Shown: piece by piece, positions 1 through 64,000 of the stretch
Position numbering within the stretch: position 1 is the first letter of the stretch
How the letters are laid out: the number at the start of each line of letters is the position of its first letter
NCBI RefSeq assembly: GCF_964275005.1
Contig: NC_092690.1
Location: 10,606,010-10,670,009 of the forward strand
Source: Diadema setosum
Lineage: Eukaryota; Echinodermata; Echinoidea; Diadematoida; Diadematidae
Length of the DNA: 64,000 nt
Direction of reading: 5' to 3'
Translations under genes and position numbers: made by a program
Notes under the pieces: generated by a model
Told to the model about the DNA's origin: nothing
The model's input: the letters and a program-made list of their open reading frames with translations, nothing else
The model's database searches: none

Positions 1-1012
1 CACAGATAATGAGTGAGTTTGTTTGTCAAATTTTTCAATTTTTCTTCTGAAATAATGCAAATTTGCCATTTTATATTCCCTTGACAATATGCTGTTTATT
101 CTGCCAATTTGCAATTGCACCCATCAAAAGAATGCAATATCTAATTCACCATGTGTGATTTCAGTCCTGCACTCCAGTAATTTATTCAAATATATTGGAC
201 CTGTCTTCGTAGATAATGCAAAAGTACATGTAGCCTTGTAGGATATATTTGTATAATCTTTTCATTTTTTATTTCTTGAGTGCATAGGAACATTATCACT
301 TTGTGTTATGCGCTGTATAAGCACTGTCAAATATTACACTATTAATATTATTATTATTATCATTATTATTTTATGCTGCCATTATACAGTTGTACCAGGT
401 ACCCAAAATAATGACTACCATACTCCATGGGTCCCATTCACATTGTCTAATTTAAATCCTATTCTCAAGATAAATTTCTACATGAACACATGATGTCATA
501 TAAAAGGATTATCAAATTTTACTCCTTTTGCATTCCATTTCGTTTCACTTTCGTTTCTATATCAGGTGATCAAGACATGTTGCATACACCGGCAACTGGT
601 GAGATGATGATGGAAATTTGTGGGCCAAAATGTGAGAGTCCTACTGCCATCGTCTGCTGTGAGGAAAATGTGATAAACTTATCCATCAGAAAGAGTGACA
701 CGTTTTCATTTTGCATATAGGCTGTAATAAGACTGTATATGCAGCACTGATATTGGGTGTAGAATGTGACTTGTCACATTGCGATCTGCTCAACGGGAAC
801 GTGGTTGTAGAAATGCATCAGATAAGTTTGTACATTGCGAAAGTCACATGCATACTTTGTCAGACACCTTGTCCATTATGTGGTCATACTGATGATATGC
901 AGCTTCCAACACCCACTCGTCAAGGCACACAACTGGGAAACATGCTGTTGGACTTCAGCCTCTCTGTACAAATGATCATGTATTATTTTGTTGTAATTTA
1001 TTGATGCATGTT
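1..1012. other. AT-rich non-coding stretch
   Basis: I see no supportable gene, RNA or repeat here. The open frames are short, have no splice-site support and no recognisable protein family. A short ATT-rich run lies near 344-372. Confidence 0.4.
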
Positions 1013-1140
1013 CAGTGGAACCTCAATATTATAAGCACTGATATGACAAACTGTAGTAATAACAAGATCTTAATATATACATACTTGTATAGGGGTGATA
1101 TCTCTGGTCCCATTGACCTCATTATAACAAGGTTCGACTG
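1013..1140. mobile_element. degenerate pogo/Tigger-like MITE
   Basis: The left end reads CAGTGGAACCTCAATATTAT. The right end, reversed, reads CAGTCGAACCTTGTTATAAT, so about 15 of 20 terminal bases match in inverted orientation. Such CAGTNGAACC...TTATAA ends are typical of pogo/Tigger-type mariner MITEs. The copy is 128 bp, non-coding and diverged. Confidence 0.5.
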
Positions 1141-3678
1141 CATGTCAACTGCACTCTTGTCTCAATTCTTACTCTTGCTATGCTCTCCCTCTCTCTTTTG
1201 TAATGTAGACCTACTGCATGTTTTAGCAATTGGAAAATTACACTTTCACAACCATGTATACAAGTGAAGATAATTTTGATTGTGTAGAATTGACACGTTG
1301 AACAGCTATGTTGTCAGTCATGGTCAGAAGAAATAGATAATGATCTGATACAATTAAGATGCTGTGGCCTTTCCGGCAATAGCTTCACAGCCTCTATTTA
1401 GAGAACAGGACCAAGTCTAGTTACGAACTCATTGAACTGGAATGTAACTGGCTCATATAGTAATGTTCTGTCATGAACCAGTATACATTTGTCAAACATT
1501 CCTTCCAGCTGATTACACTAATTATATTTTGTGAGCAAATGGAAAAAAGTGTGTTGTGTTTTCTATACATACATTTGTAGTTGTAGTAATACAGTACATG
1601 TACCGGTAGTGTAAATTTATCCTTATATACAAAAAGAAATGGATTAGCTTCATACAGACCCATGAAAATGCAAAAACATACACATATACACACACCCTCA
1701 GTACACTCATGCATATCCAGGCCTGGCATATCAGATACAAACATGCACAAACACACACCAACATCAGACACACATAGGACTAATATATCATTGATATATT
1801 TGCCCTATGTTTGTCTGATGCCCCCTTCATGGAATGGATAGATATATCCCCTCATAGATATGCACATACAATGTATTTAAGTAAGATTTCTATGGAATTG
1901 TACATCTAGCTGTATGCAATTTGCATATTGGTGGGAGTGTTCCAATGATGCCTGATTGAAAGTATTTGTGGGTATGTATGTAGTATGGCAAAGGGTGTGT
2001 GTGTGTGTGTGTGTGTGTTGATGTGTGTATAGATAGGAGACTAAAGAAAATAAGTCACAGGGAATGAGGAAAAGATGGGGGAGTGTACTTACAGGAATGA
2101 GATTGTAAAACCCTACCAGTGTGTTATCTCCATATCCTAATGTTGGAACAAAATGGGATTTATTCCACTGGAACAATGGCAGCTGGTCAGTCAAGCATGC
2201 ATGAGTGACATCCACATTTGAAATCAAATCAGCCCAGAAGAGTTATCTTTTGCACATACATGTACATACTGTATATTTCATATCAATACTATATGAGACA
2301 TTCTCATGTAACATTAAATCAAAAGCTTTGTGATTTTTTTCCTCATACATAAATCTATCAGTGAAATTACAGAACTCAAATTCAGGATAACATAATACAT
2401 GTATTGCACGTGTAAATATACAAAATAGTACAGGTGAGTGATGTTATTCAATCTTTCACACAATATTTTAAAATGTGTAAAAATGTGTGAATGTATATGT
2501 GAGCATATGTGCATGTGGGTGTTTGCTTGTGTGCACGTTTTCAAAAGTACCTCTGCATGCAGATGTGATATGAATGATTATGAATGTCTGAGTCCCAGTC
2601 ATAGCAAGATCAGTTCATACCAAATTTTCTTAAACTGAGTGACCTTGCAACTGTTCTTTCATAAAGAGACCTGACACCATATTCTTAAAAAAACAATGCT
2701 TATTTAACTTTTAATGCTTGACTTCAATGATTATGTATGGAGAACCATTATAGAAATCAACAGAATAATTCCCCAACTAGACTTAGCATTGCATTATGAA
2801 TTTGGTTTCCCCCCCCCCCCCCCCTGTGGAGGCATTCCAAGTCTCAGAACAACAGGGCCCCAGTCTGCTTCAACATGTCAGATGAAGATTATATAAAATG
2901 CTAATGCCTTACAGACACACATCTTGTGCTAATTTTTCATAAATTTGTGACTCATATACCAAGAGTATTGCATTCCTTCCCAAAACTACAATTTTTTCTC
3001 CATCTCTTTTTGAGTGTGTTGTGTTCTATAATGCATACACATTTTATTCTAAATTACCTTGTCAAAGATATTAATATTTGATCATAAGAGTGAGCTCTAA
3101 TCTTAACAGCAAACATTCAATGGTAAAATCATAGTGTGGGACAGCATTCATGTAGAAATCTTCTAAACTTACCATTACAACACTGAATATCTCTAGAGAA
3201 TTGTGTTAGCATGCAAGCTCATCTGTCCATAAAAATTGCCATGTATGCTTCAAACATCAACAAAAAAAAAAAATACAGTTTTCCTTTTGTATCCACATGA
3301 CTGTTGTGTTGTAAATGAATTGTGATTTTGCTATTAAAAGGACAATATTCAACTGGCAAATAAATGATCTTTGAAACACTATATCAAGTTGGCATCATAT
3401 TGTTTGTGATGAAATGCAACATACACGTTATACAGACACAATACAACAGTGATCTTATCTTGTCTTTAAATGATCACTCATGAATAGAAGGTATAAGAAT
3501 GCAGGGTATGTGTAACAAAATTTTGAGTGTTTGTATCTACCATCTGACAGAAGAACAGATGAAAATAGTCTTCTGAAACATCATTCTGCAACAATTAAAC
3601 ACTATTTGCACAGTATCATGTATTGAATACATTGTATGAACTTCAATCTCAATTGCAAGGATTCCTGAACCCATCAGA
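1141..3678. other. non-coding stretch with simple repeats
   Basis: This stretch holds a TG microsatellite near 1994, a C-run at 2811-2824 and otherwise AT-rich sequence. On the minus strand near 2093-2236 there is an exon-like frame ending at a good gtaagt donor, but it has no in-frame acceptor or ATG, so I do not call it. TTTATT at 3043-3048 reads AATAAA on the minus strand and could be the poly(A) signal of the minus-strand candidate gene whose stop is at 3679. Confidence 0.4.
1994..2018. repeat. (TG)n microsatellite
   Basis: About twelve uninterrupted TG units. Confidence 0.9.
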
Positions 3679-3834
3679 TCATTTGTCAGACTGTGCAAAT
3701 TGTCTCCTTTGATGTTCAATAACTTCCTCCCTTGGATGATACTCAAAGGCATTCACAAGGGGAGGCGTTGAAGGCTGGCAGGGTGCAGGAGTTTTGTCAT
3801 TGTACTCCACAACAGCAGAAAGGACATCATCAAC
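3679..3834 (-). CDS. last coding exon of an unrecognised minus-strand gene
   Basis: On the minus strand a strong pyrimidine tract ends in ctacagcacag and is followed by an open frame of about 51 codons that runs to a stop. The translation begins VDDVLSAVVEYNDKTPAP, contains QPSTPPLVNAFEYHPREE and ends RRQFAQSDK. Composition and the acidic/proline-rich tail look protein-coding, unlike the surrounding AT-rich DNA. The chosen acceptor gives phase 0, which matches the candidate upstream exon at 4372-4455. I do not recognise the family. It could be the C-terminus of a small host protein or a chance frame behind a good acceptor. Confidence 0.4.
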   Translation of the reverse strand, partial: VDDVLSAVVEYNDKTPAPCQPSTPPLVNAFEYHPREEVIEHQRRQFAQSDK

Positions 3835-4371
3835 CTGTGCTGTAGAAAATTCAACAGAAAGAAACAAAGGGACACACAAAATAGATGGAATTAAGTTGTT
3901 TGCACTGGTTTTTAGCAACACATTTCTTGAGGTGTCGTGAACAGACACCACCACTTTGATAATGACATCAAAAATCTTTGCAAATTCATATAAAAATTGG
4001 GGTTTGCCCTCCTCAATGCAAAGACTTGACTTGAGAATGCATAAGTAGCCATTGGTCATGGCAGGTGGAGTGTTGGTCTTCAGAATGGACAACTGACTGC
4101 CTCCCTTCTATGACTTCTGATTAGTGGAACAGGCATAAGACCTGCCCCCCCCCCCCCAAAAAAAAAACAAAAGAGAAAATGTATATCTAGACCTTTTAAA
4201 ATTGATCATTTTATGTGTACTCAGTGGTCAAGAAAGCCACGCTTCTACAGAGACAAACAAATAATAAAATGTGTAGTTGACAAATTGTGCCATTCTAATA
4301 CTTTTCTCTGAGTAATGTGAATTGATTTTCTTCCAATATTGCATAAAATATCTACGCTGTTCTTTACGAAC

Positions 4372-4455
4372 CTTCACGCTAGAAGAGCCAGGATTGTTCA
4401 TCTTCACAATCCGGTAGAGCAGATCTCCTGTTGCACCTCTTATCGAGCTCACTGC
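4372..4455 (-). CDS. internal coding exon of the same unrecognised gene
   Basis: An 84-bp frame on the minus strand sits between acceptor ttctgacag and donor AAG|gttcgt. It translates to 28 residues, AVSSIRGATGDLLYRIVKMN followed by NPGSSSVK. It starts and ends in phase 0, so it joins the exon at 3679-3834 and the candidate first exon at 5590-5976 without shifting frame. The flanking introns would be about 0.5 and 1.1 kb, similar to those of CHEK1 in this window. No family recognised. Confidence 0.4.
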
Positions 4456-5589
4456 CTGTCAGAATTTGTGTAGTACACTGTAGTGCAATGCTGCCAGATG
4501 AACCCTGTAAGTACATGTAATAATGGCACAGAGAGGAATTTATTATTATTTTTTTTTTATTGTCTATGTAGGCCTGCAAGAATGTGGTTAACTAGATGCA
4601 TGTAGGAACTCTTGGGAAAAACAAATACCGATAATCACAAATAATGACTGCCATTAGTACCGGTACTTCCCCACATAACCAGGGCAAGTGAAATTGTAAT
4701 GATGACAACTGAAAATAACTGACTGCAGAAAGTTCCCTGTCTGATAGGAAAGTGACTTTTTTTTTCCACATGTAAAATATGAAATCGCATTACATTAGTC
4801 AACTAATATGGGCAACATTTTGGGGCAAGGAAAAAAAAATGGACATTGAAGATTTCACTTGCCTAATGGGCAAGTGAAGACAAACAATAATGGCCAGTCC
4901 TGGATCAATTCAATCTAATAATATGTTTTGGAACACACCATCCAACCATTCGGCTACAAGTTTTAGAGCTCGATGGGGAAGCAAGGCTGTCATAGCAGAA
5001 GTCAGAGTCATAGAATTAACTGTTACTGAATATGTATGATTGATACATGTAAGCCTTCTAATGTAGCAGCGATGAAAATATACAGAGGCATGTTACAGCC
5101 AACCCGGCTGGCTGGCTGGTACGCGGTCTCAGTTGGTAACTGTTGACCCCATATGCCCATACAAGTACTACGTGGTATCTAGAATAGATAGCTACACGCA
5201 GGTACCGATGTAACTGTGTTGTAGTGAATGTCTTCCTAATCTTCGATAAATTTTAGGTCTAGTAATGTATAACGTTAGAGGTGTTCACTTCATAGTATAG
5301 TACGATTTAATGAGCACACAACTCGACTACTAGTACATTAGAATCCCTCCCATGATCTTCATTTTACTGACATTGAGTGATGTTCCACTCAAAACGCTAC
5401 AGACGGAGCTTATCAACCTATCGAAACCGTGAAACTGTTAGTAGTGATACAGCAATTATAGGCCGACCAGACGCCGTGCGAACCCTGTTGCGATTATTGC
5501 AGCGACTGGGCTGTGTATAGTTACGGTACATGTACGATAGCTACTGTATAATAAGAGTCGTCTACACATACCGCAGTGGCAAAACATAC

Positions 5590-5976
5590 CCGCTTTCTCT
5601 GATCCAGCTTCAGAACTGCTGATCCGCTTTGTTTTTCAGCTCTCTGACGATGAGTTTGGCTTCCATTTCCCAGCTTGATAACAGGGATAGCTATGGGCTG
5701 CAGGATCCTCTTTTTGGGCGCAAATCCTAGCCGAGTATACAGCACTACTTCCTGCTCCACTATACCAGCGATCACTCCATACGAGGCTGTACAACCTAGT
5801 GCGTAGTAATGTACATCGTAGCAGAAGGGACCATCTATCCCACTGGGCTCGCGTCAGCAAATGATTCTCAACGAACCCAATTTTTTCGAGTAGCGTCATC
5901 TTTAGGGAAGTTGTGCAGACTTACACCCCATCTTTTGTGTCTTTGCTGCGGTGATGACGGCACACTTCCTCGGCAT
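5590..5976 (-). pseudogene. THAP-like zinc-finger first exon, frame disturbed
   Basis: The minus-strand ATG at 5976 opens MPRKCAV, the usual start of a THAP DNA-binding domain (C2CH zinc finger). The reading then shifts, apparently by one extra G in a GGGG run, into GVSLHNFPKDDATRKNWVR, which matches the THAP consensus around its FP and W positions. About 60 codons on, a third frame reads LGFAPKKRILQPIAIPVIKL, resembling the C-terminal AVPTIF-type box. The spacing from MPRK to the box (about 100 codons) suits a THAP domain. The second Cys and the CxxH pair are not visible in one frame. The last frame ends at donor CGG|gtatgt in phase 0 with the exon at 4372-4455. It may be a degraded THAP gene or a live gene with sequence errors. 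Confidence 0.4.
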
Positions 5977-6222
5977 TTTCTTGAAATACTTTCTCCAACT
6001 TTCCTACAAATACCCCGGTACACAACATCCCTGCACTGTGAAGTACAGTTTAGGCGAGACAGTCGCACTATGAGTTCCTGTTGGTGCGTCACAGTGTCAC
6101 CTGACAAGGCACGTGACCGGTCCTTGCTTTTTCTGGGGGCGTTCCCGACTACCCGAAAAATGAGCGATTTAGGCGATTTCAACTGAGTTTTTTGAAGTTC
6201 ACAGATCTCTTTGAAGAAAAGT
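5977..6222. promoter_or_regulatory. GC-richer flank with CACGTGAC E-box
   Basis: This short segment lies between the THAP-like ATG and the left end of the 4.9 kb element. It is richer in G+C and CpG than its surroundings and carries CACGTGAC at 6110-6117, an E-box of the MITF/USF type. This would fit a promoter for the minus-strand candidate gene. No TATA box was seen. Confidence 0.25.
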
Positions 6223-7008
6223 ATATGGCCTTTTTTACGATCAGTGGTGTAACTTTTGTACTCAGAGGGTCAAAATTTCAAACAAAATATTTTTTCATTA
6301 TTCTGTTTGATTCCTGTTGGAAAGTATTCAAATTTTTGAAAAAATAACATTTCAGACCTTAAAGCTGAAGACTTATTGGTGTAATTTAAGGAAAACCCTG
6401 GCACCTGGAGTAAATTTAAGCAAAATTTTGTTTTCATGAATTGCACCATAATGACAAAACTCTGTAGTCAAACTTCACCATGCAAAGTTTATATGGTTAA
6501 CAACAATATATAGTTTGTAAATCAAAACTATTTGGGGGTTGAATATTAAGTGAATTAAAAAAAAATACATGAGATTTATAAATTTTTGGTAAAAATACCA
6601 ATTGACATGCAATTTTTAAGATTTTAACTATTTAATGGAGGGCAAGCCAGGTCAAACTCTATACTATAACAAGTCTTTAAGAAGGGCTACCTTCCTATGT
6701 AGGTTAAATGAAATTCCAATCATTTCTTTAAATCTTGGATTTTTCACACATGGATGTTTCGGAGGTGACAGTTAACATAATAGAATGTTTCGGAGGTGAC
6801 ATTAATATTAACACTCAGTTTTTTTGAGAATAAGTGACAATAACACAAAACTTCTTCTTTTTATCAATGTTTTTAATAATTATAACTCGAGAACAAGAAA
6901 TTAACTCCTGTCTCAAGCAGATAAACCACACAGAACAAGTGTTTTTTTTACACTTCATGGCACCGGTAGTTTGCCTTCCATTTGGACGAAGGTTGTAAGC
7001 TAAATATT

Positions 7009-7400
7009 GTAATCTGAAGAAACGTGGCCTTCCATTTTCTACCTTAAATTGAGATGAGGGTGTGAGATCATTTTAGTAATGTTTCTTTGCTCTCAGAACA
7101 TTTTATTCCACAACACCAGGGAAGAATCACTTCGTTTCGGAGGTGACACTCAATGTTAACATTGTGTTGAAATATTCATTTACAGTAAGAATATGACGGA
7201 CATATTTAAAGCTAGATATTGTAATCTGATGAAACATGGCATTCCATTTTCTACCTTAAATTGAAATGAGTGTGTAAGATCATTTAGTAATGTTTCTTTG
7301 CTCTCAGAACATTTTTTTCCACAACACCAGGGAAGAATAACTTTGTTTCGGAGGTGACATTCAATGTTAACATTGTGTTCAAGTATTCATACAGTATGTC
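7009..7400. repeat. about 210-bp tandem duplication
   Basis: The block beginning near 7009 recurs near 7219 with about 90% identity. Both units include CTCAGAACATTTT, ACAACACCAGGGAAGAAT and one copy of the GTTTCGGAGGTGACA motif followed by AATGTTAACATTGTGTT. Confidence 0.85.
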
Positions 7401-8579
7401 CCCCCCCCCCCCCCCCCAAGGGAAAAAAATTACAATTAGACTTTTGCATTGATAGCACCCAATATGATTAAATCAGCTAAAATCTACTTTGGGGTCTTAA
7501 ATTATAACATCTTAGCTCTATTTTGCAGAAAGCCCCAGTCAATTTGGTTCAGTGGTCTCAAAGAAATGTGGATTGTTATAAAGGATGTCAGGAGTCTGAT
7601 TCTTCCAAGTTTAGCACTTGGATGCTCTTGGAACTGCATATTAATGTGTAAACACAATATACAGAACTTGGAGGGAAGGGATTCCTGACATGCTCTACAA
7701 AAATCCTCATTTGTCTTTGACCTCTGAAGCAAATTGAATGGGGTTTTCTGTAAGGTATGGGCAATGAGTTATAGTTTCAATCCCTCAAATTGTATTTTAG
7801 ATTGATTCACTATCTTTAAAGTTATCGTTGCGGAGGGTACCATTGTAATTTTTTGGTGGGGACATAGGTTATGAATGCCAAAAGCAAAAATTCTTATTTG
7901 ACTTGTATTATGTTTTTGTTTGCACATAATATTGTAAATAGATTAATTCAAGGATGTTCATGAATTCTTCATCATTCTTGATAGCCACCATACAGATGTT
8001 ATAATACTGGTGAAAGGTGTTTGGTTCATCTGAGATAAATTTTCTATATACCAGATTCATTTAAACTGTTGACATTACTAGAATATATTTTATGTATCTT
8101 TCTGAATAGCTTGAAAATTACCAGCAAATAATATATATTAGTCACTTTCGAGAGTAAAAAGTATAAGATAAGAAAAAATCATTTTATTGTTTTGGAGGTG
8201 ACACAACACAGAGACAACCCAACTTCTCAGGTGTTAACTAATACAATTGTGAACATTCATGTCTTTCCTCATGGCTTTAAATTTCAAATATAAGCTCTTT
8301 CTTTCAGTTCTTACTTGTTATTTTGTTTAGTTATTCTCTTTCATGATAGTGTATACCAGCTCATATTTTGTTTTGGATTGTAATTCATACTAATCTTTAG
8401 CAAGTTTTTACAGTTTGGTTAAGACAACAGTTTGTGTTTCCCAGCTGAAGAGAGCAGCATAATGCTTTTGTGTGAACTCACGGGGAAATTTTTTTTTAGT
8501 TCAGTAATTTTACCCATCAACTTCACAGAAGGTCCCGGACACAAACTGGTCTCAAATAAACCTATAAGGGACCAAAAAA

Positions 8580-9139
8580 AGGACAAGTTCACCTCAATAG
8601 ACACGAGGGTTGGGTAAATACAGCAATATTAGTAAAACACATCAGTGAGAGTTTGAGGAAAATAAGGCAATCCGTTCCAGAGTTATGAATTTTTGAAGTT
8701 TCTGCTCAATCAAAGCTGAATGAGAAGACTTCTATAGCTTGTGATGTCATATCTGTACAAGGATATAGAGAAAGTATCAAGAAAATTCAACATATTTTCA
8801 CTTTTCTTGCATAACAAAAGAACACTTGACTTCTCTCTTTTGGAAGGCAGGGTGAATAATATTGCCCTAACATACACCAGTAGCAAGTTGAAGAAATGTG
8901 CACTTTTTTCAAAAAGTAAAGTTTTGTGAAATTCACTTATATTTTCTTTATATCGTTGTATGCATGTGACATCATACATTGTTGTAGTCGTCTCATCCAG
9001 CAGTGATTGCATAGATATTAAAAAAAAAAACAAACATAACTTTTGAATGGATTGTCCAATTTCCCAAACTTTCAATGATGTGTTCTACTAATGTTGTTGC
9101 ATTCACTCAATCCACATATATGAAGGTGGACTTGTCCTT
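8580..9139. mobile_element. foldback MITE, family A, copy 1
   Basis: The ends are GGACAAGTTCACC and GGTGGACTTGTCC, with long imperfect inverted arms (AACACATCAGTGAGAGTTTG on the left; its complement near the right end) around a diverged centre. Other copies lie at 47463-48288, 52437-52999, 60018-60583 and, in part, 35663-35800. The TTAA duplication seen in other copies is lost here. It is nested in the 4.9 kb element and so is younger than it. Confidence 0.85.
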
Positions 9140-11095
9140 CAAGAAACCATGTTCTTTTCCTTGAAATTCCAGTACTTAAAGCCAAATTCTAAGATAAAAC
9201 ATAATAACAAAACAAGGTAAACACGTCATCAAAATTATATTGAGATAGAACTACAAATCTTGTTTTTGGATCTTTCCCTTTCCAGTCCTGGGGACTTGTT
9301 CCTCTGTTCACTTTAGTTGTCAGATAACTTCAATAATCTTGAAAAATACAATGTCATAAACAGCTGGTTCAACTTGGAAAATGTAATAATTATTGTCATA
9401 TTTAAAAAAGAAATCACATAATTTTGTTTATGATTACCACGTTGTACATGGAAAAACAACAACTAAGAATTCAAGAACAAGTTGTGCACCAGCTATAGGC
9501 ATGTGGACTTTTTGTGGAGTTTGATTATTTTATGATTTTTTTAAGATTGTGGACTAGGGCATGCATGAACTGCCACATGTATCACTTTGGTATCAAGGGA
9601 ATTCTGGTGAGCTAGGTATACAAAAGTCACTTCTATTGTGATGATTTTGTAGATATTAAATGTATTTGAAAATGTTAATAGATAGTGAAAAGGAACTGAA
9701 GTCTTGCCTTTCACTATCACATAACAATATGGTGTTAACAAACAATGTCACCTCCGAAACACAAGAAAAAGCAACCTACATGGAAAGCTGTGATTGGTAA
9801 ATCTTCACAACTAAATTGCTTAAATTGGAAATCAAGCTTCTAAGATGAAAGCATCTATATGTTTACTTAATTAAAGCAGGAGAATTGATCTTGATTACAA
9901 TATTATATATACAACAGATGGGTGTATTTTGTGCATTCTCTTTGTTAAAAAAGTGAATAAATGTAAATTTGCCCTAAAACGTACAGTATAGTAATAAAAA
10001 TAAGAGTGAGAGTGTGTTAGTTGATTTCTCCACTTTGAGACTTATGTTACTAAAATAAATGAAACCATTGGTGTACATGATATGGTTTCTCTTCAATAGA
10101 AATGAGCAAAAACTCTTGTTAACAGTGTTTTGTCACCTCCGAAACAGTAATTCTTAGTTTTTATTAGATCTTTTATTAATCTCTAGAAAATTCTCACTTC
10201 CTGTTGCCATATTACTATTTTCATCCAAAAGAGATTCCTGTCAATTGGACAGAATCAAACAAAATTGCTTTGTCTTCGAGAAATTATCAAATATAATACA
10301 CTTGTTGTTTCGGAGGTGACGATTGTTTCGGAGGTGACAAGTGTTAACGGAAAATTGTAAATTGCTCCGAAATGAAAACAACAGGCTATATTTCTACTAC
10401 CTTCCTTCAGAGATAATGTGAGGGGATATGTTACATTTTTGTAAATGTAATGTATAACTGATGTCAAGAATAAAAAAATCAAATACATAAATCTGTTGTC
10501 TCGGAGGTGACAGAAAAGTTAACGGAAAAGTTGCATAAATTTATAAACACTCACCAAAAAATGATAAGCTATTTGAATCAAATAATCTTTGGATCGAAGT
10601 TAAGTCAGATTGATTACTATTCTGTTTTGATGGAAATTAGCAAAGTTGAATTTTATAATTGTGAGCAAGAGCTAACTCAAAAGAGGGGTTAATTGTTAAC
10701 GGAAAATGTCACCTCCGAAACATAAAGTTTGGACAATTTCAGTCTTTAAAGAAGACAAAGCAGAACCTGGTAAACATAATAGTTCTTAAGTTTGGATACC
10801 TGCCTATCACCACAACAACAAAAATAATGACAAGGAATAAACAATTTAATATGCTAGGTCTGACAAAAAAACCATGTCAGAGTGCATACACCAAAAGTGT
10901 TGGATTTCAAGCATGTAAGTGCATGCCACATCTGAAAGAAAAAGAGACGAAAGTTCATTAAGGTACCCAAGGTAGACACTGTGGGTGGTAAGTTTATGAG
11001 AAAAAATAATGCATATCTGTCAGTGTATAAGAAAGTTATACATCAATTAGTGCCAAAACCGTGTTTTACACCACTGATTGTAAAAATGGCCATAT

Positions 11096-11442
11096 GCGAT
11101 TTCTAATAGTATTGACACAGTAGTTTCATATGATCATGCATTATAAAATTAAAAGACCCGCCCTTTAAACCATCTGTTTCCAGCTTCTTCACATCATAAT
11201 GTCTAATGAGATGAGTGGTCTCAACACAACAACTTCATATCCATATATCTCTGCACTAACTTGTTCTTCACCATTAATGCAAGGTGAATGTTTTTTAGTG
11301 TTGATATAAATTTACACTGTGCAGGTAAATGTACATTCTCTAACGTTACTAAATACTATGAAATAAACAGCCAACATTTTCTGTTGTCCTCGTTTTTTTA
11401 GCACCAAGCAAGAGGATTAACCACCTCAAACTCATCAGTATA
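11096..11442. other. spacer between two large elements
   Basis: I see no gene or repeat in these 347 bp. It is probably host DNA separating the GTTTCGGAGGTGACA and GTAACTGACGTTAC elements. Confidence 0.4.
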
Positions 11443-14256
11443 GGGGCAATTCCACGGTAACTGACGTTACGCGTAAGGATTTTCATGAAATTGTTTATGT
11501 TGTAGTTTTGTGAATGAAAGCACCCGGGGCTTGTAATTAGCATTGATGAATGAGTTCATGAGAATGAAGAAATAGGTGGAAAGTTTTTCTCTCAAACTGC
11601 ATTCCTTATCACATAGCAAGTGAAAATGTGTCGGTAACTGACGTTACGGAAAAAGGACATGGGAAATTATGGTGTAGATTTAAATGGAAATATCTCATGT
11701 CCCTGACTTCTAAACTCCATGTGTTTTATATGGCAATATACCTAGGTTCTTAGGAACAGTTGTGCAAAATAATGTGCACTTCAGATATTTCCTTTTAGCA
11801 CCATGCCAATTTCAGTGAAGGCATGATGGTAACTGACGTTACGTAACTGACGTTATGCTTACATTTGCCATAGGGTTTACACATGGAAAATCATGATAAG
11901 GAATAGTTTTGTGATATTTTATAATTCTGACCTTTCAGAGTGATTTCTTTGATATGGAATCATACCTTGGTTCATCAATTACAAATACCCAAATGAAATG
12001 AAACATTAGTCCATTTTATTTGTGTATAATGAAAACTTAAAGGGAAACATGTCAGTAACTGACGTTACGTAACTGACGTTACACATACTTTTGCTATGGG
12101 GTTTACAAAGAACTAATTTATTTAACAGGTTATACTGCTGCAGTATACCAGTAACAATCCCAGGCATTTACTTAGCAACAAATTAAAACAAAATTTAAAG
12201 ACACAAATGGGATGGGGTCCTTAGGGGGCAAGCTCCCCCCCCCCCCCCCCCATGCCATAGCACAGTTGAGCAAAAATAATGTAATGCACCAGAGGATATT
12301 TCTTGACATTTGTCTTAAGATTGAATGCTTATTCAACAGTTATGAGTACACAGAGCCACTTAGATTCAGCGGTTCCAAGTATGAATATTGACATAACTAA
12401 GGTTTTTTTGTTGTTGTTGTTTTTTTTTTTTTTTTAATGAACAGGAAAGTTTCTATCTAGAGTACCCCACCCATAATGCCCTGCAGTACTACACAAAACA
12501 CAGATATTTTTGTGTGTGAAAAAAAAAATATCTTTCAGGTCATGGGGAAAAAACACATACAAATAAAAATATTCATAGGGCCTATATATGTATGAAATCT
12601 ACTGTGATATATTCTTTCTTCTTTTCTTCATTTTACTCCTTCTCCCTCAAGGCATTGTTAGGGCCATAAATAAAAAAAATGGTCTCCATTATCAATAATG
12701 ATTTAAATGAATAGTGTTACACTTCTAATATTTTTTCTGTGAAGAAGAATCATGCTATTTTGGTCAAAAGGGCATTATTTGTTTATTCCTTGCTTGAAGG
12801 AATGTAATTGTTTTTCTTTTCCTTTTCACTGGTATATCAAGGCTTGCAAATACATCCCAGATACCAAGAAATAGAACTTTGCAACGAAAGAATTCTAAGA
12901 TCACTATAAATGAATCTTCCTGTTCATAATTATCATGTATTACAAAAATGTCCCTGCATGAATGAAATAAAGTAATCAACAAATATGAAAAGTTTTTTTT
13001 TATTTTACCCTAGAATCACCTCTCACTTTGAGCAACATCAGTGTTAAACGTTGAGCAACATCAGTGTTAGTTTCAAACAGTAATGACAGTACATGCCTTA
13101 TGTCAGGCCTGCTTATGTACCATTTCAAGATGTTCCATAATAACTAAACCACACATTTAAGTGCAAGCGAAGAAATATATCTGTTCCTGCATTTGCCTTT
13201 AGGTAGAAACTTCACCAAGCTTCCAGAAAAAAAGAAAAATGCTAGCAAAAGTAGTCATTAGTTAAGATTATGAAACTGTTGGTATACAGCTGTACACAAG
13301 CTTTTTAATAGAAAAAGGTGGTTACCATGCAACCACGTCATTGATTAGGCCTGCAAATTTGGTAGCTTTATCATCCCGTAGGACTGTGAATGTACTGTAT
13401 AGTAATTTGAGTGCATTATATATTGCATGTGGTAAACCTAAACTTCCAGATGATTTAACCTTAAACTTGTGTTGAACAGAAAATCAAAGGCTCAACCCCC
13501 CCACCAAAAAAAAAAGAAAAGATAAATAAATAAATAAGATAAAATGAACAACAACAAAAATGTATCCATGGACATACAGTGTACCATGGTGATGACATCA
13601 TTCCCTATCAAAGTTCCCAGATGTATTGAAATGGCCTAAAGTAAAAACATTTGCCTAAGTTATAATTACTGACATGGTAACTGACGTTACATACTGGTAT
13701 ATGACGTTTCGGTAACTGACGTTACACATTTTGATGTGTTCATTTGACTCTCCAGTATGCCAAGTATCCTTATTTTCTGGGATTGAAAGGAAGGCATATG
13801 GGCATACATTAGAAATCCTAAGTTACATCATACAGCTCACTTTCTTTGATGAATAAAGTTAAAAATTCCTTGTTTTTGGTAACTGACGTTACATCCATCA
13901 TTGTCAAACTAATTAAAAGTTTTCATAAAATTCTTTAAAGCAACCAGCTTTTTCTTTCTATCATGTGGTAAAAGACTCGTCTGGTAACTACATACATGAA
14001 AAGATTGTTGTTTAGAGTACGAGTAAAGTGGATATACAGAGGGTAAATTATGTGACAATACACTCTTTCTTACCATTGAGTTATAGGCATATTTTAGCAG
14101 CCATTTTGAAAATCAAAATGGCCGCTTTTATTGAAAAACATAATGATTCTTAAAACTTCAACGCAAGTGTTGTCTGAAAATGTATGGTGTTTGACACAAA
14201 TATCATTTTGAATTTTCGGCATCTGTGTCCTACATACCGGGCCGTGGAATTGCCCA
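11443..14256. mobile_element. 2.8 kb non-autonomous DNA element with GTAACTGACGTTAC array
   Basis: The left end reads GGGGCAATTCCACGG and the right end (14242-14256) reads CCGTGGAATTGCCCA, matching in inverted orientation at 14 of 15 bases. TA dinucleotides flank both ends (11441-11442, 14257-14258), consistent with a TA target duplication. The first copy of GTAACTGACGTTAC overlaps the inner edge of the left terminal repeat, and all copies in the window lie inside. The interior is AT-rich, non-coding and includes a C-run at 12234-12251. TA targeting suggests a mariner-type or similar transposase; this is inference. Confidence 0.75.
11457..13892. repeat. about ten copies of GTAACTGACGTTAC
   Basis: Copies start at 11457, 11634, 11829, 11843 (last base T), 12055, 12069, 13677, 13697 (three changes), 13712 and 13879. 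Two pairs (11829/11843 and 12055/12069) are abutting 14-bp tandems. The motif is an imperfect palindrome, GTAAC-TGAC-GTTAC, and contains TGACGT, the ATF/CREB half-site. All asymmetric centres point the same way. Confidence 0.9.
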
Positions 14257-16252
14257 TAGACAGAGGACAATTCGAAGTGCATTTTGCTTTGGATGAGCCA
14301 GAAAAAAAGTTGCTGTTCTTGAAATGAAGACCAGACTTGTAACCTTCTAGAAAATCTTCACTCATTACTTGTAAAGTTGTAAAAATGTGCAATTCGAATG
14401 TGCAACTGCATGCCATGCATGCATCCTGCGCAGTGTGTAGCAGGGTTGTTATACAGTACACGCGTGGGGACGTGTAGCCCCGGAGACTGCGCCGGTAGTG
14501 TGGCGGCTGTCGCAGGTGTTAGGGGACGTGGTGACACTGACAGCTACAGCACAGCCACAGGCAAATTGCAGGCACGACACACGACTTGAGATTGGAGAAA
14601 TAAAGGATCTTAGCCGAGCAGAAACAAACCTAACAAAATCATAATTATTGACCATTTACTCACTTCAAACTTGTATAAACCGATGCTTGTTTTATAAGCC
14701 AATTAGACTGTAGAACTGTCAGAATGCAGAATAAGTTTCAGTACTCGACGTCACAGTACGGAATATGATCAACCCTCCCGATTTTACACGGCCGGGCGCC
14801 CGCCGCCGCGCCGCTAGTGTATAGCGCTGGCTAGCTGGTGACGGTGAAACGCAAATGGCGCCCGCCCTCTAGCGTTCAGCGGGGATAATCGAACCTGGGT
14901 CGGCAGCTGCACTGAAATCGATCTACGTTAGTACAGTGGTCAGAAGACTTCGATGGCATGGCTTGTGTCAACCTAAAATTTTTAAATTATATGCCTTTTC
15001 AGCGCTCTTACTTTCAAATTATCACTTCTTTATGTGAATGAAAGTGTACATTTTTGGAGTGAAAACTAGTCAAAGAATCCACTGTTATATCATATTTTCT
15101 CTAAAGCGTGAGGGTACTTTTTCTCCTCAAGAAAATGGCAAGAATTTTTGTCAACTTCACAATATGTTCGCTGAAATGTTATTTTGCAGTAATGCTATAA
15201 CCTCTCTTGAAAATTATGCTACAATTCTTGTAAGGCTTATCATATTTTGATTTTAAGCAATTGAAAAAAGGTTTGAACTAACAAAAAAAAAAATGATTTT
15301 TTTTTTTGTACGGGTACCTCTTGTAGGTTAAAATTTCAAATTAAGTTTCACAGACACAATACACGTTCACTCTTTTTTGCCATTTACTTTAAAAGAAAAA
15401 TATTTATATCTAGGAACAAAATAAACAGACCTTTAGCAGCTAATAGTATCACAGTGAATTTATTTAACTCCCTTTGAGCAGCATTTGAGCAATTTCATTT
15501 AAATTTTGGCACATGTGACAGCTATGAAATATATTGTGTAGTTGTGCAAATTTCATTTTCCCCATATTTTTTTCTCCATGTCTCCATTCCTTAATGAAAA
15601 TCATTGTTTATTCCAATACCTTACTCGGGTTATGAGCACTTGAATTGAGATAATACATGGCACACGTGACTACATGCTGTATTAGTGAGCAGAGTGTACA
15701 TTTTGTTCAATGTTGAGCGGCAAATTGCCATGGTATTCTTTTTTTTTTTTTCTCCAATAGAAAACATGCAGATGATTATTACTGGTTGAGCTGTCTCCAT
15801 GGGTGTTGGGTAGGGGTGTTACTCACGTTGAGAGATAGTTTTAGTTATCTATGAATTTATTATTTTTCTCTCTATCTTTCGCTCTTTCTCTCTCTCTCTC
15901 TCTCTCTCGCAGTTCTGTTTTGTTATCTGTCCAAATATAATGAAGTTAAAATGAAATGTTGCAAGGGAATATAGTTTACATGGAAATTTCAAATTCATAC
16001 ATTGTTCACTAACTGTATATGCATTTTTACACACAGTATAGGTTTTGATGTCGGTAGTCATTTAAGAGCTGACATACATATATGCAATGTATCATATTTT
16101 TTTTCTTAGTTTTTTATTTAGAAAATGACCTCTGATATCTGAATGGAATAAGAAAGATTGGTAGGTTCACATATCTCAAATTGACACTTACAAAGAAACA
16201 GTTGTTTTGTTTTTGTTTTTTTATGTATGCCTGTTAATAAAATTTGTATTTT
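14257..16252. other. CpG-rich patch and non-coding flank
   Basis: 14430-14930 is clearly richer in G+C and CpG than the rest, including a run of GGCGCCCGCCGCC-like sequence near 14800, a CGACGTCA (CRE-like) at 14746-14753 and GGCGCC boxes. It could be a promoter or CpG island, but I find no convincing first exon on either strand. The remainder is AT-rich with a CT microsatellite near 15880-15908. Confidence 0.35.
15880..15908. repeat. (CT)n microsatellite
   Basis: A run of TC/CT units interrupted once, followed by cgcag. Confidence 0.85.
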
Positions 16253-16427
16253 TTAATATTGTAAACTGACTGTTTTGAGTGCACCAGGTGGGTTGGGGAG
16301 GATGGCCTGAGGGCCTAAGTCATTTAGTTGGCTCTTTCCAGACCCGGGCTGCCCAACCTGGTGCCCCCTTACCACTCCAATGTACAATTTTCTGATTTCG
16401 AAAAATGTATTTGTGATTGAAAGCCAA

Positions 16428-16430
16428 ATA

Positions 16431-16474
<44 letters not shown>
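16428..16474. repeat. (AAT)n microsatellite after a possible LINE 3' end
   Basis: A run of ATA units follows CAAATAAAT. The 160 bp upstream (from about 16270) may be the 3' end of a non-LTR element, since such elements commonly end in TAA-type tails in invertebrates, but no coding part is attached. Confidence 0.6.
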
Positions 16475-16476
<2 letters not shown>

Positions 16477-16571
16477 GCTTATCATCATGACTATTACTTA
16501 CGTTTCTGTGAAATTTCTCAAGATATAATTTCAATCAGAGAATTTTATCTGCTCTTTATTTATTTATTCAT

Positions 16572-16644
16572 TTATTATTATTATTATTATTATTGTTATT
16601 ATTGTTATTATTGTTATTATTATTATTATTACTATTATTATTAT
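16572..16644. repeat. TTA-rich tail of the LINE fragment
   Basis: Imperfect TTA/TTG triplets, which on the minus strand form the TAA-type 3' tail of the adjacent LINE fragment. Confidence 0.8.
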
Positions 16645-16652
16645 CTCTATCT

Positions 16653-16903
16653 TCACAAGATATCTCTTGGAGATTAATATCACGTCAAGTTCGTACATCC
16701 TGGAACCTTAGACTTCCAGTACTTTTCTCAGGATTCGTGCCGTCCCCAGCAATGCTGCTTTTTGGAGCGTTTGCACTCGATCTGGCACACCAACATCGTC
16801 CAAGTGCCGTCGCAGCTGCTTTGGCGTTGTTCCAACGACAATGAGGGATCACCTTCGTTCTCATATTCCACAGGCGGCGAAGCTCTCTGGCAAGGTCTTG
16901 GTA
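16653..16903 (-). mobile_element. LINE (non-LTR) reverse transcriptase C-terminal fragment
   Basis: Reading the minus strand, one frame gives DLARELRRLWNMRTKVIP. After a one-base shift another gives IVVGTTPKQLRRHLDDVGVP, then DRVQTLQKAALLGTARILRK and a stop at 16710-16708. The RLWN...KVIP...VVG...TTPK...LQK.ALLGTA pattern is the familiar C-terminal tail of non-LTR retrotransposon proteins in marine invertebrates. The piece is about 65 codons long, contains at least one frameshift, and is followed on its strand by a TAA-rich tail (16572-16644). The clade is not determined. Confidence 0.8.
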
Positions 16904-16904
16904 C

Positions 16905-16951
<47 letters not shown>
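16904..16951. repeat. (TTA)n microsatellite
   Basis: About fifteen TTA units adjoin the 5' side of the LINE fragment. The fragment is thus bracketed by the same triplet repeat on both sides. Confidence 0.9.
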
Positions 16952-16954
<3 letters not shown>

Positions 16955-18182
16955 GGAGCGGTTCGGTTATGTGAGTCTATAACATAGATTATTGTAAGAC
17001 TCGGGTTCAGTTTTTGGTATGTCATTAAATAAAAATAGTTTCTATAATTTACTCGTTCATTCAATTTAATCAAAAGTTCTCTAGAGAGCTTTCACACTTT
17101 CCCGGATCGCGCTATACACATGCACAACAGGGACTGTTATTCAACACTGCATTTACACAATATAGATGGCTTATTATATAGATATAAACTGGACTTCTGC
17201 TTACTTGGATTTTCATGATTGAAACAACCACAATAAAATTACGGCAATACACAATATCAATACAGAGTTATTATAGGTTTCTTATTCAAATGAATACTTG
17301 ACAAGTAGTATTTGACTACTAGGAAAAAAAAAAAATTGGACCGGGGATTTGGAAGGTGAAGGGATGAAAATTGCTTGTATATAAACACTCATGTGCATGA
17401 AGCCGCTCCCTTTCAACCTTTTAATTTTTCAATATTTTACTCAAGACAGTGTGCACGAGCTCGTTGAATTTCAATTCTAAAATAGCAAAATCTCTCTCGC
17501 GTGGAAGGGGGTATCCCCCTCCCACACCCTCCCCCACAACACTTCGTTTTTTTTACTGGCACATTTAGATTGACAGATTCCAAAATGTTTTGTATATCTA
17601 AGTTTGCATCAGATCCATGACTTCAATTCTATTAAATGTACAAGTTCCTCGTTTAATTTACCTTTCCCCCGCTCGGTCGCTGTCGGTCACTTTGGAAATT
17701 GACAGTTATTTTCCGAATGATTCCACAAAAGTGCGCATCATTCTATGGTTGTAAAATGCAAACGTTCCGTTAGGGAGGGGGCTACCGTACCCCTTTATAC
17801 ACATCGTCTCCCTTCCTCTGGCAATAATTTGCACGTATCATTAATTTTAGTATAGGCCTACACGGTGATATCGTACACTCGGAACGAGATACCACAATTA
17901 AATCATTCAATTATCTGTGAATGCTTCTTTTTCTATTTTTCTTAAGAGAAAAAAAATCCAACTTTTCACCAAAAGCGTATACCAGATCGCTGAATTTCAG
18001 GTCTAAAAATGCAAAATATTCCTCGAGTGAAACGCCCCCCTCCCACACCCTCGCATAGATATTTCAACTCAAAGTTCCCCTTCCCCACTCGTGAAAACGG
18101 ATTGACGCCCATGTCCCTTCAAATCCATTCCTTCGTCCTCTCGGTCACTCCGCTCTCTCGCACATAGATTTTCTTGTTTTAA
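16952..18182. repeat. diverged direct repeat of unknown type
   Basis: Blocks near 17455-17570 and 17985-18090 share TGAATTTCA..TCTAAAA, GCAAAAT, CTCG.GTG and CCCTCCCACACCCTC in the same order, about 530 bp apart. They look like two degraded units of one repeat. No protein is visible. The rest of the stretch is AT-rich and unannotated. Confidence 0.45.
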
Positions 18183-18395
18183 AGGGGTCGTATAGTTTTG
18201 GTTGAAACCTAATTACAGGTTTCTAACATTTCTTTTTTTTTGTGAGATAGTGAGAAATCTCTTATGAAATATGAAAGAGCATGTAAGTCCATGAGGAATT
18301 CAACGTTTATTTGATGAAAATTGGTTTTGAAATGGCTGAGATATCCAAATCAGAGCCGCATTCTAATGAAGTGTGCTTGGGACCCACACTTTTAA
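18183..18395. mobile_element. foldback MITE, family B, truncated copy
   Basis: It starts after TTAA with AGGGGTCGTATAGTTTTGGT and shares GAGGAATTCAACGTTTATTT, GAAATGGCTGAGATATCCAA and GGGACCCACACTT with the full copy at 50452-50866. The right arm is missing. Confidence 0.7.
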
Positions 18396-18966
18396 CCCCA
18401 GTCCACGAAAGGGTTCAATGGTTCAAATTCATGTTGAACATTGAGTTGTTATGGTAACAGCTAGTATACAAATTAATTGTTATAGCTGAGTTTATTTTTT
18501 TCGGTGTTTGATGGGGTATATCAATCACATTGGATGATAGTTTTAGTTTTGATTTGTATGCATGCATGTGCTTTATCTTCATTTTTATGCTGACGACAAT
18601 GATGATTAAAAGTTTAGGGTTGGGGGTCGGGTAGAAATCAAAGAATCTCCTACATTTATGTTGAAGTTGCATTTTTTATAGCCTATTTATAAATGAAGCT
18701 AAGGGTTGGATGATTATATTGGAATTATATTGTATTTTTATGTTTTGAAGTTTGATATGGACTATGGAGTGAAGGGGTAGGAATCAGGGGTTGAGTGATA
18801 ATTTTTTTAATGATTGTTAAATGTTTCTTAGGGGCAACATGTGATGGTTCCCATGCCTACGGGCAATAGTAAATGTATTTACTTTTGTGTGCCCTGACCC
18901 TCATGTAGTCTCCATTAATTTCATTTTCATTTTGTGTAACGTGTACAGTACAGGGTATCCTTTGTA

Positions 18967-19366
18967 ATGTTCATTCTGGGTTTTGTTTCATGTTTGTAAT
19001 GTTAATGATATGTATTCTACATTCTTTACCTGGTCGAATAAATAATAATAATAATAATAATTGAACCCCAAAATGAACCCTGATTTCTTAGTGTGAGGAA
19101 TATAATGGTTATTTATGTGGAGAAGCTTTTTGACTGCTGCGAAGTGATGGCGTCATAAACATTATGTTGTTCATTCTGGGTTTTGTTTCATGTTTGTAAT
19201 GTTAATGATATGTATTCTACATTCTTTACCTGGTCGAATAAATAATAATAATAATAATAATTGAACCCCAAAATGAACCCTGATTTCTTAATGTGAGGAA
19301 TATAATGGTTATTTATGTGGAGAAGCTTTTTGACTGCTGCGAAGTGATGGCGTCATAAACATTATG
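18967..19366. repeat. 200-bp perfect-period tandem duplication with LINE-like 3' end
   Basis: Positions 18967-19166 repeat at 19167-19366, with one difference seen in about 196 aligned bases. Each unit contains TTTACCTGGTCGAATAAA followed by ATAATAATAATAATAAT, the kind of 3' end seen on L2/CR1-type LINEs, then unrelated sequence. Such high identity means very recent duplication or an assembly duplicate. Confidence 0.85.
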
Positions 19367-19377
19367 ACGTCATCACA

Positions 19378-19606
19378 TGAAGAGTTTGTTCGCAAAAACC
19401 GATAAGTCCATTTTTGAAGATTTTGAAGTACGGTATTCCTATTAAATGATATATTGGTCACTATATTACAAAGGTACATTTTTGAAGTTATGGTGAAAAG
19501 AAGCAAAAATTTTCTTATTATTCTCCTTATTTTTCTTGACCTTTTAATCACAAATATCTCCATTTGGCAAATATGGACTTATCGGTTTTTGCGAACAAAC
19601 TCTTCA
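19378..19606. mobile_element. MITE with GAAGAGTTTGTTCGC ends, copy 1
   Basis: The left end TGAAGAGTTTGTTCGCAAAA continues with ACCGATAAGTCCAT; the right end is its reverse complement, over about 34 bp with almost no mismatch. CACATG occurs directly outside each AAGAG/CTCTT end and may be a 6-bp target duplication. The interior is AT-rich and non-coding. A second copy lies at 22741-22991. Confidence 0.85.
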
Positions 19607-20517
19607 CATGGAAGACCAGAGGTGTCCTACATCACAGGATAATTCATGTTGATAACTAAATTCAATTGAATCGAAACAAAATTATGTAGAGACGGTTGGG
19701 CACTTGTTCATGATGTCACACCTGTAGCCTACACAATTTGGAACATTTGGTGTCGAACAAGGTCCGTTTGGCCACCCGTCTTGCCCCCCCCCCCCCCCCC
19801 CACCAAAAAAAAAAAAAAAAAAAAAAGGAGAAGAAGAAAAAAAAAGAAAAAAAAATAGTTGAAGAAGAAGAAGAAGATACACTGTAAAATGTGTATAGGC
19901 CTATATTCTAAAGCCTATGTCGGCAGGACAACGCGCAACCAACAAAAACAATCACAGAGAACGGCTTGAACTATTTCTAATTCTGGCAATTTTAATTTGA
20001 TTTCGCGCGATCTTCGTAAGTTGGAACGTCATTCGTGGGCAGTATTCCACGTTTGTTTTGCATTCGTATGTATCGAGATTGAGGAACGGGTAAGATACAG
20101 AGCGCAAATGATGACTTTATTCTCATATTTTAAGACGGAGTGTCATATGAGCCATACTTATGTTTGAATTGGTGCTTTATGCACGAGAATGACCTTTATG
20201 AATTGTTGATATTTGTAGTTTAAATGACCAGCACGCCAACCCGTAGTCCCACGTCTTAGAATTCGTGTATGCTAAAAATTTGTTATGACTAGTATAGTTT
20301 TAGGGCGCTAAACGTTAGAATGGGCTAGAATATAACCACCAACGCAACCATCGACCTTGAACTAACTGTGTAGGCAAGCAGTTAGGACGTTCTAACTTCT
20401 TATTCTTAGTACTTCAGTTCGGGAAACTCGCTCATTGAGTCATGAAAGTGGCTCCTGCTCAAAACCGTCTTCTTTAAAAGAGAGTAGGCCTAGGGCCTAC
20501 CATCAGGACAGTAGCAC
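19607..20517. other. non-coding stretch with a C-run/A-run junction
   Basis: A run of about 18 C joins about 22 A near 19784-19827, followed by GAA-rich sequence. Beyond that I see no gene or repeat. A low-GC interval with scattered CpG leads into the nested elements. Confidence 0.4.
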
Positions 20518-22250
20518 CATTCACTCTCCTACTACCTTGACTACCTAGGGCCTGCACTACTACGACGTACAAAGGGGTGTAGGTAGTCGGAGACGCGCGT
20601 TTAGACGTACCGTTAGTGCACCAGTTTTCGACAGGACCCAGATTTCGACACTCAGCAGATAATTCTTATTAAATTTTAGGGTAACATCCCCAGTATTCGG
20701 TCACTTAAGCTTTTTTGCAATATTTTTCAAACTAAAATAATACATACAGACATCATATCTACAGCAATGTATGTGAAATATATCAAATTTCTTTAATCTC
20801 AACTTTCATTTCGTTAAATATCTCACAGAATTGCACAAAATCGCGAAATATTTCACCTTGAAAATTCCCCAGTATACGGTCATCGGCTCCAGTATTCGGT
20901 CACGCGATGTGCGCGTTCAAAGTCAATGCGTGTTCAAGGCAGCTTGAAAAACGCGCACGCGCGCTACCTTGTTGGCGCAGAATTGCATCGGGGACGTTGC
21001 GGCGACCGTTGGTGACCGAATACTGGGTCCTCGGCACTTGCATTCAACCCTTGTACATTGGGACACTGTATCGGCACGTACGGACATTTTGTTTTTCTTT
21101 TGCGTTTTTGAGGATACCATTACACTCCAAGCTTGCGATAGGCGAAAAATCCCGCGAGAGAACGGCGTATTTCTCGATTTTTAGCGCTTTTTCGGCGACC
21201 CATACTCTTATAACTGGGCCTTATCCGCGCGCGCTTTTGGAAAGTAGCGCCGATTCTGCACTTTTGACGGTAAAATTTGGGATTTTGGATGGATTTTTGG
21301 AGGGGGCCAAGGGAGTTTCCTATTGTGAATGAGTGTGGAAGTATGTGAATTAATGTGATTTGCGTGTGTTGTGACAGTTGAACTTACTGGCTGGTGACTA
21401 GTGATAAGTGACCGAATACCGGGGGCTGACCGAATACTGGTGCCCTTACCCTATACTCAATAAATTTTACATGATACAAACGTCTGACTTCAACAATCAA
21501 CCAAGTTATCAATCACATTTCTAGTCTTATATAAACACCGTTTGTCACTTGTCATCATAATCCGACAGTAGAATATTTAGGAGAAAAGCAACACAGTGTC
21601 AGCAGAAATTTTGATGTCGGCCATTTTCAGGGGTTCAAACAATATGATGCATTTTGTATACATCGCCGTAAAATGAAATTCACCCATGCCGGATATCTTA
21701 CTTTAGTATCAGTTTGTTTGCCAAATCCTGATGTTAGAATTCATAATTGTCTTTAGTAATTTCATGGCTGAATTCGTGATAAATGAGCAAACTTGTAGAA
21801 AGAGTTGGCTTTGAGAATGTGGCACCAGATTTTGGCATTCCCATAATAAGACACGTTATTTATAGAGGAAACAACAAGTTCTTGCGCTGGTACTTTGCTG
21901 GTTTGCGTCCACAATGCAGTGTACGCATACTGTACGCGCCATGTGATTTAGGCCTATGTGTGATGCGCGCTGTGATTGTGTCGAAAAATGATGCTGGGTG
22001 TCGAAATCTGATGCCAGCGACGGCGTGACGGAAATCGCTAAAATGGAACACGAGTGCATTCAAACTGGAATTCGTTCAAGGCATATTATAATTGGCCTTT
22101 GTAGCTCAACTTCACATCGAAATTCCGAGGTAAAACGGTGCAGTATTGATGGTAAACAAGGAAATGTGCTAAAGTGTCGAAAACCGGTACCCTTACCACT
22201 GCTTACTGTACGTCTCCGACTACCTACGTTGTAGTATAGGAGAGTGAATG
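20518..22250. mobile_element. 1.7 kb DNA element with TTTCGACA motifs, carrying a nested element
   Basis: CATTCACTCTCCTA at 20518-20531 matches the inverse of 22237-22250 exactly, and GTAGGTAGTCGGAGACG (20579-20595) matches the inverse of sequence near 22211-22227. TTTCGACA-type motifs occur as two forward copies on the left (20625, 20642) and three reverse copies on the right (21979, 21999, 22184), in contexts such as CCCAGATTTCGACAC. A second element with its own ends (20679-21451) sits inside. No transposase frame was found. Confidence 0.65.
20679..21451. mobile_element. 0.8 kb DNA element with CCAGTATTCGGTCAC array
   Basis: The left end GGGTAACATCCCCAGTATTC continues GGTCAC; the right end, reversed, reads GGGTAAGGGCACCAGTATTC then GGTCAG. 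TA lies outside both ends (20677-20678, 21452-21453). Six motif copies: forward at 20690, 20869 (ATACGG variant) and 20889; reverse at 21012, 21408 (ACCGG variant) and 21426. The arrays are therefore inverted toward the two ends. The interior is unusually CpG-rich for the window and has frames up to 141 codons, with no recognisable protein. Confidence 0.75.
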
Positions 22251-22740
22251 CCATTCATATAACACGCAGATGAGGAGTGAAGCAATAAGGACGTTTACAG
22301 ACCTGATTTCAGCCACAGATTTCGGTGAGTTTTTGACGTAATTAAACAAAAAATCGCATACCGATTATTGAATGATTATCATAGATTACGATAATTCCTT
22401 GTATTTTAGTTTTCCACGATTAAAAAAGATATTCATGAAGGAGTCGCACAACCACACTGAAAAATGACAACGTCTGCGAAGGAATAGAGGTGCAGCCGCG
22501 TTTGTCGCGGCTGCCTGTAGTTACCCCGTCATACAAATGAGCACTTCCAGGCGCCGGCCACAGCACAGGCCAGGCAGGGTCCTCATACTCAGTCATGAGG
22601 CCTGGCTTTGTGCTCAACTATTGATACACAGCCCAGTTGCTGTAAGTAGCGACAAGATGCTCATGACATGACTGAGGCCTGCTGTTCACTTCTCATCCAT
22701 CTCACATCTGACATATTACTGTTTATACAACTGGAATATT
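22251..22740. other. possible CHEK1 5' region
   Basis: GATTTCG|gtgagttttt at 22318-22334 is a fair splice donor and could end a non-coding first exon of CHEK1, which needs one because its coding exon follows an acceptor at 23861-23863. This is inference. The rest of the stretch (22430-22620) is moderately GC-rich, with no supported gene. Confidence 0.2.
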
Positions 22741-22991
22741 TGAAGAGTTTGTTCGCAAAAACCGCGAGAAGACCATTTTTTAAGATTTTGAAGTACGGTC
22801 TCTGTCATAAAGTACAAAATAATACCTTTTAATAATCTATTGGTCACTACATACAAAGGTATATTTTTGAAGTTATGGTTAAAAGAAGCAAAAATTTTCT
22901 TATTATTCTCTTTCTTTTTTTTTTACCTTTAATTGCAAATATCTCCATTTGGCAAATATGGTCTTATCAGTTTTTGCAAACAAACTCTTCA
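22741..22991. mobile_element. MITE with GAAGAGTTTGTTCGC ends, copy 2
   Basis: It starts TGAAGAGTTTGTTCGCAAAA and ends TTTTTGCAAACAAACTCTTC. It shares the internal sequence TTTTGAAGTTATGGT.AAAAG and GCAAAAATTTTCTTATTATT with the copy at 19378-19606. The terminal repeats are slightly more diverged than in that copy. Confidence 0.85.
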
Positions 22992-23863
22992 TTTATTGAT
23001 AGATTGTCACAAGTTTGCACTGTTTTTTTCTTTAAATTATTCGTTTTTTAGTTATTTTTATTTATTTATTTATTTTTTGCGAAGTTATTATTTTTTTTTT
23101 TACACACACGTAATGAAAAGAGGACATATTTCTGTCTGCACTTTTTGACAAAGAACTCAAGTTTTAATCAACTGATGAGCAGCGCGGCAGCGACCCATCC
23201 AAGCACGCACGATCAACCACGAGCAAAGCGGATGTGCTCAATGCAGGGCTGTTGCAGCTTAGTACACTAGTATATTGCTATTTGCCTGATCCAACTCAAA
23301 TTTTTGTGCTTTTTGTGTGGCTGTCAGTCTCACCACTTCATGCGCATATTCCCATAAAACTGAAGTCTGACTCATTTTATAGATATTCATGATCATATTA
23401 AGTAAAATCGTACCCACACCTCCTCACCAGCCAACCTAAAGTAAAACCACCACTTAGGGCCCTACAAATATAGTGTAAAATGGCTACAAATACATTTTAA
23501 TTATCACATGCAGGTAAACAAAATTATACCTGTGGACTGTGTGCAGTACACTTGAAACATTGCAGGGTTTTCACAATCAAACAACTGAGGCGAAAACAGA
23601 CCAGTTTGTATCTTAACTTTAAGAAATGTGTGTTATAAAGTATCCTAAGTTACACTAGAAATGTATGTGTGACTAGCCTATAGATGTTTACACAGATATA
23701 TATTTTGATATGATCACAGTAAAGTTTTATCAGAGTACAATTCATAAGAGAGTCATCTGAGGACATGTCAAGTATCTGTTAAATTGGCAAAAAAAGAAAA
23801 GAAAGATAGATCTGCAAGGATGTTATTATCACTGAACAGCCAAGCATTGTTTTGTTTTTACAG
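22992..23863. other. non-coding stretch upstream of CHEK1
   Basis: T-rich sequence (23000-23100) then ordinary AT-rich DNA with no frame, hairpin or repeat that I can support. It would be intron or promoter of CHEK1. Confidence 0.35.
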
Positions 23864-23924
23864 GTAAACTCAAACATCGATTAAACTGTGTACTACAGAA
23901 CAGGTCCCTTGGCATGCAGTCGGC
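23864..23924 (+). other. CHEK1: CHEK1 5' untranslated exon segment
   Basis: A pyrimidine tract ending ttttgtttttacag at 23863 looks like a genuine acceptor 61 bp before the CHEK1 start codon, implying at least one upstream non-coding exon. The segment has no in-frame ATG ahead of 23925. Confidence 0.5.
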
Positions 23925-36402
<12,478 letters not shown>

Positions 36403-36860
36403 CACACACGACATGATCCTTGTCCCGAGTCCCTTGCGAACTGACCCGCGCACCCCATACCGGTCATTTGCTTGCTTGACCTTTCCAAGAACTCACCTTG
36501 TGCCTTATTGATTGGGTGCCTTTGTCTTCCAGTTTTACATATACGTATGTACTACATGCATTAAGATGAAGCCAGACAGTGCTTTCCAACCCACTGACCA
36601 CTTGCCTATACACAGATATATTTTTCTTCTTCTCCTTCTTCTTCTTCTTCTTCTTTTTGGGTCTGTATGTGAGAGTACTATTTCTGACAGCATGAATGAC
36701 AAGAGTTTTAATCCAACGTTACCACTTGACTTTTACCACTTCTCCAGAAAAGACAACGTTGGAGTAAAACTGTGTCGTCTGAATCATCCCGCCGCTTTTT
36801 CTTGTCATGAGTTTTACGTGATTCCTATCTCATACTTTCCTCCACAAATGACCAGATCAA

Positions 36861-36917
36861 AGGCTTCACTGGGGCAAAATATTTTACGGAGAAAAATATT
36901 TTGCCCTAATGAAGCCT
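36861..36917 (+). other. 25-bp-stem hairpin in CHEK1 3'UTR
   Basis: AGGCTTCACTGGGGCAAAAT plus ATTTT pairs with AAAATATTTTGCCC...GAAGCCT across a 7-nt loop (acggaga). Of 25 pairs, 23 are Watson-Crick, one is G-U and one a mismatch. It could be a tiny foldback MITE or an RNA structure. Confidence 0.75.
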
Positions 36918-36942
36918 CTGCTTATCATAGAAATCGTGGGAA

Positions 36943-36948
36943 AATAAA
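36943..36948 (+). terminator. candidate CHEK1 poly(A) signal AATAAA
   Basis: First canonical AATAAA in the + strand after the CHEK1 stop, 540 bp downstream. Confidence 0.45.
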
Positions 36949-37479
36949 TCTCATATTGATCTTCGAGAGGGGAGAAATTGTCACTGTTTATGTGTGCGTC
37001 ACCCAATATTACTTGAAGGAAACCTGGCCTGTCAAAATAATGATATAAAACATTTTTTTTTTTTTTTTTTGGGGGGGGGGGGTATTCAACATTTCAGATC
37101 ACCTTTAATTAAACTTTCATTGCTTGTTGTTTTGTGCTTGATGGAATGAAGTCATTTATAGAATCCACTCCATGTCTATCGAGATCTATCTAATCATATG
37201 GTACAAATTTGACTATTTAAAGATCACAACCCTGCATCCATTCATCCAGTCAATGTGCTCCAAAATGGCCTGGGTGGACAAGAGACAGAAATGAGAGTAA
37301 AATGACAGGAAGGCAGATTTTTAATACCATTAGTAATGCTCATCTTTATTTCCAGTCAAAACAAGACACAATATACATAAATATTTGCTTTTCTTTTGTT
37401 GTGTTTCTAGCTGCCGGATTACAAATGCCAATAAGGGTAGAAATTCCCCCATGAGCAAAAGTGAACAGAAATGCAGCAT

Positions 37480-38297
37480 GACGATGGCAAATTCGTGTCT
37501 GCAGTGTGTGACATGCCACAATATTCCAAAGCAATAAACACTTGACTTCACTGTATCAATAGTTTCACCAGACTGCGATATTACAAGCTTTACTTCCAGC
37601 TGCACAATTCGTATCTTACAATGTACATACAATTAAAAGGCAATAAACTGTTGCTTTAATACACATGAAGCTATGCATTGTACAGTCAACCTTGCCCAAG
37701 TAAAGATATTGTCTTAAGCCCCCCAAAAAATCATACCCTGGATGGATATAACGCCACTAGGGCTACAAGACCTTGTCTTGTGGCAAATTCTTGTCGGCAG
37801 TGTGTGACATGCCACAATATTCCGAAGCAATGAACGCTCGACTTCACTTGTATCAATAGTTTCACCAGACTGCGATATTACAAGCTTTACTTCCAGCTGC
37901 ACAATTAGTATCTTACAATGTACATACAATTAAAAGGCAATAAACTGTTGCTTTAATACACATGAAGCTATGCATTGTACAGTCAACCTTGCCCAAGTAA
38001 AGATATTGTCTTAAGCCCCCCCCCCCCCCCCCCCCAAAAAAAAAAAAAATCATCCCCTGGATGGATATAACGCCACTAGGGCTACAAGACCTTGTCTTGT
38101 GGCAATTTCTTGTCCGCAGTGTTTGACATGCCACAATATTCCGAAGCAATTAACGCTTGACTTCACTGTATCAATAGTTTCACAAGATTGCGATATTACA
38201 AGCTTTACTTCCAGCTGCACAATTAGTATCTAACAATGTACATACAATTAAAAGGCAATAAACTGTTGCTTTAATACACATGAAGCTGTGCACTGTA
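37480..38297. repeat. about 300-bp tandem repeat, three units
   Basis: TGACATGCCACAATATTCC occurs at 37509, 37805 and 38124 (first base context varies), giving periods of 296 and 319 bp. Each unit carries CAGACTGCGATATTACAAGC or a close variant, GCTTTACTTCCAGCTGCACA and AGGCAATAAACTGTTGCTTT. The middle-to-third spacing is longer because of a C-run/A-run insert near 38017. Each unit also ends in CAGTCAACCTTGCC, the end of a pogo-like element, complete only after the third unit. Confidence 0.9.
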
Positions 38298-38444
38298 CAG
38301 TCAACCTCGCCAAAGTCGAAACACTGTTTTAGTCAAAGAAAAATAATACCCTGGATGGATGTGTTAATTCTATTGTCTAAGTCAAAATTCAGTAATTTAA
38401 TTTTTGTGATCCAGTTGGATTAATTAGACCTAGGCAAGGTTGAC
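38298..38444. mobile_element. small pogo/Tigger-like MITE
   Basis: The left end CAGTCAACCTCGCCAAAGTC and the right end GACCTAGGCAAGGTTGACT are inverted repeats. About 147 bp, non-coding, abutting the tandem repeat. Confidence 0.55.
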
Positions 38445-39240
38445 TACCAATAGTTATGTATTATTCCTTTGTTCTCCATTCATGACTTACGAAAAAAGAG
38501 TCATTGTTGTGTGCCACAACCCGTTCCATACTGAATTCTGAAATGCTCATAGGCTTAATACACAGGCCACCAAGTTCCCCAGGGCCGATGGAACCGGGAA
38601 GGGGGGAGGGGGTGCCCCCTTTTTTTTGCACAATATATAGAAATACATAGGGTGTAACCACTTCGGGTCCCCCCACTTTTTTTACCTCGGAAGTGGCACC
38701 CGAAAAAAAAAAAAAGTAGAATGTGGTTAAGCTTTTGCCGATTGTAAGTTGTGGGGAGACATGGGCAGCCTGAGTGAATTAATCTTCATTTGCTCCCCTC
38801 CAGGGTACATTACAAAACGAGAGAAGCACTCTGAGAGTGCAGACCTTCGCCAAGCAGCTTATTTCTGCTACTGATCTTGTTCTTCCATAGTAGAGATCAG
38901 TGATTTCCACCTATACAATACGCATGTTGAAAGTCGCCATATTTCCCAATGCAGAAGCCTTTTGTCACATCATCAACCTTCAGCTGCGCGACGCGCTTCG
39001 CCCTAGCAGAAACTAGAGCACGCACTATAGTGTGCGTGTGCAAACCTCAAAAATGTGCAGCTTGAACTCGCAAGTTCATATACCCTACCTGCCAAAATAT
39101 TGAAAATCCTTCATAAAATCCACAAAAATTACCGGATCACTGCAAAATTAAATCATCTGTTCCTTGTGTCATTTGCAAGATCCTTTCATGTAAGTTTTAC
39201 ACAAATCCGTTATCTACTTTTTGAGTTATTTTGCACATGG
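38445..39240. other. non-coding stretch
   Basis: Includes GC-richer sequence (38560-38700) resembling the CGGATCC-type repeats seen at 46584, and moderately complex sequence from 38790 that may belong to the repeat ending at 39292. No gene supported. Confidence 0.35.
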
Positions 39241-39292
39241 ACAAACAAACAAACGGCGAAGAAAACATAATCTCCTCCCTTGGCGGAGGTAA
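39241..39292. mobile_element. right end of a CCTCCGCCAAGG-type repeat
   Basis: ACAAACAAACAAACGG then CATAATCTCCTCCCTTGGCG and GAGGTAA. Its inverse, CCTCTGCCAAGGGAGGAGGT plus TATGTTTTC, occurs at 60632-60662. These are ends of one dispersed family; the left boundary here was not located. Confidence 0.5.
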
Positions 39293-39816
39293 CTACAACT
39301 AGTAATGCAGCCGACTTGGCCATTGGCAAATCATGCTCGTTGAAGCAAACGCTCACTGATAATGTTCAACTCCTATTGAGATTCCTTGACTATACATAAG
39401 TGTATGTGTATTTACATTATAGATCAGTGAAAAAGCTATACACAATAAAATTCGTAACGGGGAATCTCAACTATATCTGTTTTGAGGCAGCCTTCCAACT
39501 GCCTCAAACACATTCCTGGTCTTTAGTTGATGAATTGTAAGGCTTATCCCGATAGTGTTACCATTTTGTAGACACAAAACAGGGTGTGTAATTGATTAAA
39601 GACAAATCATTGCTTGCCAAGCTTGACCTTTAACCTATGAACCCTCTTACAACCTTCAGCTTCTGCCTTGAATGAGAGTAAGTTAAGCACTGTACACATT
39701 CTGTTATACTGTACTCACAACACACACACACATACACACACACACACACACACACATGTACAGTTGTACATGTGACAATTAAACAGAACTCCTGTCTTCC
39801 ACCTACAGTATAATTA
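39293..39816. repeat. non-coding stretch with (CA)n near 39718-39757
   Basis: A CA microsatellite of about 17 units lies in otherwise unremarkable AT-rich sequence. Confidence 0.6.
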
Positions 39817-40065
39817 TACTGTATACTCCAAATATTTTGCGAGGTTTTTATTTTCGTGATCTCGCGAGACAGGTGCCATTCACATCTTTAAAGACACCTG
39901 AAAATATTGACTCTGATCCGAACATAAATGTGATGTGCATGCTTACATTTCTCTCTTCATTACTGGACTCCACAATCATGAATCTAACCACTTGCAAAAT
40001 TGTTGGTAAGTCCAAATTCGTGAAAAATCAGACTCTGCTATTAAAATATATGGTGCATTCAGTAT
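39817..40065. mobile_element. MITE, TACTGTATAC/CGCGAA family, copy 3
   Basis: It starts TACTGTATACTCCAAATATT and ends TGGTGCATTCAGTA. Many CGCGAA sites have decayed to CGTGA, TGCAAA and similar. It is an older copy, closest to the one at 32655. Confidence 0.75.
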
Positions 40066-43000
40066 GTCACTAGGTAGTGTGGATAAGTCTGAGCCAGAGA
40101 TGCAGTCGTGTACTTCAATGCTTCATTTACACCCCCTTTCCTGACTACAGTTCCATGCAGGAACTACTGTATTACCGGTACTGGGGGAAAACAATCTGGA
40201 AAAAAACACAAGAACAAGAACACGAGCAAAAACCAAACACATAAAAGCTGTTGTTGCAAACTAACAATGTTACTGTAGTGCTACATCACTCAAATGTGTA
40301 TCCAAATGATTAGTGTGGCAGTGAAGAGGGATTGGGAGGAAAACAAGCAGACAATTGAAAAACCTTGTATGGCACCTTGGACAAATTCTTTTAATAGAAA
40401 CTGTTAACCTTTCTACTCCCACAGGTTTTCTGCAGTTTTATCCTTCACCTCACTTATACAAGGCAGTGAATTTCACTATAAAGTGTATTTTGCTCAACTT
40501 AAGACACATTTATTCTGTTTTGATGGCCATTAAATGGCAGAGCAGGTCCTGATGATACATGTAAAATAATGATACAAAACTAGGCAAAGGAGGTCAATAC
40601 ATTCCCACACATATGATGTTAGGGGTGTTTCAAAAAAACTTGATGGGGGCATGACCATGGGCTGTTCAGATGTTAAAAGTTTAGTGGGGTTGGCCTTTTC
40701 CTCGAGAATACTACATATTTGCCCATTTATGATGATTGTACTCTAACCACTTTTCACTGTTTTAGGAAAGAAAGGTTGGTCAATGTTAATGCAATAAAAT
40801 AATAATCGTAAAACAACAGACATGTGTTCCATGGGGACGCCAGCAATGTTACAGTACTGATCATGGGCATGGATATATCTGTTGTGTCTGTTTATAAGTT
40901 ATTCATGCATTCAGATTTGCATCGATTTTGTGCCAAATTTTGCGTTCTTTGTCTTCGTGGTTGTTGTACTATGTCTGGGATGGTACTGCTTGTTATTGTT
41001 CCTATGTTATTATTGCATCAATTAAAATGTTACAGTGTACATCTCACCTTCCTTATACCATAGGCTAAAATATGTTTTTCATATTCTAACATGCTTCTCT
41101 TCTAAAAAGAGGCAATAAGGCAAGAAAATCTATGTTCACATGGAGTTTTGTTTGATGTATTATTGGAAACTGTGTTTTGGAACTTTCAAGTATTATCTTT
41201 GTGTTGACAGATTCAGTAATTTTTTTTTTGGTTTTATTTGTGTAAGTGTGAATGTGTACACTGTTCCATCGTTATATATGTTTAATGTGTACACTATTCC
41301 ATCGTTATATATGTTTAATGACACTAAGTGCCTTATTGAAACCATAGTCTCACATTTCCATACATTACAAAAAATAGGCAAAGCAATCTACATTGTATTT
41401 CATATGATGTTTTATGAATGTATTCTTGCACAAAGTGTCTTCTAAGTTTCTGAGATCATTATTCCTTGTACTCATCAATATGTTGTATTGTGTTCACTGT
41501 ACTGTTATTGTGTACATTGTTCCTATGTATAACCAGTAGCTAAGTATGCCTTTTGTAAACCGTGAAAATTTGTATTTCCCAAAACGAGAGAAAACACAAA
41601 GCAATGTTTATCTTCTTGAGATTTTGTTTGCTGTATTATTGCACAATGTGCCATGTAGGCCTAAGTTGTGTACGTTGTAATTGCGCAAGTTCAAATGGCT
41701 GTTTACATTGCTACATGTACTAAAAGTGCCTTTCATAATCGACGACACCTCGCATATCCTAGTACATATTAGAGAAACAAACTCCTTTTACCAGTTTTTG
41801 TTAACTCTACTATTCCTGCACTTCGATCATTGCCTTCTGTGCTGATGTCCGTGTTGGCAGTGGTTGGGTTAATAGCTGAAATGTTTCGGTGAGCAATGTG
41901 CCACGAATGTCCAACAGCTAAATTTGCCTTCTCTGAACCACAATGCATCACATATCCTAAAATGACAAATTAGACCAAGCAATTATTCTACAGATCATAG
42001 AATTTTGTTCTTCTGTTATACATACATGTATTTGTGATTCCTTTAAGTGTCAGGTGTCAGTGTGAAGGGAGAAAGTGTTCAGTATTACAATGTACCTAGC
42101 AATTGATGTTTACTGGTTTTTGCAAACAAAATGTAAGTAATTGCATAATGGGAAAGAATAAACTTGTATATATCTTTTTGAAACAAAAGTATGTAGCTTT
42201 GTTTCTTTGATCCCACATCATTTTCTAAAACTTTGCGATGTTGGTTGATTTTTATCTCTTACTCGTACATTTCAACACTTACAAGTTGTTTTTTTTTCCA
42301 TCGTTAATGTCTTGTTGGGTCTAAGAATGTGGAGGGTGGGATTTTGATGCGCCGAGTACTTGTTAAACATAGGACCGATTTTATTTACTTCTTATTGACT
42401 TCAAAGAATTTTGGTAATTTTTGCATCAGAAGCAGCTTGGAAATGGGTGAAAAGCAGTCAGTTAAAATAGGCATTTCTAAGATGTAAATCTTTTACTTAT
42501 TTTAAAAGTGAAATCAGAAGTAGAGCCTATATAGTCCTCCAAGGCTCTCCTATGTATAAGATACTAGTACAAAGTTCTTGTGAAAGTAGGATCTAATTAG
42601 GGATGTGGAGACCAGGTGACCCCCATTGTAATGAAGGGCTGGCAGTTTGTGTGTGTGTGTGTGTTTTTTTTTTTTGTTGTGTGTGTGTGTGTATATCTGT
42701 ATGTCTGTGTTTGTGATTGCTGTTTTCCAAAAGTACTAGTAATCTAAACAGAGTGAATATGCACCACAGATTTGAATAATTTTGTAACCTGAATGTGTAC
42801 TTTGTTGTGACAGACTCTCATGGAGGGGGGTGGGGGTGAACGAGGGAATGGGCAAATGGAGGACAGACAGAACAAGAGTCAAGAAAAGGGGGGTCAAAGG
42901 TGATAGGGGTTGCTTCTTTTTTTTCTTTTTTTTTCTCGACAATGGGTCAATCATTTGAAAAAAGGCAAGTGTGAGAAATTTACAAAAATAACAAAAACGT

Positions 43001-43617
43001 CACCACACCAGTTCTCGGCAAAACAGTGATCACCCTATGTAGCCTACCTTAGCCTTAGGTGTACCAGACTCGGTAATGGTTTCTAGATAAAACAGTAACA
43101 GGTTAGCTACGGTACTACATGTAATATACAATGTAAATGTTAGAAATTCTAACGTGTTAGAGAAGATTCTAGAAATTATAAGTAGACTCAAAATTGGATT
43201 CGGGATCTAAACGTGTTAGATCTATTAACCAGTAGATTCTGTACATCTATGTTTTGTAACCAGCGTTAGAGAATCTACACTGCCCTGTCACTGTAGGCCT
43301 AGAGAAGTTGCAGCACTGCATCTAGGGTCTGGTCGGGCAACATGTTTTGTTAGCACCAACCGTTATTAGCAGCTCTTTTTTGCTCCTTCCACAGCTAGAC
43401 CGTCTAGTGATGGATCCGGGGCGTGGGGGCACACCAGGCACCCCCTTTAGTTTTGTTAAAATAAAAGGGAAAAAATGCGGGCGCATGCCCCCGACGCAAT
43501 TTGCCGTAGATCTGTGACTGTACATCGTTGATGTTGCTTTTCTATTTTTTGTTACTTTAAGGCTTCCGGAATCCTACATGTAACTTGCATTTAGGCCTAC
43601 ACATTTAACGTTACATT
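40066..43617. other. long non-coding stretch
   Basis: No gene supported over 3.5 kb. It holds a 34-bp tandem duplication near 41250-41320 (TGTTCCATCGTTATATATGT unit, twice), GT-rich simple sequence near 42640-42710 and a GA-rich strip near 42820-42910. The segment 43405-43500 resembles the GGATCC/CGCATGCCCCC repeats seen near 46600. Confidence 0.4.
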
Positions 43618-44292
43618 TAGATGTCTAACGGTTAACATGGGACTAGTAGAATAGATAACTAACGTTAAGTCATGAGCCTCGACCCATTACGAGAAGTCAC
43701 AAAGTTGTCATCGGCAATGGCAGGTCAGTCGTTCAGCTTAATAACATTTTAAGGGTTTTTTTTTTGTTGTTGTTTATACAAGTTTCAGTCTAACCCGTAA
43801 TAATTTTAAGATTTTGTTTGTATTAACATTTTGTTTGTATTAACAAGTTAGGCCTAAATTGTAACTGTTAGGCCCAACGTTAGATGCTACTCAGGATTTC
43901 TCAACCTCAGAGACGTGGAGACAGAGGCAACCAGGCTTTAACGTTAAAGAGGGTTCTAACACGTTAATTGTGAAACAGTGGATGTGGCAAGACCATGCAC
44001 ACAAAAGCAGACACCAAGAAAAAAATCAAATTCTAACCCAATGTTCAAAAAGTTTGTCAGTTTCTATGGAGAGTGGAACTCCCTGATCACAATCTATGTA
44101 GGCCTAGACTTGGGCCATTAGGACCTACGTGTCGTACTCGTAGATCCTCTTCCAAGTGAAATTTACATTCTGCAATACAGTTAACGTTAACATGAAACAT
44201 GTCATAGACATAAATTAATGTATTCTAACGTTAGAGTCAACGTGATGTCAACCGTTAAGTTAGTGTTAACCGTTAGTAACGTTAGACATCTA
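43618..44292. mobile_element. 0.7 kb DNA element with AACGTTA motifs
   Basis: TAGATGTCTAACGGTTAACA on the left matches the inverse of TGTTAACCGTTAG...AACGTTAGACATCTA on the right apart from a 9-bp insert. Six AACGTTA copies occur inside (near 43661, 43875, 43940, 44182, 44227, 44278) and one just outside at 43607; by chance fewer than one would be expected. No coding frame. Its right end is about 45 bp from the processing element of the H2A.X gene. Confidence 0.5.
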
Positions 44293-44338
44293 TTTACAAG
44301 ATTGTACACATGTCACTTGAACTTAGTAATCTCAGAAT

Positions 44339-44347
44339 TCTTTCTTG
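44339..44347 (-). promoter_or_regulatory. histone downstream element CAAGAAAGA
   Basis: On the minus strand CAAGAAAGA lies ten bases past the stem-loop. This is exactly the sea urchin histone element that pairs with U7 snRNA to direct 3' cleavage. Confidence 0.9.
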
Positions 44348-44357
44348 GGCATATGGT

Positions 44358-44373
44358 GGCCCTGAAAAGGGCC
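44358..44373 (-). terminator. histone mRNA 3' stem-loop
   Basis: The minus strand reads GGCCCTTTTCAGGGCC followed by ACCA: a perfect six-base-pair stem with the conserved UUUC loop bound by SLBP. It lies 64 nt past the H2A.X stop. Confidence 0.95.
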
Positions 44374-44437
44374 GAGCAGACGAGATATTGCTCAAGCTTT
44401 TGACAGCGAGCCCAGTCAGTAGAGCAAGACACGAAGC

Positions 44438-44851
44438 TCAGTACTCCTGGCTCTGGCTGCTCTTTCCACCAGCTTTCTTTGCAGCAGCGGTCTTCTTGGG
44501 CAGGAGCACGGCCTGGATGTTTGGCAGCACACCACCCTGGGCGATGGTCACTCCGCTGAGAAGCTTGTTCAACTCCTCGTCGTTGCGGACAGCGAGCTGA
44601 AGGTGACGGGGGATGATCCTCGTCTTCTTGTTGTCACGGGCAGCATTCCCAGCCAACTCGAGAATTTCAGCGGCAAGGTATTCAAGCACAGCGGCTAGGT
44701 AGACGGGGGCACCTGCACCAACACGCTGGGCATAGTTTCCCTTGCGAAGGAAGCGGTGAACACGACCGACGGGGAACTGCAGGCCAGCTCGCATGGAACG
44801 GCTCTTGGCTTTGGCCTTGGCTTTGCCGCCTTTTCCGCCACGTCCAGACAT
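44438..44851 (-). CDS. H2AX: histone H2A.X
   Basis: An intronless frame of 137 residues from ATG at 44851, [20 protein letters not shown], through the histone fold ([20 protein letters not shown], then [17 protein letters not shown]) to the tail KSSQSQEY. The SQEY terminus, with Ser134, is the H2A.X signature phosphorylated by ATM/ATR at DNA breaks. An in-frame GTG/ATG further upstream would add 16 residues, but MSGRGK-type starts are universal, so I chose 44851. The gene stands alone rather than in a histone cluster, with its own TATA box and a replication-type stem-loop, which implies S-phase or maternal expression rather than a polyadenylated replacement transcript. Intact. Confidence 0.97.
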
Positions 44852-44932
44852 AGTGATGTGATTTGAGTAGGCGTGTGAAACACAAACGAGGATACACAAG
44901 TTGTGACTAAAGCCGAAATGCTTTCGTCGAGG

Positions 44933-44940
44933 TATTTATA
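44933..44940 (-). promoter_or_regulatory. TATA box of H2A.X
   Basis: TATAAATA on the minus strand, 82 bp before the start codon, giving a predicted mRNA start near 44905-44910 and a short leader. Confidence 0.8.
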
Positions 44941-44973
44941 CGCTCGAATGTCAGCCGCGGTTCCAAGGCACAA

Positions 44974-44978
44974 CCAAT
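44974..44978 (+). promoter_or_regulatory. CCAAT box (inverted) of H2A.X
   Basis: CCAAT on the + strand, about 35 bp upstream of the TATA box. Inverted CCAAT boxes are usual in histone promoters. Confidence 0.55.
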
Positions 44979-46583
44979 GAGAGAGCGAGGTGGAATGACG
45001 TGCAACAGATGGCGGCCTGCCCGCCGCCACAACTCGCTCCGGACGCTTTGAAAAAAAGGCGGCCTGTTTCCCTTTACGTCCGGATTAATTCCACGGTGTC
45101 ATGTAGTACAGTTGGGATGGCGACATTGTAGTGACCTGTCATCTAGCTAAGCGAACCACCTTGTTGTACGTTGAAACGAACTGCATGATCCTATCCACGT
45201 ACTATGTACGCAGCACAAAATGTCAATCTCTGTTCTGCATCAGACCAATAGAGGGCGAAAATCACAAATCTGGGGAAGAGCCAAAGAGGTTTGTATAGAA
45301 CCTGTTTGGGAAGAGCTGTAGCTAAAAAAAAAAAAAAAAGAGTACTACATGATACAGTACCTGTAGTGTATACAAAAGAAGTGTTGAGAGCTCTGCGACT
45401 CTGATCTGGGGCCCTGCAGTCACTGATCTTTTGTTTGTAGGAAAAATTAAATTCTCTAAACAAATCAGTGGGCCCTGTCAATAACAAAGATCATAATACG
45501 ATGTACAAATAATGATGAAATCAAACACCAAAACCCTGGTTTTTGTACTGCTAGCTGAGCAGCATGAGGGCAGTGGGATACCGATGATTTCATGGACAAA
45601 TAATTTCCATAGATTATTATAAACGCATGCGGGGATCATACACTATTGTTCCAAAGTCCAGTCAGAAAAAACAAATTAGTCAGGTATGAGCCAATCAGAA
45701 TCGTGTATTCAGAGACTTCTAGGCCTGCTAAATTTTAACTCCATGAGGCATGAGGGAAGTGAGAGAAATAGTAGAGGGCCTAATTACCAGAAACGCAGGG
45801 ACTCCTTGGAAAAAAAAAAAAAATCAATGTTATGGCTGGGATTGGTTGCAGTCATACCAGGGCTGTGAGAACGCAGATTTTAATCTGATTTGAGACTTTT
45901 TTTCTTTTTTTTTTTTTGCTCTTCCCACCCCCCCCCCCTCCCTTTTCAGATTTTTTTTTCTGCAGTTCACTATACTGTACTGAAATATTTGTAGTTTAAG
46001 GCATTTCAGACTTTGTTCCCATATACAATAAGTTTCAGATTTTTTCAGACTTTATTTTTTCTGCATATTACACCATATTATTATACTCTAACTCACTCCC
46101 CGAAATACCTAGCACTATTTTTATTATCGTAATATTTTAATCGTTATCATTACGGTTGTCCTCCGTATAGATTTCTACCTGTCATACTGAATGAAAGATA
46201 GGGCCCTACATTTTAGGTAGATCTATTAGAATTCAGCGCGAGTCACACTGAACCAAATGAAATGGTGATTACAAATGACAAGATATGTCCTACAACTGGG
46301 TATGGTTACTTATCTTGTGTACGGATCACATTCGTATAAACGCAATTGCAGTCGTTGAATATTTCGTCAAGTCTTTACATTTGGCTTTTGACAAGCCGTT
46401 ATCCATGGGACACGCACAATACGCGCGCAAAGTGAGCTATTTTTAGTACGTGTCTGGGTTGACCCCGTATGGGGGGAATCCCCTCCTCACACGTACGCGT
46501 ACACACCACTGGAGCAGCTGCTACATGCTTTCTGTGTGAATTACAATGCAACGGAGAGGGAGCACAGGGAGGGCTGATGATCC
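44979..46583. other. non-coding stretch upstream of H2A.X
   Basis: GC-rich for the first 100 bp (promoter), then AT-rich with T-runs and a C-run near 45890-45950. No divergent H2B or other histone is present. No gene supported. Confidence 0.45.
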
Positions 46584-46757
46584 ACTGGCGGATGGGGGGG
46601 GGGGGGTGGGTAGGGACAATACCGGCGCACGCCCCCTTTATTTTTTGTTAAAAACAAAAGAAATGAAATGAAAAAAGAAAGAAAGAAGTAAAATCCGGAA
46701 GTGGCACCAGAAATATTAGTTGCTCCCCCTTATACAGAATTCCCGGATCCGCCCCTG
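46584..46757. mobile_element. MITE-like repeat with GGCGGAT/ATCCGCC ends
   Basis: ACTGGCGGAT at the left and GGATCCGCCCCTGT at the right are inverted. Inside lie a G-run of 13, CGGCGCACGCCCCC and TTTTTGTTAAAAACAAAAG, typical of a family that recurs in degraded form at 46940-47050 and 43405-43500. Confidence 0.6.
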
Positions 46758-47462
46758 TAATCGATGGAGTATCAATTCTGTGCAGAAAATCCGCACCCAT
46801 GTAAAATGAAGCATTCTCTAGATGCGCTTTTGAAGGACATGTTCGCGTAGATCGGCACCTCTAGCTCCAAGACGAAATGTGGACAAAAAGGAAAGATGTT
46901 TGACATTTCACCGAACTGCAAGATGCAGTGGCTCTTTTTATTTATTTTTTTTTTTTGTAAAAACAAAAGAAAAAAAACAAGGGGGCGTACTTGCGCCCTC
47001 TTTAATTTTGTAAAGGAGCCTCCGCTTTATGGAGTTCCTGGGGCCGCCCTTGAAGCTGTATTTCACCGTAGAATTAGCGAAGGAAGACTCGAATTTGTGG
47101 AGCTGCTGACGATGTAATTCGAAATAAAAATAAAAAAATAGGCCTATTCCTGATATCTTCGTAATGCGCAAATCGATGTGAAATGAAGAGCAGGTGCTTT
47201 TAAAAACTTGGTATTTTTCGTAATGCGTGCATTTGCGCTTGTCAGTATAATCATAGACTACTTTTTGCTGTTTATAAAGTGTGCTGCAGATTCGATGCTC
47301 CAAATCATGGCATAATAGGCCTATATTGATGCGTGAACATTGAAAGACTATATCTAGAGCGAACTATGATGCTCGCGGGGGTGGGAGTGCAGGTCTTTTC
47401 TGCCGCAAGAGCGTTTTAGTCCTTGAAGTCACTGTATAGGCTGTATATTGTTTACAGGTCAC
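46758..47462. other. non-coding stretch with degraded repeat
   Basis: 46940-47050 is a second, diverged copy of the preceding repeat (GTAAAAACAAAAG, GGGGGCGTACTTGCGCCC). I see nothing else. Confidence 0.4.
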
Positions 47463-48288
47463 ACAGACACAAGTTCGCCTTCATATACATGTGGATTAAA
47501 AGAATGCAGCAATGCTAATGAAACATAATCCCGTTAGAGTTTGAAGAAAATCGGACAATCCATTCAAAAGTTATGAATATTGTTTAAGTTTCCGCATTGC
47601 CGCCATCACTGGATGAGAAGACTACTACAGCTTGTGATGTCACGTGTGTATACAATATAAAGAAAATACAAAGAAAATCTACCATATTTTCATTTTTCTT
47701 GCATGATAAAAGAAAAACTTTTAGAAGGCAGATAGAACAATAAAAGTCGAAATATGTATGTTGTTGTTGTATACAAAAAATGCATTTTTTTTTTCTGGGG
47801 GGGGGGGGGGATGAAATCCTGGATATGTTCCCAATATCGTCCTATGCTCAAACTGTAGTAGTCTTCTCATCTAGCAGTGCCACTGCGCAGAAATTTCAAA
47901 AATTCATAACTTTTGAACGGATTGTCCGATTTTCCTCAAACTTTTGCTGATGTGTTCGATATGTAATATTGCCTACTCTCTATAAAAAAAGATCGAGTGA
48001 AAATATTCACTCTTGAAGGAGTGAATAACAGAAAAGAGTGAATTTAGAATGAAATTGGAATGAATTTTGAGTGAACATTTCACTCTTTTTCGATTGACCT
48101 CAAGGATCACTCCAAAATCTTCGAGTGATCCCTGAGGTCACTCCAAAATGAGTGAAAATAAACATTTTCACTCTTAATTCACTTTTTTTTTGTATTCACT
48201 CTTTCAAGAGTGAACATTTTCACTCGATCTTTTTTAGAGAGTATACATTCATTAAATCCACATGTAAATAAAGGTGGACTTATCCTTT
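47463..48288. mobile_element. foldback MITE, family A, copy with nested insert
   Basis: It begins ACAAGTTCGCCTTCATATAC and ends AGGTGGACTTATCCT. The arms carry GAAAATCGGACAATCCATTC and the inverse GAACGGATTGTCCGATTTTC. It is longer than other copies because a 266-bp element (47976-48241) inserted into the right arm and a T-run/G-run lies at 47789-47812. Confidence 0.85.
47976..48241. mobile_element. 266-bp MITE with GAGTGA array
   Basis: CTCTCTATAAAAAAAGATCG on the left is the inverse of CGATCTTTTTTAGAGAG on the right, flanked by TA (47974-47975, 48242-48243). GAGTG or CACTC occurs 14 times in both orientations. Inserted in a family A foldback MITE. Confidence 0.85.
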
Positions 48289-49293
48289 GATATAGCCGTG
48301 GAATGACAACAAGAAAGAACGACTAGGTCTGCCTGGTATCGGGGGGGGGGTCAAGGAACCCCCCCCCCCCCCCCCCCCCGTTTCACGGAGTCTAGTAGAG
48401 CACTTTTAGCCGCCCATTGAATGTCATGGCTGTCGCGTGGAGGATAATCCTTAGTAGGCCTAACCCAATTTACCGAAGGATATTTCAGTTGTGTAGGCCT
48501 ACATGATAGGGTGTTGAGGCCCTATAGTCTGAAAAAGAGGAAACTTTTGAAATCATAGTACAAGTGTATTTTATAACCTTTAAAAAGGTTCGTTTCATAC
48601 AAAGAATTAAGGTCTAGTCCCAGAGAATAGGACGCAACAAAGAATATTAATTTAAAAAGTTAAAGAGATTATTATAGGATCCATCTCTCAATCGTGCACC
48701 GCCACTGAAAATCCCTCTTCACTAATATCAAAATTACACAGGCCTGCATTGGAGGAGAAAATGCTAAGTGTCACCGAAATTAACATATGACTATTTGGAA
48801 AATAAAAGTGGTGCTTTTCAATATGAGAGGGCATGAATGTAAAGAAAACTTTAATGTATGGGGCTTAGTTTAAACGAAAAGCATTGAATGTTCTGCGATT
48901 CTACGCAGCAAGAAAACATAGCCCCGTCCCTATAGAGTGTCCAGCCCCTCCCCCTTGGAAACCCACGTTTCGATCATATCGAGTTTGGCCGGCATTCATA
49001 ATATCTTTTTCTGAATTTCCACCTTATTATCATCAACTTTGACAACCATGAGTAGGACCAAAGAATGTTGAGATTCAGACAAGAATCGACCGTATCCGTC
49101 ATCGTACAATAAATTGTTGACAAGGAAGACACTGCAGAATATTATATTTTATGAAGAGCGCCATCTTTTGGAAGTATTCAGAAAGCAATCCTCGAAACCT
49201 GTGTAAATTGGAACTAACTGTAAGTTACGACAAGCTGTACTGCTGAACCCGGAGCAAAATGTCAGTTCAAGCTTCGACGTCCACCGTCGAACC
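48289..49293. other. non-coding stretch with G10/C21 runs
   Basis: 48342-48379 holds ten G, then ten other bases, then about 21 C, able to fold back or form quadruplex DNA. Sequence from 49100 becomes less AT-rich toward the UBA exon and may be its promoter or leader. No other feature supported. Confidence 0.4.
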
Positions 49294-49370
49294 ATGCGGA
49301 AGGCCAGCGTGAGGCAGAGTGTAACTCCCCTGGAGCTGTTGATGTCCATGGGTTTTCCTAAACATCGTGT
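49294..49370 (+). CDS. first coding exon of a UBA-domain protein, UBASH3/TULA-like
   Basis: ATG at 49294 opens MRKASVRQSVTPLELLMSMG followed by FPKHRV and ends at CGTGT|gtgagtac, a strong donor in phase 2. The LELLMSMGFPKHR segment is the first helix and MGFP loop of a ubiquitin-associated domain. Its position at the extreme N-terminus and the spacing match UBASH3A/B (TULA, STS-1), where the human segments read LDVLLSMGFPRARA and LEPLLAMGFPVHTA. UBASH3 proteins continue with a phosphoesterase fold, SH3 and a histidine phosphatase domain; none is visible to 64000, so the next exon must lie beyond the window. Other UBA proteins cannot be excluded from 26 residues. Confidence 0.5.
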
Positions 49371-50451
49371 GTGAGTACAGAAATATGGGTTTTTATGGAG
49401 GGGGGATACGTTTTCAGCGTTGATTACACGGTGGTTGTCGGAATAGGCATTATGACGCCCACGAGAGGTATGTTATGATTTTGGGTGTTCCGCAGGGAGC
49501 CGCGTCCCGTATTCATCGGGCTAAGTCAACCCGGAAGTTCCGAATTGAGTAACCCCGCGAAACCAAACTGAGGACGTTGTGAGGTTTGGTGTGGCTAGCA
49601 ACACGCACAATCATGATAATGGTCCTATTCCTTATCCCATTTTACACTACCATGCAATATGCATGGCTAGCCCAAAATTCCTGTATGCTTTGAAGCACCA
49701 TTTAGAAAAAGAAAAATCAAAATGTAAACACAACAAATGCTTCATCTTTTGTTGCTCAGGTTGCAATGCAATGTTGTCAGCAGGTGGCTTAACAAATGGA
49801 ACTCTTGCACAATTTATGTGCCTCTGGATCTACATACTGTTGATGCTGTTACCACACAATTGTTTGTACAATGACATCAATGATCTTTAACTGTAAAGCT
49901 TTAACAACATTTATTGATACGTTTGTATCATTAATGTAAACCCAATATGTGCTCATGGACATGGTGCAGGCAGTCAAGGATGGTGATAATTTGGGGACTT
50001 TATAGGATGGCTGTAAACCCAAGTGTAGCCAGTACTCGTGAAAAGAAGAGCTTCCAACAGAGACTCATAAAACAACATCCACCACTTGATCTGAATAAAA
50101 GTTTACCAGTGAGAATACTTGAGTGCAAGTGTTTAAACTTGTTAAATGTTATGATATGAGATTACAAAGCCGAATGTTTCAAATATTTACAAAACATTTA
50201 ACATTGCCGATGTAAAACATAATATAGCCCAGTGACAATGTCATTGGTCTAGCATTGTAGCACATGTAATGAGTACCTGGTAAGCTGTTTCCCATGTGTA
50301 TACCACATACCATTAAAGTCACAGGTAAAAGAAATACAGGGCAGGAGAGAGAGGGAGAGCTGGGGAGATGAATTGAGATCATCATTTTTCTAATAGATTA
50401 TTGTCCATGTCCTGATTATTCGACTATTCCATGCTAAGCAATGCTCTTTAA
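49371..50451. other. non-coding, possible first intron
   Basis: AT-rich sequence with no supported gene. A frame of 103 codons at 49579-49890 has no family resemblance. Confidence 0.4.
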
Positions 50452-50866
50452 AGGGATGGTACAGTATTGGTGGAGATGAGAATTGGGCTTTTAACTTTTT
50501 GCAAGATACCAGTACCAAGAAAACACTTTAATAATATGATATAGTACAGAGCATACCATTTTAAGAGGAATTCAAAGTTTATTTGATGAAAATCGGGTTT
50601 GGAATGACTGAAACATCCAAAAACAAAGTAAAACAGAGCGATCGTAATACAAGTATGGGTCCCACACTTTATTAGAATTGCTCTTTTCTGGATATCTCAG
50701 CCATTTCAAAACCAATTTTCCTCAAATAAATGTTGAATTCCTCATAGAATTACATGCTCTTTCATATTTCATAAGAGGTTTCCCATTATCTCACCAAAAA
50801 ATGTTAGAAACCTGAAGTTAGGTCTCAACCAAAACTACAACATTTTGTACATTGTATATGATCCCT
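50452..50866. mobile_element. foldback MITE, family B, full copy
   Basis: The ends AGGGATGGTACAGT and ATATGATCCCT are flanked by TTAA (50448-50451, 50867-50870). The interior arms TTTGATGAAAATCGGGTTTG and its inverse surround TGGGTCCCACACTTTATTAG. Other copies: 18183-18395 (truncated) and about 58000-58335 (diverged). Confidence 0.8.
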
Positions 50867-52436
50867 TTAATGAAACTTGGAATTGTGATTGTGCCATGAT
50901 ACATCCGTACACACCAATACTGCCATCATTCCTTGCCAGCCACCATTTCTTACATTGTAGGTATACAATTTGACTTTTTGTCCAGCCAGTTTACAAGTTG
51001 TATTTTTTTTTTAATTGCTGAAATTCCCTATTCTGAAGTCGAAAATAATTTTCATGTGGTTTTAAAACCGGTAGTGTTCAGTTCTAGGGCAATTACCCCA
51101 GACCATTCCCCTGACCCTAACCCTAATCCTCAACCTACAATTGTAATCCTAACCCTATCCCATTAAACTCTAACCTTATCGCTAACCAGTAATTAGCTGG
51201 GGGGGGGGGGGGGGGAATTGCCCTGATACGCAGTATTCTTTTGGAATACTCATTGTTGTGTTTCATTAGTTACAGTTTGTTATTTCGAAGGTTCATTCCG
51301 AATCTGGAAATGAAATAAGGTTCATTATTCTGAAGATTCCATCTTAATAGAAAAAAAAAAAGAAGAGGAAAAAAAAAAATGCCTGAATCGGGCAAGCAAG
51401 AAGTTTTGCAGCCACTCTTTTTCACATTTCCCCTCTTCAAACTCACAAAGTCAATCCTTATTTTGTTTTCTTAGTGAACATGTGATCCTCTTCTGGTGGC
51501 AAATCATTACAGGTTAATTATTATATCTTTATCTACATGTATATTGTACATAAGAGTTTTTAGACAAACAGAGCAATTTACAATAGTTTAGGCTGTGTCT
51601 TCTTCACATTCCTTGGATCAAAAGTTTTACCTGGTACTTTAGGAGAGAATGAACCTATCATTTAAATGTGTTGCTTGATTTTTTAATGGGTATATTTCAC
51701 ATTTTACATTTGCCCTGAGTGTTGAACAGAAAGTACACTGAAGATTTGTATTTACATTGCATTAACTGAATGCCTTTTGGCACGTATGCTGTGCCTGTAA
51801 CTGGAATTAGAGTCATGTGTGCAATTTTGCAATAATAAAATGTTGGAAGAAAAAAAAAGATGGACAGATATTATTGTTTCAAGGTCAAACAGTATTCAAA
51901 AAGTATTGTAAATTTAATTGACAGGGTTTTGCTAAAGACATATCATAGCTCTTTACATAAAATTTAGAGTACCGGGTAGAGAAAAACAAACATACACGCA
52001 CACATTAAAAGTGATCCTACGGTGTATACTCTCTATGATATCAGGTGGTATTTTAACCTTCAGCATTTTTACGACCATCCAATACCACCCTTAAAAAAAA
52101 AATAATAATAATCTTCACAAGAATTTCAGAAGGCATATCATGTTTTCAGTCTGTCAGTCACGATACTTCGTACAAGAAATCATGACATTGCGACAGCTGA
52201 CAGCCCGCAATACACTGTATCTTGATTTGATACTGAAACCAGTAATGGCATACCAGATGGACCCGTGGTAATAGGGCTCAACATAAACTTGCATGACACA
52301 ATGTATCATGATCATCATACTCAGTCCCATACAAATGTACCAAGGTATGTCTCTTATAACACCTTTATACCATTTAATAACTGATAGAGGTTTCACAAGT
52401 CCACATGTCCTGTATAATCATGCATCCACATATTAA
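50867..52436. other. non-coding stretch with telomere-like and G-run tracts
   Basis: 51111-51190 contains degenerate CCCTAA-type units (ACCCTAACCCTAATCCT), an interstitial telomere-like tract or simple decay product. A run of 17 G follows at 51199-51215. A-runs lie near 51350-51380. No gene supported. Confidence 0.45.
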
Positions 52437-52999
52437 AGGACAAGTTTACCTTCATAGACATGTGGGTTTTGTGAATGTAGCAATATTGGCAGAACACATC
52501 AGTGAGGGTTTGAGGAAAATCTGACAATCCGTTCAAAAGTTATGCATTTTTTAAGTTTTTGCTCAGTCACGACTGGATGAGAAGACTACATGTACTATAG
52601 CTTGTGATGTCACATGTGTACATTATAAAGAAAGCATAAAGAAAATTCAACATATTTTTACTTTTCTCGCGTAACAAAAGAACACTCGACTTCTCTCTTT
52701 CAGAAGGCAAGGGGAATAATATTACCCTTAACATACATCAGTAGCAAGTCAGAGAAATGTGCACTTTATTCAAAAAGTTAAGTTTTGTGAAATTCTCTTT
52801 TTATTTTCCCTATATCATTGTACGCATGTGACATCATACACGGCGCAGTATAGTCTTCTCATCCAGCAGTGACTGCGCAGATACTTAAAAAATTCATAAC
52901 TTTTGAACGGATTGTCTGATTTTCCCCAAGGTTTCCCTGATGTGTTCTACATTGCTGCATTCAAAAAAACCCACATGTCTATGAAGGTGAACTTGTCCT
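52437..52999. mobile_element. foldback MITE, family A, full copy
   Basis: AGGACAAGTTTACCTTCATA to AGGTGAACTTGTCCT, flanked by TTAA at 52433-52436 and 53000-53003. 563 bp. Long imperfect inverted arms and a central GTGCACTTTATTCAAAAAGT region shared with the copies at 8580 and 60018 (the latter in the other orientation). Confidence 0.9.
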
Positions 53000-53124
53000 T
53001 TAAGTAATGTGGACACTTGCAGGGACACCACAGGCAGTTCTAATGACTGTCCACTATATAATAGAATTAGTATCAAGTCATGAATTTGCTGTAAAATGGT
53101 AAGGGATTACAAAATCCTTATGAA

Positions 53125-53374
53125 TACTGTAAAACCAAGGAGGTACTAGGCGCCTAGTACCTCCTTGGTAAAACGAGGAATGTTCACGTGCATTTTAATT
53201 TTGCGAATTTCGCGAGCGCGAAGATTCGCGAAATTAAGATGCACGTGAAATCTCTTGTCTACACTATAAAGATTGAATGCCAGTGGCAGCTCGCAAAAAT
53301 TTCATGCCGCAAAAAAGGCCATCGGCTCCAATTCGCGAAAAATTCATGCCGCGAATATACCGTGTTTTACAGTA
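53125..53374. mobile_element. MITE, TACTGTA/CGCGAA family, copy 4
   Basis: TACTGTAAAAC on the left and GTTTTACAGTA on the right. The interior is dense in TTCGCGAA, TTCGCGAGCGCG and CCGCGAA. A 34-bp perfect palindrome interrupts its left end (53135-53168). Confidence 0.85.
53135..53168. repeat. 34-bp perfect palindrome, insertion-like
   Basis: CCAAGGAGGTACTAGGC is followed directly by its exact reverse complement with no spacer. TAAAA occurs on both sides (53130-53134, 53169-53173), as a 5-bp target duplication would. The palindrome is absent from the other three copies of the host MITE. Confidence 0.85.
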
Positions 53375-53840
53375 TTCAAATGAGTGAGTTGATGATGTCA
53401 TACCCTCACAATTTTTGATATGAGGTATATAAAGTCAGAAAAGAATATTATTTTTGGCCAGTTATACAAGTAATACAAGTATGTTCCCATACTAAGATAT
53501 ATCAGAGTTTATATAACACACAGTGTATTATCTTCTTTTTCATTTTGGGTGGTTTTAAGACAAGTTTACAGCTAAAATATGAGATTTTTGTCATTTCTGT
53601 ATGAAATGAATAAAAGATGTGAGAGCATGACATCGTCAACTTGCTCATCTGAATATTCATAAGGACTGATCAAGAAGTGATTTCCTATATTACATGTGAA
53701 ATTTGAAATGTCATATCTTCTTTATTTCTGCTCTGATTGTTGTCATTTTTGTATTATTCTGAAGGTAATATTTTTCTCTTTCTTCTGAAGTTCATCATTT
53801 GTTGGGTGGATTTCCTCTTTAAAGGCATACTTTGCTACTG
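53375..53840. other. non-coding stretch
   Basis: AT-rich sequence with no gene, repeat or structure that I can support. Confidence 0.4.
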
Positions 53841-54629
53841 AGGTTGTTTTCACACATACTGAGAGTGCATAATTTGAAACAGTTTGTAATGACGCATCAC
53901 GAGAATCATGATTTAAATAATGGCTTTTCGCCATGGCACACATTATATGTACATGCAAACTGGAATTGTGGAGGGTGATTTGAATCGTAATTCCAATTGT
54001 GATTTAAATGATGGTCCGGAGGTGTTTCAGAAGTACAATAGGAAGCAGTCGTGTGCATGGATTGACCTCCAAATCGTGTTTTTGGGGTGGAGCTTATAAA
54101 TGGTGACCTTTCAACTGTTTCTGCAGAATAACTTCCAGGGAATAATTTTCTATGCAACAATTTGCTATGCATTTTTACACCATTGCAACACAAGCTATTT
54201 GTATGAAACTTTTGTGTAGCAGTTTTCTTCCATAGAAGTGTACAGGATACCATTTGAAATATTGTTCATCTGCTGATATTGCTAATCAAATTTGAGTCGG
54301 AAAATTATTCCCTGACTTCACTCCTCAAATGCTAGTTCTGCAGTCAATGTACACACTACCTACTGCGTAACCCGTTGAGGACAGTTTAATTTTGCTACAA
54401 CATGCATTTCCTATAGATACCATCCCAAGTATACTCGGGACTCGTCCTCAGTGGGTTAAGAGTGATAGATGGAGACTCAGAAAGAAGCCACACCTCTTCT
54501 CCTTGCCCTGAAATTAAAAGCCACAGAATTCGCAAAACCTTCCTAGGTCGTGTGCACAAACGATACTTTGAATCGTATTTTGTAATTCAGCATTGCAGTA
54601 ACGCTTCTAGACTGGTGTGAAAACAGCCT
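53841..54629. mobile_element. 0.8 kb element with AGGCTGTTTTCACAC ends
   Basis: AGGTTGTTTTCACAC on the left is inverse to GTGTGAAAACAGCCT on the right (14 of 15). The inner right side reads, reversed, ATGCTGAATTACAAA, and the same block occurs in the fragment at 62527-62650. A 91-bp MITE (54368-54458) lies inside. Confidence 0.6.
54368..54458. mobile_element. 91-bp MITE, TAACCC/GGGTTA family, copy 2
   Basis: TAACCCGTTGAGGAC to GTCCTCAGTGGGTTAA, a clear inverted pair around GCATTTCC. Same family as 33873-33965. Confidence 0.75.
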
Positions 54630-54834
54630 TAGTTTTGTGCGCTCATAAAACAGGAAATCATGAGTGATGATGGATCCTTCCACATTTTTTTACATGTATT
54701 ACAGCCCTGTAGTCATCATAGTACTTGTTATGAAATGCTACGTACGTGTGATCCGAAGTCATGTTGGCGTGTTTCCTCATCCAGTGGTGACTCTTGGAGA
54801 ATATCAGCCTGACTGAGCTGATATCTCTACTTAA

Positions 54835-55219
54835 AGGTCCAGTTTACCTTTGGGAGCAGTGATTTTAAAAATGTTCAAGATATCACATTTGATGCATATG
54901 TGTAGGTCTGTTGTATCACAAAACATCCTACCATATAAAATTTTTGCAATAAAGCCTAAAATATAAGGAAATATCAGTATTTTTCTCAATAAACCGTAAC
55001 TGTAGACGGTTTATTCTGGAAGCATTTTTATTATAACTATTGTTCACATTTTGTGTATTTAACAATACTTTACATCGATTATACGGATTCAAATTCTACA
55101 TCGATTATACGGATTCAAATTTTTACAGTGGTTGTTTCTATCCCTAACTCACATTTTAGAACTATTTTAAAGCACTAATGCTGGGGTTTTGTTTCATCTG
55201 CAAATTGTAAATTATGCCT
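54835..55219. mobile_element. MITE, family D, TTAA target
   Basis: The left end AGGTCCAGTTTACC and the right end, reversed AGGCATAATTTAC, are flanked by TTAA (54831-54834, 55220-55223). A 26-bp unit, TACATCGATTATACGGATTC plus AAATT, is tandemly doubled near 55072-55122. Confidence 0.6.
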
Positions 55220-56160
55220 TTAACCCACTGCATGCCACATCAATTTTGTATCCCTACATGTACACACACATACAATGTACGGTGTGTAATACAGCTGTAT
55301 ATTAAATGTATGAAATATGAGCATGTTTGACTCATTGGCGCAGAAGGTGTGAAAGCACTCTGAGCACTGTTTACATTTTACAAACCAACAACCAAATATG
55401 AGCATGATGCTTGTTGTACATTCCCCATACCGGTAGTACACAAGTGTTGATGTGACGCCTACACTCATGCATTGTACGGTACATGCCACCACGTGTGATC
55501 ATGTATTACAGCATCAGACACTGTGACTGTTAATTGATGAGGCCAGGTGATTGATAGGGTGTATCTAAAAGTCATTTCAAAGAAGATTCGGTGGTCTGTG
55601 ATGAGTATGGATGGTGCGCTCTTCAGCATCTGTACCGACGACCCATTGAAAATTTATGATTAGATGAAGATTGAAGATTGTCTTCATCAAATCCGACGCC
55701 TGTTTTGTTGTCTGGCCTTTGCCAGTCTATTTCAAATATGATGATTGTTTTTAACACATACTGTATCATTGAGGAGTTCCCCCCCCCAAGGATATCAAAT
55801 ATTTAAATTAAATATTTTGCTACCGGTGTTTCTGTTCTCCCCCTCCACCCCTCGCCCCCCCCCCCCTTTAAGGTGCTCTACATGAAATAGCCAACAATAG
55901 ATGGGGGGGGGGGGGGTACTGTCTTTTCCATTACAATTGATTAAAAACAGTCGGTCAAAGTTACAAATTAGTCTCACTTCAAGTCTTGTATTCTATTTCT
56001 AATAGTTTGCTGACATTCAGACTTTTCCATCATAGAGCTATTTCCAACTACAGCCTGACATTCTCATGTTTTACAAAAGTAGGATTGCTTTTCTGTTGGA
56101 TGTAGGCCAATTTCTGGAACCGAAGTTACAAGATATTGACAACTTCTTGAATATTTTATT
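55220..56160. other. non-coding stretch with C- and G-runs
   Basis: C-runs near 55780 and 55855 and a run of 13 G near 55903. No gene supported. Confidence 0.4.
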
Positions 56161-56941
56161 GTCCCCGCCGAACGAGTTCGAGCAGGGGACTATGAAACGG
56201 GCTCCGTACGTGTGTGTGTCCGTGTGTCCGTCCGTGTGTCCGTCCGTCCGTCCGTCCGTGTGTCCGTGTGTGCGTCCGTGTGTGATCAAAATGTTCAAAA
56301 TGCTACTCCTTCGCCATTTCTAACCCGATTTTGATTCTGTTTGCTTTATATGATAGCACTACATGGGAGCTTTGAAACTTCTATACAGAATTTCAGTTGT
56401 GACCTTTGACCTTGACCTTTGACCTATATTGTACATTTTGCTTCAAAATGCTACTCCTTCGCCATTTCTAACCCGATTTTGATTCCGTTTGCCTTATATG
56501 ATGGCACTAGGTGAGGGCTTCAAAACTTCTACACAGAATTTTGACCTTTGACTTCTTTGACCTTTGACCTTGATTTTTGACCTATATTGTACATTGCCTA
56601 CAAAATGCTACTCCTTCGCCATTTGTAACCCGATTTTGATTCCGTTTGCTTTATGTGATGGCACTAGGTGAGGGCTTCAAAACTTCTACACAGAATTTTG
56701 ACCTTTGACTTCTTTGACCTTTGACCTTGATTTTTTTATCTATATTGTACATTGGCTACAAAATGCTACTCCTTCACCATTTCTAACCCGATTTCGATTC
56801 CGTTTGCTTTATGTGATGGCACTAGGTGAGGGCTTCAAAACTTCTACATAGAATTTTGACCTTTGACCTCTTTGACCTTTGACCTTCATCTTTTTACCTA
56901 TATTGTACATTTTGCTACTGAATGCTACTTCCGGCGGGGAC
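56161..56941. mobile_element. DNA element with GTCCCCGCCG ends and internal minisatellite
   Basis: GTCCCCGCCG (56161-56170) and its exact inverse CGGCGGGGAC (56932-56941) bound the element. After a CCGTCCGTCCGTCCG-rich start come four units of about 158 bp beginning near 56301, 56449, 56606 and 56764, each with TGCTACTCCTTC, CATTT.TAACCCGATTT and several TGACCTTTGACC blocks. I recall this as a repeat found in several marine invertebrates. No coding capacity. Confidence 0.85.
56400..56425. promoter_or_regulatory. two abutting DR1 nuclear-receptor sites
   Basis: TGACCTTTGACCT at 56400-56412 is followed directly by another at 56413-56425. Each is the reverse of AGGTCAAAGGTCA, the DR1 consensus bound by HNF4, RXR and COUP-TF. 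More copies recur in each minisatellite unit. Binding is inferred. Confidence 0.5.
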
Positions 56942-57222
56942 ATATATTACGCACCGCGTAATTTCTACTTTTCCTTGTTAATATTGTCATTTCTTGGGGG
57001 GGGGGGGGGTGGCAGGGAAGAAAGGTGTAGACGAATTTTCTTTCAGCTTGTGGTCAGTGACGTCCTGTCCACTGTGCTACCGTCTAGCAGGTGCTGGGTG
57101 ATCGAGGTATCTAACTTGATGTTCGTCCAAAGAGCAATTGGCAGTGTATTCTGGGAAGTGACGGACCAGTGTTTCCTGTGCTCATCCTGTGGTGTTATCA
57201 TAAAACCTAATAACTCTTTATT
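56942..57222. other. spacer between two elements
   Basis: Contains a run of 13 G near 56997 and a moderately GC-rich stretch without a recognised feature. Confidence 0.4.
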
Positions 57223-57999
57223 GGGCAAGTCCAAGATAAGGTCCCCTCAGAAGGCAAAATTTCATCTTTGCTCAATATTGACATGTTTGGTATCATTTTG
57301 AAGCTTATGAGTTGAAGTTCTGATTTCCATGGAGGAAAAAATGATATTATGTAAATTTATGCAAATTTCAAGGGCTTCATTTCAATACACTAAGTATGTA
57401 AAGTACAGCGTTACGGACGTATGCTGGGACATTTATAAAAATTCATATTAATTCAAAGGAAAGCAAGTGATATTTGATTATTTGGACATAAGAAATTCAT
57501 CAAATAGTTTAACTTAGTATGAAAATTTTGGGATTATGCAAATGATCATGCAAATTAGCTTATGTCCTATCATGACATGTCACATACGTAACAAATTGAG
57601 GTCATTTTTTAAGGTTTTTTCTGAAATTGCTAAAGTTATTTGAGTGCCCTTCTAGGAAGTTCTAATTTATTTTTTAAAGAATTTAAATACCATAGAAAGA
57701 AGAAAAGATAGTAAAAGAAATATTTTTTATTAGGCAATTAAATAATGTTACATAAACTGGGACAAATGTGTTACGTATTGGACATCCTCATACATATTTC
57801 ATGTGAATGCATCCATTAGCTAGCTGGGAAGGTCTCTCAGTACATAAATGGTCAATCATCCTGCAGAAAGCATCCCAACTTTGCAGCTACATAAACTTAT
57901 GAGTTAATATAGATGCTTGAAACTATACATGTACAGATGTACTTGACAACAATTTTCAGAAAGGGGAGGGGGAGATGGCAAAATACACAATGAGTTATA

Positions 58000-58335
58000 G
58001 TTTTCGTAGAAATGGGGATTCAGTTTTCAACATTTTACAAGATGATTAGAAACCACTTACATGAATTATTAAAGAGCATACAATTCTAAGAGGAATTTAA
58101 AGTTTATTTGATGAAGATCCAATATAAAATGGCTGAAATAAAAAAAAACAAAGTAAATAAAGTGGTCCTAATAAAAAATGGGACCCACCTTTTATTAGGA
58201 CACCAGGTTTGTGGATATCTCGGTCATTTCAAAATGGAGTTTTGTCATGTTAACTTTGAATTCCTCTTAGAATTGTATGCTCTTTAATATTTCATAATTT
58301 TTCTATTGCAAGTGATTATAAATGAATTGTCCTTA
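58000..58335. mobile_element. foldback MITE, family B, diverged copy
   Basis: Shares TTATTTGATGAAGATC, AAATGGCTGAAAT and GGGACCCACCTTTTATTAGG with the copy at 50452-50866, and its right arm carries GAATTCCTCTTAGAATTGTA. The ends are decayed. It lies inside the 2.2 kb element. Confidence 0.7.
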
Positions 58336-58614
58336 TTCAGTTTTTAGTAGTTAGCCATGGTAAAAATTATGGGTATACATACATGTACAGAGGTGTGACT
58401 CGAATCAATGACCTGATTGCTAGACAGACATCATATCTACAATACTCGATTACTGGGGTTCCAAGCAGCAGGTATTGCATATTTATTGAAATTAAATTTA
58501 TTTCTTGTGTCAAGTTGTTTTTTGTCGAAACTGAATGGCAAACTGCCCTTCATCAGTGGAAATAAACACTTTACCATTCAATTTTTTTAGTAGTAACTAT
58601 CCTGATAAAAATAC

Positions 58615-59033
58615 AGGGCATGCATGCTCAGGTTGGTTTTCAATGAAAATATAAAATATGATTAAATATGATTATAATGGTAAATTAATTGGGGAAATGT
58701 TGTTGCTTTGACAATCTGAATCAGTATTTGAGTAATTTCAAATGATTTTATTTCAATATACGTAATTACATTGTGTGCAAAATACCCATAAACATGGTTC
58801 TCCACACACTAAACGAATGCGGGACAAAGGGCATGCATACTCAGGTTGGTCATGAAAAATATAAAAAATATGATTAAATATGATTATGATGGTGAATATT
58901 TGGGGAATGTTGTTCCTTTGACAATCTTGATCAGTATTTGAGTAATTTCAATTGATTTTACTTCAATAATTATGCAAAATACCCATAAACAATAAACATG
59001 GTTCTCCACACACTAAATTAAAGCGGGACAAAG
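58615..59033. repeat. about 210-bp tandem duplication
   Basis: Two units beginning near 58615 and 58830 share GCATGCAT.CTCAGGTTGGT, ATATGATTAAATATGATTAT, TCAGTATTTGAGTAATTTCA and GGTTCTCCACACACTAAA. Confidence 0.85.
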
Positions 59034-59434
59034 TGTCCCATACGTAACATGTCATGTCTGTCTTTAATTAGAACCTGTAAATAGAGCTTTTTACCTCATG
59101 ACGTGGAACTTACCTCTGATAATCTTGAGTGTTGTGAGTTTCATCACACTGAGTTACAAGTTGTAGAATGAAATACTTTCAGAGAGTTTTGAGATTGAAA
59201 AAATGTTCAACAAAACAAAATTTTTCTGGTCCCATACGTAATGGCACATATTTTCTCTTCTAGAATATAATTGTCAAGGTAATTTTTCTCCATTTTTTAC
59301 ATGATTATTCTTCTTCTAGATATCAATCACCATGATAAAGTTCAATATGATCAAAGGCCATTAACACTATTTTTCAGGTCAAAAAAGTCTCTGAATGTCC
59401 CATACGTAATGCACATGTTATCTTGGACTTGCCC

Positions 59435-59610
59435 TATTTTCTTTTTTAGTAGATAATAGAATATAAAAAAATAGTGATGAGTGAGAGTCTTGGTGAAAAA
59501 TCTAAAGAATACAAAGATAAAATTGAACAGTGAAAGTATGTTTGTTTAATTTTATCGGCCAGGAGCCTGTTTTCAGAGATTTCAGCTGATCTGTTGAAGT
59601 GATTTTTTTT

Positions 59611-59654
<44 letters not shown>

Positions 59655-59725
59655 AATACCTCCCCTAGTGCTCTGCTTTTTGGGTGGCAGATCATCATAG
59701 GTGCCCTGTCTAAATATCAGTAACC

Positions 59726-59760
<35 letters not shown>

Positions 59761-60017
59761 TGTGTGTGTGTGATTGTGTATGTAACTTTGAGATAGAAAC
59801 TTATAAATGTACACATGAGCATTTTTGCCAATAAACTACACAACTGACGTTAAAGTTCTCTTTGTTTTGTTTTGAAAAATGCTCCCTTCTCCCACATTAT
59901 GAGTATAATGTTATTAAAAGGCTTGCCAAGTACGGCAGTAAACGTTCTACATTTTCATTCAGTTAGTATTTGGTTTGCTCCAGTAATGTAATATGAAAAT
60001 GCACCATCACAGTTTAA
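59435..60017. repeat. (GT)n tracts in non-coding DNA
   Basis: A T-run and (GT)n near 59602-59650 and a second (GT)n near 59728-59771. Otherwise nothing supported. Confidence 0.85.
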
Positions 60018-60583
60018 AGGACAAGTCCACCTTCATATGTAAGGATTGAGAGAATGCAGCAATATTAGTAGAACACATCAGTGAAAGTTTGAGGAAAATT
60101 GGACTGTAATCCATTCAGAAGTTACAAATATTTTAAGTATCTGCGCAGTCACTGCTGGAAGAGAAGACTACTACAGTGTATGTCACATGCGTACAACAAC
60201 ATTATAAGGAAAATAAAAAGAGAATTTCACAAAACTTTACTTTTTGAATAAAGTGCACATTTCTTCGACTTGCTACTGACGTATGTTAAGGGTAATTATT
60301 ATTCCCCCTGCCTACTGAAAGAGGGAAGTCGAGTGTTCTTGTGTTATGCGAGAAAAATGGAAATATGTTGAATTTTCTTTATTCTTTCTTTATATCGTTG
60401 TACTCATGTGACATCACAAGCTACAGTATAGTAGTCTTTTCATCCAGCCGTGACTGAGCAGAAACTTCAAAAATTCATAACTTTTTAACGGATTGTCCGA
60501 ATTTGCTCAAACTCTCACTGATGTGTTCTACTAATATTGCTGCATTCACTCAACCCACATGTCTATGAAGGTGAACTTGTCCT
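60018..60583. mobile_element. foldback MITE, family A, full copy
   Basis: AGGACAAGTCCACCTTCATA to GAAGGTGAACTTGTCCT, flanked by TTAA (60014-60017, 60584-60587). 566 bp. The centre (TTTTTGAATAAAGTGCACAT) is inverted relative to the copy at 52437. Confidence 0.9.
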
Positions 60584-62338
60584 TTAAACTCTTTATGTGC
60601 CACGATGTAAACCCCCTGAGTGCAATACAAAACCTCTGCCAAGGGAGGAGGTTATGTTTTCATTACAGGTACCACACACACACACACAAATCTGTGGTTA
60701 TTTTGCATTCAACTGATCAGTAGATCACATCATTGACCATACATGACTTTTGCACGCAAGATAGTGTCAGATCGCAAATCCACTAGGTACAGTGTAAACA
60801 CTGCTTGATATTTAATCACAACAGTATGCAAACTACATGTAACAGTGAATGGAATCGCGAATGATGCTTTCATTGCAGTGTATTATTTGGCGATTCATTG
60901 ATCCATTTGGGCGGGTTTTTGTGTTTGAGCAAAACATGCAAAGTTGGCACGCCATCGCCTGACTGGGGTGTGTGAACATGGTACATAAAGAGAACTTTAA
61001 GCAAATTGAATTTTAGCAAGGTTGTTTACATACAATTGTACCACACTACAAGGTCCCATGATCTTAAACAATAATTCCCTGAGACATTGTATAATACGAA
61101 GTGTACGTCCTTGTTTTAGCAAAGTTATTTAACAAAAAACATTATACCTTGAATTTCTTCATTTACGGTCTAGTCCTTGTTGCAAATCTGACAGCAAACT
61201 TCTTGTGACCGTCACAAAATTGCAGTCTGTCGCGCAGTCTCCTCTTGCAATGTCAGTGGATGGCTTTTTGCACATTTACTGAGCAACTTTCACCCAAAAT
61301 GTCATATTGTCCTGTGAATGACCCTAATGTGCATAGATTCTACATAACAAAGAAATATAACTACTGTATGTGTATATATCAATATTTTTTTTCTTGGTTT
61401 GCATCTTGAAATAAACACTTTGTGTTTGACTCTTCTCTATACCCTCTGTCAGCTGATGTGCAGGAGCAAAAAACAAATGCTACTTTTCTACCACCACAGC
61501 TAGCAAAACAAAACAAAACGAGTTTGTTTATAATCAGAAAAATACATACACATAAGTGATAAACATTGTACAGAGTTTTTACATCTTTAGATGTATGTTG
61601 GTAGACCCAAAGTACGGTAGCAGTGAACCAACATGTCGTTTAACTCATAAAACTGTGTGTGGATTAGTAATCAGGCACACTGGGCTCATTCCACAAGCTG
61701 CCGTGTAGGAAGGAAATGGGGAAGTGGCGAGGAATTCGAGATATCATTAATTGCCTATCACGGCCTGGTCCCGCTGCGTGCATTCCCATTATGGAGGTAA
61801 TAGATTTTCAGATGCAGCCCCAGTTGCGTAAGCAAAACCACTTACGCCCAAGCTTTTAGTTTCAGAGCTTTTTAACACCAGACCCTGCCTTCGGAAGTAG
61901 CAAAGTGGTCTGACAGCTGTGTTTTGTAATCATAAGGAAAGTTTGTGTTGGTATTATACAAGTGTATCACTGTATCAAATGTTTTGGGTGAGGGGGAGTA
62001 TACTAGTGTACGAGATATTTCTCATCAAAATATGAAAAGGAAATGCCTGGGTTTGCAAATAAGTGAGCACCGGATGTTAAATTCTCAAATTAAAGTAGTA
62101 ATTATCTGCAACTGTCAAATTTTTAAAATAGACGAGAACATTGCTCCTACCTTTTAAGCTGTGCTGTTATTCTGCTTTCTTGTTTACTCATTCTTTAACT
62201 TGGAATGAATCAATCACTTCAGGCCCTTTTATTCTTTTTCTTTTTTTATTATGTTTGTGTCCCTATATAACAACTGGTAGTTAGTTTTTATAATGTCAAA
62301 GGCTCTTAAAATACTATTATGATTTCAAGAGGAGCAAG
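60584..62338. other. non-coding stretch with possible conserved block
   Basis: 60632-60662 is an end of the CCTCCGCCAAGG-type repeat. 61680-61860 is a repeat-free, balanced-composition block with TCATTAATTG and CCATTATGGAGGTAATAGAT, which could be a regulatory element of the neighbouring UBA gene; this is a guess. No gene supported. Confidence 0.35.
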
Positions 62339-62436
62339 CATATCGTCTGTTGAGAATGAGAAGGGCTTTAAGTTGTCTCGAACACTATGGGTTTTGTGAT
62401 CACTTAACGCCCTTATCATTCTCAACCGACGATATG
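62339..62436. other. 98-nt imperfect hairpin
   Basis: CATATCGTCTGTTGAGAATG continuing AGAAGGGCTTTAAGT pairs with the segment at 62402-62436, 32 of 35 positions complementary, around a 28-nt loop. Arm length, three scattered mismatches and size fit a microRNA precursor, but a short foldback MITE is equally possible. Confidence 0.6.
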
Positions 62437-62526
62437 GTCATTTTGCCAGACTAGTCAAACCAGCAGTGAGAGCCAATACCCAGCGAGAGGACATTTGGGG
62501 ATTTGTCCAAATCTGTAGTAAAGGCC

Positions 62527-62650
62527 GTTTTCACAACTATCGAGAAATGGAATGCTGAATTACAAACACGATTGCAATTGCAGTTGGAATCATTTTTTAT
62601 TCACACGACCGAGGAAACCTTCACGGATTCTCCCATTTTGAATTTCAGAG
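62527..62650. mobile_element. fragment of the AGGCTGTTTTCACAC element
   Basis: AGGCCGTTTTCACAACTATC then GGAATGCTGAATTACAAA and CACACGACC.AGGAA match the inverted right end of the element at 53841-54629. The other end is not present. Confidence 0.65.
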
Positions 62651-62860
62651 CGAGGAGAGCTCTCAACGTTGTCTGCATCAAAAATGTCCACCTTGTATAT
62701 CCCAAAGGTCAAACTGACCCACAGTAGGCGCGGTCACTGGCAAAAGATTGAGAAGTTTAAGATCGCAAAGTTTTGGTCATTGGTATGCACGCAAGAAAGA
62801 GTGCGCCGTCTGATGGCTAGTGATTGTGACGTAACAATGCACATCTAGACATAACAACAG

Positions 62861-63123
62861 TTACGTTCAGACGACAAGCCCCAACCTCGAGGTTAAGCTC
62901 TTGCCCCCTAACTTCGACATGTGTCCACATAATGAATCTTAACCTCGAGGTTACGAAACCTGGAGGTATAAATTCCTCCCTCTTTGAGTGCGTTTTTTTT
63001 TTTTTTGTGGCTTTTTGTGGCTAACCTCGAGCTAACCTCGAGGTTAGCAAACTATGAGTCCATCTTCACGGTCCCTAACTACAAGCTCTAACCTCGAGGT
63101 TAAGGCTTGTCGTCTGAATGTAA
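62861..63123. mobile_element. 263-bp MITE with AACCTCGAGGTT palindromes
   Basis: TTACGTTCAGACGACAAGCC on the left is the inverse of GGCTTGTCGTCTGAATGTAA on the right (19 of 20). The 12-bp palindrome AACCTCGAGGTT occurs at 62883, 62941, 63034 and 63090, with a partial copy at 63023. It is probably recent given end identity. Confidence 0.85.
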
Positions 63124-63740
63124 CTAATGGCCTCGCTCTTCGGAGACACTGCCAGCAAACAGATCAAGAAGTTTCGTGGGAAGTTTGCAGTCGCACTGGC
63201 AAAACTTCGAGATCTTCGAGATCTTGATCTGACTGCGCCAATCTGGCATGTGTGACCGCACCTAATGAAGAGAGAAAACTGAGAATAAACACTGTGCCAT
63301 CAAGCATGTTTCCTTTGAATAGTTGCTGATTTGTTTTGAGCATTAACAATTAAAGAAAGCTGTATGAAGAGAGAGCTGGCTTAAAGATAATAAAAAGTTC
63401 TGGTACCTCAAAAAGTGTCCTTGAATTTCCTTGTCTTAGTTTGTGTTTCAGGTTAAAGTACCTTTCATATAACTAACACTGTGAGACTTACTCGCCCCAA
63501 AGTGCTCTCATGTCTTAGTAATCATGCAATTAACTGCGACCAGCAGCCCCATACGCATAGCGACCAGCAGTCCCATACGCATAGCGTAATCGGGCTTCGC
63601 ATTGTAGCATTCAGGATCATGACAGATTTAGTATCGCAGGGTAAATGTCAACTTAAAATCCCATAAATTCTTCAATTTGAAGACTTACCAATTAAGTTGA
63701 AGTATTGAAAACAGGCTTCGGGCAACGTTTGGTTCTGCCT
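63124..63740. repeat. non-coding stretch with 23-bp tandem duplication
   Basis: CGACCAGCAG.CCCATACGCA plus TAG is doubled at about 63537-63584. The remainder has no supported feature. Confidence 0.5.
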
Positions 63741-63999
63741 ATAGTCCCTTTCTGTTCGAATTGATGACTGAATGTGACTCGGTCGACAGGACCTTAGGAG
63801 AGCTGCATACAGTACACTGAATACCGCAGCCAGTGCATGCGAACACATCACATGCAGCCCGCGCACAAATTTCAAATCCATGAACGGATAAGATGTTTGT
63901 GTGTGCATGCGCTGGCCATGGTATCCAGTGTATGTAGCTCTCCCAAGGTCCTCTCGACCGAGTCACATTCAGTCATCAATTCGAACAGAAAGGGACTAT
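63741..63999. mobile_element. foldback MITE with long, near-identical arms
   Basis: ATAGTCCCTTTCTGTTCGAA at the left is repeated exactly in inverse at the right edge, and the identity continues through TTGATGACTGAATGTGACTC for about 65 bp with two or three changes. 259 bp, non-coding, ending one base before the window edge, so the outer boundary is provisional. Confidence 0.85.
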
Positions 64000-64000
64000 T

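Follow-up and report, generated by a model that had tools for sequence, protein, structure and literature searches.

The outer and inner transposase sites of Sleeping Beauty lie ca. 165 bp apart. The ends of this transposon, of ca. 220 bp, carry outer and inner sites, all four of which are necessary, and assembly is aided by the DNA-bending protein HMGB1 (PMC7827188). The hAT transposon Hermes carries short subterminal repeats which are bound by the BED domains of several transposase protomers, and the phasing of the repeats to the tip matters (PMC10368747). Sola2 elements have short inverted ends and 4-bp AT-rich target-site duplications (AWWT; ATAT, AAAT, ATTT) (PMC3627910). Here we describe elements in a 64,000-nucleotide stretch of the Diadema setosum genome (the window), in which an earlier note had proposed six elements of a single plan, E1 to E6, with inverted ends and private arrays of a short CpG motif.

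Ends, duplications and copies of the elements

E1, E2, E3, and E6 proved to be mobile families with target-site duplications and E4 a repeat family, while E5 was not upheld. The group is characterised by inverted ends, duplications (4 bp in E1, E2, and E6; TA in E3), many copies, and motif arrays (Table 1).

Table 1. Features of the elements in the window
Feature	Position	Strand	Basis
E1, non-autonomous element, 4865 bp, GGCC...GGCC ends	6227..11091	.	ends common to copies; 4-bp duplications in copies; paralogous empty site in L023
E1 target-site duplication ATAT, left	6223..6226	.	read from sequence
E1 target-site duplication ATAT, right	11092..11095	.	read from sequence
E1 left motif array, GTTTCGGAGGTGACA at 6756, 6787, 7134, 7345	6756..7359	+	motif positions
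E1 right motif array: 9746-, 10131-, 10307+ (1 mismatch), 10325+, 10498+ (1 mismatch), 10707-	9746..10721	.	
E1 extra one-mismatch motif site	8189	+	
E2, tip GGGCAATTCCACGG, duplication ATAG (11440-11443, 14256-14259)	11444..14255	.	4-bp duplication
E2 tip-side motif array, GTAACTGACGTTAC at 11457, 11634, 11829, 11843 (1 mismatch), 12055, 12069	11457..12082	+	
E2 other-side motif array: 13677, 13712, 13879	13677..13892	+	
E3, GGGTAA...TTACCC ends, TA either side	20679..21451	.	copies and sequence
E3 motif CCAGTATTCGGTCAC at 20690, 20869 (2 mismatches), 20889, 21012-, 21408- (1), 21426- (1)			
E4, sister of E3, tip GGTAAGGGTACCGGT, split by E3	~20611..22197	.	right end from copies; left from aligning its own two ends
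E4 motif TTTCGACA at 20626, 20643, 21979-, 21999-, 22175-			
Small palindrome, left part (right part 22198-22250)	20518..20610	.	read from sequence
E5, inverted ends with AACGTTA sites, ATTT either side	43619..44291	.	not confirmed as repeat family
E6, tip GGGCAAGTCCAAGATAA, duplication TATT; sites 57581, 57771-, 59037, 59231, 59399	57223..59434	.	sites: majority sequence of copies, CCCATACGTAA, <=1 mismatch

When the copies of E1 at 15 loci were compared, the left end was common to 12 and the right end to 13, within a few bases. Duplications of 4 bp were found in 9 of 11 copies by script and in the remaining two by eye after a one-base shift; the duplicated word was ATAT in 6/11 copies (one of these six after the by-eye shift) and another 4-bp word in the rest. 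A paralogous empty site of the E1 insertion in the window was present at L023. The copies are young, with 92-99% identity in their main alignments, and the element contains a tandem duplication with a period of 211 bp covering two motif sites. For E2 and E6, a perfect 4-bp repeat flanked 27 of the 39 candidate tip pairs, AT-rich and varied in word; TTAA, the duplication of Kolobok and piggyBac, accounted for 1/27. The bounds of E3 are set by TA, seen by eye on both sides in 16/19 rows (20 loci, L073 giving no row and the row of L074 spanning a tandem array). Bounds were also confirmed for E1 by its copies and for E2 and E6 by their 4-bp duplications.

The bounds given for E4 (20518-22250) had to be changed. 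Among the 40 scored of 293 candidates, one being E4 itself, 34 of the 39 others ended exactly at 22196 and 0/39 reached the queried right end at 22250; the left end comes only from aligning the two ends of the element, and this copy search covered the right side. E4 is a repeat family with ends other than those first given. The right part of the surrounding palindrome falls outside the matches of 34/39 scored copies, and the palindrome seems to have received E4 as an insertion; E3, in turn, is nested inside E4. E5 was rejected as a member of the class because a genome search returned E5 alone, its steps are irregular, and its motif is not private, 6 of the window's 12 AACGTTA sites falling outside it.

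Private words and their conservation

The claim that each motif is private within the window held in part. All 8 exact and 3 one-mismatch copies of GTTTCGGAGGTGACA lie within 6756-10721, and the single match outside E1 at <=3 mismatches, at 57578, has three. E2 holds all copies of GTAACTGACGTTAC (8 exact, 1 one-mismatch), and E3 all six copies of its motif at <=2 mismatches. TTTCGACA has one copy outside E4, at 58523, and CATACGTAA is private to E6 as an exact word only (4 copies), with one-mismatch matches at 8 places outside. The long motifs are abundant genome-wide relative to their reversed words: 823 exact copies vs 0 for E1, 1022 vs 19 for E2, and 684 vs 3 for E3. Chance does not account for such arrays, as 32 scattered 12-mers, which overlap one another and derive in some cases from ordinary tandem repeats, recur four or more times within 6 kb in the window, whereas none did so in any of 20 dinucleotide shuffles. 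All six words contain CG, as had been noted, despite a CpG-poor window (observed/expected 0.57).

Better conservation of the motifs than of their flanks had been predicted and was examined in genomic copies as mismatches to the majority base. Motifs had fewer mismatches than the 30-bp flanks in E1 (18/2295 vs 135/7770), E2 (21/1880 vs 157/4758), and E3 (30/1769 vs 142/4092, without L074), the copies of these three being chosen via motif matches and only E1 being cross-checked by tip (12/12 tip-listed copies within the range of the motif list were already in the sample used). The contrast with the flanks was not significant in E6 (15/653 vs 147/4200, p 0.13). Relative to the remainder of the element, the motif is better kept in all four families, with Fisher p values, which count related copies as independent, of 3e-7 (E1), 7e-23 (E2), 7e-4 (E3), and 1e-3 (E6; 15/653 vs 1447/29533). 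The comparison with flanks supports the selection on the motif that had been suggested.

In the shift test (without L074 for E3 and without L043, L052, L053, L055, and L056 for E6), shifts as low as the motifs numbered 0/4832 (E1), 0/2773 (E2), 23/731 (E3), and 51/2172 (E6) for all variants, and 11/4832, 2/2773, 28/731, and 349/2172, respectively, for singletons. For shared variants they numbered 148/4832 in E1 and 91/731 in E3, so that singletons were as low as or lower than shared variants in these two; in the count tests, more of the motif contrast was carried by shared variants. This split is mixed and does not decide between a transposase and a host factor, and protection or host selection after insertion could still have acted, since singletons are also fewer at motifs. 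CpG mismatch was lower inside than outside motifs (2.0 vs 10.9% in E1, 3.8 vs 13.4% in E2, 3.8 vs 7.6% in E3, and 7.6 vs 18.8% in E6). Indels per substitution were fewer in the arrays than in the middle: 0.17 vs 0.66 in E2, 0.36 vs 0.80 in E6 (the copy set of the shift test), and 0.18 vs 0.33 in E1, where the contrast outside simple runs was small (0.117 vs 0.156).

Spacing of the sites and sister families

The fixed spacing of the sites had no place in the earlier note and is more unusual than the features claimed there. Motif copies within the ends are ca. 165-200 bp apart, their centres lying 17-30 and then 194-199 bp from the element end, and the 4-bp group has a third at 385-397 bp. In seven families the start of the second motif lies at 189, 191, 191, 190, 192, 191, and 193. 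The first spacers of these families measure 156-166 bp, and in 21/21 pairs their similarity over shuffles was |z| <=2.6; the second spacers of E2 and the family F40 can still be aligned (z 5.3). Spacer sequences are, thus, unrelated between most families though the distances are fixed. Motif positions are 17 and 196/216 in E3 and 19 and 195/215 in E4, a first step of ca. 176-179 bp, and the array steps of the families F14 and F39 agree within 1 bp. Single steps fell within 160-215 bp in 13/17 and 15/16 cases; the two binomial values are not independent tests because this interval was set after E1, E2, E6, and the first nested families were known, and L011, L014, L074, L093, and the lists for F39 and F14 were added once the spacing had been noticed. 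As exceptions, sites three and four lie 20 bp nearer in one tip of 20 (L083), and single E2 copies deviate (L035, 192 and 189 in place of 195 and 177). Phasing of the steps to the DNA helix was also weighed and forms no part of our reading. The flanks of motif copies within one element had a mean similarity of 0.22-0.42, mostly ca. 0.3 (CpG-containing rows).

Sister families that share a tip and a spacing differ in word. The word was uniform per element in 10 of 12 clusters, as counted for words matching a preset pattern, and the two non-uniform clusters are sparse, with three sites each and mixed words. E6 and E6b are clearly homologous (66% over 571 bp), and their words differ at one base, which is C in 81, T in 8, and G in 0 of 89 E6 sites and G in 36/36 E6b sites. 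E3 and E4 form a second group with another tip, in which the pattern of a changed word with kept spacing is repeated. These comparisons strongly support the proposed diversification of the motif between families, and the change of the word at every site together suggests that a family and its mobilising enzyme fit like lock and key. The tips of the families are GGGCAATTCC.., GGGCAAGTCC.., GGCCATTTTTAC.., and GGTAAGGG...

Search for a transposase

A search for longer relatives with a transposase gene had been proposed. E6-tip pairs 5.1-14.6 kb apart were considered as autonomous elements and rejected, as no open frame exceeded 129 aa in L037-L039; nested elements explain much of their extra length. 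A further family (L091, L092, and L094; tip GGGCAATTCCACGGTAAATGG) was considered as an autonomous candidate; in the fetched parts of it, a 65-aa open stretch lacked a Pfam match, and no repeated motif was seen in the first 450 bp. Of the open frames in the window and the fetched loci (339 kb together), the 40 longest were inspected by eye, and no transposase, of Sola2 or other type, and no autonomous partner was recognised among them. Five short open frames from the element families, including those in E1, E3 (window and L070), and L055, gave no Pfam match (a histone not counted), and no protein was identified in these searches for either proposed binder, a transposase or a host THAP/zinc-finger factor. 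The genome carries many such elements, apparently without genes of their own.

Discussion

We consider it fairly probable that E1, E2, E3, E4, and E6 are non-autonomous cut-and-paste transposons whose arrays bind family-specific transposases, perhaps with nucleosome spacing. The motif would be the binding site for the DNA-binding part of the transposase of its own family, and several subunits would occupy the sites along each end. Held at fixed spacing, each step corresponding to about one nucleosome or to a loop of DNA, they could deliver the short tip that the families share to the catalytic core. A conserved catalytic part may read this tip (GGGCAATTCC.. or GGTAAGGG..), which changes little. 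The word may be read by a faster-changing domain, which would allow families to evade cross-mobilisation through word change at every site. A chromatin ruler common to unrelated DNA transposons, with nucleosome-length steps, the tip and ruler kept, and the word replaced in concert with specificity, is a more doubtful extension.

A transposase is favoured over a host THAP/zinc-finger factor mainly because every family has its own word. If a host chromatin or silencing factor (THAP, zinc finger, or CENP-B-like) bound the motifs, the spacing would reflect nucleosomes arrayed around it, and the elements would benefit from the factor or be controlled by it. The nucleosome-like steps (13/17 and 15/16), the CpG in each motif, and the reduced number of singletons at the motifs of E1, E2, and E3 agree with such a factor; it would not be expected to give each family a word of its own, altered at every site in sisters, and singletons in E6 are not clearly reduced (349/2172 shifts as low). 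We regard it as unlikely.

Inheritance of the spacing without constraint, sisters having diverged by substitution with lengths kept by happenstance, seems quite unlikely. It would fit the homology of E6 and E6b and the alignable second spacers of E2 and F40, but not the 21/21 family pairs without clear first-spacer similarity at lengths of 156-166 bp, the more frequent indels per substitution in element middles, or the first step shared by E3 and E4, which have a different tip. That the arrays are functionless remnants of tandem duplication or segment shuffling, exact because the copies are young, is already disfavoured and very unlikely. The 211-bp tandem duplication and the 92-99% identity of E1 copies point in this direction; the dissimilar flanks of motifs inside one element, the better conservation of motifs than of the remainder, and the distances kept between unrelated first spacers all speak against it.

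If binding by family-specific transposases is correct, the arrays are a readable record of change in transposase specificity: within a single genome, six or more related families share a near-identical tip and site positions and differ in word. The joint change of a multi-site transposase and its scattered sites, and the assembly of transposition complexes on nucleosomes, become testable. The order of tip, word, ca. 164 bp, word, ca. 172-184 bp, and doublet also provides a sequence-only rule by which orphan non-autonomous elements could be found and classified.

By title and abstract, the open-licence literature, a scope outside Repbase and Dfam, yielded no description of these motifs or this spacing and only unrelated matches to six of the sequences as text. 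The elements resemble hAT transposons with subterminal repeats (Hermes; Ac, Tol2) in having short repeats inside their ends. Hermes has five short AAG(T/C) repeats within the outermost 55 bp of each end and integrates across an 8-bp target (PMC10368747), whereas the words here are of 8-15 bp, mostly 165-200 bp apart, and the duplications are of 4 bp or TA rather than the 8 bp of hAT. Spaced sites within the ends and TA on both sides of E3 recall the IR/DR ends of Tc1/mariner, which have two sites per end; here an end holds as many as six, some as doublets 14-35 bp apart, the words are private to each family, and the duplication is of 4 bp in E1, E2, and E6 and TA in E3 (16/19 rows). The 4-bp AT-rich duplications of E1, E2, and E6, the ATAT in 6/11 E1 copies, and the short inverted ends are like those of Sola2, but the duplications of E2 and E6 are less restricted, and the sections of the Sola2 description used here make no mention of internal motif arrays (PMC3627910). 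Subterminal repeats and IR/DR ends are, thus, known already in kind, and what is new is the fixed distance of sites despite unrelated spacers, the concerted change of the word in sister families, and the recurrence of this concerted change in E3 and E4.

Motif-bearing elements and their bounds

The earlier note had described six elements (E1 to E6), each with inverted ends and a private internal array of a CpG-containing motif, or word. When these six motifs were counted on both strands of the window, the long motifs of E1, E2 and E3 were repeated and restricted to their own elements. The exact word of E6 occurred only inside E6, which no longer held when a mismatch was allowed; most copies of the E4 word lay inside E4 and one lay outside, while AACGTTA, the E5 word, was equally frequent outside (6 of 12 window sites inside). 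A scan of the window for scattered 12-mers occurring four or more times within 6 kb detected 32, and none of the 20 shuffles yielded any. Small CGCGAA-rich repeats were found at 25150-25400, 32640-32880 and 53170-53370, and these are partly related to one another and to 34411-34602 and 39814-39995.

The inverted repeat used to bound E4 at 20518 and 22250 was part of a small palindrome surrounding it. In a search with the right part of E4, 40 of 293 candidates were scored, one being E4 itself; 34 of the 39 others stopped exactly at window position 22196, and none of the 39 reached the queried right end. The two ends of E4 align with each other (CGTTAGTGCACCAGTTTTCGACA and GGTAAGGGTACCGGTTTTCGACA), which gives its tabulated bounds, the left set by this alignment alone and only the right supported by the copies. 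E3 is nested inside E4. ATTT stands on either side of E5's ends, and the same kind of genome search as for E4 returned E5 itself only. Five of the six elements were confirmed after correction, the exception being E5, with no second copy in the genome search and a word that is not private. A histone H2A open frame (Pfam H2A C-terminus, E = 1e-20) lies on the minus strand at 44441-44935, with about 150 bp between it and the E5 end.

Window positions of the elements and motif centres measured from the element end (bp)
Element	Window position	End	Motif centres
E1	6227-11091		
E2	11444-14255	tip end	20, 197, 392/406, 618/632
E2		other end	370, 537/572
E3	20679-21451		17, 196/216 and 17/35
E4 (sister of E3)	about 20611-22197		19, 195/215 and 19/36
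E5	43619-44291		
E6	57223-59434	right end	30, 198, 392
E6 copy L042		other end	186, 352, 526/546
F38 (nested in L038)		tip end	19, 199, 397/417
F38		other end	366, 520/536
F39 (nested in L039)		tip end	20, 199, 387/402
F39		other end	367, 532/549/569
F40 (nested in L040)		tip end	20, 198, 385, about 400

Copies were sought in a genome of 912.7 Mb (102 contigs; the window is G000:C6:10606010-10670009), and exact counts were compared with those of the same word reversed: 823 vs 0 for the E1 motif, 1022 vs 19 for the E2 motif, 684 vs 3 for the E3 motif, 326 vs 0 for the E6 tip (terminal sequence), 101 vs 0 for the E1 right tip and 786 vs 2 for the tip GGGCAATTCCRYGG. All 15 fetched E1 loci aligned with the window copy, sharing its left end in 12 and its right end in 13 cases to within a few bases, with two of the shortfalls stemming from incompletely fetched loci. 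A 4-bp duplication, ATAT in 6 of 11, accompanied 9 of the 11 two-ended E1 copies by script and the remaining 2 after a one-base shift by eye, and an empty paralogous site corresponding to the window's E1 insertion occurs at L023. Perfect 4-bp duplications were present in 27 of 39 possible GGGCA(A/T)(T/G)TCC tip pairs (window and loci L009-L076), and TA flanks E3 on either side in 16 of 19 rows examined by eye. The elements carrying these motifs are mobile elements. At L074 (G000:C1:1999500-2005500), E3 copies stand head-to-tail at intervals of about 1 kb and enclose a single F40 element; this array is a transposon become a tandem repeat. In L040/L041, a 463-aa open frame, LTR-retroelement-like by eye, lies between E6 tips 14.6 kb apart.

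Fixed distances between motif sites

The motif centres recur at similar distances from the element end, and the opposite ends of E2, F39, F38 and E6 follow a second layout. The E1 array begins further from the end than the others, though its single steps are similar (176, 173, 209 and 211 bp, with near-double steps of 347 and 385 and long gaps of 844 and 1557). The second motif started at 189, 191, 191, 190, 192, 191 and 193 in seven families. Their first spacers (156-166 bp) aligned within 2.6 standard deviations of shuffles in 21 of 21 family pairs; a few pairs retained partial similarity in their second spacers (172-184 bp), with a z of at most 5.3. Single steps of 160-215 bp, an interval selected using part of the same data, accounted for 13 of 17 among the window's six elements and for 15 of 16 among the others. 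Arrays encountered after the spacing had been noticed obeyed it, with steps of 179, 187 and 15 (L014), 165, 17 and 20 (L011), 178, 187 and 15 (L074) and 179, 196 and 14 (L093). As exceptions, the third and fourth sites of L083 are 20 bp nearer, and individual E2 copies vary.

The spacers between motif sites are resistant to indels: the ratio of distinct indels to distinct substitutions in arrays vs the middle was 0.17 vs 0.66 (E2), 0.18 vs 0.33 (E1) and 0.36 vs 0.80 (E6), and, excluding simple runs, 0.15 vs 0.42, 0.12 vs 0.16 and 0.29 vs 0.68, respectively. A small palindromic element at 62859-63125, with ends 90% complementary across 42 bp, has four exact AACCTCGAGGTT sites (62883, 62941, 63034 and 63090); its steps of 56-93 bp place it off the 180-bp ruler.

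One tip with different words

Families with the tip GGGCAATTCC bear one of GGTAACTGACGTTAC, GGTAACTCGCGTTAC, GGTAACTCACGTTAC, GGTTAGTAACGTTAC, GGTAACGGAATTAC and GGTAACGGAAGGAC, the words starting at 12, about 190 and 377-410; for one of these families, F14, the single tip seen is the variant GGGCATTTCC. Twenty tips were drawn from the genome tip list blind to the word, excluding E2 copies already in hand, and a script found an array in 12: 4 with TCGC, 7 with GGTTAGTAAC (one partial) and 1 with GGAAGGAC. Of the remaining 8, assessed partly by eye, L082, L087 and L089 resemble decayed arrays, L096 resembles the opposite end of the TCGC-bearing family, L095 is placed in no group, and L091, L092 and L094 form one further family with a GGGCAATTCCACGG tip and three near-identical 450-bp ends, in whose first 450 bp no motif array was present. 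The inner part of this family is CpG-rich and possibly coding, and the family is a candidate autonomous partner.

The pattern GTAACNNNCGTTAC matched 2566 times genome-wide vs 982 for its reverse. Among the matches listed with letters, 12 clusters with three or more sites each were tallied by eye, a tally that detects only words matching the pattern; 10 were uniform (TGA, TCG or TCA throughout) and 2, both sparse with 3 sites, were mixed. E6 and its sister family E6b are an intermediate stage of word change: their spacers are 66% alike across 571 bp, the first two sites agree within 1 bp and the third differs by 7 bp, and the base following exact CATACGTAA is C in 81, T in 8 and G in 0 cases in E6 vs G in 36 of 36 in E6b. 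E3 and E4 share the tip GGTAAGGGYACCRGT and carry TATTCGGTCA and TTTTCGACA, respectively, at equal positions, with no similarity found beyond the ends (best E 0.013); they repeat the same-tip, different-word pattern in a second group.

Motif conservation

Selection had been proposed to conserve the motifs. Mismatch to the majority base in the motif, the 30-bp flank and the rest of the element was 0.8, 1.7 and 2.2% (E1), 1.1, 3.3 and 5.5% (E2), 1.7, 3.5 and 3.1% (E3) and 2.3, 3.5 and 4.9% (E6); the motif was significantly more conserved than its flanks in E1, E2 and E3 and not in E6 (p 0.13), in tests that count related copies as independent. At CpG, mismatch inside vs outside motifs was 2.0 vs 10.9% (E1), 3.8 vs 13.4% (E2), 3.8 vs 7.6% (E3) and 7.6 vs 18.8% (E6). 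In a circular-shift test, which preserves site spacing and copy relatedness, shifts as low for E1, E2, E3 and E6 numbered 0/4832, 0/2773, 23/731 and 51/2172 with all variants, 148/4832, 0/2773, 91/731 and 89/2172 with shared variants, and 11/4832, 2/2773, 28/731 and 349/2172 with singletons. By count tests, shared variants contrasted more strongly than singletons in each of the four families; by circular shifts, they did so in E2 and E6 only. Since a singleton among only 14-20 copies may predate insertion, this split is compatible with selection in transposition or with selection or protection after insertion. The E6 result is free of picking bias because its copies were chosen by tip, not motif; for E1, 12 of 12 tip-search copies within the motif list's range were among those used.

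Proposed mechanism and known systems

The emphasis of the finding moves from the private CpG words themselves to private words placed along a common ruler. A family-varying protein of shared architecture explains all the observations: its catalytic core would read the tip and its DNA-binding part the word, several subunits would sit at each end, and a fixed step would separate successive sites. This protein is probably a transposase, and the step may correspond to a nucleosome. No transposase was found in the window and fetched loci (339 kb; 40 longest open frames by eye, Pfam on five short frames).

Subterminal transposase sites are already known; the literature searched held no report of words uniform within an element and changing in concert between sister families, at nucleosome-scale fixed distances, with largely unrelated spacers and in two groups. 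For Hermes, PMC10368747 describes accessory transposase domains that bind subterminal sites, which need phasing to the tip, and for Sleeping Beauty, PMC7827188 describes HMGB1 as helping to bring inner and outer sites together. Sola2, as described in PMC3627910, has a 4-bp AT-rich duplication like that of E1.
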